Assembly: GCA_963575745.1 (NCBI GenBank)
Contig: CAUYUJ010017776.1
Span: 125,001-189,000, forward strand
Reading direction: 5' to 3'
Length of the DNA: 64,000 bases
Origin: Prorocentrum cordatum
Lineage: Eukaryota; Sar; Dinophyceae; Prorocentrales; Prorocentraceae
The translations under genes were made by a program, and so were the position numbers. Below, piece by piece: positions 1 through 64,000 of this stretch (its first letter is position 1; each line of letters opens with the position of its first letter). Under the pieces are notes generated by a model. That model did no database searches. It saw nothing but the letters and a program-made list of their open reading frames with translations, and was not told the origin of the DNA.

Positions 1-432
1 CCAATGGCGGTGGCACATGCGTCGGCGCCACCCATTTCGGCACACCCCTCACACGTTTCATGGTCCCATAGGGGGCTCCACCGGAGGCCCCAGTGGGTGT
101 GTCCACATGCGTCCGCGCCACCCATGTCGGCATACCCTCAGTGTGTTCGTGGATCCATAGTAGAATCCACCGAAGGCCCCAGTGGCGGTGTCCACATGCG
201 CCCGCGCCACCTATGTCGGTACACCCCTCGCACAGTTCGTGGCCCCAGAAGGAGCTCCACCGAAGGCCCCAGTAGCGTTGTCCACATGCGCCCGCGCCAC
301 TCATTTTGGCGCACCCCTCAGACGTTCCGTGGCTCCATATGGAGCTCCACCGAAGGCCCCAGTGGCGGTGTCCACACGCGTCCGCGCCACTTATGTCGGC
401 ACACCCCTCACACGGTTCGTGGCCCCAGAACT
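1..432. repeat. 90-bp satellite, array A (about five units, runs off left edge)
   Basis: Near-identical units start close to 92, 181, 271 and 361, with an earlier one from the window edge. Each holds the phrases 'GCGCCACCCATGTCGG' and 'GAGCTCCACCGAAGGCCCC'. Because 90 is a multiple of three, the array stays open in all forward frames, which explains the long but meaningless open frames here. The same family recurs at 9364-9760. In both places the array is followed by a similar tail of about 60 bp ending 'CTTCGCCAGG' (about 441-503 here), so the array plus tail appears to be one larger repeat. Confidence 0.85.
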
Positions 433-700
433 GTCGCCACCGAAGAAGATATCCACAATTTCGGTATTCACAATTGTGTATGGTTGGGTCCTTCGCCAGG
501 ATTTTGTTATGTTAGCGGATGTTGTTTTTGGTTTGGACCGTCCGTTGCGCGCCCGTGTTCGAAGCAATCCGCTTCTGACGCCTTTGCAAGAAAGTGCAAT
601 GCAGCGTATCGCAAGTTTTGGGGAAGATGGGCTTCCAGAGCAAATTTGCGACGCGAGCCATCTGGCGTATTCGCAACGCTTCGCGTATTCCTACCAGTTT
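433..700. other. array tail and unassigned spacer
   Basis: Positions 441-503 resemble 9836-9897 downstream of the second satellite array. The remainder up to the degraded leader at 701 shows no recognisable gene or repeat. Confidence 0.5.
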
Positions 701-747
701 CGTAGCCCCCCTTGGCTCAAGCATGGCTCAAGCGAGCTTGGCTCGAG
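701..747 (+). other. degraded dinoflagellate spliced-leader relics
   Basis: The stretch reads CGTAGCC-CCCC-TTGGCTCAAG, then CATGGCTCAAG, then a 'CTTGGCTCGAG' copy. This is close to the DinoSL (CCGTAGCCATTTTGGCTCAAG family) followed by truncated repeats, the pattern left when a trans-spliced mRNA is copied back into the genome and trans-spliced again. An A-rich run at 3293-3302 could be the remnant of the poly(A) end, but no target duplication was found, so the extent of the retrocopy is uncertain. Confidence 0.55.
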
Positions 748-1467
748 CACGCCCCTTCTCAGGTACGCGCCCGGCCGCGCTGAGCCGGCGCCAGCGGCTG
801 GTGGCGGCGCGGCGGGACGCCGCGCCTGGGTTCGGCGGCCCTCCGCCGCCGCCGCTGCCGCCGCCGCCTCGGAGGCGGCCGGCTGGCTGGCGGTGGTTTC
901 CGCCGCCGCCGCCGCCGCCGCCGCTGCCGCTGCCGCTGCCGGCTCCCCGCCGGCGGCGGCGGCGGCGGAGGGCGCGGTGGCCGGCGCCGCCGCGGCCGCC
1001 CCCGGGGCCGCCGGGGGGGCGGCCGCCGCAGCTGCTGCCGCCGCCGCCGTCGCCACCGCTGCTGCCGCCGCCGCCGGATCCCCTCCGGTGCGGCGGCGGC
1101 CGCGGCGCCGTGGCCGGCGTGGCGGCCGCTGTCGCGGCGGACGCTGCTGCCGCCGCTGCCGGCTTCCCGCTGGCGGCGGCGGCGGCGGCGGGCTCGGTGG
1201 CCCGAGCCGCCGCGGCCGCCCCCGCGGCCGCCCGCGGCGAGGCCGCTGGCGCGCGGCGGCTGCGGCGGCCGCCGCTGCCGCCCCCGCCGCCCCCCCGCGG
1301 TTGCTGCGGCCGCAGTGGCAGCAGCGGCAGCAGCCGCTGCAGCTGCAGCCACTGCTGCAGCCATTGCAGCAGCGGCAGCAGCTTCAGGAGCGGCAGCAGC
1401 CGCTGCAGCAGCAACTGCAGCAGCCGCAGCAGCAGCAGCAGCAGCAGCAGCACCTGCAGCCGCAGCC

Positions 1468-1533
<66 letters not shown>

Positions 1534-1658
1534 ACAACAACTGGACAGCTACAGCTGCAGCAGCTGCGGCAACCGAACCCAACAGCTGCAGCAGCAGCAG
1601 CAGCAGCCACAGGCTCCCTGCGAACAGACGCCGCAGCTGGGCACCAGCCGCAGCAGCT

Positions 1659-1728
<70 letters not shown>

Positions 1729-2036
1729 CACCCCGCAGCTGCAGCAGCAGCACCCCCCCTCAGCAGCCACAGCAAATGCTGCAGCACCCACAACCACAGC
1801 CGCACCACCAGCAACAGGTGCTGCAGCAGCAGCAACAGCAGTCCCAACAGCAGCAGACCCACCCCGGGGACGAGAGACCCGCGAGACCTCAAAGAAACCT
1901 CTCTGACGACCAGAGGGAGGTACCCCTGCTCCCTGACACCCTTCTGGGCACCTCTGGAAGCCAGCAGAACCCACGAGAAGACTCAGAGGTACCCTTGCCC
2001 CCCCAGCAGCAGCAGCAGCAGCAGCAGGGCAGGGAA
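748..2036. repeat. GC-rich GCC/GGC tract followed by CAG/GCA trinucleotide tract
   Basis: Positions 748-1310 are dominated by CCG/GCC triplets and 1311-1860 by CAG triplets, with a shorter CAG run at 2006-2027. All six frames are therefore open and encode poly-Ala, Pro, Ser, Gln or Cys. A frame starting at the ATG at 723 and ending at 2063 follows the leader relic directly, so it could be the retroposed coding region (Pro-rich, then Ser/Ala-rich). No domain is visible and the choice of frame is arbitrary. Confidence 0.7.
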
Positions 2037-3349
2037 AATGAGAGGGAGGCCGCGGCAGAGTAAGTCGGCGGAGGCTGCGGGGGCCGCGGAGAATCGGGGG
2101 CCCGAAGCGGTGGGGGCCTCTGAAGGTGAGGCACGAGCCTTCATCCGTGTCTCTGGATTAGAGCCGGGCGGGCAGGGGCTGGCCCCCGAAAGGGCAGACG
2201 GCAGCCGCAACAGTCAGAGATCCTGGACCAGCAGGGGCTCGCCTGCCACACCGTGCCACCCCCACCTCCCCCACAAAACAATCAAACCGTCAGCAGTCCT
2301 CTGGGAGCGCCACAGACCCAGCAGGGGGACCACGGACCAACCTTTCAGACGCAGGACAGCGAAGCCATCCGCTGGCTCGTCGGGAGAAACCCCTTCGCGC
2401 CTATTCGCCCCCCTTCCCCTGCCAGTGAACCCACTCTAATGGGAGGCGAACCCCAGGCGCCCCCTCCAGACGTCCAGGGCACGACTGACAAAGAATCTTT
2501 TGCTCTGGCAGCGGAAACGGCGTCGCCGTGCGCGCGCGCGCCTGGCGGAACCGGCGGCGCCCCCGAGACCGGCGAGAGTCCCGCGTTGACCGAAGGGGGC
2601 GCGCCCGGGAGCGGCGGCGGGCACAGGCCCGAAGGCGAACGCCAGCGAGAGGTACCTCTCCCCGCACGCCGCAGGGCAGCGTCCGCCCTGGCTGCCGGAT
2701 GCGATCCGGCCCCTGTCTGGCGGCCAACTACGCGGCCCGCCTCTCCCCGCAGAGCCCCGCCAGGCGCGCAGCAGGAACTGTCGCGAGCAGATTGCGAGCC
2801 CTCTGGCCAGGACAGCGCGAGGCCGGTTCGCCGGAGACTTGCGGCCATAATACGCGGCAGCGCCAATGGCCAGATCCGCGCCAATGGCCAGAACCCTCGG
2901 AACCCGACACGGGACAGCAGCTGTACACAACAAAAATCGACAACATCCAGTGGGACCTTCGTGGGGAGGCACCCGGCGTGGCGATGGGGCGGCTCCAAGT
3001 CACCCTGGGAACAACGTTCACAGGAACCTGGCGCGCTTTCGCCAAGCGGCAGACCGTGCCCGGCAGCAAAGGCGCGCTCGACCCGCTTCGGCGCGACCCG
3101 CAAACCTGCCACCTTCCTGGAATCCTTCCGCAGCCACAAGTGCGACGTAGGGGTCGTCAGCAACGCGCTGGGCCTCGACGTCGACTGGGCTCGGCTGCGG
3201 CATCGGCGCCCGGGTCGAAGCGGCGGAGCGAGCAGGGATCTCCACGCGGCAGAGGGCCACCCGAACGCCCATGCATCCAGGAAGGGGAAAACCATAAAAA
3301 AACAATGGCGGGCCGTCTCCCCGCAGTAGCCGTTGCTGCCCCACCTCGC
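2037..3349. other. GC-rich region with long but unassigned open frames
   Basis: Several overlapping frames stay open, for example 2253-3329 and 2528-3784 on the plus strand and 2345-3445 on the minus strand. None shows a family motif, and composition alone keeps them open. The region may be the 3' part of a retrocopy begun by the leader relic at 701, since 3293-3302 is A-rich. I cannot support a gene. Confidence 0.4.
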
Positions 3350-5095
3350 GGCATCGCGCGCGCGGGGATCAGGCGCAAAAAGGGCGGTCGCTGGCAGCAG
3401 GCCCGTCGCTGCCCAGCAAAACGCGGCCTGCGGCATTGGGCCCAACGTGGTTTTTCACAGCAGTGGAATCTGAGTGTGCGTGAAGGGCGGACAATGGCAG
3501 CAGGCGCTGTTCCCGCTCGGCGGGCGCGCCACCTATCCCACGGGCGCGGCGCCTACCGAGGGGGGGGGGGGGGGGCGGCGCTCCCCCGCCTCTCTCCTTG
3601 GGGGCCAGGCGGGCGCCGCAGCGCGTGTGGCGGAAGCGGAAAGTGGCACCCTCACTGCTCTTGCGTCATACTGACCCATGCGGCGATTAGCTGCGACCCC
3701 CGAGGTCCAACCACCCCCGCTGTCTGGTCACGCTGCAGTTCCGTATCAGCTGCGGCTTGCTGCGACCCTGGAGGACCATCATAGGAGACACCAACCATCA
3801 AATAGAAATCACAGCGGCGATTAGCAGCGACCCCCGAGAATTGGAACACAAACATCAGCGACGGTCTGCCGCGGCCCCGGAGGACCGCCGAGCGACCCTG
3901 GATGCGCGCGGGGGCTTGCCAGGGCCACTGGCCCGGGGCCTCCCCCGGGGACTCAAGGCACTCTTGCGTCCCAGCTCTCGCAGCCAAGGGCCTTCATTCG
4001 CCGCCCCCCCGTGCACGCTTCGTCTTCGCGGAGCCCACTGCCATCAGTTGCAGCGCTGAGAGCAGGCGCGTGAAGGGCGGGCACTGGCAGCAGCTCCATC
4101 CCGCCCAGCGAAATGCGGCAGGTGGCATTGGGACCCAACGTGATCTGTGACTGCAGTGGGATCTGAGTGTGTGTCCCGCGAGTACTCCAGGGGCTCTTGC
4201 ATCCCGGTGCTGTCCCCCCCAGGGCGTCTGCCGTTCGGGCTCGGGCCCGCCTTCTGGGGCTCAGGTGCTCTTGCATCCCGGCGCTGTCGGTTCAGCGGAG
4301 GCGGAGGCGCCATCCAATACATCGAAATCCACATGCCCCGGCGCAATGCCAGGATGCGGGCAGCTAAGTTGGAGCCCGCTGCCGTCAGATGCAGCGCTGG
4401 GATCAGGCGCGAGACGGGTGGGCGCTGTCAGCAGGCCCGGTCGCTGCCTGGCACGCAGCAGGCTGCGTCGGGGCCCAACTTGACCTGTTTCAGCAGTGGG
4501 GTCTGAGTGTGCGTGAAGAGCGGTCAATGGCAGCAGGCGCGGTCCTAGCTCGTCGGGTGCGCCGCCTATCCCACGAGCGCGGGGGCAGGCCGAGGGGGGA
4601 CGCGGCTGCCCCCCCGCCTCTCTCCTTGAGGGCCTCGCGGGGGTCGCAACGCATGTGGCAGAGGCTTGGCGTGGCAGTGCGCGCTGCGCTTGCACTGGGG
4701 GCGGCGGCATGCCTCCGCGGCCCTGCCTGGACACCTCTCTGTCAATAACGGCTCAAGCGGCGATTAGCTGCGACCCCCGAGGACCACCCCCCCCTGCCGT
4801 CTTGTCACACTGCTGTTTCACATCAGCTGCGGTTTGCTGCGACCTTGGAGGGCCATCAATCGGACACACCTACCATCAAATAGAGACGAGTGGCGATTAG
4901 CTGCGACCCCCGAGTAAATCTAAGGGACCAACAACCCGACACACCGACCATCAAATCGAGATCATAGCGGCGATTAGCTGCGACCCCCGAGGTGATTAAA
5001 GAGAGATCTCAGCGGCGGTTAGCTGCGACCCCCGAGGAGATGAAAGAGATCATAGCGGCGATCAGCTGCGACCCCCGAGAATGACCCGAGAGATG
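3350..5095 (+). pseudogene. decayed, tandemly duplicated PPR-derived region
   Basis: Two long units (about 3355-3850 and 4395-4880) and a partial one (about 4030-4160) share the same order of phrases, including 'TCTGAGTGTGCGTGAAG' and 'GGCAGCAGGC'. Conceptual peptides such as KGGQWQQAL (3486 onward) and CGRGLAWQCAL (about 4650) match the helix-pair phrasing of dinoflagellate PPR repeats. A segment 'GCGATTAGCTGCGACCCC' recurs near 3682, 3817, 4758, 4893, 4973, 5017 and 5059; it reads AISCDP, a decayed version of the PPR phrase AISACE. Frames are broken throughout. Confidence 0.55.
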
Positions 5096-6410
5096 ACCTT
5101 GGCCCCTAGCCCTCGGATTCGGGGCCAGGCCGAGGAGTGAGGCGGTGCTTCCCCTCGCCTCTCCCCTCTCGGGCCAGGCGGGTGCCCCCCGCCCTTGGCC
5201 TCGGCGCCTGCCGGACGTGCTATCAGACGTCGGGGTGGTTCCCCCCCCTCCCAGGGCCGCCCGTGTTCCGCGCTACTCGTGGTCTGGCTCATCACTCTCA
5301 GCGGCGTTTGCTTCGGCCCTGGAGGATCTCGTGGCGCGTGTAGCGTCGCGGGTCTGGGGGGCAGTGCCAGGCGGCGGACCGGGCCAGACTTGCCTCCTGG
5401 CCCCCGTGTCCTCCGCAGTGCAGCTCCCCCAGGCGCTTCGCCTAATGACACCGCAGAAGGCAGCGCTACCACCAGTGCCGCCCCCCCTCACTCCCCCCGC
5501 TGGCGATGCTCCCCACGCCTGCGGGCCCTCCCCCCTCACTGAGGCCTTGCGCCGTGCCGGCGCGCGCTGCGTGGCCCACAGTCGCTTGGTTCCCCCATGC
5601 ACTATGGGGTGGTCTCTCGGGTGTTGGGTCGCCACGGAGTGGTTCGGCCTTCCGCAGCAGGTACAGCAGCCCAGGCTCGCCCACCAGCTTCCGGCAAGTG
5701 CGTTGCGCCAATTTCCGCAACAGCTGCCCCCCTGGCTTGCAGACGTCGTCGCGGGCTTTTGGAGTCTGGCGCCCCACAGGCGACTCACTCCACCGGCCTC
5801 CCACTTGCCTCCATTCAGATTGACGGACCTGGTCATCCTGGTTCTGTCTCTCGACGGGCTTGGATGCCCGGTTCGCGTTTCAGACTGTGGCTGGCACCGA
5901 ATGTCATGACATCTTGTCTGTGCGCGTGCACGAGCTCTCAGGGTCAGGTCACCTGCTGCGTCGGCTCCTCTTCAGCTTCGCGGTTGCTTTGTGGGCGGGC
6001 TGTCCGGCCTGTGCCTGTTGTAGCTAATTAGCCCCGTACCGCAGCCCGGGCGCCGCTTCCGCTCCCTGACCGTTGCCTCGGAGCCGCTGACCAAAAAACG
6101 TACTCCTACCAGCGAGCTTCGTCCTCGACGTTGCCTGATCCTGAGCTCCGGCGCGCCCGTCTTCTCCGCCGTGTCTCTTTTCGCCTCTCGTTATCCTTCT
6201 TATTGTGCGCCCTCGTTTTTGCTGGTCCTTGCTCTTTCGACCTCTTGCTCTTCGTCGCCTCGCCCTCTGCGTGCTCTCGTTCGTTTCTCCTCCGTCGCGT
6301 AGTTCGCGCCACCGTTGTGGCCCTTTTCCGCCTGTCCTGTTAGGTTGGCCTGTCGTCTGGCTACCTCGACGGCGCGCAGCTGCCTGCGTCGCTCGCGATC
6401 AAAAAAATCC
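5096..6410. other. unassigned GC-rich to pyrimidine-rich region
   Basis: The start continues the composition of the decayed PPR region. A plus-strand frame from 5145 to 5909 is long, but its translation has no recognisable domain. Positions 6130-6350 are pyrimidine-rich. No gene is supported. Confidence 0.4.
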
Positions 6411-9114
6411 GACCAGCCCGTCCAAACATCATTACCAGGCGAATTGCCCTGACCAGGGATGCGGAGCAGCATGCAATCACGCCTCGCGGCCCTCTTGGAG
6501 CCTTTTTGGGGCCATGTTGGATGCCTTTAGGGTTCTCTTAGGGCCCTCATAGGGTTGTCTTGGGCTTTCGTGGGCGTCTTGAGGGGCGACATGGCGCCAT
6601 CGAGGTCATCGATCAGAGAAGGAGTGTCGCCAATTGCGCCCCCCCCCCCCCTCGGAGGCCGAATCAATTTCTTTTGGAGCCATGTTGAGGCGCTTTTGGG
6701 CGCTCTTGAGGCCGTTTTGGGCCCCCCCCCGTGCCGCTCCTGAGGTTAGCTTGGGCCATCTTGCAGCCGTCTTGAATCCTCAAGCGCCCATCGGAGGCGA
6801 AAAGGCGAGAAGACCATCACACCTTCACTTCCATTGATTTCTGACTGATTCTGGCCTCTCGGGGGTGTCCTTGGGAGGCTCCGTGACTCCGTGGCCACTT
6901 GAAGATGTCGTCAACAATATTGAGCTATATTATGCGATCTTGGAGTCCATCTTTGGTTAGCTGGGGCCCCCTTGGGGCCGTCTGGGGACCACCCTGGACC
7001 ACCCAACGACCCACGGAACGCTCCCTCCAGACCCAGGGGGAAGGGGTAGGAGGAGAGGCCCCCCCCCGAGAGAAGGAGGAGGTTGGAGGCACTCAGTCGC
7101 TAAACCACCTACTCCCAGAAGGGCTGGTGGATTCGGCTGCAAGTGTATGCAATTTTGCATGGCGAATTCCTGTTTGTTTGTCCCGTCTGCCTCCTTCTCC
7201 TCCCTCCCCTCTTCCTTTTTGCGTCGGAACCACGATGCCGCCAATCTCGCCCCTGGCGTCGGAGCGTGGGAGTTGCTGCCTGCACCTGCGGCGTCGGAGG
7301 CAGGATGCCACCTCGAAGGCCCTCGTCCGTGCTCGTTTTTTCCTGTTTTTCCACCCCCGTCGTCCTCCCCATCTGATCCCTGGTGCCGGGAAGCCAGAGT
7401 GGACCGACAGGTCGGCGCATCTGCCCAGACCCGCCCCTCGTTAAGGCATTCTGCGCGCGCGTGGCGAACATCCGGTGATTGTCCCCGTGATCCGAAACAG
7501 GCGACCTAATCGTTTTCTGTCTACCTCCCTGAACTCAGGAGAATTCGTTCCTAGAGGCCCCCGCAGTCAGTTGAAAAAGTGAGCCCGTCGTGAATCTTAA
7601 GAATGGAACCCGCCGTATGTTGAACAACGGCACCCGTAGTTAGTGGGTTGAAACTTTGAGAGGATGAAGATTTTCGCTGAAAAAAAGGACCCGCCGAGCT
7701 GAACGGGAGCCGATTTTTCCATCGTTGTTTCACCACCGTTGTCACACAACATTTCACACAAGTTTTTGCACAGTTTTCCACCAGCCCAAGGGGCAATATT
7801 TTCACACCGCAGCGGCCCCAGTGCCGACGGCGGTGGATGTTCCCGAGCCAGGGGAGCAATCCGGCCCCCGAGCGCAGCTGGCCAGGCCCCGTTCGCCCAG
7901 CGCCCCTGGCAGGTCGCCGGCGAGGGGTCGGGGTCTGGGCGGATGCGCCAACTCCTCGGCGCACGGGGAAGACAGTGTGGGTGGAACAAACAAGGAAGTA
8001 CAAACAGAGACGAACGCGTGCGAGGCGGCATCATGCGTCCGATGCCGCATGCGGGCGCGGCAACTTCTCTCCCAGACGCCAGGGGCCAGTTTGGCGGCAT
8101 CGTGGTTCCGACGTCAAAAGGAGGAAGGGGGGAAGGAGAAGGATGCAGACGAGGAAAACAATATGAGACCGTTACGCACACTAACAACCAAATCCCGCAA
8201 GCTTTTCGGGCCTAGGTTGTTCAGCGAATTAGTGCTTCTAATCTCCTCCTTCTCTCGGGGGGGAGGTCTGACTCTCCTCCTACCCCGTCTCCCTGGGTCT
8301 GGAGGGGGCGTTCCGCGGGTCGCTGGAGGGTCCAAGTTGGCCAGAAGAGGGCTTTATATGGGGGCCCGGGCTGGCCAGGGATGGCCTCCGACATCGTGTA
8401 GTACATCCCGCGATGTTTTTTTTTTTTTTGTGAAAAAATAACTAAATAAATAAATACATAAATAAATACATAAATACATAAATACATAGTATACTACTAA
8501 TAATCATAATAATAATAATGATAATAATAATAATAATAAACATCCCGCGATGGTTCCATACAGCTTCCAGCATGCCTCCGAGAAGCTTCAGTGCCGCCCG
8601 AAAGCGGCCCCGAGTGGCCGCGGATCCTCCCAGGGACGCCCCCGAGAGGCCATCATCATTCAAACGCAACGTGAAGATACAGGATCGGTCAAATGATCGC
8701 CTTTCGGTTCAGATTGGCTTCACGGAGCGTCGAGATGCCTTCAGGATGGCCCGACCGAGCCCCGAGAGGCGCGCAAGGCGGCCGTGAATGTGCCGAAGAG
8801 CGCCCCAAGAGCGCCTCAATGGGGCCCCAAGAGGCCATTCTTCTGCTTCCGAGGGGCGGGGTGGGCCACCCCCCGTTTTGGATCGACGGCCTCCAAGATG
8901 GCCCCAAAGAGGCCGCTATAAGCCCCCCGGAATCCCCAACAGAGCCCAAGAGGGCCCCAGGAGGGCCCCAGGAGGGCCCACAAGGTTTGCAAACTGGCCA
9001 AGAGGGCCCCGTAGCCCCAAGATGCCTTCGAAAGGATCCCAGACTGTGAGTGCATGTTGCTACGCATCCCTGGTCAGTGGAGCTCTCCTGTCGATTGATT
9101 CTGGATGGGCTGGT
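6411..9114. mobile_element. 2.7-kb foldback element with roughly 1-kb imperfect inverted arms
   Basis: The arms pair in inverted orientation from the outside in. 'CCAGCCCGTCCA' (6413) pairs with 'TGGATGGGCTGG' (about 9103). 'CTGACCAGGGATGCG' (about 6450) pairs with 'ACGCATCCCTGGTCAG' (about 9062). Blocks of 'TTGGGGCCATCTTGG' type (6490-6790) pair with their reverse complements (8790-9010). The block at 7020-7100 pairs with 8240-8310, and 7200-7320 with 8020-8140. The centre (about 7480-7870) is unpaired. No transposase frame is evident, so it is presumably non-autonomous. A partial relative lies at 10475-11500. Confidence 0.7.
8403..8552. repeat. AT-rich insertion flanked by a 13-bp direct repeat
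   Basis: 'ACATCCCGCGATG' occurs at 8403-8415 and again at 8540-8552. Between them lie 124 bp of T15, A-rich, AAAT and AATA repeats in an otherwise GC-rich setting. This looks like a target-site duplication around a retroposed or homopolymer-primed insertion inside one arm of the foldback element. Confidence 0.7.
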
Positions 9115-9363
9115 GGGGATGCGCGAAGCGTCGGCAACTGGCCACCCAACACATGGCTGAGCATCGTTCGGACACGCGTCAAACCAAGCGAAAACCGCCA
9201 CATGGGCCTAGGTGCCATCATCGAGCGCATGCGTTGGAGTATGGCCGGGGAGGCGACGCATTCGGCCGCGCGCGTGCGATTAACCATTTTTTTCAAACGC
9301 TCGGCGCAAAATTCCGAACATCTGTTTACAGACGTAATTATGTTCACTTAGCGCTCCTGCTAC

Positions 9364-9897
9364 ATCTCCTAGGATGACACATGCGTCGGCGCCACATGTT
9401 TCGGCACACCCGTCACACGTTTCGCGGCCCCATAGTGATCTCCACCGAAGGCCATTGTGGCGGTGCCCACATGCGTCCGCGCCACCCATGTCGGCGCAAC
9501 CCTCGGACGCTTTGTGGCCCCATAGGGAGCTCCACCGAATGCCCCAGTGGCGGTGCCCACGTGCATCCGCGCCAGCCATGTTGGCACACGCCTCACACGT
9601 TTAGTGGCTCCATAGAGCGCTCCAAAGAAAGCCCCGGAGGCGGTGCCCACATGCGCCCGCGCCACCCATGTCGGCACACCCCTCTGACGTTCCGTGGCCT
9701 CACAGGGAACTCCTCCTACAGGTCCAGTGGCGCAGCCCGCATTGTGGGCGACAGCCCCGTTTCGGCACATCCCTCACCCGTTTTTTGGTTCCACAGGGAA
9801 CTCGACACAGCCCGCATGCGGGGAGTTCCACCTCAAACAGTATTCGCAATTGCGGCATTCACAACTGCATGTGGTCGGGTTCTTCGCCAGGCTAATT
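9364..9897. repeat. 90-bp satellite, array B, with conserved tail
   Basis: Units begin near 9364, 9454, 9544 and 9635 and match array A (1-432), sharing 'GCGTCCGCGCCACCCATG' and 'GAGCTCCACCGAA'. The tail at 9836-9897 ('TTCACAACTGCATG', 'TTCTTCGCCAGG') corresponds to 450-503. Confidence 0.8.
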
Positions 9898-10227
9898 TGC
9901 ACAACGTGGGCCCTTGAGGTCTGGACCCCTTCCCGAAGACCGGCTTTTCGTCCCAGACCGATTCCTGCACGTTGAGAGCCCATGATGCCGCAAATGATGA
10001 AATGCCGTAAAGCAGTCTTTCTTCAGACTCGGCCGAATTCACTGCATGGAAAGAGGGGCGTGCCAAGTCCAGGTCGATACATCGATGAATCTCCCCCTGA
10101 GCCGGTCTTCCCCCTCACGTCCCCTCCCAGCTCAGAAGGAGAAAATAGACACAGACAAAAATACAAGTCGATTTCCATCAAGATGTGGGCAAAGATGTTG
10201 TGTCTCCCTGGGCCTCTTTACCAGCAG
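9898..10227. other. probable intron or spacer before PPR exon
   Basis: No gene is visible. The last bases read 'CTTTACCAGCAG', a plausible 3' splice site for the exon that follows. Confidence 0.4.
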
Positions 10228-10350
10228 GGCGCGCTGCACCTCATGGGCGAGATGGAGGCCGCCGGGCGGCGGCCGAACGTCGTGACCTTCAACACGATGG
10301 TCGGCTGCTTATCGTCGTCCAGATGTTGGGAGAAGGTGCTCGAAGGAGAG
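10228..10350 (+). CDS. PPR exon 1 (partial)
   Basis: The exon encodes GALHLMGEMEAAGRRPNVV and continues TFNTMVGCL...KVLEGE, one classical PPR repeat. PPR proteins are helical-repeat RNA-binding proteins, mostly acting on organellar transcripts. Boundaries were set by a CAG acceptor ending at 10227 and a GTAAAA donor starting at 10351, with the frame open throughout. It is the first of several plus-strand exons of the same kind between 10.2 and 20 kb that may form one gene. No start codon or targeting peptide can be assigned. Confidence 0.6.
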
Positions 10351-10474
10351 GTAAAATTCTTCACGTTTCGAGTAGGAGATCGACTAGCGTATGCCCACCA
10401 GCCCGTAGTGGCCCTGTACTTTTTCCGCTGCCTTGCACTTGCACGGCTTAGCATTTCGCTTGACTTGAAGACGC

Positions 10475-11500
10475 CGCGCGGGTGCCCGCTCGCGGTCGCG
10501 ATCAAAAAAGTATGCCCACCAGCCCATTCAGAGACCCTGCCCATGAGAGCTGACAGTAGAAGGGACGATGAGGCGCATATAGTGTAACGAAGGGGGCAAC
10601 CCGGGTGAACAGACAAAAAATATGGGAGCACAGGGGGGCCTTGGAGTTCTTCTTCGGGCCATCCCTGGGGCCCACGTGGGGGCAAGGTGAGGAGAAGGAG
10701 GAGAAGGAGGAGAAGGAGGAGAAGGAGGAGGAGGAGGAGGGAGAATGAGGAAAAGGAAGAGGAAGACGATGAGGGCAAGGACGAGGACGAGGACGAGAAG
10801 GAGGAGGTGGACGAGGAGGATGATGAGGAGGACGGGGACGAGTATCCATGGAGCCATCTATTGAAGGTGTGGATAGGACGAGGAGGATGAGGAGGAGGAG
10901 GGGCACAATATCGATGAGGACGATAACGAGGAGGAGGACGAAGACGAGGACGAGGAGAAGGAGGAGGACGAACAGGACGAGGACGAAGAAAGATGACGAT
11001 GGGGGAGGGCGACGAGGAGGAAAAGGAGGTGAAGGACGAGGATAGCTCGGACGAAGCATGAGAAGAAGGGGGAAGAGGCGGGCGAGGACTCTGGCAGCCA
11101 TCTTGGAGTCTTCTGGAGGATCTCTCGTGGCTCGTTTGGGGCCCTCTTCGGTCTTTGGGTCCTTCGGGGCTTTTCTGAGGGGGGTCTTTGGGCTCTCTTT
11201 GGGTCTTCTTGGGGCTCTCTTGGGGCCCGCTTGGGAGCCATGGAGGGCCTCCTTGGTCCGTCTTGGAGGCCATCGATCTGAAGGAGAGGGGGTCCCCGAT
11301 CCAGGTATCCCCTCTGGGGCTCTTCAAATCACCTCTTGGGGCCCCCTTGGGGCCCTCTCGGGGCGCTCGTGGGCGCTCTTGGGGCGGTCGTGGAGGCCTC
11401 TTGGACCCCTCTTGGGCCTCTCTTGGGCCATCTTGGAGCCATCTTGAGGCCTTGAAAGCGCATCGCAAGCGAAAAGGCGAGAAGGTACACATGTTCGGAG
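10475..11500. mobile_element. partial relative of the 6.4-kb foldback element
   Basis: The left end ('GCGATCAAAAAA', then 'ACCAGCCCATTC', 10498-10530) matches 6395-6420. The right part (11080-11460) carries the same 'TTGGGGCC/CTTGGAGGCC' blocks and ends 'GCGAAAAGGCGAGAAG' (11468), as at 6798. The middle is replaced by a purine microsatellite. It appears to be a single arm rather than a foldback. Confidence 0.55.
10682..11055. repeat. GAG/GAC purine-rich microsatellite
   Basis: Long degenerate run of GAG, GAA and GAC triplets. Acidic or Arg-rich translations from it are not evidence of coding. Confidence 0.9.
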
Positions 11501-12080
11501 GATTTTGTGCTTTTGGGTGGTCCTGCGGGGTCAGCTAGAGCACTTGTTTCCGTCTTGAGGCCCTCTTGGGGTCTCTTGGAGGCATGTCGGAAGCTGTTCT
11601 GAACCATCTTCGACTGAATTGTTGTAAGAAACAGATGGAAGTAGTCCCAAGTACCATTTCGTAGTCCAAATTGCTGGTTGGCGGGGCGGGGGTCCTGCGT
11701 TGACCGTTGGCGAAACTGGCCAACCACCATGCCGATTCCGACATCGTGGTTAACTTTGGTCTGGTAGCTTGTAATTGCGTAGGCAGGCAGCAGTATCCAC
11801 CATTGCACTGACCACCAAGACGTGAATTCCCAAATGAGCATCCGCGCAGAAAGAAACCTGAGCTTGTTCGTCGCAGCACGGCAGGGGCAACCCGCACGTG
11901 GGCTTGCAGTAGCCGGGGGCACACGACAAGCGGATTTCCTGGATGCAGGAGAGGGGGCGCGGGAAGGCAAGGCGGCCGCGGAGGGATCAGAAGGGCACTC
12001 ATAGGTGAAAGAGCTTCGCCGCGAGCGCGCAAATTTCAGCAAACTCACACAAGGTACCTTGTTTCGGGCGGTCCCCGCCC
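11501..12080. other. unassigned spacer
   Basis: No gene or structured repeat recognised; the first 80 bp continue the 'CTTGAGGCCCTCTTGG' repeat phrase. Confidence 0.4.
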
Positions 12081-12222
12081 GAGAGCGCGAGGCGGGATCC
12101 CCAGGGAGCGCGGGCACCCTCGGGGCCTGGCGGCCGCGGCACGCAGCCGTCACTCGTCGAGGGCACGAGACGGGATACCCAGGGAGCACCGACACACTTT
12201 GGGCCTGGCGGCCGCGGTTCGT
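12081..12222. repeat. two-copy tandem repeat of about 75 bp
   Basis: Two units share 'CCCAGGGAGC' and 'GGCCTGGCGGCCGCGG', at about 12090-12145 and 12165-12222. Confidence 0.6.
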
Positions 12223-12230
12223 CATTCAGG

Positions 12231-12390
12231 AGGGGAAAAAACACACAGACACAATTAATCGTCGATCCCGAGGAAAATATGGGAAAATATGGGAAGTGGT
12301 GGGGAAGACAAAACCCAAGAAACTATACGAAAATATGGGGAATCTTTTTATTTGTGTGTATTTATTTGTGTGTCCCAGTTTCCCTTCAGT
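12231..12390. repeat. dispersed repeat of about 155 bp, copy 1
   Basis: Shares ordered blocks with 62704-62862: 'AAAAAACACACAGACACAATT', 'GGGAAGTGGTGGGG', and 'TTTATTTGTGTGTCCCAG'. Both copies run in the same direction and are followed by GC-rich sequence with 'GTTTTCGGG'-like phrases. Confidence 0.8.
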
Positions 12391-12846
12391 CATGAAGGTG
12401 AAACGGGTCCTGAGAAAAACGGGTCCTGAGGTTTCTCGTCGTTTTCGGGCTTCGGGGGCCCTCCACGTGCCCTCCGCGGGCCCCAAAATGAGAATGAAGA
12501 TCTCGTTTTCGGGGAACGCCCCAGGGCGCAGGACCCGTTTCCTTCGGGACCCGCTTTCCCTGGTGCTAGGAGGTTTGCACGGTGTGCAAGGCGGGTCGGG
12601 GGCACTTTTCTTGCAATCTAACGACCTCGATCTATAGGGCGGGGAGCTTTCGGAGGTTCGCGCGGGCCCCCAAACGCATAGCATATGTTCATCCTTCTGC
12701 AGGGACCTGTTTTTTGTATTCCGTGTCGATGATTGCCGTCATCTTGGGGGGGTGGAGGGGGCCGATGACGTCACGTTTCGCGCCCGCGGCGTCTGGGAAT
12801 GCCTAGGGATGACCGAGGACGGGTAGCAGCAGCATGTAGGTGGCGA
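12391..12846. other. unassigned spacer
   Basis: Contains a short tandem 'ACGGGTCCTGAG' (about 12402-12434). No gene seen. Confidence 0.4.
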
Positions 12847-13140
12847 TTTGCACCACAGCGCCTGTGTACAGTGTACACCACATTGCCTGCGTGCACCACA
12901 GCGCCTCTGTACACCGCGCCACCCATGTACACCACAGCAGCCGCGTGCAACACAGCGCCGGTGTGTGCCACAGCGCCTGCGTGCACCACAACGCTTGTGT
13001 ACACCACAGCGCCCGCGTACACAACATCAGCCGTGTGCATCACAGTACCAGACAGCGCCCGCGTGCATCACAGCGCACGTGTACACCACGGCGCCTGTGT
13101 GCACCACAGCAACCATGTGCACCAGAACACCATTGTTGTA
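12847..13140. repeat. degenerate 18-bp tandem repeat
   Basis: Repeated 'CACCACAGCGCCTGCGTG' units with variants. The period is mostly 18 bp, a multiple of three, so frames remain open and encode His/Cys-rich peptides with no meaning. Confidence 0.85.
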
Positions 13141-13660
13141 TATAACTTGGCATCGCTCGGACGTGTGCATTTTTCCTTCGGCGAGGACCATCGAGGAGCA
13201 TCCTTGATCATTTGGCGAAAAAACCACGCACAAAACCGAAAAAAAGCACAGGGAATGGACGTCCGAGCGATGGCGAGATAGAGTTGTAAGAGGAACCCTT
13301 GCGAACATCAGCTCAGTTCCTCCCCTCTGCGTCCGGGAGGCTCCCGCAGAATTGGCCGTCGCAGAGCCGTCGGTCTTCTCGGATCGGAGCTTGTCCAACA
13401 GCGCCGCCTGCGGCGCCGATCCAAGGAATCCGTGTGGGCCCCGAAAATCGTATTGGTTTTGCACCCCCAGACATCCTGCGATACGATCTTACAATGCGCA
13501 GCCCCACAGTTCCCGTCACCTTCCCCTGGGGCAGTTTTTCGCCCCTGGTGCTTTTTCTGATGGCCCCAGGGCCCGATAACAGGCCCCAGGGGCCGAAATC
13601 CAAGAGAGACGCCCAGATCGAAAAAATCGTATCGTCGGAGATCTGGGATTTTCCTCCTCC
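13141..13660. other. unassigned spacer
   Basis: No gene recognised. The phrase 'GGCCCCAGGGCCCG' (13562) is repeated in altered form near 13745 and 21700. Confidence 0.35.
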
Positions 13661-14063
13661 TCCTACGTAGGTGCTACTGCTGCTCGTCGCCATCCGGAGG
13701 ATTTCCCTGGGACAGTTTTCTTCATCCAGCTCCGTTTCTGACGGTCCTGGGGCCCGAAAACGCCCCTCAGAGGCCAACAACGATGAGAAGCCGAAGACGA
13801 TGAACACATATATCGACGATCAAACTTGCATTACTTTGTAGGTGCTGCTGCTGGTCGTCCCCATGCGGGGGCGCGGCAAGGGATTCAAGAGGGTAGGCAA
13901 CTCCGCCAAGTGGGCTCCGCCCATTTAGCCTAGAGATTTGCCCCCTCAGTCGCTTATAGGTCACTCGCAGCCCGCTCGTGCCCTCTCACATAGCTATAGG
14001 CTAGGCCAGCTATCCCCCAGCTTGGAATCCGCCCCTGGACCCCCCCCGCGCCGATCCAAGCAG
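13661..14063 (+). pseudogene. two partial copies of the PPR exon start
   Basis: The exon beginning at 14064 starts GTGCTGTTGCTGCTCGCC after CAG. Very similar starts after AG occur near 13670 ('GTGCTACTGCTGCTCGTC') and 13842 ('GTGCTGCTGCTGGTCGTC'), each followed by CCAT(C/G)CGG. These look like tandem partial duplications of the intron-exon junction, with only the last copy continuing into a full repeat. Confidence 0.55.
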
Positions 14064-14258
14064 GTGCTGTTGCTGCTCGCCGCCATGCGGGGGCGCGAGT
14101 GCCACCCGAACGCCCTCACGCTGGGCGTCGCGGCGAGCGCCTGCGCGGGTGGCTCCCAGCCGGGCCGGGCCCTCGGCCTGCTGCGGGACCTGCTGCTCTC
14201 CGGCGCGAGGCCGGACGTCCGCGGCTACGGCGCCGTGGCAGCTGCCTGCGAGAGGGGA
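14064..14258 (+). CDS. PPR exon 2 (partial)
   Basis: Encodes VLLLLAAMRGRECHPNAL, then TLGVAASACAGGSQPGRAL, then GLLRDLLLSGARPDV and GYGAVAAACERG: about two PPR helix pairs. The CAG acceptor ends at 14063. The end is set where PPR similarity stops ('ACERG') and is approximate; there is no clear GT donor, which is common in dinoflagellates, where GC or GA donors are used. It is in the same strand and style as the exons at 10.2, 15.9, 17.2, 18.1, 18.6 and 19.9 kb. Confidence 0.65.
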
Positions 14259-14530
14259 TCGGGTCTGACGGAAGGAGGGAACAGTCCCTGATGGCTTGAC
14301 GACTGCTCGCCCCTTGACTTGTGGACGTTATGCGGAACGAATCAAGGCGAATGCGGTTCGATCGAGGTAAGCTCATGTGAGTCCTGGCAAATCCAAGGGA
14401 GCCCTGGAAGTCAGGTACATCCAGAGATCTCCAGGGACGTCTGGAACAGCTCGTGGCCGCTCCAGCCCGAGGCGAGGGACGGGAGGAGCCGTTAAGCCTG
14501 TGGCGAGATGAGGAAACGCGGTTCGACGTT

Positions 14531-14708
14531 TACTCCAGATTTCGTAATAAAGGGAGGGGGGTAATTTCGGGGGGAGTCTCCAGGATATCTTGGAGGGCCT
14601 GGGGGGGTCTGGGGATGGTGTTTTGGAGGGTTCTCCCACGGGGGGGGTCTGAAATGGCTTGTCTTGGAGGGTCCAGACCCCCTCCCTTTTATTACGAAAT
14701 CTGGAGTA
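14531..14708. mobile_element. inverted-repeat element, family 'TACTCCAGATTTCG', copy 1
   Basis: Starts TACTCCAGATTTCGTAATAA and ends with its inverse, TTATTACGAAATCTGGAGTA. The interior is G-rich. The same element is present in the opposite orientation at 17845-18028. Length about 178 bp with no coding, so it is a MITE-like non-autonomous element in a PPR intron. Confidence 0.85.
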
Positions 14709-14897
14709 AGGTTTTTAGGCGCTCCCGACGGTTCCCGACGGTCCTCCACTCTCGGGGTGCTCTGCAGCCGCTGCGCATCGCCGAGAGCGCTCCAGGGGTG
14801 CCCGGATGGTCCGAGTTATGGCCGCGGGAGCTCCGAGCTGTGGCCCGAAAACCAGGCGACGAGGGATTGGGAAAGGAGTGGTTTCTCGGGGGAGAAA

Positions 14898-15048
14898 AAG
14901 ATACGGATACGTGTTGTCCCCCTTCGTTTTCGGCCTTTCCTGGCCCTCCTGGGGAATCCTCGTTGTCACCGCTGGATTCGCCTCGAAATTCTGCTCAGAA
15001 CGCACCCCAAGAGAGGTCCGGGGACAACACGTATCCGTATCCTTTCGC
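14898..15048. mobile_element. inverted-repeat element with 'GATACGTGTTGTCCC' ends
   Basis: Left end ATACGGATACGTGTTGTCCC (about 14900) pairs with GGGACAACACGTATCCGTAT near 15020-15041. Its interior ('CTCGTTGTCACCGCTGGATTCGC') is related to 22075-22125, so this is one member of a dispersed family. Confidence 0.75.
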
Positions 15049-15169
15049 CCCCCAAGTTTCGGTCCCGCCGCCAGGCTCCTTGGTTGCCTGGATGCATCGG
15101 TGCCTCCCGGCCTCGGGAGAAACCAGCCAGGTTGGCGGATTCGCTACCCTCCTCCCTCTTGCGTCCGGC

Positions 15170-15252
15170 CCGAGAGGAGCCCAGTGGGCACTGGCCTTGG
15201 AGGTGCTCCGGATGGCAGTGGAGCATGGCCCCGCGCCTGACGTGGTCTTCAG
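15170..15252 (+). CDS. PPR exon 3 (short, weak)
   Basis: Encodes GAQWALALEVLRMAVEHG then PAPDVV, a single PPR repeat. Boundaries are uncertain: AG dinucleotides lie just upstream and 'TCTTCAG' follows. It could be a functional exon or a relic. Confidence 0.4.
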
Positions 15253-15261
15253 GGGCAACGT

Positions 15262-15430
15262 CAGGGGGGGATGGGCTCAGGAGGGGATGCATCGACCCCG
15301 AATCGCCCAGTGATCGCTGATGTTCGCCCGATGGCCCACGCCGCCCATGAACGTGCGGATTCGCTATCAGGGGCCTATCGCCGATCTATCGGCGACGTGT
15401 CGCCGATTCCAGGTCGATGTTTCCCCCCAC
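15262..15430. repeat. intron repeat of about 165 bp, copy 1
   Basis: Matches 16732-16905 in order: 'GGGATGGGCTCAGG', 'CGATGGCCCACGCCGCCCA', 'GAACGTGCGGATTCGC', then 'CAGGTCGATGTTTCCCCCC'. Both copies lie between PPR exons. Confidence 0.8.
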
Positions 15431-15457
15431 CCTAAGCCAGTACCCTGGTGCTTGTCG

Positions 15458-15675
15458 GTTCATAACTCGGGCGGGGCGAAAGGGGGGGATTGGGAAAGGG
15501 GGGGTTACGAAATCTGTTGCATGCAGCTGATTTCGGCCTCACCGAGGGGCCCATTCCTCGATACATGGGCGCCTCCCGGCGCCGGGAGGCGCCGGGAAAA
15601 TCAGCTATGTGAGCTGATTCTCAAACCCCCCCTTTGCTATCCCCTTCTTTCGCCCGACCCGAATAACTCGGGCCT
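15458..15675. mobile_element. foldback element in PPR intron
   Basis: Left arm 'ACTCGGGCGGGGCGAAAGG' pairs with right arm 'CTTTCGCCCGACCCGAATAA' (about 15646 onward). An inner arm with 'CAGCTGATTT' pairs with 'AAAATCAGCT', around the palindrome 'CCCGGCGCCGGG'. No coding. Confidence 0.75.
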
Positions 15676-15863
15676 TCGATTCGGCGGCCGTTCAGGACGA
15701 TCCGGGCACCCCCAGAAGTCTCCCGGCGAGGCGCAGCCGCTGGAAGGCATCTCGCGGCTAGGAGACCGCCGGCGATTTACGGGAGCGTCCGGCAATCTCG
15801 AACCTCGAAAATCTCGAACCTCGAGCCTTGACGAGCCAGTCTCCCCCTCACGTCCCCCCTCAG

Positions 15864-16023
15864 GTCCTGTGCAGTAGCGTCCTCAGCGCGCTCGAGAAAG
15901 GCGGGCAGTGGGTTCGGGCCCTGCACCTCCTAGCGGAGATGTGGCGCAGCGGGCCCGCACCCAACGTGATCACCCTCGGCGCGGCGCTGAGCGCCTGCGA
16001 GCGGGCCAGCCGTTGGGAGCGCA
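15864..16023 (+). CDS. PPR exon 4 (partial)
   Basis: After a strong acceptor (CCCCCCTCAG ending 15863) the frame reads VLCSSVLSALEKGGQWVRAL, then HLLAEMWRSGPAPNVI and TLGAALSACERASRWE, a textbook dinoflagellate PPR segment. The exon end is approximate, near GGGAGCGCAG. It is the best-preserved exon with the acidic-lysine phrase LEKGGQW that defines this group. Confidence 0.7.
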
Positions 16024-16184
16024 GGGGCGACGTTAGGGGGGGATAGGCTCAGGGGCGACGTTAGGGGGCGTTCGGGGTTACGTTTTGGTGTGTGTGTGTG
16101 TGTGTGTGTTGCGTGTGTGTTTCAGTTTCCGGCGGTTTTCTCTCACTTACACTGAAGTTGCTACGATTGCTTGTCACAAGTCAA

Positions 16185-16514
16185 TCATGCACATGCCAGA
16201 AAAGGCGCGAGACTCCTCTCAGTGATGATCAGGATGTCAACTTTGAACCTTACGTACAACATAATCCCCCTGCTGGACATCCAGACCCGATCATTCACTC
16301 TAGAATGCTCCACATTGTGGTGGGACCCCGCGTCAGACAAATCCTCAAAGAAGGTCATCCCCATCCCAGAACCAACCTTAACCTGCCAAAGTCTGCCATC
16401 GTAGAATCTGGACTGGACGTACTGGTTCCTTGCCGCATCGCCCATGATCTCCCCAAGAGCCTGGGGCGTAACAGCGACAGCACCTTGCACGTTTTCGTTG
16501 ATACCTCCAGACAT
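16185..16514 (-). pseudogene. reverse-transcriptase fragment (non-LTR or Penelope-like)
   Basis: The minus-strand frame contains RLWQVKVGSGMGMTFFEDL, followed about 25 residues later by MLYVRFKVDILIIT. Order and spacing resemble RT motifs B (Q-x-G-x-G/P-M-G) and C (F-x-D-D), with the first catalytic Asp apparently replaced by Val. It sits in a PPR intron next to a TG microsatellite (16089-16120). Family assignment is tentative. Confidence 0.4.
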
Positions 16515-16731
16515 GAAGAAGTCTCGGACGTCGTATCGTATGAACAGTGGATTGTGTGTGCGTGTGTGTTCGAGTTGTTTTCATTCTCGGTGGTTCCCAG
16601 CGCTTTTCCAGCCTCGGGATGCCTTCCAGGGGCTACGTCTTGTCGAGAGCATTCTGGGGGTGCCCGGGGTCCTTGCGAGCGGCCGCCAGAGACCTGAGTA
16701 AGGAGCCGAGGATCAGACCACGAGGATCTCA

Positions 16732-16905
16732 GGGGGGGATGGGCCCAGGGGGGGATGCCTCGACCTCCTCTCGAGCCCAATCGTCGATTGATCGCCGATG
16801 GGCGCCCGATGGCCCACGCCGCCCAGGAACGTGCGGATTCGCCATCGGGGGCCTATCGCCGAGCTCTCGGCGCCGTATCGCCGATTTCAGGCCGGTGTTC
16901 CCCCC
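16732..16905. repeat. intron repeat of about 165 bp, copy 2
   Basis: Second copy of the repeat at 15262-15430, with the same order of phrases and a longer C run at its end. Confidence 0.8.
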
Positions 16906-16995
16906 CCCGAACTTCCCCCCTTAAACGTGGCCCCTCAGGAGCACGCGCTGTCGCTCCTGGTGGAATCCCCCGGTATTCGAGAATCATCCTCAACG

Positions 16996-17150
16996 GCATA
17001 AGCACAAACTTTCGGAGTTCCGCGCGGATTTCTCGGATCTGGGTTGAGGCCCCCCTGGCGGCGCCTCTGGCGGAAGGGGGCCAGGGAAGGGGGCCAGGGA
17101 AGGGGGCCCAACGCCAGTCCAAGATATTCGCGCTGAGCTCTGGTTACTGG
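16996..17150. mobile_element. inverted-repeat element, family 'CATAAACATAAACTTTCGG', copy 1 (degenerate)
   Basis: Left end 'GCATAAGCACAAACTTTCGG' with 'CGCGCGGATTTCTCGG' resembles 17452 and 40590. The right end pairs only loosely. The centre carries three tandem 'AAGGGGGCCAGGG' units. Confidence 0.5.
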
Positions 17151-17182
17151 TTTCTGTTTAGGCAGTTTCCCTGTCCCTCCAG

Positions 17183-17440
17183 GCATGGCACTCAGGCCAG
17201 ACGTCATCGCCTACAACGCCGCCATCAGTGCCCTCGACAAGGGCCGGCAGTGGCAGTGTGCCCTGGAGGCGCTCAGGTGGTGCTCCTCTGGGGGCCTCAA
17301 GCCGGACGCGGGGAGCTACGGTGCCGCAATCAATGCGTGCGGGCGGGGCCTGCGCTGGCAGCACGCCCTAGACTGCCTGGATCAGATGCGCCTGGGCCGC
17401 GTGTCTGCCAACACCGCCGCTTACGGCGCGGTCGTCGAAG
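17183..17440 (+). CDS. PPR exon 5 (partial)
   Basis: Acceptor CCCTCCAG ends at 17182. The frame reads MALRPDVIAYNAAISALDKG, RQWQCALEALRWCSSGG, LKPDAGSYGAAINACGRG, LRWQHALDCLDQMRLG and RVSANTAAYGAV: more than two PPR repeats and the longest continuous stretch in the window. The 3' boundary is near the start of the inverted-repeat element at 17452; the residues after GAV do not look like PPR. Confidence 0.7.
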
Positions 17441-17445
17441 AAGGA

Positions 17446-17605
17446 ACATTGGCATAAACATAGACTGTTGGAGATCTTCGCGGATTTCTTGGACCGGCGC
17501 TGGACTTCCCTCCCTGCCGCGCGGAACGCGCCAGGGTCGGCGCCAGAGGCGCCGCAAGGGAAGCCCAGCGCCGATCCATCCGAAAGTTGATGTTTATAAA
17601 GTTTG
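17446..17605. mobile_element. inverted-repeat element, family 'CATAAACATAAACTTTCGG', copy 2
   Basis: Left end 'GGCATAAACATAGACTG' then 'CGCGGATTTCTTGGACCGG'; right end 'CGCCGATCCATCCGAAAG' then 'TTGATGTTTATAA', its approximate inverse. It abuts the preceding PPR exon. Confidence 0.7.
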
Positions 17606-17844
17606 TTGTGCCTCTGCTTGGGTCAACGCGAGAGTTGCTAAGCGGTTAGGGGGGCTCTAAGTGGATGCTAAGGTGGAGTATATCTGGCCTAACCTAGCAT
17701 TTGAATGGGTTCCACGTGCCGTAGGTGGCTAAGGGGGGCATCTATCTGGGCTAAGTTGGCGGAGCCTACGCAGCGGAGTTACAAACCCCGTTTGGGCCAC
17801 GTGGGGCATTTGTAACCCAGTTGCAGGCAAGGTCAATCCATATG

Positions 17845-18028
17845 TACTCCAGATTTCGTAATAAAAGGGAGGGGGTCTGGACCCTCCAAGACAAGCCATT
17901 TCAGACCTCCCCCACGGGAGAACCCTCCAAAACATCGTCCCCAGACCCCCCCAGGCCCTCCAAGATAGCCTGGAAGAGACCCCCCCCCGAAATGAACCCC
18001 CCCTCCCTTTGTTACGAAATCTGGAGAA
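17845..18028. mobile_element. inverted-repeat element, family 'TACTCCAGATTTCG', copy 2
   Basis: Same element as 14531-14708 in the opposite orientation: starts TACTCCAGATTTCGTAATAA, ends TTACGAAATCTGGAG. The interior is C-rich where copy 1 is G-rich. Confidence 0.85.
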
Positions 18029-18060
18029 ACCCTTAGCAACCTCCGCGGTGGCTAAAGCAG

Positions 18061-18289
18061 GTCGTCAACGCGTGCGACCAGGGCCAGCAGTGGCAGCGCG
18101 CCGTGAGCCTGCTGCAGCACATGCGGGGCCTCCGCCTCGCCCCGGACGCGGCGGCGCACGCCGCCGCGATGAGCGCGTGCGAGAAGGGCCGCAGGTGGGA
18201 GCACGCGCTCGCGGCGCTGGCGGAGCTCCGGCGCGGCCAGGCCGCGCCGAACTCCGTCGCGCTGACCACCGCCATCTCGGCCTGCGAGG
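18061..18289 (+). CDS. PPR exon 6 (partial)
   Basis: Acceptor 'GCTAAAGCAG' ends at 18060. The frame reads VVNACDQGQQWQRAVSLLQH, MRGLRLAPDAAAHAAAM, SACEKGRRWEHALAALAEL and RRGQAAPNSVALTTAISACE: two full PPR repeats. The exon ends where a foldback element begins (18295). The codons are strongly GC-ending, like the other exons. Confidence 0.7.
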
Positions 18290-18294
18290 CTCCG

Positions 18295-18605
18295 GACCTC
18301 CCGAAGGATGTCCGAGCAGGCTGCGTCGGAGGACCGCGCCGCATCGCCGATGCATCGGCCTGCGAGGTGGGCCGACATTGGCAGGGATCGAGGAGCAAAC
18401 ATCGGCACAAGCAAACGCTTTCGGAGCTCAGAACGTTTCGGTTTATGAGGCTTTTTGCTCCTTTGTGCAGAAGCCCGACTTTCTCCACGCGGACGGCGCC
18501 GACGCATCGCCGACGTCGCCGATGCATCACCGATGCATCGCCGATGCATCGCCGATGCGGCGCGATCCTCCGACCCCACCTGCTAAGACCCCACTTGGGA
18601 GGACC
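18295..18605. mobile_element. foldback element in PPR intron
   Basis: 'CGCCGCATCGCCGATGCATCG' (about 18336) pairs with 'CGATGCATCGCCGATGCGGCG' (about 18543), flanked by 'GGAGGACCGCG' and 'CGATCCTCCG'. The right arm contains three extra 'CGATGCATCGC' repeats. It also holds 'CGGCCTGCGAGGTGGGCCG', a stray copy of the PPR exon junction. Confidence 0.7.
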
Positions 18606-18611
18606 CCAGAG

Positions 18612-18772
18612 GTGGGATGGCACTGGCAGGAGGCGGTCGCCCTGTTCGGGGAGGTGCGGGCGCAGGGCTCCCCGCCGTCCGTGGTGACGTACGGCGCGGC
18701 GGCCAGCGCGCTGCACAGGGGCGCGCAGTGGGAGCTGGCGGTGGGGGCCCTGCTGGAGATGCGGGAACTGCC
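18612..18772 (+). CDS. PPR exon 7 (partial)
   Basis: Frame VGWHWQEAVALFGEVRAQG, SPPSVVTYGAAASALHRG, AQWELAVGALLEMREL: one and a half PPR repeats. The acceptor is near 'GGACCCCAG'. PPR similarity ends around 18770, after which the sequence turns to intron. Confidence 0.6.
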
Positions 18773-19855
18773 AAGGGTCGGAGGACCACAGCTTTTTTGA
18801 TCCGCGGGTCGAGAGCGAGCCTCTTCCGGTCGAAGCTTAGCGGGCCGCGCACAGCTTTATAATTGACAGGGGGGGGAGGCAGAAGGAGGGGCCTCACGTC
18901 AAGGCCAGGAGAAGGCAAAGCCCCGGAATCAGGCGGTGCCGAAGGCGAAGTTCATGCAAAGGAGCGCCTTGTACAGTAACCCGGAGGCGAAGTACCAGAA
19001 AAGCAAAATGCTGTCATGGTGGTGCCGTCAGCGGCGCTTCATGTACACCAGCCTCAAGGGACGGCGGGAGAGGACGCACCACGTATCCAGGGCGACGCCC
19101 GAGAGGGTGAGGAGCACCGCTGGGCCGGAGTGCAGCGTTGTGCCACCGAACAGGATGCATGAGAGGCCCAGGCCGTGGCAGTCCAAGGTGCCACGTACAC
19201 AGGGAAAGAGAGCCGCAGTCAGAGGCGCGGCTGTCAGGTCAAGCCAGGAACATGCCGCCCATGACCGACAGGGTGCCGGCCAGGGTCGGAGGCCCACAGT
19301 CAAGACGCGGAAAGAAGGACCACTTTGGATTCGGAAGGGGCTCGCTGTGCATTGGGTCATTCGTGGTTGTTCCTTCAGCCCTCCTGGAGCACCCAGGATC
19401 TTTTGGTGTCAAACAGGGGCTTCGGTCCATTCGCTATTGAGAGTGTGCGCTGACGCCAGTATCGGTGGATGCCTCCACCGAGGGAAGATGATCCTGATCT
19501 CAGTGATAGTTGCAATGTTCGGGCTTCCTGGGTGGCGGAGAGATGTCCACCCGCCCCGGCATCCAGAATTTTTCCTTCGGTGGAGGCACCCCACTGTGTT
19601 GTAGGTGCCCATGTCCAGGCCCCCACAAGTGGGGTCACCACCAAGGGAGGTCACCAGTTCCTCCTGGGAGTCGAGGTTCTGGGGTTACTAAGGGGGTCAC
19701 CACTGGGGGGGTCACTACCAGAAAACAATTTTTATCCCGTGGCGATAACCGGCGTGACCGGGCGGGTGGGGGTGGATGGTGAGAGGGACCATAAGGGGGG
19801 GGCGGAGGGGGGGTGGAAGTGGTGACCCCCCTAATGGTGACACCCTTGGCACTGC
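18773..19855. other. probable intron with a small foldback element
   Basis: A plus-strand frame at 18936-19604 has no recognisable domain. At 19690-19845 'AGGGGGTCACCACTGGG' faces 'GTGGTGACCCCCCT', an inverted-repeat element. No gene is supported. Confidence 0.45.
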
Positions 19856-20050
19856 CCGAGGAGATGCGGGCCGAGGGCATCTCAGTCAACACGATCGCGC
19901 TTAACGCGTCGATCAGCGCGTGCGGGGCATGCCTGCAGTGGCGCCCGTCGCTCGAGCTGCTGGGGGGCATGGTGCGGGCCCGCGTTGCCTGCAGCTTGGT
20001 CACCTACGGCGCTGTCGTCGCAGCGTGCGCCGGCTCTGGGCGCCAGGACC
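19856..20050 (+). CDS. PPR exon 8 (partial)
   Basis: Frame EEMRAEGISVNTIALNASIS, ACGACLQWRPSLELLGGM, VRARVACSLVTYGAVVAACAG: one and a half PPR repeats. Boundaries are approximate; the exon follows the 'GTGACACCC' foldback end. 'QW' and 'LL' anchor positions are retained, but the usual EKG is CGAC here. Confidence 0.55.
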
Positions 20051-20185
20051 TGGTCGGCCACATTCGATGGTCCTCAGGACGCGTGCTGGAGCCCAGCGTG
20101 TGCCGATGGCGCGCAGCCAGTGTCGGCCTCCGTTGCGCCGCCTGCGCCATACTGGGGGGCCCCGGTGGACAAGCGCATGTTGGTG

Positions 20186-20377
20186 CTAGCTTAGCGGACG
20201 AAGAACGGCACGAAGTATACGTTTCCGCCATCGGGGACGCCTGTCCCAGAGCGGCTGGAAAGCTTATGCACCGACGTGCCACCGTAGGGGTATAGTAGAA
20301 GCTTCGCAGCCGCCGTGGGACAGACGTCCCCGATGGCAGAAACCTTTGTTTTGTCCCGTTCTCTGTCCGCCAGCTAG
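20186..20377. mobile_element. 192-bp foldback element
   Basis: Left arm from 'CTAGCTTAGCGGACGAAGAA' and 'TTCCGCCATCGGGGACG'; right arm 'CGTCCCCGATGGCAGAAA' and 'TTCTCTGTCCGCCAGCTAG'. The arms are about 80 bp each around a short centre. Confidence 0.85.
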
Positions 20378-21014
20378 TTTTTTTTCGCGGCGCCGGCGAT
20401 CGCGCGGCGCTGTCGAGGCCTAGGTTGGGTCGCAATGCGACGGATCTATTGCCACACAGAGGCGCGGGCGAGACAGAGGGCGGCCGTAGAGGGGAGCGGG
20501 CGGCGCTCTCAGACCATGCAGGCCTTGAGGCGCAGCGTGACGGCCGCGGGCTCCGGGTGGGAGTCGTGCGAGGTGGTCCGCTAACCAGCACATGTTCCAA
20601 GGATAGGCGGCACACCACTGGCAGAGCGATAGTGTGATCGGTCGATTGACCGACATTCAGATCGTGGGATCGGCTGGCGTATTGAATTGATAATGTGATC
20701 GGTAGATTGAAAAGTGAAGCTTGTGGGCAGTCATATCGGTGTCCCGTGGTTGTCCCGTGGCTGCCCACGGGCCCCTCAGGCAGCCAGGCGGAGCCGGCTT
20801 GGGAATGTTTGGGGCCCGCCCTGGGGTTCTCTTGGGCCTCTGGTTGGGCCATCTGGGAGTCTCCTGGCGACCTAGGGCCACCATGAAAGCGCGAAGTTCG
20901 TCGCGCTTCGCGCTGCAAGGCGTGGCGATTTTGGAGCGAGGCGCGAAGCTCGTCGCGCTTATCGCGCTCCGCGGAGCGCGAGGCGCGAACTTGGTTGCCC
21001 CAGGGGACGTTCTG
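20378..21014. other. unassigned spacer with short local repeats
   Basis: 'GTGTGATCGGTCGATTGA' (20632) recurs as 'ATGTGATCGGTAGATTGA' (20693). 'GCGCGAAG(T/C)TCGTCGCGCTT' occurs at about 20888 and 20941. No gene seen. Confidence 0.45.
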
Positions 21015-21215
21015 AGGCTCGTCGGCACATCATCCGGGCGGTGCCCGAGCTCGCGGCTGGCCTGCTGCTGCGGGCGGCGGAGGGCCCGTGGCCCTCCGCC
21101 TGCGGCCCGCCAGAGGGGTCCGCCGCCGAGCGGCTGCTGCGGCGCGCCTGCCTCCCCGCCCTCCGCGTGCTGCGTCTGCCGCCGGGCGGCGCCGCGAGGC
21201 GAGGCGCTCCAGAAG
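21015..21215 (+). CDS. possible exon, function unknown
   Basis: Frame EARRHIIRAVPELAAGLLLR continues AAEGPWPSACGPPEGSAAER and LLRRACLPALRVLRLPPGG, an Ala/Leu/Arg-rich helical sequence with strongly GC-ending codons like the PPR exons upstream. It could be the C-terminal part of the same gene. No motif identifies it and no start or splice site is secure. Confidence 0.25.
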
Positions 21216-21794
21216 CGGCCTCGCCTCCGAGGATCGAGTGCCTATACAGTCGGGGCCCTGAAGAAGGAACCCTTTTCGTTGGGGAGGGGCTCCGCGTTCC
21301 TCAAGTGTTTCACGGCGTGCCTCAGGCTTTCCTTCTGTTTTCGACAGGAAATCGAAGGTTAACTTATGGAAAAGAGGGGCCTCGTTCCTTATTTAGGGTT
21401 CCTTAGGTCAACGCCCCGACTGTATGTCGCCGCGCCGGTTGTACCGACGCGCGGCCTTGCGTCTTGGGGAGGGCGCCGCGGCCACCGGGACAAGCACTGC
21501 CTCGGGCGCGGTGCGTCTGCCGTGGGGTTTGCCGCGGCGCCGGCGTCGTTTGCCTGAGCGCGGGGCGAGGGGTCGGCCGGGGATGTGCCGTGGTGTCGGG
21601 GTCGCCCTCTTGGGCGCGTTGGGAGCAAACGACGCTGCGACAGATGCCCAGATCTCCGACGAAATTAGTTGTTCAGTCCTGACGTCTTTCCTCGATGTCG
21701 GGTTCTGGGGCCCGTGATCCAAAGCTGGCCCCAGAGAAGGGGTCGGGGGGGCCACGCGTGGAAATAATCATATCGGATGATGCCTGGGCGGGGC
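21216..21794. other. unassigned spacer
   Basis: No gene seen. Confidence 0.35.
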
Positions 21795-21930
21795 ACTCCA
21801 GGAAGGGCCTCGCCTTCGAGGGGTCGAAGGAGATGGCATCTCTTCCTCGGCGGAAGGCCAGCGGAAGCCAGCGGATGTAAAATTCGGCATCCCAAGAGAT
21901 GACAAGGTTTTCCTGTTCAGGGTTTCCGGA
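21795..21930. repeat. dispersed repeat, copy 1 (relative at 48847-49035)
   Basis: Shared phrases: 'GCCTTCGAGG', 'TCGAAGGAG', 'CATCTCTTCCTCGGCG', 'GCGGAAG', then 'AAGAGATGACAA' and 'GTTCAGGG'. The copy at 48.9 kb is longer because of extra GGCGGAA units. Confidence 0.75.
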
Positions 21931-22749
21931 ACCCGCCAGCCAGGTGGACGTCGTGCAGCGTGCCCCACCTGGAGGTGGGCCTGACCAGGGCCTCGCTGCA
22001 GCAGGAGATGCGGAGGAAGGGGTGCCGATGCCGCTGCCGTTGCCTCGCTCCCGCCCTCGTTGGCCTCCTGGGGGGCCCTCGTCGCCATCTCTGGGTTCGC
22101 CTCGGGATTCTGGTCAGAATGCACCCCGAGAAGGTCTGAGTGGTAGAGGCTTCGTATCTGTTTTGTTCCCCCAGGAGATGCTGAGCTTCTCTTCCGCCGG
22201 CCGCCGATGATGAGATCCTCGCGCCGCAGGGTCGTTGCACGCCTGTGCGCTCTGCAACTGGAGAGGGTTGCATGGAGTTGCAACGTGCACTGCCGACGAG
22301 ATTCTGAGAAAAGCTGGTCAGCGGCATCCCCCATACAGCTGCGATATCTGCGGGTTCAGGCCTTTCTCGTTCGTGGTTTCGATGATCGCGGCAGCCTGTG
22401 GAGTTCTTCTCACACTGAATGCATCGAGTGCCGCTCAGCACACCCCGACGTCCACGTAGCCGCGTGTGATTGCAAGGCTGGCCAGATCAGGCACACAGGG
22501 TGCCAGTCCCGAGCCACTCGCCGCAGTCGCCGGCAGGCCGCCCAAAAGAGAGCGGTCGATGAACGTGTGGAACACACATGTCTGTCTGAGCTGTGGGACG
22601 TGGAGGCCTCTACCAGAACTGCATGCCGACAGATGCTCAGTCTCGCACGCCTTTATATCGTGGTCGATTTGGCCGGCTCCAGCGGGTCCGAGAGGCAGGC
22701 CATCGGCCAGGGCGCCGCGAAGTTTGTTGAAAGGCAGGTGCTCCTCAAG
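21931..22749. other. unassigned spacer
   Basis: 22060-22140 is related to the interior of the inverted-repeat element at 14898. A plus-strand frame (22207-22878) runs into the CTG/CTC microsatellite. No gene is supported. Confidence 0.35.
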
Positions 22750-22925
22750 CTGCTGCTGCTGCTGTTGATGTTGCTGCTGCTGATGCTGCTGTTGCTGTTG
22801 CTGCTCCTCCTCCTCCTCCTCCTCCTCCTCCTCCTCCTCTTCCTCCATCTTTTTCGTTGGACAAGCTCTGGCCATTGAGTTCCCTCCTCCTCCTCTTCCT
22901 CCTCCTCCTCCATCCTCCTCCCGAG
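22750..22925. repeat. CTG/TTG then CTC trinucleotide microsatellite
   Basis: CTGCTGCTG/TTG units pass into CTC units at about 22803-22855 and again at 22880-22918. Confidence 0.9.
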
Positions 22926-23302
22926 CTTCCTTGGCAGCTCTGGCTGCTGGAGATGGGAGTGGGTTGGTGGGTTGAGGACGCGGAGGGACGAGGATCGAGT
23001 TGAATGCTTGAGCACCCAGAGGTGTCATCAAGTGCAGGCAAATATCCCCCCCATACTGCACGGAGCTTTGCACTGTTGACAGTTCCGTATCCGTTTGAGT
23101 CAAGATGCAACATACTTTGGCAAGTTGACTTGCATGGAGGGGGGATGGGGGAGACGCGCGGGGCCCGAAACGAAATCTGGACTCAACGCCAGCCAGGACT
23201 CGTTTGCACGTATTTTCGACTCAGTGTCGCCTGAAACGGAGGCAGAGGGGGGGGGAATGCCATGCAGGCAAACTTGCCAGGATGAGGATAAGAGCAGGCT
23301 CT
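22926..23302. other. unassigned flank of the retrotransposon
   Basis: No gene seen. The last five bases, GCTCT at 23298-23302, are the left copy of the retrotransposon target duplication. Confidence 0.5.
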
Positions 23303-23574
23303 ACTTTAAGGGTAGCTTTTTGGGAGATGTTATATAGAATCGGGAGTATAGCTCGCGCGCCGTTGCCTTTGGCTCAAGGCACGCGCGCCCTATTTGCCCG
23401 GACACTTACCTTAGTGTTCGCTATGTGCTGGAAAGACCGATACATCGATTTTGTCCTATCCCACCCATCCACTCCCCATATCGTATTCCTTCGTCATGGA
23501 ATTGGATGCAATGTGAGCACATCCGCCTCCCATGGAGACGGATGCTATTTGACCTACCAGGCTCACTTTCGACT
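23303..23574 (+). repeat. 5' LTR
   Basis: Starts ACTTTAAGGGTAGC, ends CTTTCGACT; same length as the 3' LTR. The ends are not the usual TG...CA, but equal length, the flanking GCTCT duplication and the adjoining primer site all fix the boundaries. 'TGTTATATAG' at 23329 is TATA-like but reads TGTTACATAG in the 3' LTR. A spliced-leader-like string lies at 23360-23378. Confidence 0.92.
23360..23378 (+). promoter_or_regulatory. spliced-leader-like string inside the LTR
   Basis: CCGTTGCCTTTGGCTCAAG differs from the DinoSL core (CCGTAGCC-ATTTTGGCTCAAG) by one substitution and a two-base deletion. It is present in both LTRs (about 40069-40087 in the right one). Confidence 0.5.
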
Positions 23575-24073
23575 TGGTAGCGGAGCTGGCCGCACTCTCG
23601 TGTGGTCAGCACTTGCTCTTCTCATCCTCATACTCTTCGGCACGATCCTCGTGACCACATACAACCCTGCGCCACCACTCCCAGTACTTTTACGAGGATC
23701 TATCCAAGAGCAAGAAACAACACCAGAGTTACGACGTCTAGACAACAACATTGGTACCATATACGCTTCACCATTGCGCTACTACCAACCGCTCGGCAAC
23801 GAGCCACAAGCACAGTACTTGAAGCAGGGGCGGAGAGATCCGCCAGATAGAGCGCCTCGACGATTCGACAAGGCGCTACCCCAGCGCGGCAACGCGCCTA
23901 ATAACCACCCCTATCTACACAGCCTTGGGCTGGTCATCTTCGCTATCATATGGTTCGCGCTGGGGGCAGCAATCGGATACATGCGCCGCGGAGAAAACAG
24001 CACCGATGGGCAAACACATGGCCCATGCTGGGACCCTCAAGGCAACGTAAATTTTCCGTGGGTACGTTTCTGA
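23423..24073 (+). CDS. retrotransposon leader/Gag N-terminus with two membrane segments
   Basis: The only usable upstream ATG in frame (23423) lies inside the 5' LTR, giving 216 residues. Two hydrophobic stretches are visible: residues 58-80 (LVWSALALLILILFGTILVT) and 168-187 (LGLVIFAIIWFALGAAIGY). The last residues (GPCWDPQGNVNFPWVRF) read naturally into the next frame (DVNAWLNVTSG, 24075 onward), so Gag probably spans both with a frame change near 24070. Membrane segments before Gag are unusual for copia elements. Three GNRA hairpins (23791, 23830, 23884) lie in the loop between the segments. No known family was recognised. Confidence 0.5.
   Translation: MCWKDRYIDFVLSHPSTPHIVFLRHGIGCNVSTSASHGDGCYLTYQAHFRLGSGAGRTLVWSALALLILILFGTILVTTYNPAPPLPVLLRGSIQEQETTPELRRLDNNIGTIYASPLRYYQPLGNEPQAQYLKQGRRDPPDRAPRRFDKALPQRGNAPNNHPYLHSLGLVIFAIIWFALGAAIGYMRRGENSTDGQTHGPCWDPQGNVNFPWVRF
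23575..23590 (+). other. primer-binding site
   Basis: TGGTAGCGGAGCTGG directly abuts the LTR end. It begins with TGG, complementary to tRNA CCA ends, and resembles the initiator-Met primer sites of copia elements (TGGTA-C-GAGC pattern). Confidence 0.75.
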
Positions 24074-24074
24074 T

Positions 24075-24629
24075 GTCAACGCGTGGCTCAACGTCACAAG
24101 CGGACGTATGACGCCACAGGCCCAAGCGGCCGCCATACAACGCGGCCTGGGTGGCCTAGCGAGGACACTCGCCATGAGGGTACCACCTGACATAATAAAC
24201 TATGGCGCTGACATCGATGGGGTCCACACCGACCCAGTGACCTACATCATGTTCCTCCTAAGCATTAAGTTCGAGCGCCTGCAAGATGAGCGCCAGCTCA
24301 CTTCCGGCACACAGCTCATCGACTTCCATGTGCCTCACGGAGAACGAATCGATGTCACTCTTACCCGATTCGAAATGGCCCGGCTTGAGGCACAGTCGGT
24401 GGGATCTGACCTTCCCAACTTCCAACTACTAACCACGATCCTGTTCCGCGCCTTAGGCGTCGGCAACCAGCGAGCCATGCAACTCTTACAGCCGCTCAAT
24501 CATCAAATGCCCCGAACACAACAACAGTATGATGAGTTGCTGGAGAGGATGCGTTCGATAGGTCACCTATCAAAACGATCTCCTGGTGATATAGGATCTG
24601 TGTTTGGAAGGGGATGGGGGATCTGGTAG
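24075..24629 (+). CDS. gag: Gag capsid region
   Basis: Frame with DVNAWLNVTSGRMTPQAQAA, then DPVTYIMFLLSIKFERLQDE, then LPNFQLLTTILFRALG and QRAMQLLQPLNHQMP. The spacing of conserved Trp, Leu and 'L.RF' phrases resembles the helical capsid domain of Ty1/copia Gag proteins, which forms the virus-like particle. The frame is entered from the leader frame by a shift near 24070 and passes into the frame at about 24604 by another. ATG codons exist at 24108 and later, but the similarity begins upstream of them. Confidence 0.65.
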   Translation, partial: VNAWLNVTSGRMTPQAQAAAIQRGLGGLARTLAMRVPPDIINYGADIDGVHTDPVTYIMFLLSIKFERLQDERQLTSGTQLIDFHVPHGERIDVTLTRFEMARLEAQSVGSDLPNFQLLTTILFRALGVGNQRAMQLLQPLNHQMPRTQQQYDELLERMRSIGHLSKRSPGDIGSVFGRGWGIW

Positions 24630-26349
24630 TGGGAATTTCTACACTACCTTAACCACTGAAGCCCAGCCTGGAAACGGGCCCTCAAGCATATGGGCCGATG
24701 ATCCCGGAGAATCTACTGCTCTACTAGCAGGGGATCGACCACAACCAAGCTGGGCAACCAGCCCTCCATCCAGAGAACCTCAACCACACCGCTCTTTATG
24801 GGGCGAATCAAACCCCCTTACCGACGGTGTGTCCACCTACTTGGGAGACGATGATTTCGACTCCGGCACCGACACAGATACTGTATCATCCGACGGTGTT
24901 GAAGCTTTAGATTGGTCAGATATTATGAATATGGAAATTGACAACCAGCGTGCTGAACACTTGTTTTGGTTATTACAACAAGCTAAACGGAGGTGGAGGA
25001 GGGTCGCACGAAAACCAGTGCGTCGTGTTAGGAGGAGGATGCGGAGGAGCTTCAAGGGAAAAGGTAAAGGCAAACGAGGTCGTCGGAGGTTGAATGGACG
25101 AGACATCACGGCATTCCTCCAGAGGCTTTCAGATGAACAGTATGATGAGATATTCTTCGGGGGAAAGGGCCGTGGCAAAGGCCGTAGAGAGACCCCAGGA
25201 AAAGGCAAAGGTAGGCGGGGAAACCCGCGAGGTAGAGACGGCCAGGTTCCAAAGTGCTATGAGTGTGATAGTACCGACCATCTTGTGAGAGATTGTCCAG
25301 CGAAGGGAAATGGAAAGGGCAGATCGACCGAAGTCTATTTTGGCTCAAGTGAACCATTCATCGAATATCTGAGCCTCCAGGATTCTGAGGCCATGGAACA
25401 GATATTTTACACTTGGGTCAGTTGCATGGACAACGTCGACGAGCTCGAGGCGTATGGTCATGGATTGTACGCGTACTACCTCGAGTACGTCCGCAGGTTC
25501 GTTGTTGGCAACAACGAGCTTACTCCCGTGGAACACGGAACGCTGGGAAACAAGCCTTTATTTTTCTTCGACTGGATGTTCGGGAACCCAGGCAACATCA
25601 TGGCCTGCGAGAGCAGTGACGAGGACGTCACTGTAGAGGCCTCGCCTTCAGAGGTTAACCGTAACCTCCAACCTCCACCCGACCTCCCGCCTGGAAACGG
25701 GCCTACCTATCCCCGAAACTACGCTGAACTTATAGTAATGGAGTCTCAAGAATTTGTTCCGGGCACACCAGGGAACCCATATATTCCCCCTGGTTCGCTT
25801 GCGCCGGGCGAGTACGGGCCACGCGCACTACTGCAGACCCTCATGAGGACGCACGAGATTTTGACCATAGCCCATCCTGAGAGTCAGGAGAGCATCGAGG
25901 CTGGTAATATGATGCTGCATGACACAGACGCGTGCGACGACTCGGAGCTAGTGTTGGCAGCCTTGACTCTTATCGACAGCGTGCACCCTAAGGACGTGCA
26001 GAGGCATGCGTGGTACTCCCGAGGGAGATGGCGCGAGGCCCTTGAAAGGGCCATCGCCATGCGCGGCCAGGCTCTTCCTCCGCCAGGACGGGGCCTCCAG
26101 GCGGCGGGACTGTGGCCAAATCATACTGCCATGCGCAACATTGATGGGCAGCCTGTGCTCGGCAACGAGCCTGAGCCGACAACCGGGCCGCCTACCCCGG
26201 GACAGCCGAGCGACGCACAGACGCCGGCTATGCAGGGAAACCTGCCCGTCCCGGCTGCTCCAATGGCCATCATCATTGGCAGTTTTACATCAGAAGAAGA
26301 AAGGGCGATGGTTGCGGGCTATGCGAAGATGAAGCCACAATCTTCATGA
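24604..26349 (+). CDS. gag: Gag C-terminus with CCHC zinc knuckle
   Basis: Residues CYECDSTDHLVRDC (25255-25296) fit C-x2-C-x4-H-x4-C, the nucleocapsid knuckle that binds the genomic RNA. Before it lies a very basic stretch (KGKGKGKRG, GRGKGRRE), suited to RNA binding. After it come about 350 residues of acidic and Pro/Gly-rich linker without a recognised fold. Seven or eight GNRA hairpins lie in this frame (24666, 24749, 25215, 25503, 25542, 25689, 26157, 26232), encoding GNxP-like peptides. It ends at a stop at 26347-26349, overlapping the next frame by 4 nt (ATGATGG). Confidence 0.75.
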   Translation: MEGDGGSGSGNFYTTLTTEAQPGNGPSSIWADDPGESTALLAGDRPQPSWATSPPSREPQPHRSLWGESNPLTDGVSTYLGDDDFDSGTDTDTVSSDGVEALDWSDIMNMEIDNQRAEHLFWLLQQAKRRWRRVARKPVRRVRRRMRRSFKGKGKGKRGRRRLNGRDITAFLQRLSDEQYDEIFFGGKGRGKGRRETPGKGKGRRGNPRGRDGQVPKCYECDSTDHLVRDCPAKGNGKGRSTEVYFGSSEPFIEYLSLQDSEAMEQIFYTWVSCMDNVDELEAYGHGLYAYYLEYVRRFVVGNNELTPVEHGTLGNKPLFFFDWMFGNPGNIMACESSDEDVTVEASPSEVNRNLQPPPDLPPGNGPTYPRNYAELIVMESQEFVPGTPGNPYIPPGSLAPGEYGPRALLQTLMRTHEILTIAHPESQESIEAGNMMLHDTDACDDSELVLAALTLIDSVHPKDVQRHAWYSRGRWREALERAIAMRGQALPPPGRGLQAAGLWPNHTAMRNIDGQPVLGNEPEPTTGPPTPGQPSDAQTPAMQGNLPVPAAPMAIIIGSFTSEEERAMVAGYAKMKPQSS

Positions 26350-26933
26350 TGGAGGTCACCGGTGAGGAAGAGGTGGACTTTGATCCTGACGAGCCTGATG
26401 CACCATCACCATCGGCACAAGCGCCATTTGCGCCGGGCTCCAGCCAGCAGGGAAACCCGCCTCTATTAGCCGATCCACCTGGGATCGCACAGGAGCCCCC
26501 GCAGGCGCCTCCGCCGGCTTCCACTCAGGCTGCTTCGGCAGCCTCTTCAGATGAGAATGCTGGAAGGTCTCGTTCCCATCCGCGCGTCAGAGGAGAGCCA
26601 CATCCACAGGCTCGGCTTCCTCGTGAGTGGAGGCAAGCTGGCCCAAAGGAACACGCTCTCAGGCGAGGAGGTGAACTACTTCCTTATAATGACCCAAGAC
26701 GCCGAAAAGGGGAACACTCAGCCTTCGGCAAGGCAACCCTGCCTATAGGGACGCTCAGGGTAAGGCCATCCGCGGAGGCTATTAGCTTGCAACAAACATC
26801 CGCCGCCCTGAAAATGAAGAAGTGCGGACGCAACTGCGAAACATCATCGCGGCTCGCAAGCTGTATAGGCCTCAGGCAGTTTGCGGGCCATGTTCCGAGC
26901 CGTTCCAGAACCACAGGCCAGGGTGCCCCGTAG
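26346..26933 (+). CDS. retrotransposon linker, acidic/Pro-rich, no known domain
   Basis: MMEVTGEEEVDFDPDEPDAP opens a frame overlapping the previous stop by four bases. After about residue 60 a different forward frame (26551-26745, MRMLEGLVPIRASEESHI...) looks more protein-like, so another shift may lie near 26550. One hairpin (26447) has an A-C mismatch in its stem. I do not recognise a function. Confidence 0.45.
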   Translation: MMEVTGEEEVDFDPDEPDAPSPSAQAPFAPGSSQQGNPPLLADPPGIAQEPPQAPPPASTQAASAASSDENAGRSRSHPRVRGEPHPQARLPREWRQAGPKEHALRRGGELLPYNDPRRRKGEHSAFGKATLPIGTLRVRPSAEAISLQQTSAALKMKKCGRNCETSSRLASCIGLRQFAGHVPSRSRTTGQGAP

Positions 26934-27334
26934 GAAACAATGACGGTTTGAGCCCAAACAGGGGCCGTACCCCTCATAAGGAGGGCCGTCCGCCACTGAT
27001 CCCGATGACACAGGGCGAGATCGCAGAGATCAATCGTCGTCTCGGGATCCTGGGTCACATGGAGCCGAAAGACGAAGAGGATGAGCCTCCTCCGGCTCCA
27101 AGGGGACTGGTGCCCATGACCCAGGAAGAAGAAGACGCGCTCTTTAACCTTCCTGGAATGCGAGGAAACTCGCCCGGCGTTTCCAGCCAGCCCCAACAGC
27201 CAGAACCGACAGCCAAGGATGACCAGAAGGCCCAGCGGGTTGCGGCGGATGCAGAACGTATGCGAATAGCAGAAGAACGCACACGCGAGGCAACTCGCCA
27301 GATGCTGATGGACTCTTTACATGAAGGGGGCTAA
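26822..27334 (+). CDS. retrotransposon linker with CxxC...HxxxC cluster and charged helix
   Basis: The frame contains CGPCSEPFQNHRPGC, a possible zinc-binding cluster (C-x2-C-x6-H-x3-C), then acidic Pro-rich sequence, then a charged helical tail (KAQRVAADAERMRIAEERTR). It ends with TAA at 27332-27334, overlapping the next frame's ATG at 27321. A perfect hairpin lies at 27160 (peptide RGNSP). The cluster may be a second nucleocapsid-like knuckle; this is a guess. Confidence 0.4.
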   Translation: MRTQLRNIIAARKLYRPQAVCGPCSEPFQNHRPGCPVGNNDGLSPNRGRTPHKEGRPPLIPMTQGEIAEINRRLGILGHMEPKDEEDEPPPAPRGLVPMTQEEEDALFNLPGMRGNSPGVSSQPQQPEPTAKDDQKAQRVAADAERMRIAEERTREATRQMLMDSLHEGG

Positions 27335-28358
27335 GAAGCCCCCGCCCCCACTCCAATCGAAGGCTAAGAGTGAAACTCCAGCACCGAAGTCGTCTTCGGA
27401 AATGAGACCGAAAGCACGCTTTGAGGATCCTGGGCCAGATGTGCAGATGGAGGCGCCTCGCTCTAAAACGCCGAGATCACCGATTGGCGCAACCCCAGCA
27501 CAAGGATCTGAGCCCAAGCAGCAACCTCAGGACCCTGTGGAGGAACGGAGACGCCCGCCTAGTCGCAGCAATTCCATTGCCAAGAAGGCGATGGCTTTCG
27601 AGCGCACAGGGTACGCCCCTGCGCCAGCTACGCCTGCGGCGGCACGTTCCAAAAGGTCCGACGAAGGTGCTCTGTCTAGGGGTACCTGGGTGCCGACGAT
27701 TAGGGGTAGCGCCAGTCGTGAGTCACAGCGGGGAAACCCGCCAGGCGCTGCTGCTGCAGCTTCCTCCTCTTCAGGAGCCGCAGCCACTTCAGCGACAGAG
27801 GCTCCTGCGCGGGGAAACCCGCCCGAGGATCAGCGGCACCACCCAGGAGACACGTCCTTCACCAGTGGGAGTCCGAACGTGATCAGGGATAGAATTGCTC
27901 TGCGGAAGCCCCCACCGATACGCTCGGTGGATGAGGAATTCGTGAGGAAATGCAGGCAAGCAAGCATTATCCCGAGATCCAATCACACCCTCAAGCAACT
28001 GAGTAAAGCTCTCAGTAGGATATGCAGACATGCGCCGGACAAACCACGCAATCCTGTGTGGGACCTGGCTACATTCGATGATCATGATGGCTGGATTAAC
28101 CTCGTAGAGCTCGTAAATGATTATCCGTGGAACACCGGAAAAACGAGACATGATGGGTACAATCCCAAACATGACGAGGCCAATGACATTAACGCGAACC
28201 TATATGGTCCAACGGTTGACCAACTGGCTGCCATCATGATGGAGGTTGTTCATGTCCGCGAACCAGACGGTGAAGAAAAACAGCGCCTTCAGTTCAAGGT
28301 GTTAGTGCGGGGCTCCGGCGAGCCCGAGATCTTCATCCGCGCCTCTCAGGGGCATTCG
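27321..28358 (+). CDS. Pro/Ser-rich linker plus N-terminal half of Tpt1/KptA 2'-phosphotransferase domain
   Basis: After about 200 residues of linker (hairpins at 27728 and 27809) the frame reads LKQLSKALSRICRHAP (Arg at 28026, His at 28029), then DDHDGWINLVELVNDY, and about 80 residues later EIFIRASQGHS (28326-28358). In the Tpt1/KptA family, which removes the 2'-phosphate left at tRNA splice junctions by transfer to NAD+, the Arg-His pair of 'LSKxLRH', the 'DGW' turn and 'IRAxQGHS' are hallmark elements in this order. The second half continues in other frames from about 28358 and 28447. The frame itself stays open to 28505, but past 28358 it leaves the family pattern (CKYCTARPTC..., a Cys-rich alternative). 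Confidence 0.8.
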
Positions 28359-31041
28359 TGGACGTTGAAAGCTCCACGGTCGCTGTGCAAATATTGTACT
28401 GCACGACCAACCTGCCGGGAGACCGGCCCCGTACCCCGAGGTCGCCATGCATGGCACTCGGTGGAATGCCTTCGAAGGCATTATGTGGCACGGCCTGTCC
28501 TGTAGATCCGAACACAACTCGAAGAAAAGGGGGACAGGCCGGTCACACATCCACTTCGTGCCGACGGTCCGCCGTCGTAGCGTGAACAGTGGGTGGGACC
28601 CAGACTCCAACATCATCATCTTTGTAGATTGGCACAAGGCCCTGCAAGATGGTATAAAGTTCTGTTGGTCGGATAACGGGGTCCTTTTGTCCGAGGGAAA
28701 TAACGGTATCATCGAACCGTACTACATTTCCCACGTAGAGGACCTTGCCACTGGGAGGCACTGGCGCAATCCAGAGTGCCTGGGGGATCGCCGGGCGCGT
28801 GTCCCCCCCGCCGTGCTGTCGGCCCCTGGCAGGTGGGCTGACGTTGGCAGTGCCAGCGTCAAATACCAGTGGTCCCGCGACCAAGAGGGCGTCGACCCTC
28901 CTATGGTCTACCTCCACAGGGAAGTTGGGGACCACTACAGCCCCGCCACGCTGGGAAACCAGCCTGAGGTCCACCAGATCTTCATGATCACCGAGAGCGA
29001 GGCCGGGAGCGCGGCTCCAAGCCGCGCCCCAAGCCAAGGGCCTAGCGCCATATCTTGGCAGGCCATCAGCACCTCGGACCTGGACCAGATAGCGGCCGCT
29101 CTGAACCCTGAACAGGTGGAGCAATTGGCGGACATATTATATCAACAAGACCCCTGGGCCGCTGGCCAGGGAGCAATTTCCGCCATGGCGACGCGAAATC
29201 GTCAGGCCATGCAGGGAAACCTGCTTATAAACGGACTCAGACATGAGATGCCTGAGCCGCAGGGAGACCCGCATACGTTCGGCCGCATCTTTGGAGAGCC
29301 TGCTCGACTCGAGCAGATGCATGGTAGCCCCTCGCCTAGTATGCACACACCGAGGGGCATGACCCCAATGGCGACGCCACCTGCACAGTCTCCGTTCGGG
29401 ACTCCTGGTCGCCCTGCCACGAGTGGCACCCTCATGGAGAGGATCGCAGCGGCCAGGGCTGAGCATGGCACAGCTCTCCTGAACATGATGCCGCCTGGCA
29501 CCCCAACGAGTCAGCAGGGAAACCTGCCGGGTACTCCAAGCTATCCTCGACCGTTTGCTGGACAAACTATTGTCGCTGGTGTGCCTGAAGACTACCGTGC
29601 AAGGGTGGCAGCTGCTGTGCAACAGGTGCAGAGTCACAACCTGCCTCACCCGAGTGGCCAGAGGTGGAGGCCGGCCTGGTCCTGGGAGCCTGAGGGTCCC
29701 AATCCAAGGGATCCTGCTCGACAACGAGCCTTTATCCCAGCCTTCAATGCTCGCCCGAGCATGGCCCAGGGCCAGAGACCACCGCCAGCACACATGAATC
29801 CGCCACTGTACCCTGATGGGTCCAGAGTCCCGAACAAGTTTGTTCGTGAAATGGCGGATCAGTTCCACAGCCTCACTAACGTGCGCTGTAGTGATCAGTC
29901 CATGTATCCGCATATGGCCTTTATGCCTGCGCCGACGACGCCAGATGTGGCTGTCCAGCTTACTGCCCATTCGATATCGTCTGGCAGCAGAGGTGTGCCT
30001 GATTATATCAGGCAGACATACCACACCCAACAGGCATGCTTTAGGCGCAGACAGGCCGTGCAGAACGTGCGTGATCATTCACATGCAGCCGCGCTTGAGG
30101 AACAGAGGCTCGCCCATGCGAGGAAACTCGCCCGCTGTGACGCCTACAGCCTCCGTGCCAGCAGCTCCTCCAGCTGTGGCTGCCGGAGTGCCGGAGGTGC
30201 TGGATCCATCAGGGGATCCCCCAGCAGCCTTCGTGCCCTCCGAGACGGTCTTGGAGAGAGACAGCGGCGGGTATATCCCAGAGCAGCAGATGTGGAAGTT
30301 TTCACTGGGATGGAAGATACCTGCGCGGTATGCCTCGAAGAATTTCAGCCCAGGGAGAGTGTTTACCGTTTGAGGTGTAATCACTTATTCCATGAGGAGT
30401 GCTGGAATTCAAATGTGATGGGCCATGTTGCAAACCAGCGCGAGGGAGATCCTCAGCAGCCACCATGTTCTATCTGCCGAGCACCTGGCATCATAGCGTC
30501 ATCATTCCCATGGACCGGCTCTTTCACTCAGACTCCTGAGCAAGCAGCGAGGGAGCTGCGGGAGTTGAGGAGCATGGTGGAGGAGATGACAGCCAGGATG
30601 CTAGACAGGCAGACAGCTCAGCCCCAGCAGCAGGGAAACCTGCCAGAGGAGGTGAGGCCGCCGATGGAGACGGGATACTTCGATCAGCTTATCCCGATAA
30701 CGGCGCCTCAGCAGGGAAACCTGCCTAACACTCCTCAGATGTCTCCCCAGAGTGGGGGCGGGGCAGAGCTGGCACTGGACCCTGATCAGCTGCGTGAGTT
30801 GCGTGTTCGACATTTCCAGAATCAAATGGATAATGCGCACACAACCTTTATGCTGAATGCCGACAATCCTGAGACTGATGGTGCGTCGTTTGACCTCTCA
30901 GACTCCTCAGTGGCAACAGCAGCAACAGCAGCCAGGGCCGTCGACATCACAGCGACGAACGAGGAGTTCGAGGAGTGGCTGCAGTACAGGGATCACCTCA
31001 CGAATGAAGGGTTGCAGGACATTGCCTTCACTCGTATCTGA
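28358..31041 (+). CDS. C-terminal half of Tpt1/KptA domain, long linker, RING-H2 domain
   Basis: From 28447 the frame reads MHGTRWNAFEGIMWHGLSC, GRSHIHFVP, then IIIFVDWHKALQDGIKF and NGVLLSEGNNGIIEPYYI: the HGT motif, the 'HIH' strand and the 'xGI.F..S.NGV.L..G' C-terminal strands of Tpt1/KptA. The Arg of the family phrase SGMR is Asp here (SGWD). The link to the first half runs best through frame 2 (28358-28446), where a perfect hairpin sits (28414). About 500 residues of Pro/Gln/Met-rich linker with many hairpins follow, then a RING-H2 finger (30322-30477): CAVC, CNHLFHEEC and CSIC, as in E3 ubiquitin ligases. The rest is linker. Confidence 0.8.
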
Positions 31042-31133
31042 CGCTGACGAGACGCACGACACGCGAGCAGTATAAGAGCATACGTGATGAGTATGCCAAC
31101 TGGCGGGAGGAGCGTGGCGCTCATGTTCAGCAC

Positions 31134-32228
31134 GTGTCGTACTTCCAGTACATCGACCTGGTACGTATGGCCGAAGGCAGGCCGTATGCCAGCGTCATGC
31201 GGGGTAACCCGCCAGGGAGTATGACCGACTCGCGGGGAAACCCGCCAGACAGCACAGCCGGCACTTCAGAAACCGTGCACATCAAGCAGCCTAGTAAGAC
31301 TCTCTTGGACGATGGTGGAAACTCTAGCCTCATCGATGAAGGCTCGAAGATCAACATCATGGGTGAAAACTTGAGCCGCAAGTTTGTCCAGGCTGCTGAG
31401 GCACACGGCCGTACTTGTACGTTCGAACCCCGTTCTCGTTTGAACATCAACGGGGTGGGCGAAGGGTCGGCCCCAGCGGATACCGCAGGCACATTCAGCA
31501 TTGCCTGCGAGTGCCAGGGCTCGACCCAGCTCGATTCGTACAAGACGAACATTGTGTCAGGCTGTGGCAAAGACCTGTCAGCCATCCTAGGCCTCGATAG
31601 TATGCAGGACAAACGCACGATCATTGTGCTTGAACGAGGCCAGGAGAAGCTGATATTCCCTGGGAAGGGACAGGTCAAGATGGAGCTCCCAGAGGGCTCC
31701 AAGATCATGCCGACGACGAAGTTGCCGTCAGGGCATCTGTCGATCAGGTGTGATCGATTTGGAGCTGCGGGGCAACCCGCCTCGAGCTCAAGCAGCACGT
31801 CATTCCAGACGGTGCTGACGGGCGAGCCGACCCCGGCGCAGGAGCGCGAACAAGTGCAGGGAAACCTGCCTCAGGGGTTGATGGAGACGCTCGCCAAAGC
31901 TACGATGAGAGGTGACAGCATCGACGATCTTGAGACGTTCGATTGCTTCGTAGCCAGGACACTGGCCCAGCATGGTGGAAGTGTACCCATGGACGCTGTA
32001 CAGCCCCGCCGGAAGATAGTGATGGGGTACACGAACCGCGAGCTGCAGACAGTCAGCGACGCGAGGTCCAAAGGCGCGTTGAAGCAGCTGATGGATAATC
32101 CATCCATGCTGACAGCATTTGCGGAGCAATCCGCCTCTGAGGCCACGGCGCGCTGCAGTGCTGAGCTCCAGCATCTGAGGGAAGCCCAGATGCTGGCAGA
32201 CATTGCAGGCGCATCTTCTTTATCTTGA
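31134..32228 (+). CDS. aspartic-protease-like domain
   Basis: LLDDGGNSSLIDEGSKINIMG begins at about 31302. In copia proteases the catalytic phrase is D-S/T-G-A near the N-terminus, followed by a beta-strand-rich fold; here it reads DDGG or GN. The fold continues with FSIACECQGSTQLDSYKTN, then LSAILGLDSMQDKRTIIVL and KLIFPGKGQVKMEL, matching the 'ILGxD' strand typical of retropepsins. Its job would be to cut the Gag-Pol polyprotein. The C-terminal third is helical linker. Hairpins: 31199, 31232, 31856 in the usual phase; 31767 and 32121 in another phase (peptides AGQPA and AEQSA). Catalytic competence is doubtful. Confidence 0.65.
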   Translation: MSYFQYIDLVRMAEGRPYASVMRGNPPGSMTDSRGNPPDSTAGTSETVHIKQPSKTLLDDGGNSSLIDEGSKINIMGENLSRKFVQAAEAHGRTCTFEPRSRLNINGVGEGSAPADTAGTFSIACECQGSTQLDSYKTNIVSGCGKDLSAILGLDSMQDKRTIIVLERGQEKLIFPGKGQVKMELPEGSKIMPTTKLPSGHLSIRCDRFGAAGQPASSSSSTSFQTVLTGEPTPAQEREQVQGNLPQGLMETLAKATMRGDSIDDLETFDCFVARTLAQHGGSVPMDAVQPRRKIVMGYTNRELQTVSDARSKGALKQLMDNPSMLTAFAEQSASEATARCSAELQHLREAQMLADIAGASSLS

Positions 32229-32267
32229 AGATGGCAGGGCGACGCCGCCCCCTCGTCGTCTTGCCTG

Positions 32268-33432
32268 TTGGCCGAAAAGCCGGGGGGTAACAAGGACAGC
32301 GGGGTAACCTGCCTTAGCAAAAGAGCTTTTGTCATCGAAGATACGAGAGAGGCTTGCGCCGTCCTCCGCACCCGAGGCTATATCTGTGATCGTATTTCCC
32401 ACAATGAGCTTATGACGAGTGTGGGCACAGATTACCTGGGTGCGGTGATCAGTGGAGATTACGCTCTCGTATGGATTAGTACTCCAGGTGACTGGTATGT
32501 ACGAACTCCAGGAAAGAGAGTGGCCCCACATTTGTCACGTATCCAGAACCTTTTGATAAAAGCCAGGAAACTCCGTATGAAAATTATAATATTTGGTCCC
32601 CCAGGATATGTTTGGAAGTTATCTCCAGTACGTGATACTCTGGAGGATCTGATGCTGTCAGTGATACGGATGCGTTTGTGTCATTTCGGTTTTCGGGTTA
32701 ATATGCAAGATAGTACACCGAGCGGTATTCATATGCAGGTAGCGACATCCATACCGATTAGCTTTAAACTGTGGACACACATGCAAACAGGCGATACCAC
32801 AACATGTGTTGGATTGGCACGGCCATACGGCACGGCATGCCGAATGGCGAGCTCAGACACGTACTACACTCATCCGCCATCTGAACGACAAAATCTTGGG
32901 AAGCACCACCACGCACGGAAACGTGCCTGTATATTTGAACACCTATACACGCACGGACTATAACATCCATCACTACGTGACGACCAACAAGGGAGGACCG
33001 AAATGGTCTGATGTTATCCGGCGTGTAACAATTAACCTGGATACCAATGCGGTCATCCAGGATATCGCAGTAGCCGATCCACCAACAGGATATGATTGGC
33101 ATGCACCACTACCTGCAGGGGTTGCCAACATCAGCACACGGTTGTATTGGCGACCTGAGGAACCGGTCTTGCTCGGAAACGAGCCTATTCAATCACCACA
33201 GAAACCTAGACGCGCCATCATAGATGACTGTTCTCTCCCCCTCCCGACTCTGGCGATTGACGCATGCACCCGCTCAACCGCGACAATGGGCACACAGACC
33301 GGCGAACAAAACGAGCAAGTCTTTCTTACAGAGTCGCGTATCAAGCAGAAGGAAAGGCTCAAAGCCGAAAAGGAAGCAGGCATCAAGCCTCGCCGCATCA
33401 AAAAGCACGTTGAAGACGGAAACGACGATTGA
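32268..33432 (+). CDS. unnamed retrotransposon module between protease and methyltransferase
   Basis: Two overlapping frames appear to form one region: 32268-32810 (DYALVWISTPGDWYVRTPGK..., IIIFGPPGYVWKL, MRLCHFGFRVN, SGIHMQVATSIPI) and 32806-33432 (LDWHGHTARHAEWRAQ, DPPTGYDWHAPLPAGVANI, and a basic tail IKQKERLKAEKEAGIKPRRI). The alternating beta/alpha pattern with GPPG suggests a folded Rossmann-like or nuclease-like domain, but I do not recognise a family. It ends at a TGA (33430-33432) that is in frame with the next stretch, as if an Arg codon CGA had mutated. Hairpins: 32299 (other phase), 32913, 33171. Confidence 0.5.
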
Positions 33433-33441
33433 GGCGACGAC

Positions 33442-34428
33442 TTGTCAGGACTCGAACAGGATCTTATGGCGACCTGGAGCACTGACGTCCCTGTTGAGCT
33501 GATAAGCTCCGATGAGGATGATGACCTGTTCCTTACCCTCCCCACATCTATGCCAGACACACACGCTGACATATACAGCATAGTCGCTACTCTATGCTAT
33601 GGTCATAACAACTGCGTGGATATGTTGGATCTTTGTGGTGGTGAGGGTGGCATTTCAGAGCTTGCCTTCTCAAGGGGACTCTCCTCGGGAGGCAACTTAG
33701 ACAAGACCACATGTGTCGACCTGGGAGACCCTACGGTGCAGCGGGCTGTAGATCACTACTTCGCAATATGCTACGTACGAGTTGCCATACTACAACCCAG
33801 TTGCCGCACCACAGGACCACCATCCTACTACAACTACAAAGTCAATCACAACACTTGGGAACAGCACCACAAAGAATATTTACCACACATAACATATTTT
33901 GTGGTAAAATTGCTGTCACTCAAGATGATGCACGGAGGTGGTTTATACGCGAACAACCTACAGTAACATGGGTGGATGACATTTCCCCATGGAAGAAACT
34001 TGCCAACCGACCACACATCACAACCGTACGCGTTGATCAGTGTGCCACGGGACTCAAAAGATACGGCTGGTGACTATATTAAGAAGCCGACAAATATCAC
34101 CAGCAACGACGAGACGATTCTTAAACCCTTTGAGCGACTCAAGTGCAACGGTCAGCATGTGCACGCACAACCGTGCAACAGAGAGCTTTCACTGGCACAA
34201 CAATACACTCGACGACTGCAGTCTGCCTTTGTGGAAGCCGTATATTTGGCGAAAGCCATTGACACTACGCGCGGAAACGCGCCTGTACGCACCGCGCATG
34301 CTTACCCTGCTGACCTTCCTGATCAAGCCGAACCCGGAGAAGGTATGAGACGCATCGGTGATCGTATCTTCCCAAAAGGTGGCTACATGCCTGGCATGCA
34401 TCGACAACGTCCGAAAAGACAGTCCTAG
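33442..34428 (+). CDS. SAM-dependent methyltransferase-like domain (C5-methyltransferase-like motifs)
   Basis: Frame 33442-33966 contains MLDLCGGEGGISELAFSRGL (Asp at 33628), close to the SAM-binding motif I (DLxxGxGG) of cytosine-C5 methyltransferases. About 57 residues later comes AILQPSCRTTGPPSYYN, aligning with motif IV with PSC (Cys at 33802) where PPC is usual. After two frame changes, FIREQPTVTWVDDI (about 33942-33983) sits where motif VI (ENV) would be, and KPTNITSNDETILKPFERLK (about 34087) follows. Captured DNA methyltransferases have been reported in dinoflagellate retrotransposons; whether this belongs to that group is unproven, and motif VIII and the target-recognition region are not recognisable. 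Hairpin at 34269. Confidence 0.55.
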
Positions 34429-35566
34429 CCATAACAGAGACCCTACGCAGTGTAAGTATCATGATTATATCTCTGTATATTGGCCATGTCCCGCATGCCA
34501 GAGGGATCTTACGAGAAGCAAAGGTGTTAAGAACCACCTCGATACCGAACCTGGTAAATGTCGTTTTGCTGAACCCTTTGACCTTCCAGATGATCATGAC
34601 CCCGAAGGTAAGACCGTGCCAGCTTGGTGGAAACCCTTACCTAATCCTGGTGAGGGCCAAGCTTCAGCGCCAGGTGGCCGCCAAGGCGCACACGCCAGGC
34701 CACCACGACCACGATCCTTCGGGAACGCTGATCCGACATCTGATGCCAGCAGTTACGACATGCTACGAGACGCCCCCGAGCGTGGAAACACGCCTTCTGC
34801 GTCCTCTAGCGAACCGCCACAGGTTGCGGCCCGTTGTGGTCGCCTACAAGGCGTACCACCACCACCAGATGCAGTTGACGAAGGAGACCGACTGCGGAGA
34901 GCTACAAGGAACCCTCTTGCCTCCACCGGCTCGGGGCTAATCCTAGACAAAGTGGGACTGGATAACGTTCGACTGAGCATGATCAAAGAAGTTTGCGACA
35001 CCTGTCGGGAATGCAGAGCATGGGAACGTCCAGGAAACTCAACATTACCTTCGGTGAGCCTTCCTGGAAGTTGGCCCGATGAAGGCGAAATGGATCTCAT
35101 GTTTTATAAGAAACGAGCCATATTCCATATTATGGATCGCTGTATTCGCCTGGCAGCAGGCCAAGAAATTACCGACAGAGAACGCGACGCGATACTCGAC
35201 GCTTACCACTACTGCTGGATTGCCGATCATGGACCCTTTAAAGTCTTGTACTCAGATGGAGAAGGCGCCCTGAACAATGATACAGCTAAGGCCATGATGG
35301 CGAATAAGGGTACGACACTCCGTATCCGAGCGCCTGGCCAACACGCGACTTCAATCGAGTCACGAAACGGTATTCTTAGAGGCGTCTTCCACATGATTGA
35401 GGAAGAGCTGAATAGACACAACATCCCTGTTGTATTCACTAGAGTATTGGCTGAAGGCATCTTCGTTACCAACGCCTTTACGTTCTACAACGGAGTATCG
35501 CCATACCAAGCACGCACTGGGCGCCAGCCCTCCTTTCTTCCAGATCTCGACACCCTTGACTTTCCC
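34358..35566 (+). CDS. integrase, N-terminal zinc region and catalytic core (interrupted)
   Basis: Cys/His-rich regions (CKYHDY, CPACQRDL, and CDTCRECRAWERPG just before the core) precede the catalytic core. The core has Asp in GEMDLMF (35093), Asp in YSDGEGAL (35255) and Glu in SIESRNGIL (35357), with 33 residues between the second Asp and the Glu: the D,D-35-E arrangement of retroviral-type integrases, which insert the cDNA into the genome. Downstream helices (GVFHMIEEELNRHNIP, TRVLAEGIFVTNAFTFYNGV, PYQARTGRQPSFLPDL) are typical of copia integrases. The frame is cut after DLDTLDFP by the 1.03-kb insertion and resumes in the same frame after the second target copy at 36609. Hairpin at 34780 in the linker before the core; none in the core. 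Confidence 0.85.
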
Positions 35567-35567
35567 G

Positions 35568-35635
35568 TCCGTAGCCATTTTGGCTCAAGCCATTTTGGCT
35601 CAAGCCATTCTGGCTCAAGTGCATTTTGGCTCAAG
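35568..35635 (+). other. DinoSL plus three relic spliced leaders
   Basis: The first copy carries the full leader core CCGTAGCCATTTTGG plus CTCAAG. The next two are 15-nt CCATT(T/C)TGGCTCAAG and the fourth is TGCATTTTGGCTCAAG. Truncation to CCATTTTGG... fits reuse of the internal GTAG of an older leader as the 3' splice acceptor in the following round. Four layers imply at least four rounds of trans-splicing in this gene lineage. Confidence 0.95.
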
Positions 35636-35669
35636 CGATCGCACGGCCGTCGCCCGCCGCCCGCGCGGC

Positions 35670-36461
35670 ATGGCGGCGCCAAGAGGGGCTTGGGCGGCCC
35701 GCGACATCGCGCTCCTGGTGGAGGCCGCGGTGCGCGGGGCCGCCGAGGCGCGCGCCCCGAGGCGGACGGTGGCGGCAGTCGCCCGCTCGGCCATTTCGGC
35801 TGCGCTCTTCCGAGCGGGCCGCGTGGCGGAGGCGGCGGAGGCTGCTGGGGACGACTCGGAGGTGCGCGACGTGGAACCGGAGCGGCCGCCCTCGGCCGCC
35901 AAAGCGGCGCGCAGGCGCCGCCGTCGCCAGCGCCTTTCGGCGCGGCGGGCGGCGGAGCGCAGCGCGGCGGCTGCGGCGGCGGCGGGCGGAGGCGCTGGGG
36001 GCCCAGCTGCTCCTCCGGGGGCCGGTGCGCCGGTGGTTGCTGGTTCGGGGCCTGCGGGGCCCGCGGTCGGCGACGTGGCGGACTCGGACATGGATGACAG
36101 CTGGGCGGACGGGCTGCGGCGGGGGGCGGAGCCGGCTCGTGAAGCCGGCGGAGCTCCTGCGGCGGCCGCGGGCGCTGCGCGGCGCGTGGCCCCTCGCCTC
36201 GAGTCGGGCGGCTCGGCGGGGTCGCGCGCCTCTGCTGGGGAGGCTGCAGGGCTGGAGCTGGCGGCGGCGACGCCGCAGGCCGAGGCCCCTTCCGACCCCT
36301 TCTCGGCCGAGGAGCTGGCCTTGATGGCGAAGGCCGTGGACTGCGGCATGGCGCCGCCCTCGGTGGTGGCCGCGGTGGCGGCGGCACGCGGTGCTCCTCG
36401 GCACGCCCCTCAAGGACGCGGACTCGGTCGGGGAGGGCAGCGGCCTCCCCGTTGTACATAG
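35670..36461 (+). CDS. retroposed coding region, Ala/Arg-rich protein of unknown function
   Basis: The first ATG after the leaders (35670) opens a 263-residue frame to the TAG at 36459-36461, leaving a 34-nt leader-to-start distance and a 3' UTR of about 125 nt before the A tail. The N-terminus (WAARDIALLVEAAVRGAAEA, TVAAVARSAISAALFRAG) looks helical and folded. The middle is Ala/Gly/Pro-rich, with a basic patch (AARRRRRRQRL). The C-terminus repeats the opening idea (FSAEELALMAKAVDCGMAPP, SVVAAVAAARG), so two short helical motifs may be related. Codons are extremely GC-rich, unlike the host retrotransposon. The intact frame suggests a fairly recent retrocopy. No family recognised. Confidence 0.6.
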   Translation: MAAPRGAWAARDIALLVEAAVRGAAEARAPRRTVAAVARSAISAALFRAGRVAEAAEAAGDDSEVRDVEPERPPSAAKAARRRRRRQRLSARRAAERSAAAAAAAGGGAGGPAAPPGAGAPVVAGSGPAGPAVGDVADSDMDDSWADGLRRGAEPAREAGGAPAAAAGAARRVAPRLESGGSAGSRASAGEAAGLELAAATPQAEAPSDPFSAEELALMAKAVDCGMAPPSVVAAVAAARGAPRHAPQGRGLGRGGQRPPRCT

Positions 36462-36608
36462 CCGCTATAGGCCACTTCCGTCGCCTGCGTCGTGGTGCAC
36501 TGTAGCGGTTCTGTACTGAGTTTGGGCCTTTCCCCCCGCTGTAGAGGTCCAGACGCATGAATGTAGCGGAGCTGGGCGTGGAGCTCAAAAAAAACCCTTG
36601 ACTTTCCC

Positions 36609-37805
36609 AAGGGGCCCGAGACATCAGGCCATGAACGAGAACGTCGCGTGAGGGAAGTTAGCCTAGAAGCAATAACTCAAGCCGCGGCTGTGGCCAAGAC
36701 AAATCGTGCTCTCAGGGCTAAAACGGCTCCAGATGGTGCTCGCCTTTACTCAGCAGGGGATCTGGTCGACTACCATCGACCCACTGCCACTAAGGGCGAT
36801 CATGGAGGCTGGAACGGCCCATTCCTTGTGATCCGTAACGCGTCTGAAAGAGGACATATCGTTGTCAAGGCAGGATTTCGCGAGGTGATTGCGATGTATC
36901 CTGACGTTCGTCACACGCTATACTTTGAATGTCTCCTCACACGGGAACTTGGCATGGATAACATGGCCATGCAAACAGTCCTTACGTATGTGGCACACTT
37001 TGGCGCAGGGAAACCTGCCAAAGTCTTCGGCTACATCCCAGACTACAAGGGAAACCACAATCTTTCAGACGACAGCAAGTTTCACCCGCGCGTACATCTT
37101 GCACTACAGTATCTCGTGCGAAACTATTTCCGAGTAGAACGCGTAGTAGCGGTTAGATTGGCCAGAAGTGTGTCATGTCTACCTGCAGTAAAGTATGCCA
37201 CCGGGTCTACGCTGATCCACTACGACAATGATGTCAGCCCAGCCTTCCACTATTATGAGTGTGTGGGCACTGGCTTGAACATTTCTCAAATCACTGGTAG
37301 CACTCATTCCAGACTTATCCAATGTTTGACCTCACATGTTCCTCCCTTAGGATTTCACGACGACCTGGCCAAGTATCAGCACTCGGGCATCACGTCTGGA
37401 GAACACGATACGCTTGGAAACAGGCCTCCACCAGACACCCCAGGTGCCTCATCGCCAAGTGAAGGCCGTCTGTCGACAATCTATGAAGATAACGAGGAAC
37501 ATAATATCGAAGCCATTATGCTGGAAGAGTGGTACGACGAGTTACGTATGGACCTTCATCCCACGACGACAATCGACGATTATCCTTACTGCGTCCCAAC
37601 AACCATGCTGCCCGACCAATGCGTTTTGGTTTCAGCATCTGTGGACGAAGAAGATATCGTATTGTCGGAAACGCTCGGAGACGAGCCCGAACCACAAGAG
37701 CCCTGTCTAGTCTCTCTCTGCTCAACCACACCTGACGAGAGCTACTCTCTTGACAGTGATGAATATGGTCCCTATGTTGAGTTATGTTTTACAGCAGAAA
37801 TGTAA
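36609..37805 (+). CDS. integrase C-terminal part and Pol linker (resumes after insertion)
   Basis: Read from the end of the second target copy the frame continues KGPETSGHERERRVREVS, LEAITQAAAVAKTNRALRAK and YSAGDLVDYHRPTATKGDHG..GPFLVI: the basic helical tail and SH3-like 'GDLVxYxRxxxxKGxxGWxGP' domain that ends many retroelement integrases, so it belongs to the interrupted protein. The rest is an acidic linker (SPSEGRLSTIYEDNEEHNIE). The first ATG (36798 onward or upstream) is not a real start. Hairpins: 37005 in another phase (peptide AGKPA), 37412 and 37673 in the usual phase. Stop TAA 37803-37805. Confidence 0.75.
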   Translation, partial: KGPETSGHERERRVREVSLEAITQAAAVAKTNRALRAKTAPDGARLYSAGDLVDYHRPTATKGDHGGWNGPFLVIRNASERGHIVVKAGFREVIAMYPDVRHTLYFECLLTRELGMDNMAMQTVLTYVAHFGAGKPAKVFGYIPDYKGNHNLSDDSKFHPRVHLALQYLVRNYFRVERVVAVRLARSVSCLPAVKYATGSTLIHYDNDVSPAFHYYECVGTGLNISQITGSTHSRLIQCLTSHVPPLGFHDDLAKYQHSGITSGEHDTLGNRPPPDTPGASSPSEGRLSTIYEDNEEHNIEAIMLEEWYDELRMDLHPTTTIDDYPYCVPTTMLPDQCVLVSASVDEEDIVLSETLGDEPEPQEPCLVSLCSTTPDESYSLDSDEYGPYVELCFTAEM

Positions 37806-37811
37806 AGAGTA

Positions 37812-38696
37812 GTGATGGATCAGACTCAACTTGCACAGCTCGACACTGATGTGGTCGCAACGATGAGAGTATATGTATCCTCTGCTGCTAAACGTGCTGC
37901 GGTAGTCAAGGAAGACGACCTACTCACCAAAGCCGACATAGCAGCACACCCGAAAGAGGTTAGTCAAGCTTTGCACACTGAACTCAAGATCTGTCTCGAC
38001 AACCTGTGCTTTGAGATGTATGATTTATCCGAAGCTTCCAACATCATGACGTCCAGGTATGTATATAAGTGGAAGTTTGCGAAGATAGGTACCGGGAGCG
38101 TTAAAACCATCCGTCTCAGACTTGTCCTTCGTGGATTTATGGGCACTGAGGCTTTCGATGTGGAAACCTTCTCGGGGACCGCTCGAAGCCAGTCCCAGAG
38201 ACTCCTAGCAAGTGAGGCGGCATGCCATCCAGAGTGGATCTTAGCATCCATGGATATCGACAAGGCGTTCCTCAAGGGTCTGACCTATGAGGAACTTGCC
38301 CATGCCACCGACGAGGAAACTCGCATGGTTTGCTTCACCCTTCCACCGGGAAGTGCACAGGTACTTCGTACACTGCCTGGCTTCTCATCCTATGACGAAA
38401 GCCGACACTGCCTCAGGTGCCTCAAGCCAGGAACGGGTACAAAGGACGCCCCAAGAGCGTTCTCTCTCAAACTTCGTACGACCACACGAGCTATAGGCCT
38501 TACACCGACAAGGTATGATCCCGAGTTTGAATTCAGCCAAGGCTTGCTAACGGCAAAACATTGCGATGCTATTAATATGACAGGCCTAGAGAAAAATATA
38601 GACGACTATGTACAACGTGTCGAAAAAGGTGTTTGGCAAATGGAAGCTCAACAAACACTCATATACGAACTGCGCCGTTCGCTACACCAAGAATGA
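37812..38696 (+). CDS. reverse transcriptase (Ty1/copia RVT_2), active site altered
   Basis: The frame shows SRYVYKWKFAK, IRLRLVLRGFMG, ARSQSQRLLASEAA, WILASMDIDKAFLKGLTYEE (first catalytic Asp) and GTGTKDAPRAFSLKL, all in the order of the copia RT that copies genomic RNA into DNA. The active-site phrase, usually HVDD or YVDD, reads HCDA (38559-38570), so one of the two metal-binding Asp residues is Ala. That should abolish polymerase activity. Right after it the similarity moves to another frame (about 38610). A hairpin at 38311 lies in a different phase (DEETRM) and has a mismatched bottom pair. Confidence 0.9.
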   Translation: MMDQTQLAQLDTDVVATMRVYVSSAAKRAAVVKEDDLLTKADIAAHPKEVSQALHTELKICLDNLCFEMYDLSEASNIMTSRYVYKWKFAKIGTGSVKTIRLRLVLRGFMGTEAFDVETFSGTARSQSQRLLASEAACHPEWILASMDIDKAFLKGLTYEELAHATDEETRMVCFTLPPGSAQVLRTLPGFSSYDESRHCLRCLKPGTGTKDAPRAFSLKLRTTTRAIGLTPTRYDPEFEFSQGLLTAKHCDAINMTGLEKNIDDYVQRVEKGVWQMEAQQTLIYELRRSLHQE

Positions 38697-39636
38697 CCAA
38701 GGGGATGTGATCATGGATCAGGACGAATATATCAAGCAACTACGTCCTATCACACACCCAGAACTTACAGGAGCGGCGGCCGATGCCAAAGCCACCAAAC
38801 TCATTACCGACATGTTCGTCAGCTTGCGAGGAGCCCTCGCCTATGCCCTTCTTATTCAAGTCTGGCTCATGGTATACGTGGTCTCTCTTCAGAGAATCCA
38901 AGAGCCCACCAACCTACAAGTCTGGCGACTGAATGCTGTGACGCGAAAGCTGACCAGCAGCCCGAAACGCATCACCTTCCCTCGAATGAAGCCGACGAGT
39001 GAAGTTGACATACACAGCGATTCAGGGTATCGGAAGCTCACCGGGGAGGAGGACGATGAGACCAAGGGCCATGGCATACGCGGGGCCAACGTACTACGGC
39101 GAGGAAACTCGCCTCAAGGCAAGTCCGTCGTTCATCTCTGTGACGGACTATGCAAATCACACCGACTGCAGGTTAGTTCCAGCTATGCCGCGGAGGCACT
39201 CGCAGCTGCACATAACCTCGATGAGTGTTACCCTGCGCTCATCACTCTCCACGAGCTCAAGGCAGGGGCTCTGACTCCACGACAGCTACGAGATATGCGT
39301 GAAGTTGGGGGCCTAGCCATTAAAGTATCTCTTGCCATAGGCGCTGAGTCGGTTTATAAATCGCTATCAAGCAAGGATCTTAAGATACCGACAGAACGGA
39401 CCTTGCTTGGACATATCAGCTGGATACGTGAGCTCACGCATATAGGTATAGTGCATAATGTGCAGTGGTGTGATACTAGAGATATGACCGCAGATGGGCA
39501 TACAAAGGGAAGCATCGATCGGGAGCTGCTTTTGGAAGTGATGTCAGGCACTCAGGCATTTAAGTATGACGTGAAGCAGTTTGTTCCCTTTCGGGGTCCC
39601 GAGGACAGAAACAAACCTAAGTCTAATCAATTTTAG
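38608..39636 (+). CDS. RT thumb/connection and RNase H domain
   Basis: Continues RT after a frame change: FGKWKLNKHSYTNCAVRYTK, MDQDEYIKQLRPITHPELTG and SLRGALAYALLIQVW are the copia RT C-terminal phrases. The RNase H domain follows: VDIHSDSGYRKL (Asp), SSYAAEALAAAHNLDE (Glu) and DTRDMTADGHTKGSIDRELL (Asp), keeping the acidic residues needed to degrade the RNA strand. Ends with TAG at 39634-39636, about 375 bp before the 3' LTR. One hairpin (39099, peptide RGNSP) lies between the first two RNase H motifs, in a surface-loop position. Confidence 0.9.
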   Translation: MYNVSKKVFGKWKLNKHSYTNCAVRYTKNDQGDVIMDQDEYIKQLRPITHPELTGAAADAKATKLITDMFVSLRGALAYALLIQVWLMVYVVSLQRIQEPTNLQVWRLNAVTRKLTSSPKRITFPRMKPTSEVDIHSDSGYRKLTGEEDDETKGHGIRGANVLRRGNSPQGKSVVHLCDGLCKSHRLQVSSSYAAEALAAAHNLDECYPALITLHELKAGALTPRQLRDMREVGGLAIKVSLAIGAESVYKSLSSKDLKIPTERTLLGHISWIRELTHIGIVHNVQWCDTRDMTADGHTKGSIDRELLLEVMSGTQAFKYDVKQFVPFRGPEDRNKPKSNQF

Positions 39637-40011
39637 TCTGTCCTTGTTGCCCCCGCGGTCCAATTTGCCAGCATGGGCGCCTACTACAGAGGCGCCCTTC
39701 TAGGTGCTCGGAAACGAGCCTTACGTTTCACGCCTGGCAACGAGCCGGCTTTATATGATTCAGGCTCTTTGCCTTAATACCCGCTTGCTCGGTGAGGTAC
39801 GGCCCGTTTGGCTTACCTCTAGCCGGGCCGATAGCCCTTTACTATTCAAGGGGCTGTCTTGCATTTGCGTGAAATGCCTTGCGAGGAAACTCGCCTTACA
39901 GTCTGGTGCTAGGCCAGTCTGTATGCACTGTTTTCTTGCAAACAGTTGCGCGCGCGGCCTTTGTAGAGCCTAACGGCTGCGCGGCTATACTCTCCGTCTC
40001 CTCCCCTCCCG
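39637..40011 (+). other. retrotransposon 3' non-coding region
   Basis: No coding. Holds two perfect GNRA hairpins (39706, 39881), a degenerate one (39732) and a separate larger stem-loop ACTGTTT...AAACAGT (39927-39946). Directly before the 3' LTR, where a purine-rich primer tract is expected, the plus strand is pyrimidine-rich (TCTCCGTCTCCTCCCCTCCC, 39990-40010). Confidence 0.75.
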
Positions 40012-40283
40012 ACTTTAATGGTAGCTCTTTGGGAGATGTTACATAGAATCGGGAGTATAGCTCGCGCGCCGTTGCCTTTGGCTCAAGGCGCGCGCGCCCT
40101 ATTTGCCCGGACACTTACCTTAGTGTTCGCTATGTGCTGGAAAGACCGATACATCGATCTTATCCTATCCTACCCATCCACTCCCCATATCGTATTCCTT
40201 CGACATGGAATTGGATGCAATGTGAGCACATCCGCCCCCCTTGGAGACGGATGCTATTTGACCTACCAGGCTCACTTTCGACT
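40012..40283 (+). repeat. 3' LTR
   Basis: 272 bp, from ACTTTAATGGTAGC to CTTTCGACT, with about ten differences from the 5' LTR, several of them transitions. Followed by GCTCT (40284-40288), the right target copy. Confidence 0.92.
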
Positions 40284-40333
40284 GCTCTTTCCTCCCGAGT
40301 TTGCGGCGGGTCACGGTGGGCGAGCGTGGCGCG

Positions 40334-40483
40334 ATGAAGCTGGACGACCTGGAGCTCTCGCGGGCGGCGCTGCCGCCGGAGCTCTCCGGGCTCGACGCCC
40401 TGTGGCGCCAGCAGCGCCGGCCGCGCCCGCGGGCCGCATGTCGGCGAGGCGGACGCGCGAGGCTCGGCTGCGCTCAAGAAGCG
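40334..40483 (+). CDS. possible first exon, unknown protein
   Basis: ATG at 40334 opens MKLDDLELSRAALPPELSGL, DALWRQQRRPRPRAACRRGG..., with GC-ending codons like host exons. A GGTAGGTTG donor-like site follows at 40484. No domain is recognisable and the frame also stays open by composition. If real, the retrotransposon inserted just upstream of it. Confidence 0.25.
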
Positions 40484-40589
40484 GTAGGTTGTTCGTGTCG
40501 CGTCGGCGCGGCGGCGGTCCCGCCGTGCGCGTTCAAGGTCGAGCGCCGCCAGTGGCCCAGAGCAGCCCAATAGTCTAATGAGAAAACTC

Positions 40590-40735
40590 GGCATAAACAT
40601 AAACTTTCGGGACTTCACGCGGATTTCCTGGATCGGCGCATGAGCCCCCTGGCGCGCTCCGCGCGCCAGGCAGGGGGCTCCAGCGCGGATCCAAGAGATC
40701 CGCGCGGACTTCCAAATTGATATGTTTTGTGCAGC
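40590..40735. mobile_element. inverted-repeat element, family 'CATAAACATAAACTTTCGG', copy 3 (best preserved)
   Basis: Left end GCATAAACATAAACTTTCGG, then CGCGGATTTCCTGGATCGGC; right end GATCCGCGCGGACTTCC then ATATGTTTTGTGC, the approximate inverse. The centre is a palindrome around 'GGCGCGCTCCGCGCGCC'. No coding. Confidence 0.8.
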
Positions 40736-42182
40736 TGAGTGTTTCGCGAAATTGCGATCGGAAAGCCGCCGATCGTTACAGGTGGAACGATCCACGTGGT
40801 GTCAGAAGCCAGCGCAGAAGTTCTTCACACACAGACGTGCCGTGCAGACACTTTCGTCGGTTCCCGTTGCCTTGGGATGCTTTCCAGAAGCTGCGCCTTG
40901 GCGAGAGCGCTCGGGGCTGCCCGTGTCGTCCAAGGGCGGCCTCAGGAGATCTGCCCCAGGCCTCAGGACGACCCTTCGTCAGAGTGACCCTAGGTGCGCG
41001 TCTTTCGGGGGCCCCGCGGGGGGGGTGGGGGGGGCAAACCCACGCACGCAGGCCGCCGATGTCGCACCGCGTGCGACGATCGGTTAGCCGCGCACAAATG
41101 GTCACTCTTGCCCAGAGTCACACCCGCGCCTGACTGGGAGGATCGAGGATGGTGCTTGGACGTGCCAGGCCCCGCCCCTTGGGCTCCACGGGCGCTCGCC
41201 TGGCCACGACTGGGCGCAGTTCGACACACTAGCCAGGAGGGGCCCAGCTGAGAGGGCCAGCGGTGCGCAGGAAGCAAGCATGCTCGGGGCGGGCGAAGGC
41301 CAGGGGCCACTCCTGCGTGCAGTCGGGAGGCGACGGCGTGTCTGCGGTACCCGTGGCGGCAGCGCCGGCTGTCGGTGCCCTCTCCTCCGCTCTTGCTGGT
41401 CCTGCCTGCCACCGCTGGTGGCTCCTGCGCCCCCGCGAGCGCCGCGCCGCGCTCCCTGGCGGAGGCGGGGGGCGGCCGTCCGCCGGCGTGAGGCGCTCGG
41501 CGGCGGTGGCGGTGGCGCTGGGGCGGCCGGGCTGCCGGGTGGTCCCCCGAGGGCGTCCTGGGCGGCAGCCGGGCGCTCGTCACGGGGTGTCCGCGTGGGG
41601 CTCTCGGTGGCGACGGCGAGGGCGCGGGGGCGGGCAGCAGGAAGCGTGGGCGTGGGCATGGCAGCCTTCTGCCGCTGACCACGCCGCGGCGTTTCAAAGG
41701 GCTCCATGCGTGCAGGCGTTTGGGGCATTCATGCTTCAGGTGGCAGGGTCGCAAAACAAGATCGGGGGAATCTCAGGTTGGACGGTCGGAGCTGTAAAGA
41801 AGTCGCCCTCCATCACCGTCGGGAATTTCGAGATCTTACGCCTTAAGCTGTAAGGACGTCTCTGGCGAGAGCACGACTCTGAAAACCACCCGTCCCAGGC
41901 GGGAGTCGGATTTTGAACACGATCCGCCCTCCAGTCCAGAGGCGAAATTGCACGGCGCAAGGCCAGAGCGTGATCTTGCAAAGTATCGCCCTCCATCCGC
42001 CTAACTGCTAGAAGTCTTTGATGCGAATGCGCCAGGTGTGACGGTGAGGGCCACATGTTGAAAACGGCCCGATCTCCATCCGTTCAGATGTTGGAAGTTT
42101 TAAGATGAATGTGCGTGGCGCTTGCGATATCCATGCGTTGCGCAGCACACGCTTGAATCATGTACACTGCAGCTGCATGCAA
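40736..42182. other. unassigned GC-rich region
   Basis: Open frames on both strands at 40990-41850 arise from GC-rich composition; none shows a domain. 'AGAGTGACCCTAGG' at 40980 resembles the ends of the inverted-repeat element at 61272. Confidence 0.35.
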
Positions 42183-42440
42183 ACACACACACACACTGGC
42201 CTGTTAGCGCTATGGTATGCAAGCACATTCCCAACGCGTACCTCGAGCAACTCCCTGAGCCATGTATCGTTGAGCCTTTGCTCCCAACTTTCTTGATATG
42301 GATCGGATGCTTTGTTCCCCTCTGCATCTACGCAACATTCGTCCGTGCCAAGGGCGGTCTCCCGTCAGCACGGCAGACGCCGAGAGAGAGAGAGAGACAG
42401 AGAAGACAGAGAGAGAGAGAGAGAAAGAGAGAGAAAGCCA
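42183..42440. repeat. CA and GA dinucleotide microsatellites
   Basis: (CA)n at 42182-42197 and (GA)n with interruptions at 42381-42440. Confidence 0.85.
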
Positions 42441-43150
42441 GCACTCGCCCTCCGCATCCACGGTGAGAAGCGGGGTCTGCACCCCTCACCTGGTATCGAA
42501 GCCGAGGTGTCCACGCACTGGCCCACCGTCACAAGAGAGAACACAGCACGTGCCTGCCGCACTATCGCAACCGCTGGAGCTTCATGCTGAGGAGCGCGCG
42601 CGGGAGTCCAACCCGCACTCACATTCCCCACGACAAGCCGTGCAGCCGTCCAGAGAGGGAGGCCAGGGGTGCCATGGCACGTTTAATTCTTCCTGAGGTA
42701 GCAGGCCAGCACCTTGACCACCTCGCGTGCACAACTGCCGCATTCTCGGGAGCTAGCACTGTGGACGCTGCAATGTGCGCAGCCACGGCCTTCCAGAACG
42801 GCGTCCAGAGTCTCACTACCTGCGTGGCGAGCCCCTCGTCCTCGATCCCCAGGACGACCCTGAGGGCAATGTATGGACAACGACCCGCTCGCCGTCCGTG
42901 TAATTGCTTGACGCGTTTCGAACGAATGTGCGCGGCGCTATCGGCTGAGATCCGTCCGAGTGACTGCTGGATAGTTCAAGCTTTTGTCTGAAATGGTCGG
43001 CCCTACCGGCACGACTGGTGGTGCTACGAGGGGAAGTTATTGATCGAAGACGCCTACTGCGAGTCACCGCCGCCCCCTGCCTTTGGAAAGCGCCCGCACT
43101 GAGAAATGTGAAACTAGTATATCGCGTGTTCCACTGTTTATTCAATGATG
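42441..43150. other. unassigned spacer
   Basis: No gene recognised on either strand. Confidence 0.35.
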
Positions 43151-43960
43151 ATTGCCACGTGGGCCGACCCCGAGGACACCCCAAGACGGCCCAAGGGACT
43201 GCCCAACGTGCTTCTTGGACCCTCTTGGGGCTATCCATCCGTCCTCTCCTCCCCTGCCCAGGGGCTGCACGAAACACACGTTGCAGGTAAGAGAGATAGA
43301 ACCTTAACTGGTCACGATCGAAGACGAAGAGGGCGTGTGTCGAAGGTTTGGAATATACGTGTTGCATGGCACGCGAGCAGATAAGAGCGACCAGTCTTAC
43401 AATGATTGTTGTTGTTGTTGCTGTTGTTGTTGCTGTTGTTGTTGTTGAGGTTGCCATTGTTTTTGCGGTTGTTGATTGTTTGTTAATAGTTGCTGTGGTT
43501 GTTTTGGTTGATGTTGTTGTTGTGTTGGTAGATGTTGTTATTACTGATGTTGTTGGTTGTGTTATTGTTGTTATTGGTGGTGTGGTTGTTGTTGGTTGTT
43601 GTTGCTGTTGTTTTGTTGTTTGTTGTTTTTGTTGTTGTTATTGCTGTCGTCGTTGGTAGTGTTGTTGTCGAGCTTTCATTGCTGCGGAATAACTATTGTT
43701 GGTTACCCCATCCGGTAACCATTGCTTGTCAGTTGAAGCGTTTCTCCCGGGGCATGTGTCCACAAACTGTACCCCTGGCCCCCGGTTTACAACAGCAGCG
43801 GTTCCCGCCCGATATTTCCTCACAGTTTATTTCCACATCGCGCTCTCGCGCGGGACTTCCCCGCAATCTGTTCCGACGCCGCGCCCTCGACTCTTTTAAG
43901 GAATCACGCTCTCGCTGTGGATTTCTCACGATTTATTTGGGAAATGCGTTGTTGCTCGAA
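43151..43960. repeat. dispersed repeat with internal TTG microsatellite, copy A
   Basis: Ordered blocks shared with 47640-48420: 'GGGGCTGCACGAAACAC', 'GTTGCAGGTAAGAGAG', 'CACGATCGAAGACGAA', 'GGCACGCGA', a long GTT/TTG run (43405-43665), then 'TATTGTTG', 'ATATTTCCTCACA' and 'GCGCTCTCGC'. The first blocks also occur at 49784-49930. The repeat, about 0.8 kb, includes the microsatellite as an internal part. Confidence 0.75.
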
Positions 43961-43973
43961 ATTTCCTCGCGAT

Positions 43974-44372
43974 TCATGCATGCTGAAGTTATCTGATTAT
44001 GCTGTTACTGCTACAATTCTGTATGGAAGCGGCTGCTGGACTATGACCGCTTCAAGGGACAACCGCCTACTGAGTGAGAGACGGCGAATGGTGCGAAAGA
44101 TCGTGCAAACCCCAAGGCGCCGCTTGCCGAACGCGATGGATTTGGAGTCTTGGGTGGACTGGATAAAGACTGCCACTGACAAGGCAGAAGACCCTTATAA
44201 TCATGTTGGCTTGCGATGTTGGAATGTATTGCAACGAGAACGCAAGGACGCGCCCAAGTGTAGAATCCAGAACGCAGTGGATGGACGTTGGGCGAAACTG
44301 CTTTTGGAGTGGGAGCCCGCGGGATCCAGAGCCCGGGGGAGACCGTGCACAAGGTGGACGACTTCATATCTT
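43974..44372 (+). pseudogene. C-terminal fragment of a LINE-type reverse transcriptase protein
   Basis: The frame reads ATILYGSGCWTMTASRDNRL, then RRRMVRKIVQTPRRRLP, ESWVDWIKTATDKAE, and RWAKLLLEWEPAGSRARGRP with CTRW. The order 'ILYGSExWx...RRMLRxI', 'W..WI..AT' and 'W...LL.W.P....RGRPxxRW' is the well-known tail after the RT domain in RTE- and Jockey-like non-LTR elements. Only this tail is present; no RT core lies upstream, so it is a truncated relic. It follows copy A of the TTG-containing repeat directly and may be its 3' part. Confidence 0.7.
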
Positions 44373-44736
44373 TTCACGTCATCATGTACAACTCAGCACT
44401 ATGGGTGCCAATCCGCCGATCGGCGCGTGTGAGAAGCAGGCTGGAGGCCGTGTGCCGGCAGCCCTCCATGGGCGCGGGAGTGTACTCTCGCACGCCGCTC
44501 TCTCTCTCTCTCTATCTCTCTCCCTCTCTCTTTCTCATACAGGACGTGCGCTTCAGCAGCCCGCCTGCTCGACCTGGCCGCCTGGGCCCGCCTTCCCGAC
44601 CCGCCTGTTAGGGTCTACCGGCCCGATCTGCCCGTATGGTTCTGCCACGTGCGTTCTGCTCCTAGCCCCCCTCGTGCTACTATCTTTCTCCCTCGTTGTC
44701 CTCGAAGCCGGTGCGGAAACAAAAAAAAACATACTC

Positions 44737-45060
44737 AATCGCACCACAATGCAAGACGCAATGAACATGTCACGAATTTCGTTGCCGTTGCTGCGGTAGT
44801 GCGGTGGTTGGCGCGGGGGTCGGGCATCTGGTCGGCGCGGGAATCGGTAACCTGGCCATTGATCGCACCACTATGCAAGGCGCAACGAACATGTCACGAA
44901 TTTCGTTGCCGTTGCCACGGTAGTGCGGTGGTCGGCGCGGGGGTCGGGCAGTTGATCGGCGCGGGACTCGGTGACCTGGCCGTTGATCGCACCACGATGC
45001 AAGACGCAACGACAACGTCACGAATTTCGAATTTCCGCACCAGCTTCGAGGACGCCGTGC
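44737..45060. repeat. 124-bp tandem repeat, about two and a half copies
   Basis: 'ATCGCACCACNATGCAAG' recurs at 44738, 44862 and 44986, followed each time by 'AACATGTCACGAATTTCG' or 'ACAACGTCACGAATTTCG' and, in the first two, 'GTAGTGCGGTGGT'. Confidence 0.9.
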
Positions 45061-45114
45061 CCGCCCAGGGCGGATCACGCACAGAATTCTGCCCCACTTA
45101 TCGTGTGACGCTAC

Positions 45115-46620
45115 GCCTGAGTCAGCACCGACGCCAGTATCAACGCTAGCGCCTTTACCAGCACCGCCGCCAGCACTGACGATGGCGCCTGCGCAGCCGC
45201 CGACGCCAGCACCAAAGCCAGCACTGGGACCTGCGCACACGCGGGCACCAACGCCAACGCCTACGCCACAGTTCGCGCCAGCACCGTCGCCAGCAGCTAG
45301 GGTGCACCAGGGAGCTGCCCAGCTCACCGGCGTCCCCTTCAGCCTGGGCGCCAGCACCAGTCTGAACGCCAACCCCGACACCCCCTTTCCGACGTCCAAC
45401 GCCGACGCAAGTACCAGAACCAGCGGGGACACTTGTGCGGGCGCCAGCACCGAGGCAAGCACCGACGCCGGCGACTACGCCAGCACCAACGCCTGCGCCT
45501 ACACTTGCACTGGCGCCAGTACCGACGCCAGCGCCAACGCTACTTCAGTACCACCAATGCTGGCGCCTGTGCCAGCATCGACACCAGCACCTAATTACGC
45601 CAGCATGTAGACTTGCGTCTTTGCTGTCACCAGCGCCAGCGTCTACACCAACGCCGACACCAGCACCGACGCCACTGTCAGTGAGCTGCCCAGCTCACCC
45701 GTGCCCTCTCCAACCCTGACGCCAGCACCAGTCAGCCCCAACATCAACATCAACTCCGACTCCCCGCTCCGTCTTCTGGCGCCAACGCCAACGCCTCCAG
45801 CTCCAGCGCCAGCGCCGCCGCCAGCAGCGACGCCCGCACCGACGACAGCGACTATGCCGTGACCAACGCCAACACATACACAATCAGCGACGCCAGCACC
45901 GTCGCCAGTGCCGACGCCAGCGCCGATGCCAGCACTGCCAACATTGACGCCAGCATCAATGCTTACGCTTGACTGGCACCAGCGCCAGCGCCTGCCCCAG
46001 CGACGACGCCAGCACCGACGCCAACAGCAAGACTGAACCGGCGTGCTGCACCAGTCCTGACACCAGCTCCGACTCCCAAGCTCAGACTTCAGCACCGACA
46101 CCAGCACCAAAGCGAGCGTTCACACCATCGCTGAATCTGGCACCGACGCCAGCACCAAGACTGGCGGCTACACCGTCACCAACGCCAGTGCCCACACCAG
46201 CACCATCGCCAGCACCGACGCCTGCACCTCCGCTTGCGCCGGCGCCAGCGGCGACCTCAGCATCGATGCCAGCAGCAACTCCTGAGCCTATACGGGGCCA
46301 CCAGCGCCAGCACCCGCAGAAGCGCTGACGCCAGCACCGACGCCAGCACCAACGCCGGCACTTACGCCAGTACGATTGCCAGCGCTTACGCCAGCACCGA
46401 CGCCAACTTCGACGCCAGCCCAAACACTGGCGCCTACGCCAGCGCCGACGTCAGCACTAACGCCACCCTCAACGCCTGCGATCGCGCAGGCAACAGCGCT
46501 AGCGCCTGCACCAACGACGTCGCCAGCACCTACCCCAGCACCAATGCCAACGTATGCCACCATCTGCGCCAGCGTCTAGACCGACGCCGACGCCAGCACC
46601 GACTTCAGCACCAACGTCAA
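45115..46620. repeat. degenerate 6/12-bp array of GCCAGC/GCCAAC/ACCGAC units
   Basis: 1.5 kb of 'GACGCCAGCACCGACGCC' variants. All forward and reverse frames are open in long pieces (Thr-Pro-Ala, Ser-Thr-Asp-Ala or Gly-Val-Gly-Ala patterns), a composition effect. Confidence 0.9.
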
Positions 46621-46768
46621 CCAGCACAGCCAGTCAGCCACGCCACGGCCGCCTCAGCAGCGCGAGGACGGCCGGGACACTCAATCGTGCCCAGCTCTGA
46701 GGCTCTGGAGTGCTCTGGATGGGGTGGGGTGGGGATTGGTGACGTGTCGTCTTTCTGTTTCCTGCAGG

Positions 46769-46919
46769 CTTCCTTGCCCTCAGGACCATACGTCGCCTCG
46801 GTATCCAGCATTATGGAGTCGGGCACTGCCACTACGTCCACCACATCGGCCTCGAGACCCACGTCTCTGAAGACAAGGTGCAGAACTTCATAGCTAAGGA
46901 GATGCCGTGTGCTGGTTGA
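46769..46919 (+). CDS. possible terminal exon, unknown protein
   Basis: A strong acceptor (TTTCTGTTTCCTGCAG ends 46768) is followed in one frame by FLALRTIRRLGIQHYGVGH, CHYVHHIGLETHVSEDKVQN and FIAKEMPCAG before TGA at 46917-46919. The Tyr/His/Val-rich, non-repetitive sequence looks like protein and is unlike the repeats on both sides. No upstream exon can be joined with confidence and no family is recognised. Confidence 0.35.
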
Positions 46920-47640
46920 GTGAGTGATTGAGTGAGTAGGTTAGCTCCCTTCGTCTTCCTTTTGCTTCTCCCCCTGCTCCTTCTTCTGTCTTTCACGCTG
47001 TCCTCCGCCCCCGCTTGTTTGCTGCTTTGTATTGCATGCCCGTCCTAGTTTTAGTTAGTTGTTTTTCTTCACCCGCACCGCCCCCTCATCTTGGCGGGGA
47101 GGCCGCGTCCTCCGCCCTGGGGGCGTCAGGGGCGGTTTGCTCTCAGAGCTTCCCGTCCCCCTGCACCTCCCATGTGCGGATCCACAGTCCCTTCAGTCTT
47201 ACCCTGCGCGCTCTCGTTTCCCTTCTCTCTCATCCTCCCCTTTCTTTCTCCGCTCGTGTGGGTCCTATGTGCGCGCACCCTGGGCGAAGCCCCAGTTGGT
47301 CTTCGCATTCGCGAGCTTGGCTCCCTCGCTCCTCCTATCCCTCCTTGCGCGCCCGCGGGCTTTCCATTTTCGGTCTCACGGCCCAGCTCCAGCCGAGCTT
47401 CGTCCAACGTGCTGCAACCATCTTGCTGCGGTCACGTCGCCCCGTTTGTTCCCCCTCCTTTCCGTCCTCCTTCCCCCTCTCCCCGCGCGGCCTCCCTCAC
47501 AGAATTTCGGCCACGTTCGCAGGGCAAACCTGCGCGTCCTGTGCCGTTGCCGGTTTTTGCCCGCTGCTTATTTATGTGAGCCGTGCGTGGGGGTCAGAAA
47601 AGCCTCCTCGAGGGGCAGCGGATTCTTGAGAGATGGAGTC
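46920..47640. other. unassigned pyrimidine-rich region
   Basis: TGAGTGAGTGAT repeats at 46917-46940, then C/T-rich sequence open in several frames. No gene supported. Confidence 0.35.
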
Positions 47641-48420
47641 GTTTGCAGGGGAAAAATTCTCTTTCTCCCTCGTGCTCCATCCTCCTCTCTCCCCCTTGTC
47701 CCTGCCTTCCTTCCTCCCTTACTTTCCTGACTTAGGGGCTGCACGAAACACGCGTTGCAGGTAAGAGAGGTAGACCCCTAAGGGGGCACGATCGAAGACG
47801 AAAAGGGCCGGTGTCAAGGCGTTGGGGTCTACGTCTTGAATGGCACGCGATCAGGTTAAGAACGAACTGTCTTAATATGATTATTGTTATTGTCGTTGTC
47901 GCTGTTGTTGTTGTCGTCATCGTTGTTGTCGCCGTCGTCCTTGTTGTTGTAGTTGTTGTTGTTGTCGTTGTTGCTGTTGCTGTTGTTGTTGTTGTTGCTT
48001 TCGTTTTGTTGTTGCTGATGTGGTTGTGTTTGTGTTTGTTGTTGAAGTCTTATTACGTCTGAAGAACAAGTATTGTTGATCCCCCCTCGGCGCACAGTGC
48101 AGTCTTTCCAATCGAAGTGCCGCTCCCAGGGCGCTAATCTTGCTTTTTGACAGGGCAAGTCTTGAGGGTCAAACAGGGTCCCTGGCCCCGGATTAAAGCA
48201 ACAACGGATCCCTCCTGATACTTCCTCACAATGTCTTGAAAGATCAGGTTTTCGCTGGAGACTTCTTTGACATCTACTCAGGAATTGCGCTCTCTCTTAA
48301 GATTGCCCCACAATGTATTCAGACGCCACTCTTCAATCATCAGGAATCGCGCTCTCGATTTGGACCTCCTCACGGTTTGCTTGAGAGTCGCGCTCTCGCT
48401 TGAGAAATCCTTGCGGTTCA
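47641..48420. repeat. dispersed repeat with internal TTG microsatellite, copy B
   Basis: Second copy of 43151-43960 with the same block order; the GTT run is 47880-48045. Ends with 'GCGCTCTCGCTTGAGAAATCC'-like sequence, as in copy A. Confidence 0.75.
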
Positions 48421-48519
48421 AGCCGGATTCACGTTTCAGCGACCCGCCGCTCGACCCGCCCGTCGGGGCCCGCCTGCCTGACCCGTCCATCATGGACTGC
48501 AGTCGCCGTTTGCTGCCAT

Positions 48520-49680
48520 TCGCCCGCCTTCGATGCCCCTCGCTGCACGTAGTGGTTCCGCTGTCGCCTTCGCTCGCGCCCTGCGTGGCCCCGTCGCTGC
48601 CGTTTGTGGCCCCGCATTGTTCACTCTTCGTGGCCCCCGCTCGCTCGCGCCCGTCGTGGCCCCATATGTATGCCCTTCTTGGCCCATTGTCGCCATTCGC
48701 GGCCTCCTCGCTGCCCTCAGTGGTCCGTTTACTGCCCTTCGTGGCCCCGCTGTCGCCCTCTGTGGCCCCATATGCGTATGCCCTTCGTGGCCCCCGCTCG
48801 CTCGCGCCCGTCGCGGACCCATCTGAGGCGTTCTAGAAAAACCGTGCCTTCGAGGATCGAAGGAGTTGTCATCTCTTCCTCGGCGAAGGGCGGCGGAAGG
48901 GCGGCGGAAGGTCGGCGGACGTAAAACGAGGCCGCCCCCGCTGGCGGAAGCCGGCGGCTGGCTGGCGGAAGGCGGCGGAATTTAAAAGTTGACCTCCAAG
49001 AGGTGACAACATTTTTGGGTTCAGGGCTGCCGAAATCGCCCATGTGCATGCCTTTCGTGGCCACGCTGTCGCCCTTTGTGGCCCCATATGCGTATGCCCT
49101 TCGTGGCTCCCGCTCGCTCGCGCCCGTCATGGCCCCATATGCATGCCCTTCGTGGCTCCGCTTTTCGCCCTCCGCGGCCCCCTCGCTGCTCTCAGTGGTC
49201 CCTTCGCTGCCCTCTGTGGCCCTGCTGTCGCCCTCTGTGGCCCCATATGCGTATGCCCTTCGTGGCCCCCGCTCGCTCGCGCCCGTCGCGGCCGCGTATG
49301 CGTGCCCTTCGTGGCCCTGCTGTCGCCCTCTGTGGCCCCTTCGCTGCCCTTCGTGGCCACGTTGCTGCTCTCAGTGGTCCCTTCGCTGCCCTCTGTGGCC
49401 CCGCATGTACATTCCCTTCGTGGCCCCCGCTCGCTCGCGCCCGTCGCGGCCCCAGTGCTACCCTTCGTGGCCCCATATGCATGCCCTTCGTGGCCCCGCT
49501 GTCGCCCTTTGTGGCCCCCCCGCTGCCCTTCGTAGCCCCTTGCTGCCCTCAGTGGCCCCGTCATTACCCTTTGTGGCCCCATCTGCGTATGCCTTTCGCG
49601 GCCCCCGCTTGCTCGCGCCCTTCATGGCCCCCTCGCTGCCCTTCGTGGCCCCGCTGTCGCCCTCCTATCCCCCTGGCCCG
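48520..49680. repeat. 1.1-kb tandem array of 'CCCTTCGTGGCCCC' units
   Basis: Units of about 21-30 bp built on 'GTGGCCCCGCTGTCGCCCT' and 'CGTGGCCCCCGCTCGCTCG', with a higher-order pattern in which 'CCATATGCGTATGCCCTTCG' recurs at about 48769, 49084 and 49245. It is interrupted at 48847-49035 by a dispersed repeat. Confidence 0.9.
48847..49035. repeat. dispersed repeat, copy 2 (relative at 21795-21930)
   Basis: Shares 'CCTTCGAGGATCGAAGGAG', 'CATCTCTTCCTCGGCG', repeated GGCGGAA units and 'AAGAGGTGACAA' with the copy at 21.8 kb. It splits the surrounding tandem array, so it arrived after the array formed. Confidence 0.75.
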
Positions 49681-49783
49681 GTTGTTCTGTCACGTGTTTT
49701 CTGTTCCTAGCCCCTCTCCTGCTAATCGCGTGCTCCATCCTTTTCCCTGCCCCTTCCATCCGTCCTCTCTTCTCCTGCCTTAG

Positions 49784-50984
49784 GGGCTGCAGCAATCACA
49801 CGCGGCAGATACCGAAGACATACCCCCAGGGGAATACGACGGAAGACGAAGAGCTTGGGTACCAAGGGTTTGGGATTGGGATAGATGTGTTGAATTGCAC
49901 GCGAGCAGATCCGAGCGAACAGACTTACCATGATTGTTGTTGCTGTCGTTGTCGTCCTTGCTGCTGTTGTTGTTGCTGTTGCTGTTGTTGTTGCTGGTGT
50001 TGTTATTCGTGTTGTTGTTGTGGTTGTTGTTGTTGATCTTGTCGTTGCTGTTGGTGGTGGTGAGGATGATGCTGATTGTTGTGATGATGGTGGTGATGAT
50101 TATGATTATGCTGTCGTAGATGATGTTGTCAGTTTGATGATGGCGGTAATAATGGCGATCCTGGCGCTGATTTGGAGACGATTGCGATGGTGATTATGAC
50201 AATGATGGGGATGGTGGTGGTGGTGATGAGGACGAAGCTGATTATGCTGATGATGGTGATGATGCCGTTGATGATGATGCTGGTTGTGATGGTGATGATA
50301 CTGCTGATTATGATGACGATGATGATGACGAGGATTCGGATGCTGATGATGCTGCTGATGATGATGCTGATCATGCTGCTGCCAATGATGATGACGACGA
50401 CGATGATGATGATGATGATAAGCATGATGCTGATGCTGATGCTGATGATGTGGCTGATGATGATGCTGATGATGAGGAGGAGGAGGATGTTCATGAGGGT
50501 GATGATGATGCTGCTGATGATGATTATGATGATGATGGTGCTGATGGTGATGATGACGACGATGACGATGATGACGATGGTGATGGTGGTGATGATGATG
50601 CTGCTGATGATGATGCTGATGCTGATTACGATGATGACGGTGGTGATGATGATGGCTGGTGATGCTGATAATGTTGATGGCTGCTTCTGCTGCTGGTGAT
50701 GATGCTGATGCTGGTGATGGTCATGATGATGATGGATGTTGATGATGATGTTGTTGTTGATGATGATGCTGATGACGATGATGGTGGTGATGGTGGTGCT
50801 GATGCTGATGCTGATGCTGATGCTGATGATTATGCTGATGCTGATGATTATGCTGATGATGATGAGGATGATGATGATGATGCGGATGATGATGATGATG
50901 ATGATGCTGATGATGTTCATGATGATGATGATGATGATGAAGAGGATGACGATGATGATGATGATGCTGATGGTGATGATGATT

Positions 50985-51057
<73 letters not shown>

Positions 51058-51060
51058 GTA
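49784..51060. repeat. TTG-repeat family copy C (5' part) merging into a 1.1-kb GTT/GAT microsatellite
   Basis: 49784-49930 matches the start of copies A and B ('AGGGGCTGCA', 'GAAGACGAAGAG', 'GCACGCGAGCAGAT'). Then GTT units (49932-50060) pass into GAT/GCT units up to 51060, with a pure GAT run at 50990-51055. Frames through it encode only Asp-, Met- or Ile/His-repeats. Confidence 0.85.
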
Positions 51061-51405
51061 TGGTGGTGCAGGTGCGGAGGAGGGGGAAAAGGAGGAGGAG
51101 GAGGAGGAGCAGGAGGAGCATGAGGAGGAGGAGGACTGAGGAGGAGGCTCTCCCTCCCTGTCTCCTCGCTCCCCCCCCTTGAGCAGAGAAGAGGTCGCGC
51201 GCGCGCGTGCCCGCTCAGCCGAGCTCTCGAGCCGCCCGACTTGCCCCCCCGCCTGGCGCGCGCCAGTGCCGCCGCGAGCGCAGATCTGGCCCCGGCGGCG
51301 GAGGGCAGTCGGGCTGGCCCACGCCTCCTGGACCATTTTACACGGTGCAGGTGCTCTGTCGTTTGGCACGGCGAGCGAGCGAGGTATGGGGGAGGGAGGA
51401 GGCGG
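51061..51405. other. GGA-rich then GC-rich spacer
   Basis: GAG-rich to 51150; no gene seen after it. Confidence 0.4.
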
Positions 51406-51531
51406 GGATGACGAGGAGGAGGAGGAGGATGATGTTGATGATGATGCTGATGATGATGATAATGTTGATGCTGATGCTGCTGATGATGATGATTATGATG
51501 GTGGTGGTGATGATGATGATGACGATGATGG

Positions 51532-51567
<36 letters not shown>

Positions 51568-51865
51568 CGATGATGATGCTGATGATGAGAAGGAGGAGGA
51601 GGAGGAGAAGGAGAAGGAGTGAGTGGAGGAGAAGATGGAGGGGGTGGAGGACAAGGAAACATCACGACACAGGAGGAATATGATCAGCAGCATCAGGAGT
51701 AATATGATAGGAGAGGTCGAGGGGGAGGAGGCCGAGGGGACGGGCTACCGAGAGGGGGAAGAAGAGCCAGGATAAGCAGAAGCAGAATGAGCAGGATGAA
51801 GAGGCGGAGAAGGCGGAGGAGGAGAAGGAGGAAGAGGAGGAGCAGAAGCAAGAGACGAGGAGAGT
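51406..51865. repeat. GAT and GAG microsatellites
   Basis: GAT/GCT units 51425-51590, then GAG/AAG-rich sequence to about 51865. Confidence 0.85.
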
Positions 51866-52484
51866 CAACACAGGGTTTGTCAACGTTGCTGCAATGGTTC
51901 CTCCCCCCCGCCCACTACGGCGAGCGTCCGCTCGAAAGACGACCGCCCCATGGGGCTACCATTCGGGCCAGGGCCCCGTTTTGAAAAAGAGCAACCCCAC
52001 CCTGGAGAGTAGCAGAAGTGTCGAGATGTGTGACCACAAGGATTTGTCTTTGCCTCGTCCTTCTCCGCGGTTGGCCAGTGGCGCCCACGCGCGCCATATG
52101 AACGACGCAGAAAACGGATTCGACTGTGTCGACATTCGCGCGTTAGTTGCCCGCATAAGGTTGCGCGTGAGCGCCCCCCCTCGTGTCCAACGCAGCGTGC
52201 CGCGTTGGCGGCCCGCGTAAGCCACCGCGTGAGGTCGCTATGCCATCTCGCGTAGGACTCGTTTTTTGCTCGTCGTTCATACTGCCCTGCCACATCCAGT
52301 CCATAGGCGAATGGGAAAGTGTTGCGGCGTGGGGGTAGAGGGGGGGGATACAACCCACCGCGAAGGGGAAAAAGGGGGTTCGAAAGATTTGGAGCGCTGG
52401 TCACACACACTCCCAGAGGGCTGGTGGGAACTTTGTGTCTTGGGTGGGCCGCCCTTGAGCTATTCCCAGGACAACCTCCTCTGC
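51866..52484. other. unassigned spacer
   Basis: No gene recognised on either strand. Confidence 0.35.
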
Positions 52485-52660
52485 CCCCTCCTCCTCCTCC
52501 TCCTCCTCCTCCTCCTCCTCCTCCTCCTCCTCCTCCTCCTACGTCATCCTTCTACATCCCTCATCTGGACGGAAGTCGGGATGGATGAGGAGGAGGAGGA
52601 GAAGGAGGAGGCCGGAGGGCTGGAGGAAGGAGAGGAGGAGGGAGGGTGGGAGGGTGGGAA
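52485..52660. repeat. CTC microsatellite and its GGA counterpart
   Basis: (CTC)n at 52487-52540, then (GAG/GGA)n at 52580-52655. The two can pair as an inverted repeat around about 40 bp. Confidence 0.8.
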
Positions 52661-54639
52661 GCACGGGGCGGCACCCCGCCGCAGAAAGAGAGAGGCGGCC
52701 GCGGCGGCGGTCTTGCTTGGAGTTGCACATCAGGAGGGGGTGCTGCGGGGCGCGCGCGCAGGACGGTGCGCCTTCTTCGCTCGACCCGACCTGCCGCCAC
52801 TACCCCCCCAATGAAGCAGAGACGCAAACGAGCTTGCAGCGGACTCAGGGCCCAAGGGCTCAGAGGCGTGAAAGGAGCATGAACAGGGGCTACCTGTCCT
52901 CTACAGAGCGAAGCGTGCAGCAGTCGCGGCCTAAGATGGGCTCGCGCACGGAACGAGAAGCCGAAGATGTAAGAGAGGACGCCCTTCAGAAGTGCGCTTT
53001 GCCTCAGGAGTTTGGAGTAGAATGTGCAGAACTGCCCGAAGTATGTAGCCACTCATTTGGAATTCCGGAGAACATGTGAACGCGGAATGAGACCACCGCG
53101 CAATCAGATGAGGAAGCAGCCTATTTCTTCTGTCTGTCTTCTGTAAGGCTGAGGCTGGCTGGCTTGTGATCCGCCATCACCTTTACCACGGCCGAAGGAC
53201 GCCCTTCGGACCCGCCCGAGACTGTGAAGTATCTGGGGCTGGAAGAGATGACGCTATAAGAGATCTCCCCATGCCTGAGCGTGAGCACTCGCATCATCTG
53301 CTGTGTCGGCTCTCAGCGTGCTTGAAGACAGAGCTGCACCGCTGGTGCTGCGATCAGACATTGTACGTCCAGACGGCGAGGGTGAATCAGCGACCGGGCG
53401 TAGAGCAGGTGCCAGAGCGAACTCTGCAACGGGACTTCCCCGAGTTCTGCACGTAGGCTGGTTGCACCTGCTGGATGTGGTATGGCCCTACTGCGATGCT
53501 GAGGGCCATCAAGAAGATAGGAGGAACCAGAGCTTCATGTGCCGCCTGCTTGGCAGCCCAGCGCTTCTCCTGCTTACGGAAACGTTGGGTTTCGTCGCAC
53601 AGTTCGAAGATGCTCCAACAATTGAACAGGATCATCGTGCACTTCAGCTTTGCCCTGTCCGCTCGGGGTCCAAATCAACGTCGGACGATATGCTGAGATC
53701 AAGCGGGTGCCATCCTTCAGCAGCTGGGTGCTTCCCAGCTATTGCAAGCTGACGGTTGCGTGCGGCTCTGCTGGCAACTTACGAGGTTCATCACAATCCA
53801 GCAGCAACAGTTTGGCACACCTGTCGAAATTGCCCGCGCATGGAACCGAACACCATGTGACCTGGTGCCACCAGCAAATGATGGCCCCTCGCATGCACAG
53901 GTTCAATCGGTTCGTGCGCTGAGAGTGATGCTGCTGGAACGGTTGCCTGTGTAGGAGTCGGTCGTCTTCTGATGCCGACGCGCCATTTTTTTAGCGGGGG
54001 GCCCATCCAAGGGAGGAGCTGATGCATCGGCAACCGTCGACTGCGAAGTACTGCCGTCGGAAGTCCGCCCCTCGACGCGCGAGGTAAACGAAATGCATGG
54101 GCAAACGACGCGGGAAAAAGGACCCAATAGGGATCGCATGGTCGGGGCCGCCCCCCTGGTCGTGCTTCAGGCTAGCACCAACCTCCCAGGAGAGCCGACC
54201 CTTGTCGCCGCCGATGCCAGTCATAGCACCCTCACCTTCCACCCTGCTCATGGGGAGGGTGGAAGGCGCCAGCGTCGGATCACTGGTATAATTGGTCCCA
54301 GGTGGGCCAGCTCCCCCACCAGGAGGGAGCAATTCAGAAGCAGGTCGCTTCTCGCCTGAAGCGTTTGCTTTAGCAGCCCTCAACTCATCAGGTCTAGCGA
54401 ATCACGTCTGAGACCCCAGGGGATGTCTAGCACTAGCAGCTCTGGCACCGCGCTTTCACAACGTGCGTCGCCACGTCAACTTGCCAGGCTCTTGGCAGAA
54501 TCTATGGCGCAAATTCACTTTGACCGTCTTGAAGCTGTCCTCTCCACTGCTCGTGCAAACATCCCACCCTCCCACCCGCAACTTGGTCGCAAGACCTCTT
54601 AAGACAAGACCGTGACGGTAGGTACAAGATGGCACTTGG
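52661..54639. other. unassigned region
   Basis: Mixed-composition sequence with several frames of 60-160 residues on both strands, none carrying a recognisable motif. It could hold relics of non-LTR elements or unrecognised exons; I cannot support a gene. Confidence 0.35.
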
Positions 54640-55060
54640 CCACGACACCGACGCCGACGACAACGACGACGACGACGACGACGGCGCCGCCGCCGACACC
54701 GACGACGACGACACCGACGACGTCTCCAACGACTTCGACGACGACAGCGACCACGACGACGACGCCGACGACACCGACGACGACGACGCCGACGACGACG
54801 ATGACAACGACGACGACGCCGACGACGATGCCGACGACGACGACGACGAAGACGACGACGACGACGACGACAACGACGTCGCCAACAAAGACGACGACGA
54901 GGGAGGAGGGAGGACGACGACGGCGACAACGACGACTACGACGACAACGACGAGGGAGGAGGGAGGACGGCGTCGACGCGAACGACGAAGAAGGAGGAAG
55001 GACGGCGACGCCGACGACGACAACGACGAGGGAGGAAGGAAGACGCCGACGACGCAATAG
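54640..55060. repeat. GAC/GACGAC microsatellite
   Basis: Long degenerate (GAC)n, with GGGAGGAGGGAGGACG inserts from 54898 onward. Confidence 0.9.
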
Positions 55061-55077
55061 CGCGCACGCTTTTGTTG

Positions 55078-55520
55078 AAAATCCATGTTGCGAAACCTTT
55101 GGTTTTTGTAGGTTTTTTGGACACGCGATTTTGACATCCTTCCGAAACCGCTTGGTTTTCAAGGATTTCGGCATACGCGCGCGACGACGCGCGCGTCTGT
55201 ACTTCGTCCCTTTTTTTGCAGAGGAGTGTCGCGACGGCACACGCGCAAGGGCGTTCGACAGATTTCGACATGCGCGCGCGCGACGCCCGTTTGGTAGCAT
55301 GTTGTGACAGTCTTGAAAACCAATGGTTTTCTTAAGATTTCGCCAGGGCTCGCGCGTAAGGTTTTTTTTTAGCAAATCAGTGTTACGAAACCGTGTGTTT
55401 TTGTATGTGTTTTTGTTGGGAAACTCGATTGCGACATCCTTCCGGCACCGAAGGCTCTTTTGAAGGATTTCGGCATGCGCGCGCGACGACGCGCGCGTAT
55501 GCACGTCGTCCCATTTTTGC
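55078..55520. repeat. two-copy tandem repeat, offset about 295 bp
   Basis: 'GACATCCTTCCG', 'AAGGATTTCGGCAT' and the near-palindrome 'GCGCGCGACGACGCGCGCGT' occur at about 55133-55196 and again at about 55432-55500, with shared flanks ('GTTGCGAAACC' / 'GTTACGAAACC', 'GTCGTCCCATTTTTGCA' type). Confidence 0.8.
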
Positions 55521-55599
55521 AAGGGATTCGTGACAACGTGTTATGTTTTTGCTATAAAAAACAAGGGAACCTCAGGGGGGGAACCCGGCTCCCTTAGGA

Positions 55600-58500
55600 T
55601 AGTGTAGATTCATAGTTAGGATGGACATGTGGTCAGAAGCGCATTTGATTTACATACCCGAAAGGGGGACCAATAACGCCGGGGGGGGTAGAGTCCATTT
55701 TCTTCTTAAGAAGGAGAATCAATCGGGTCAGCCTTCCAGCCAGGCCTTCTCGGACGCTGCACGCGTTTGGCATATTGCTTGGTAAGGATCCAGTACTACC
55801 GTGAACCCCTAGGCGCCTACCATGCACTCGAGAAGATTTGTGGGCAATCTGCATGACTTTGATTTTGATCGCCGGCTTTGAGGCGCCGCGGCGATCCCTG
55901 CCCCGCGTCGCACCCAGGTCTGCACAACGTTTGCTTCGCGCCTTGAGGGAGGAGCCAGACTGGTGAGCCCTCACATCGACATGGTGCGCTTGAAAGCTGA
56001 GTTGCGGGCCCTCATCATCCTCGCAAGGAGGTCCAGAGATATCCCTCTATCTCCGCAATTCTCATCGCAGCCATTGTTGGAGCCACATGCGTTATAGTAG
56101 GCGTCGTATAGCTTCGATTCAGTTTCTGATGGGTTCTCGCCGGCAACCCCCGCTCTGCCGAAGCTTCCCGAAGACGCTGAACCGAGGGGGCCTGGGCGAG
56201 ATCGCGACCCGTCGAGGCTGCGCGCGCCCGCGAGGCAAGCGCATCCCCGGAAACAGTTTTCTATCGGCATGCCGAATGTCATCTCAGCGCCTTGGGCGAC
56301 AGAGCATCGCCGCGTGGCGCCCGAGATATTACTCCAAGGCTGATTGCTTGTATTTACATATACGTATCCGATGGATCCGTTTCTGCAGCGCCCTCTGCAA
56401 GGTGCTGGGGGAGAGCGCCGAATCTTTGCAAAGAAATGCGCGCGGCGCAGGTGGCCCCGCCCAAGCTTCCGCACGCGGGTCATTGAACAGGTTGGCCTGC
56501 GTGCAGCTTGTCAGCCACGCTGGTGTCACAGCGCCTGGGGCGTGCCACCGCATGACTCGTCGCATTGTGGCCGCGAGCTGAGGAGGCGCGCCGTGCCCGA
56601 CTGCCGAAGGCAAAGCCTGCCGAGCGAAACGCGCCGTCAAAGATCAAGCTCGCCTCGTCCGCAGAAGCCTTGGAGCCCTCTTTGCTCACGTGGTGACCTG
56701 TGTTCGGAGCCTCTGGGATCTGATCGGGCGCCCAGACGCCACCTCGATCTCCGGGACTTCCAACGCCGTCTGATGTTGGAATCCAAGAGCCTCAAGTTCA
56801 TAGCGCGCCTGCTTGACCGATGGGGGCCCAGCCAGAGGCGGCCGTCATCTCGTGCCTCGCCCGGGCCGACTGGAGGTGCTTCAGCGCAGGTGCCACCAGG
56901 CGCGCTCAATTACGGGTATGAGCCGCGTCAACAACGCACGCCGCCAGAAACGACCACCGCGATGGCATCCGCACGCAAGTCGATAGTCCTGGGAATGGCC
57001 AGCGCGCGGGCCAGGCTGGGGCCGAAGGGGTCAGCATTGCGCGCAATGGCAAGAACGCGGCAAAAGTGCAGCCATGCAGAACTCAGCGCGTGGCTCACAC
57101 TGGGGCCAAGTAGCAGGCGCCCCACGAGATGCGCCGTGCACGCGCGCGCGTGCGGAGTGGCAGGACAGCTGTCTGCGCAGGAAACATATGCAAAGCCCCG
57201 ATGCGAGTCCTCCACGCCGCTCTGTCGAAACATTTCCCGATGGCGATAATGCCAGGAATGGTAGCGGCATCGCTGGGGCTGCCTCGGGGTGCGGCTTCTG
57301 ATTGCACTAGAACGCGAGCGGCAGCGTCCGTCGTCTAACGTGGGGCCCCAAGCGCCAAGAACGATCTCTGCAATCTTCCCGCCATGCACTGACGCATCGC
57401 GCCCGCGCCTTTCCCCCGCGCCCGATACATTGACGGCGTCGAGGCAGTCGGCGCGCAGATTCCAGTCGGCTTGGCGAGGCGCACTCGCGCGTGCATCTGC
57501 CGTCGCGTGCCCCAGGCTTCGCGCATAGAGGCACGATCTCCAAACGCTGACGACGCTGAAACCTCGGCCCGCTCACGAGGACAAAACGCACGATCACCAA
57601 CGGCCGTGTTAAACGGGATAGTCTTCGTCGTGGCTCGAAGCTCCCGGCGCTTCCGACCAACGGGCCCCTGGGCCCGGCGCGAAGCTGAGACCCCGCCGCT
57701 CCCGCGCAAGCTAGCCCCGCTGTCCTGGATGACCCATGTCAGCCCAGATGCGGGCACTATTGGCCCCCTGCGCGCCCCCGACATCCCATGGGGGCATCGA
57801 GGGGCGCAGCGTTGAATTTGTCAGCTCGAGAATCCGCCCCTGCGGTTCAGACCATCGGCGAACGGGCTTCGGCTGCGACGAGATATTCGCGCGCGGCAAT
57901 GTCTTGGAAGAGCGGGATCTACCCCTGGGTCGCGACTCCCCGCGCTCAGCCATTCGACCCAAGAAGTCGCCGACTAACCTCAGCATGGGAGCGCGGCAAT
58001 CCCATGGTTGACTGCGCGCGCGTCCGGCGACGCACGCAACGCGAAATAATGCGTCGGCGGGGAGGGGGTGCGTCCGCAATCGTCCATCGCGCCCAACTCC
58101 CGGTAATAATCCATTAATGCGTTTCCAAGCATGCTGCGCCCGCGTGCGCCCCTGCTTGCGCGCGTTCGCTGCGCCCAGAATTCCCCGCTGCAGCGCGCGC
58201 GAAATCCTGGGGGGGCCGATGCCCGATGGGTGCTGGAAGGATGTGGGGCCCCGCGCGCAGTCGAATAAACGATGCTCTGAGCCGCGTGGGCGCCCCGCAT
58301 ATTTGCGGCGATCGTCATCGCCGATCTCGAAACGTAGCAGCAGCTCAGTCTTGGTGCCGCCATGCGCTTCCCGACGCACGTCCTGATGTCGTTCTGGGTG
58401 CCGCTCTGCATCCCCTGAGCCATTCGACGAATCAGTTCTCAGAAGCTCCGTTCACGAGAAGCCTGGCCCATTCGGGAAATGCCCCAAACTGGCGTGCCAT

Positions 58501-60470
58501 CGTCGTCAGGCTCATCGCCAGCTTCTTGTGGCACCATCTTCGCAGGGAGAGGTTGGGCCCCAATCTATCGACGCACCTGCCGAGCTCGAGATCGGGGGCC
58601 ACGATTAGCACCCGCGGGGGCGTGTTTGCGTGCAGGATGCCCTCCGACGACGCATGTGGCCTCCATGACACCAGCCAGATAATCATATACCAGCCAGTGC
58701 CGAAGGGCGGCTGAAATCTGGAACGCCGGAGAAGGAATGACGCTGTTTTGGTGCCAGGAAGGGCCCGGGTGCCTGGGTGCACGAGGGGCATTACACGAAA
58801 ACCGCGGAATGACCTACGGAATAGCGAGCGCTTTCCGAACCCAAAGCGGTCCTGATGTCAGCGCCATGGCATTCGTCAAGAACGTTCATGTCGTTGGTCG
58901 TCGGGTTCCTTTACGTGCCATCGGGTGGCGCAGCAAGGCGGCCACGCAGCCAGTCAGGAGGTCAAGACGAGGTTCGCAATTCTGGAGAACTGTTTCTGTC
59001 CGCCTCGCCAGCGTAGGGCACTGTGTAGCATGCAATTGCCAAGCATACGCAGTTTGACGGCATTTCGTCCTGATGGGCCATCGCCTTGATCGGGGTACAA
59101 ACAGCATACCATGGAACCATGTCTTGGACCGGCATGCACAAACAATAAGACTGACACAGCATGTCCTTCCATGCCGCCCCTGTGCCACCATGGAATGTCA
59201 CCAAGGAGTGCCACTCCTATGTCTGATCGTGCGACGATGCTTACACCCGCCTCGTCCTCGCTGTCCTCGAATGGCAGCGCATTGCACAAGAGAGGTTTCC
59301 AACCATGTCGCGCTGCCCACTCTCCTGCCTGCCTGAGCGCGTTGCCGCGCAAGTCATGTTCCTGGACAGCGACCAATCCAAAATGACGGTCGTCGCTCAG
59401 ACAGTTTTTGATCCGAGGTCAATTTGAACCATTGAGAGAAGCAAGCCGGAGAGCCCTGCGTTTCCCATGAAGCGGTGCTCTGCGCACCCTGGAAGAGTAT
59501 TTTTCCTGATGTGTCGCAACCTCCCCCTTGCCAAAATTGGGAACACTGGCCTGATACAACTGACTTACCACCGCTGTAGCACGCGCCAGCCGCCCCTTGC
59601 CGCCGGAGTGCCTGCCCCTGTCGGGTAATCTGAGTGAAACTATATTGTGTCGAACGTCCTTCTCCTGCGGCTGCCCCTCGCGCCCGCAAGACAACTCATC
59701 GGCGAGCTTGTTAACCTCGTAGGTGCGATGGCTGCGGGTCCCATGGGTGACCTGCTGCCCCGCTCCCTGGATATGCCATTCTAACTGCCGCTGGGTACCC
59801 ATAGCTGTTTGGAGCTCCGTGGGATGTTACGTTAGGGGATCGATGAGGGCGGTGCCGCCGCCCGCCTGCATGGCGTTTGGGGCCGCCGCCAGCACCTGCT
59901 GTAATCTACCATGGGCCTCGTCGATCCCCTCCTCCTGCGGCTCGGCAGGCTGTGCTCCCGTTGCCACGCCGACCATCTCAACGCGCAGCCTCGAGCTTAG
60001 CTTTCGCCGTGTCGAGCTCGGTAATCCGGGCATCCGATTCAGGCTGGAGTCTGACAACCACTTGTTGCCAGCTTCTGACCTCCTCCTTTTTGCTGACTCT
60101 GTCGAGGGCTCTGCGAAGGAGGTCGTCAGGCTTGCGCTGCTTGCGCTCTGGCGAACCAGCGTCCGCGAGCTGCTCTTTCGCTGCCAAGGAACGTAACCGT
60201 CCTCATCAAGCTCGAGTCGTCATAATGCGCCCAAGGCATGTCGAGTCTTGGCCACCTCGTCACTTCCACCTTCCTCTCCCTGGGCGTCGTCACGTCTTTC
60301 ACGGGGTGGGTAAAAAGCTGAGCGTGGGCGTGGGTGCTGCCGCTGCTCTCTACACGGGGGGCCTTGCTGATCGGGCGGTCCGTTCCTGCCTCTGCCGCAC
60401 ATGTAGCATCGTAGATGTCCAGCAACATTGCAGTTGCTTCCACACTGACGAGTAGCGTTGCATGATCACC
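55600..60470 (-). mobile_element. decayed non-LTR (LINE-type) retrotransposon, minus strand
   Basis: Read on the minus strand, about 60.4-59.4 kb has ORF1-like material: a possible knuckle (NCNVAGHLRCYMCGRG, in one frame), basic Pro/Arg sequence and charged helices (KPDDLLRRALDRVSKKEEVR). Next comes an endonuclease-like frame (58954-59376). Downstream (58.8-55.6 kb) the frames are broken every 100-150 residues and I cannot identify an RT core with confidence. Total length about 5 kb fits a single old LINE. Ends are not defined. Confidence 0.45.
58954..59376 (-). pseudogene. apurinic-type (EEP) endonuclease fragment of LINE
   Basis: The frame begins MVAVQEHDLRGNALRQAGEW and continues WKPLLCNALPFEDSEDEAGV, SIVARSDIGVALLGDI and GHAVSVLLFVHAGPRHGSMVC. 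'QEH' matches the catalytic 'QE(T/H)' strand of exonuclease-endonuclease-phosphatase domains, followed by 'GGVxIxxR' (here AGVSIVARSD) and an alternating beta pattern, as in the first half of LINE endonucleases that nick target DNA. The catalytic second half (SDH) is not visible in this frame. Confidence 0.5.
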
Positions 60471-60544
60471 TCGGTTATTTTGCTTCCCTACTGCCATCTT
60501 GCTGCTTGCCACGTCCCCTTGCACGCATTGGCATTCTCGAGCCG

Positions 60545-60606
<62 letters not shown>

Positions 60607-60758
60607 GTGATGATGATGCTGATGCTGATGCTGATGCTGATGCTGATGCTGATGCTGCTGCTGCTGCTGCTGATGCTGCTGATGATGCTGCTGATGATGA
60701 TGACGACGATGATCATGATCATGATCATGATGGTGGTGATGATGATGATGATGAATGG

Positions 60759-60799
<41 letters not shown>

Positions 60800-60860
60800 G
60801 TGATGATGACGATGATGGTGACGATGATGGTTATGATGATGAAGAAGAAGAAGAAGTGAC
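60545..60860. repeat. GAT/GCT microsatellite
   Basis: (GAT)n from 60546, GCTGAT units at about 60620-60690, (GAT)n again to 60840, ending in GAAGAA. Confidence 0.9.
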
Positions 60861-61271
60861 GGGTCCACTGCCGATTGTACTTTGCGAAACCTCGTAGCCC
60901 AGCTGTGCTGTCGGCGCAAACGCTGGTACCAGGCTGGCGATCCTGAAAGAAATAATGCCGCGTCTCGCTGCCACAACGTCCGAGAGGAAGTGAGGCCAAC
61001 TTCCGTGCCACGCAAGTCCACAGGCTGCTCTGCGTTGGAGCCTGCTTAGGCACGGAGGCTGTCGCGCAAGTGAGGGCACTGCCGCGGGCCGGGGGCTGCA
61101 ACGAGCGGCCACATTGAAATGGCAGCGAAGCTGGAGCCACATATGAGGAGGAGGAGGAGGAGGCGGAGGAGGAGAAGGCGGAGGAGGAGGAGAGGGAGGA
61201 AGAGGCGAGGGAGGAGGAGGAGCAGGAGGAGGAGGCGGCGGAGGAGAAGACCGGAAGGATGGAGGAGTGCA
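60861..61271. other. unassigned spacer with GGA run
   Basis: GAG/GGA-rich at 61143-61262; no gene seen. Confidence 0.4.
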
Positions 61272-61916
61272 CACGTAAGAGTGACCCTTTATTAGAGTGA
61301 CCTTTGGTGCTGGCCCCAAGTGGGTCGGGTGATATTTCTTTTGGAGTTAGCTTGGCCTCGCGTCGGCAGTCGCATCGCGTGATTGCGCTCGCATTTGAGC
61401 GCGCCAGGTTTGGGCCTCCCCCCCTGGCAATCGGCAGCAACGCAAACGCGGCGCACCCTACAGTGTGCATTTGTTTTCCGCGGGGGGGCCAGTCGACCAG
61501 ACGGCGCGTTGTCCGCCCCAGGACCAGTTCCGAATCCCAGCCCAAATGCCCAATCGTCCAGTCCTACACTTTTTGGATACTTTTGTATATCTTCGAAAAT
61601 AACATATTCCAGGCCCGCGGATGGAGCCCGTTGTGGCCATGACGCCAGACCTGGTCAGATGTCATCGCGATGCGGCCCGGCAGTGCCAGACCTCATCTTG
61701 GTGGCCCCCGGCAGTGTCTGCTTTTGCAGCGCCTTCGAAGAGCCATTCGGGGCGTTCGAGGAGTTCCGCGGCTGCCCGCTGGCGCAAAAATCTTTCGAGT
61801 GGCGTCCCGCCGATCGTTGATGCGGCGCCGCAGTGCTGGCTTGCGCGGTTGCGTTGGGCCCTACGGGCACCCCTGAAGCCGCGCACCGAAGGTCACTCTA
61901 GCCTAGGGTCACTCCT
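61272..61916. mobile_element. about 640-bp element with inverted 'AGAGTGACC' ends
   Basis: Left 'AGAGTGACCCTTTATTAGAG' with 'TGACCTTTGG' (61277 onward) faces right 'CCGAAGGTCACTCTAGCC' with 'TAGGGTCACTCC' (61887-61914), its approximate inverse including the doubled 'GTCACT' phrase. The interior (frames up to about 145 residues) has no recognisable transposase. Confidence 0.65.
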
Positions 61917-61922
61917 ATCGAA

Positions 61923-62092
61923 GACCGATTTCTGACCACACCCACCTTTGGATCCTCGATTCTATGATAGGCCCTCGGGGGTGGAAGTGGGTAGTTTTTC
62001 CTTCCCCTGGGGCGGGGAAACTGCCCACCTCCACCTCTGGAAACCGCTTTTCGCAAGGCACCTCGGGAAGTGGGTGTAGTCAGAAATCGGTC
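61923..62092. mobile_element. 170-bp MITE-like element with 23-bp terminal inverted repeats
   Basis: Starts GACCGATTTCTGACCACACC and ends GGTGTAGTCAGAAATCGGTC, one mismatch over 23 bp. 'TCCTATC' occurs just outside both ends (61913-61919, 62093-62099), a candidate target duplication with three extra bases on the left. It abuts the element at 61272. Confidence 0.85.
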
Positions 62093-62373
62093 TCCTATCC
62101 TATGTGTCGCTGAAGGAAGAGCTGTTGGAGGAGGAGGGCGAGGAGGAGGAGGAGGCCGTGCGTGGCCAGCATCTCTCCCTCTTCGTTGGGCAGGGCCGCT
62201 CCGGCGGCGCTCCCCGCCGGGGCCCCTCCCGGGCAGTGCGATGGCCCCCGCGTCGGCGGCTGCCGCCCTGGCCGCGGCCGCGGCGTGTGCCCGTGCGGCC
62301 GCCGCGGCGCCCCAGGCCTTCTACTTCGAGAAGGCGCGACGCTCGGGCGCCCTCGTCGTCCTCCGCCTGTCTG
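62093..62373. other. unassigned spacer
   Basis: GC-rich; no gene seen. Confidence 0.35.
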
Positions 62374-62540
62374 TCCTCCTCCTCCTCCTCCTCTTCCTCC
62401 TCCTTCTCCTCTTCCTCCTTCATTACTATTCTTGCTCCGGTTTCGACCGCCCTTCTTGTCCTTCTTCCTCCTCCTCCTCCTCGTCCTCCTCCTCCCCCTC
62501 CTCCTCCTCCTCCTCCTCCTCCTCCTCCTCCTCCTCCCGC
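62374..62540. repeat. CTC microsatellite
   Basis: (CTC/CTT)n in two blocks, 62376-62425 and 62460-62536. Confidence 0.9.
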
Positions 62541-62703
62541 CCCCGAGGCTCGAGGGTTTCATGGCGCCTTCGTTGGCTCCCGGTGGCCTCTCGGCCCTCT
62601 GGTGCGCGTTCCAGCGGCCGCGCCTCGACGAGGGCTTTTGCTGGGAGCGCTTCGGGGCGTCCCGAGCGGCTGCCGGAGACCCGATTTTATGACCCAAAGA
62701 CCA

Positions 62704-62862
62704 TTCAGGAGTGGAAAAAACACGCAGACACAATTCATCGTCGACTCCCAGGAGAATCTGGGAAACTATGGGAAGTGGGGGGGAAGCAAAACCCCAGAAG
62801 ATATAGGAAAAGATAGGGGAATCCTGTTATTTGTGTGCATTTATTTGTGTGTCCCAGGGCCC
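62704..62862. repeat. dispersed repeat of about 155 bp, copy 2
   Basis: Matches 12231-12390 in order and direction: 'AAAAAACACGCAGACACAATT', 'GGGAAGTGGGGGGG', 'TTTATTTGTGTGTCCCAG'. Confidence 0.8.
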
Positions 62863-63769
62863 CTTCAACCATACCCGTACCGCTGCCCTCCCAGAGCTCC
62901 CACGTATTGAGCAAATCAGGACCGAGTTTTGTTCGCCGTTTTCATTCTCTGGGGGCCTTTGGCGGGCCCCAGGGCCGTCAGCAAAAAGACTCGGGATGCA
63001 AACCCGTTCCTTGGGAAGGGGTCCAGCTCTCCGGGGGTCCACGACATGAAAGCATCACGACGTCGGAGTCATTGGTCCTCCTCCACCTCTCCTCTTCCCT
63101 CCCTCCCTCCCTCCCTCTGTGGAATGGCGCCCTCCACAGGTCTGCAAGAAGGTCTTTTCCTCTCGGGGCCCCTTTCCCCTCTGTGGGCCAACCTCGCTTT
63201 TCCTCCCTCCCTCCCCCCCTGCGCCTTGCCGTGCCCGTCCTACCGCCCCCTTCCTCCCTCGCAGGGACCTCTCCCTTCCCCTCCCTTCTTCTCCTCCTCG
63301 CTCCTTCTCTCCTTCTGTCTCGTTCTCTTGCTCATTGTCAGTGGTCTTCTCGTTCTGGTGTCCTTTCTGTTTGTCCTTGTCATGCTCCATCTCTATATGT
63401 TTTATTTCCCCTATCATTGTCCGTCTTCCTCACTTTCTCCGCTTCCTTCTCACTTTTCCTGATCGTTCTGAATATCCTTCTTGTTATTCTTAGTTTGATA
63501 ATGTTGATAATGCTGGCGATGATGATGCTGCTGATAATGCTGATGCTGGTCATGATGATGATGACGATGATGAAGATTGTGTTTATTAGTAGTAGTATTA
63601 ATCGTATTATCCATGCTTCTATGGATTTAGTTACCTAACAGCGTAGACTGATAGGTTTCTAGTAGGATCAAAAGAGGGCAGCAGCTTACTCAGGGGGGTC
63701 TGGGCGGATGTCGGCGAGCTGCCAGGCGGACGCCGGGCGGACGAACCGGGCTCGTTTTTCGCCAACAGT
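62863..63769. other. unassigned pyrimidine-rich region
   Basis: C/T-rich sequence with CCCT runs (63090-63120), then a short GAT microsatellite (63497-63575). No gene supported. Confidence 0.4.
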
Positions 63770-64000
63770 CACACACTTCGTGCTCTTCGACCTCCCAGAA
63801 CTCCATTCCCGGGCCACATTTTGAATAACCGGACGCAACAATCACACTTTTCGTGCTCTTCGACTTCCCAGAACACCATTCCCGGGCCACATTCTGAATG
63901 CCCGGAGCCAACTGTAGGCCACTTCGTGCTCTTCGACTTCCGAGAACGCCATTCCCGGGCCACATTCTGAATGCCCAGAGCCAACTGTAGGCCACTTCGT
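63770..64000. repeat. 73-bp tandem repeat, runs off right edge
   Basis: 'CGTGCTCTTCGAC' starts at 63779, 63852 and 63925, and the next unit begins at 63998, giving a constant period of 73 bp. Each unit also has 'CCATTCCCGGGCCACATT'. Confidence 0.92.

Follow-up and report, generated by a model that had tools for sequence, protein, structure and literature searches.

The question raised by this locus is what a short hairpin unit, repeated some forty times along a single retrotransposon, is for. The hairpins are carried by one Copia-type LTR element in the window (the entire 64-kb stretch of DNA analysed), whose RNA would be ~16 kb long. The element has the two LTRs (23303..23574 and 40012..40283, + strand, 96% identical) and the Copia-type reverse transcriptase (37806..38696, +; PF07727, E 6.7e-8) by which a Copia-type LTR retrotransposon is recognized. 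The ORFs and domains described next lie on the + strand as well. An ORF at 24051..24629, which we take to be gag-like, has no Pfam match and shares 66.8% amino acid identity with a related family, B; the window element belongs to family A. The next ORF (24595..26349) contains a CCHC zinc-knuckle match (PF00098, E 5.7e-4, 20.3 bits against a cut-off of 20.8), which is present in both families, slightly below the Pfam cut-off in each. A Tpt1/KptA RNA 2'-phosphotransferase domain spread over two frames (27993..28698; PF01885, two partial matches, E 1.3e-5 and 4e-15) and a RING finger (30316..30480; PF17123/PF13639) were likewise found in family B. The ORF at 31008..32228, which surrounds what is presumably a protease, served as the query for copy searches. 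The region upstream of the reverse transcriptase may encode a putative integrase, and 34349-35548 and 36567-37802 gave no Pfam match. A nested insertion (35566..36594) is absent from the five other copies covering it (L041, L044, L046, L048 and L050), in which the alignment breaks there. Rfam covariance models searched against 23200-40300 gave no match at E up to 1.

The exact motif GCNNGGNRACNNGCC occurs 35 times on the + strand of the window, always within 23791-39895, with no occurrence on the - strand or outside the element. A relaxed search, allowing one or two mismatches and requiring all five pairs, adds seven sites within the element, each also found in other copies, for a total of 42; the roughly 40 hairpins confined to one retrotransposon that the sequence-only reading had described are borne out. 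Near matches upstream of the 5' LTR (23120, 23264), at 29259, 35148, 35994 and 39304, and outside the element (15579, 15993, 55179, 55481) were left out of the 42. That reading had also proposed paired stems and named a shuffled control of equal composition as a check, and both came out in its favor. The inner pairs of the exact motifs are complementary in 32/35 cases with G-U allowed (28/35 by Watson-Crick pairing only), compared to a mean of 7.48 and a maximum of 18 when the 3' halves were permuted 20000 times. Dinucleotide shuffles of the element (n=300) yielded a mean of 0.1 motifs (maximum 2) and order-3 Markov sequences (n=100) a mean of 0.14 (maximum 2). Genome-wide, a paired 15-mer was counted 1745 times and a mispaired version 8 times. 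GC-based hairpins with other loops also exceed shuffles (6 vs. 1.06 in family A, 14 vs. 1.60 in family B), part of family B's 14 falling in an alanine-rich repeat.

The exact sites all lie on the + strand. The most frequent form, GCAGG-GAAA-CCTGC-C, is found at 26232..26246, 29514..29528, 30630..30644 (loop GACA in subfamily A2), 30711..30725 (followed by A in A2), 31856..31870 and 37005..37019. GCGAG-GAAA-CTCGC-C occupies 27160..27174, 30118..30132, 39099..39113 and 39881..39895; GCGGG-GAAA-CCCGC-C 27728..27742, 27809..27823 and 31232..31246; GCTCG-GCAA-CGAGC-C 23791..23805 and 26157..26171; GCCTG-GAAA-CGGGC-C 24666..24680 and 25689..25703; and GCTCG-GAAA-CGAGC-C 33171..33185 and 39706..39720. 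The remaining stem-loop combinations occur once each: GCGCG-GCAA-CGCGC-C (23884..23898), GCTGG-GCAA-CCAGC-C (24749..24763), GCGAG-GCAA-CTCGC-C (27285..27299), GCCGG-GAGA-CCGGC-C (28414..28428), GCTGG-GAAA-CCAGC-C (28950..28964), GCGGG-GTAA-CCCGC-C (31199..31213), GCGGG-GCAA-CCCGC-C (31767..31781, the same in 33/33 aligned copies), GCGGG-GTAA-CCTGC-C (32299..32313), GCACG-GAAA-CGTGC-C (32913..32927), GCGCG-GAAA-CGCGC-C (34269..34283), GCGTG-GAAA-CACGC-C (34780..34794), GCTTG-GAAA-CAGGC-C (37412..37426) and GCTCG-GAGA-CGAGC-C (37673..37687). Three exact motifs are imperfectly paired in the window: 25542..25556 has one broken pair and is paired in 6/7 aligned copies, 26447..26461 has one A-C mismatch and is fully paired in 3/7, and 39732..39746 has one mismatch that is retained in 4/4 readable copies. 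The sites from the relaxed search are GCGGA-GAGA-TCCGC-C (23830..23844, with an A-T closing pair that is G-C in L049), GCGAG-GACA-CTCGC-C (24159..24173), GCGGG-GAAA-CCCGC-G (25215..25229), GCAGG-GAAA-CCTGC-T (29211..29225), GCTCG-ACAA-CGAGC-C (29716..29730), GCCAG-GACA-CTGGC-C (31953..31967) and GCGGA-GCAA-TCCGC-C (32121..32135, A-T closing pair), again all on the + strand. Copy alignment revealed an extra + strand site in the reverse transcriptase ORF, outside the 42 (38311..38325), which has lost its first pair in the window (A for G) and is fully paired with a G..A loop in 4/6 aligned copies.

Do these units act as RNA or as DNA? For GC-based hairpins that have a GNNA loop and five Watson-Crick pairs, the count in the element minus its nested insertion is 34 on the sense strand and 0 on the antisense strand. 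Local folding over 215 nt predicts a mean pair probability above 0.5 for 23/35 hairpins, and for 16/35 in antisense. The strand bias fits cDNA in its single-stranded state, be it in reverse transcription or at integration, as well as it fits RNA, and G..A tetraloops are stable in DNA too. However, some 40 sites spread over the full length have no obvious function in cDNA, and their closing pair is mostly G-C, whereas extra-stable DNA loops have a C-G closing pair. We consider a role as DNA unlikely, and RNA is the most likely form in which the hairpins act.

The sequence-only reading had alternatively suggested a proliferating palindromic mini-insertion, for which the comparison of copies offers no support. 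A selfish 15-bp unit spreading inside the element would account for the constant length of 15 nt, a multiple of three, and for the bias in coding phase (28/39 sites in phase 2 in family A, 29/37 in phase 0 in family B), and in some copies a 27-bp tandem duplication doubles the hairpin at 32299..32313. However, in alignments of 33, 7 and 6 rows (the window counted as a row), gaps are confined to the ends of retrieved pieces, and all 42 sites are free of internal gaps. In the middle region, 14/14 sites are present in all three copies of subfamily A2, which is about 85% identical to A. At A24159, A33171, A32299 and B12659, the other family has non-hairpin sequence that aligns gap-free with the site. 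No precise 15-bp presence or absence was seen between close aligned copies, and the class of palindromic mini-insertions, for which empty-site polymorphism is the mark, was rejected on these alignments and the A/B comparison. Insertion may have predated the A/A2 split; as an explanation of the array, spreading mini-insertions are very improbable, the more so given selection on the stems at synonymous sites.

This selection was apparent at four-fold degenerate columns, which were polymorphic in stems in 4/26 cases vs. 353/653 elsewhere (Fisher p 9e-5), 2/52 vs. 373/1267 (p 6e-6) and 0/34 vs. 316/1211 (p 7e-5) in three alignments that overlap in part. The loop-N four-fold columns resembled the background (7/9, 4/19 and 3/10 polymorphic). 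Fixed differences between A and A2 affect 0/140 stem positions vs. 251/3922 in the background (p 2e-4); at four-fold sites alone (0/25 vs. 82/643, p 0.06) the difference falls short of significance. These data show that the stems are under nucleotide-level purifying selection within coding sequence. In a test on 40 chosen hairpins, hence partly selected for pairing, the covariation score was 0.58 vs. 0.117 in shuffles and paired cells amounted to 98.4% vs. 75.5%, neither value being reached in 500 shuffles, and the signal vanished when partner positions were slid. Two of the five measures failed against shuffles (both-side changes, 110/500; further pair types, 51/500).

The same constraint bears on the possibility that what recurs is a peptide, xGNxP in family A and AGxPA in family B, acting for example as a protease site or flexible linker, and that the hairpin is its by-product. 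Such a repeat would fit the phase bias and the concentration of sites in linkers, and the protein relatives P0001 and P0002 bear RGDAP, RGDTP, AGQPA and AGRPA. However, the stem is constrained at its synonymous positions, unlike the loop, whose synonymous position varies freely; phases 0, 1 and 2 and non-ORF sites are all represented; and the AExSA sites of family B change the peptide and retain pairing. We regard this explanation, too, as very unlikely. Fixed sites, covariation, stem constraint and the excess of paired units together indicate that the units are selected nucleic-acid hairpins and not peptide repeats or recent mini-insertions, in keeping with the earlier proposal of a structure with a function. 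The phase bias is not foreseen by a pure RNA model.

That proposal had included a search for related elements with complementary stem positions, and family B provides one. Its hairpins, 38 in sense vs. 4 in antisense, are built in the same way, and compensatory stem changes are seen at the only three clearly homologous A/B coding sites: 37005 (GCGGG-GAAA-CCCGC in B), 37673 (GCAAG-GCCA-CTTGC) and 39099 (GCGTG-GCCA-CACGC), the latter two also switching loop class. In family B, GCGGG-GNCA-CCCGC alternates with GCGGA-GNCA-TCCGC (4 sites), so that pairing is kept and the peptide altered. The 15-mer at 39881, 131 nt upstream of the 3' LTR, recurs in family B 123 nt upstream of its 3' LTR. The loop had been described as strictly GNRA with a single ACAA. 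In the window element this largely holds (39/42 sites; GAAA 24, GCAA 7, GAGA 2 and GTAA 2 among the 35 exact motifs), whereas 33/38 family B loops are GNYA, and since only 5/38 are GNRA, family B falls outside a GNRA hairpin class. The ACAA loop is indeed present at 29716 but is peculiar to the window, as the 33 aligned copies have GCAA (23), GCAG (9) and ACAA (1). Phase 2 sites are GNRA in 28/28 cases in A and 0/5 in B; loop class tracks family, not reading phase. A related element with the same array and another loop suggests that the array is a tag specific to each family and recognized by machinery of the element itself.

We consider the chances about even that the hairpins are dispersed packaging or assembly signals, putatively bound by an element-encoded RNA-binding protein, with loop class as the family tag. 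On this view a single recognition hairpin is repeated about 42 times along the sense RNA. Its 5-bp stem has GC/GC at the bottom, two middle positions that vary freely as long as they pair, and a G-C pair (occasionally A-U) that closes a G..A loop of 4 nt; in family A the next base is usually C. Each copy would be a putative binding site, with Gag and its CCHC knuckle as the leading candidate reader, and assembly could start from many similar sites on the element's own RNA of roughly 16 kb and single that RNA out. The difference in loop class between families (GNRA in A, GNYA in B) may serve as an identity tag that prevents cross-packaging. Two features expected of such signals were found: stem-loops sharing a loop motif across one genomic RNA (42 sites in family A and 38 in family B, RNA folding being predicted) and structure conserved beyond coding constraint. 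Counted against packaging were the GCAG loop at 29716 in 9/33 copies, the retained mismatch at 39732, the fold result of 23/35, the phase bias, the scarcity of clear A/B homologous sites, the A/A2 four-fold p of 0.06, the two failed covariation measures and the other-loop hairpins above shuffles. More tentatively, RNA identity may be coded in the third loop base, for which family A mostly has A and family B mostly has C. Repeated in ~40 hairpin copies from one end of the RNA to the other, this base would be matched to each element's own Gag, so that 16-kb elements present together could each sort out their own RNA for packaging. For the source of P0001 and P0002 we infer, from RGDxP peptides only, a third loop base G.

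It is possible, though somewhat doubtful, that the hairpins function in RNA in another way: by setting the pace at which a very long polyprotein is translated, by stabilizing or exporting the RNA, or through binding of a host factor. In favor of this, the density of the 42 sites per kb peaks in the leader (6.3), linkers (about 3.6) and 3' part (8.0) and falls to 0.55 in RT/RH and to 0 in a methyltransferase-like stretch, and open frames reach 5094 aa in some copies. However, pacing is irrelevant at the three sites downstream of the last ORF (39706, 39732 and 39881), a hairpin of 5 bp blocks ribosomes only weakly, and the family-specific loop favors an element-specific reader over a host factor.

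Among known systems, the dispersed packaging signals outlined for single-stranded RNA viruses and for hepatitis B virus (PMC6281560, PMC7612645) are similar in consisting of many stem-loops along the genomic RNA with a short common loop motif and a variable remainder. Here, in contrast, the carrier is an LTR retrotransposon, probably from a dinoflagellate, coat-protein binding is putative, and stem length (5 bp), base pairs (GC at the bottom) and loop (G..A) differ very little from hairpin to hairpin. Viral dispersed signals are hard to prove because their motifs are degenerate. Palindromic mini-elements (mitochondrial GC clusters, double-hairpin elements, Rickettsia palindromic elements) also place short palindromes at many sites, sometimes in frame in genes as here, but the present hairpins have fixed sites, no empty sites in the compared copies and synonymous constraint. 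The tetraloop hairpins of retroviral packaging regions, which are bound by nucleocapsid, share with our array an LTR element and a zinc-knuckle protein as presumed reader; however, they are few and lie in the 5' leader, compared to about 40 over the whole element. No description of such a hairpin array appeared among the entries listed by our literature search, and this natural array, in a kind of element for which that search found none, is regular enough to read by eye. In a very large genome with many related transcripts, it could also account for how the very long RNAs of retroelements are singled out. With this regularity and two families differing in loop, the idea that a single protein reads many similar sites is open to direct test.

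The motif GCNNGGNRACNNGCC occurs 35 times between the LTRs of the Copia-type element at 23303-40283, always on the sense strand, and nowhere else in the window, confirming the recurrent array of GNRA hairpins proposed in the sequence-only reading. Dinucleotide shuffles gave a mean of 0.1 motifs, placing the array far above chance. The preservation of stem pairing also held, as the two free stem positions are paired in 32 of the 35 copies, whereas 20000 permutations averaged 7.5 and never exceeded 18. Each unit spans 15 nt, with a 5-bp GC-based stem and a 4-nt G..A loop, usually followed by C. Because the base 5' of the stem is G in only 1/35 while the following base is C, the stem stays at five pairs. 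With seven near matches, which are also seen in other copies, the element has 42 sites in total. An extra one, at 38311, pairs in 4 of the 6 copies aligned there, its first pair being lost in the window.

A chance origin of the array was ruled out by the shuffles, by Markov sequences and by a mispaired control across the 4.13-Gb assembly that our genome-wide counts cover. In that control, for which one stem was compared, the 5' half of GCTCGGAAACGAGCC joined to a non-pairing 3' half from another hairpin was found 8 times, versus 1745 occurrences of the paired stem GCTCGGAAACGAGCC itself and 5 of its reversed control. Many of the first 100 places listed for GCTCGGAAACGAGCC occur as doublets approximately 5.6 kb apart, which is expected because there are two such sites per element. 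As a loose motif, GCNNGGNRACNNGCC was counted 108589 times versus 32022 for the reversed pattern, a figure that includes unpaired and tandem-repeat places and says little because places of these kinds made up the majority of the first 100 listed; one paired example (locus L002) had no match to the window element. Known RNA families were also considered, and Rfam gave no match to the window element. RAC is an m6A-type motif, and it was rejected as well (7/35 hairpins have C as second loop base, and AC is followed by G in 11/35).

The hairpins are unevenly placed. By the frames of the window copy, which are divided at frameshifts so that a few labels are possibly wrong, 28 of 39 hairpins lie in codon phase 2 (including three leader sites entered under an ORF that is possibly untranslated), with phase 0 taking 8 and phase 1 taking 3. 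Another three are located downstream of the last ORF. Hairpin density is low in the enzyme domains and high in the linkers, the leader and the 3' part, as expected if placement follows the tolerance of the protein.

We also examined other copies of this element, designated family A. A protein search against the organism's own genome started from 4701 first-look candidates, and 102 places, among them the window itself, were scored at 92-100% identity. Within each of the 30 loci read (one of which, L018, was left out of the 33-copy alignment, its flank being other sequence), motif matches are confined to one strand, and they fall at 14 alignment sites, each held by 8 to 30 of the 30 copies. For 10 of these sites, base and CpG context predicts 141 minor alleles, whereas 69 were observed. 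This drop starts and stops at the edges of the 15-nt unit, with exceptions at two loop positions, the free base and the last one. The strongest test of selection on the hairpins is the separation of codon positions. In alignments of 33, 7 and 6 rows, each of which includes the window and which overlap in sequence and copies, four-fold degenerate stem columns were polymorphic in 4/26, 2/52 and 0/34 cases, versus 353/653, 373/1267 and 316/1211 elsewhere; the aligned copies are related and the columns are not independent, two copies in the 6-row alignment read N near the 3' end, and the test used 46 hairpin starts, including the probable chance ones at 25169, 30789 and 39190, plus 29259. Four-fold columns at the loop N varied like the background (7/9, 4/19 and 3/10, respectively). 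Since the stem columns are constrained and the loop-N columns are free, the pressure acts on base pairing rather than on the peptide. The reading of the motif as a peptide repeat was likewise rejected. Subfamily A2 (L053-L055), with approximately 85% nucleotide identity to family A, holds all 14 middle sites in all three copies, and fixed differences between A and A2 fall at 0/140 stem positions versus 251/3922 others (0/25 versus 82/643 for four-fold sites alone, p 0.06).

The sequence-only reading had also allowed that the motif may be a proliferating palindromic mini-insertion. This is unlikely, because no copy in any of the three alignments has an internal gap at a hairpin site. Two further observations concern individual sites. 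The hairpin at 32299-32313 is part of a 27-bp tandem duplication in about a third of the 30 copies. At 29716-29730 the last loop base has changed from A to G in 9/33 copies, and the same A-to-G type makes up 13 of the 15 changes seen at this loop position in a set of 10 sites, a possible mutational or editing bias.

A second, related LTR family on contig C1 (family B, with LTRs 98.6% identical) matches the window element with 69% nucleotide identity across 1411 bases and, at the protein level, with 73% identity in the reverse transcriptase region. It has 38 GC-based G..A-loop hairpins in the sense direction versus 4 on the other strand, although an alanine-rich repeat contains three of the 38 (13288, 13297 and 13324 in joined coordinates), which are possible by-products. 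Searching with a 1.27-kb probe gave 745 candidates, of which 40 places, the probe's own locus among them, were scored at 98-100% identity. Two further copies each have 11 hairpins per 4.3-kb stretch, matching the first copy except for one shifted in L058. The loops are GNYA in 33/38, mostly GCCA and GTCA, so the GNRA loop first described holds for the window element (28/28 in phase 2) but not for its sister family (0/5). In phase 0, GNRA accounts for 5/8 loops in the window element and 3/29 in family B; loop class tracks family, not reading phase. Most family B sites are closed by G-C, and four, all with a GNCA loop, by A-T (GCGGA..TCCGC); in these four the peptide changes from AGxPA to AExSA and pairing is kept.

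Comparison of sites between the families is informative only where the protein aligns, the remaining sites lying in gapped or poorly aligned linkers. Three homologous coding sites show stem changes on both sides, with the loop class also switched in two: 37005 (GCAGG/CCTGC in A, GCGGG/CCCGC in B), 39099 (GCGAG-GAAA-CTCGC in A, GCGTG-GCCA-CACGC in B) and 37673 (GCTCG-GAGA-CGAGC in A, GCAAG-GCCA-CTTGC in B, with an alignment gap after its first base). An identical hairpin lies 131 nt (A) and 123 nt (B) before the 3' LTR, a likeness by sequence and distance. Most other sites are not common to both families. Hairpins A24159, A33171, A32299 and B12659 face same-length non-hairpin sequence in the other family where the protein aligns. 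Judged from these alignments, substitution rather than insertion seems to have produced some sites at least.

The window element has LTRs of 272 bp each (96% identical) and encodes a Copia-type reverse transcriptase (PF07727), a Tpt1/KptA RNA 2'-phosphotransferase and a RING finger. Its coding region is split among several frames; open frames reach 5094 aa in some other copies, and the family A product may therefore be a single very long polyprotein. The Tpt1/KptA domain (PF01885), with the RING finger downstream of it, is found in the coding region of both families (27993-28698 in the window, L051:6658-7077 in family B), and RH, QGHS, HGT and HIHF patterns are visible by eye in the window. 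One might speculate that it removes 2'-phosphates from RNA ahead of reverse transcription; among the titles listed by a literature search, none described a retrotransposon with this domain. An ORF at 33433-33966 is 59% identical in family B and has no Pfam match, and it contains a motif that we take to resemble the start of a DNA methyltransferase. Just 5' of the 3' LTR, the sense strand is pyrimidine-rich in both families alike (39980-40011, CTCCGTCTCCTCCCCTCCCGACTT in the window; about L039:7508-7530), in the place expected for a polypurine tract. A GC-rich nested insertion with ORFs on both strands lies at approximately 35566-36594 and is absent from all five further copies read there. Elsewhere in the window are a long GTT/GCT-rich low-complexity stretch (43390-43694) and a 124-bp tandem repeat (44738-44985).

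A search of viral and genome contigs found no relative, a protein search with an 890-aa ORF found none among 8000 candidates scored, and a search with alignment A1 returned P0001 only. P0001 and P0002, protein relatives from ENA contigs with 40 and 43% identity, contain RGDAP, RGDTP, AGQPA, AGRPA, ARQRA and ARRRA, as well as AEVRA, a peptide at odds with the pairing rule. Going by peptides, the first six match coding by such hairpins and offer a lead only; RGDxP would imply a GNGA loop.

Taken together, several features point to a recognition hairpin that acts in RNA and is read by an element-encoded factor: confinement to one strand, sharp limits at 15 nt, covariation (tested on rows preselected as hairpins), constraint at synonymous positions, sites beyond the ORFs, and a loop specific to each family. 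Of the roles first suggested, an RNA structure with a function is thus well supported by fixed sites, covariation and synonymous stem constraint, and these do not distinguish packaging, translation and recognition. Given a zinc-knuckle match in the gag part of both families (the CCHC match in the window element scores slightly below the Pfam cut-off), the first candidate role would be Gag-mediated packaging and assembly via dispersed hairpins, with putative binding by Gag. However, several observations stay unexplained: codon phase is strongly biased, 12/35 hairpins are not favoured in local folds, 39732 retains its mismatch, and 29716 has a GCAG loop in some copies. Such packaging would have a counterpart in RNA viruses, for which packaging through multiple dispersed signals has been put forward as a model; according to a review, repurposed Gag-like proteins may make use of similar mechanisms (PMC6281560).
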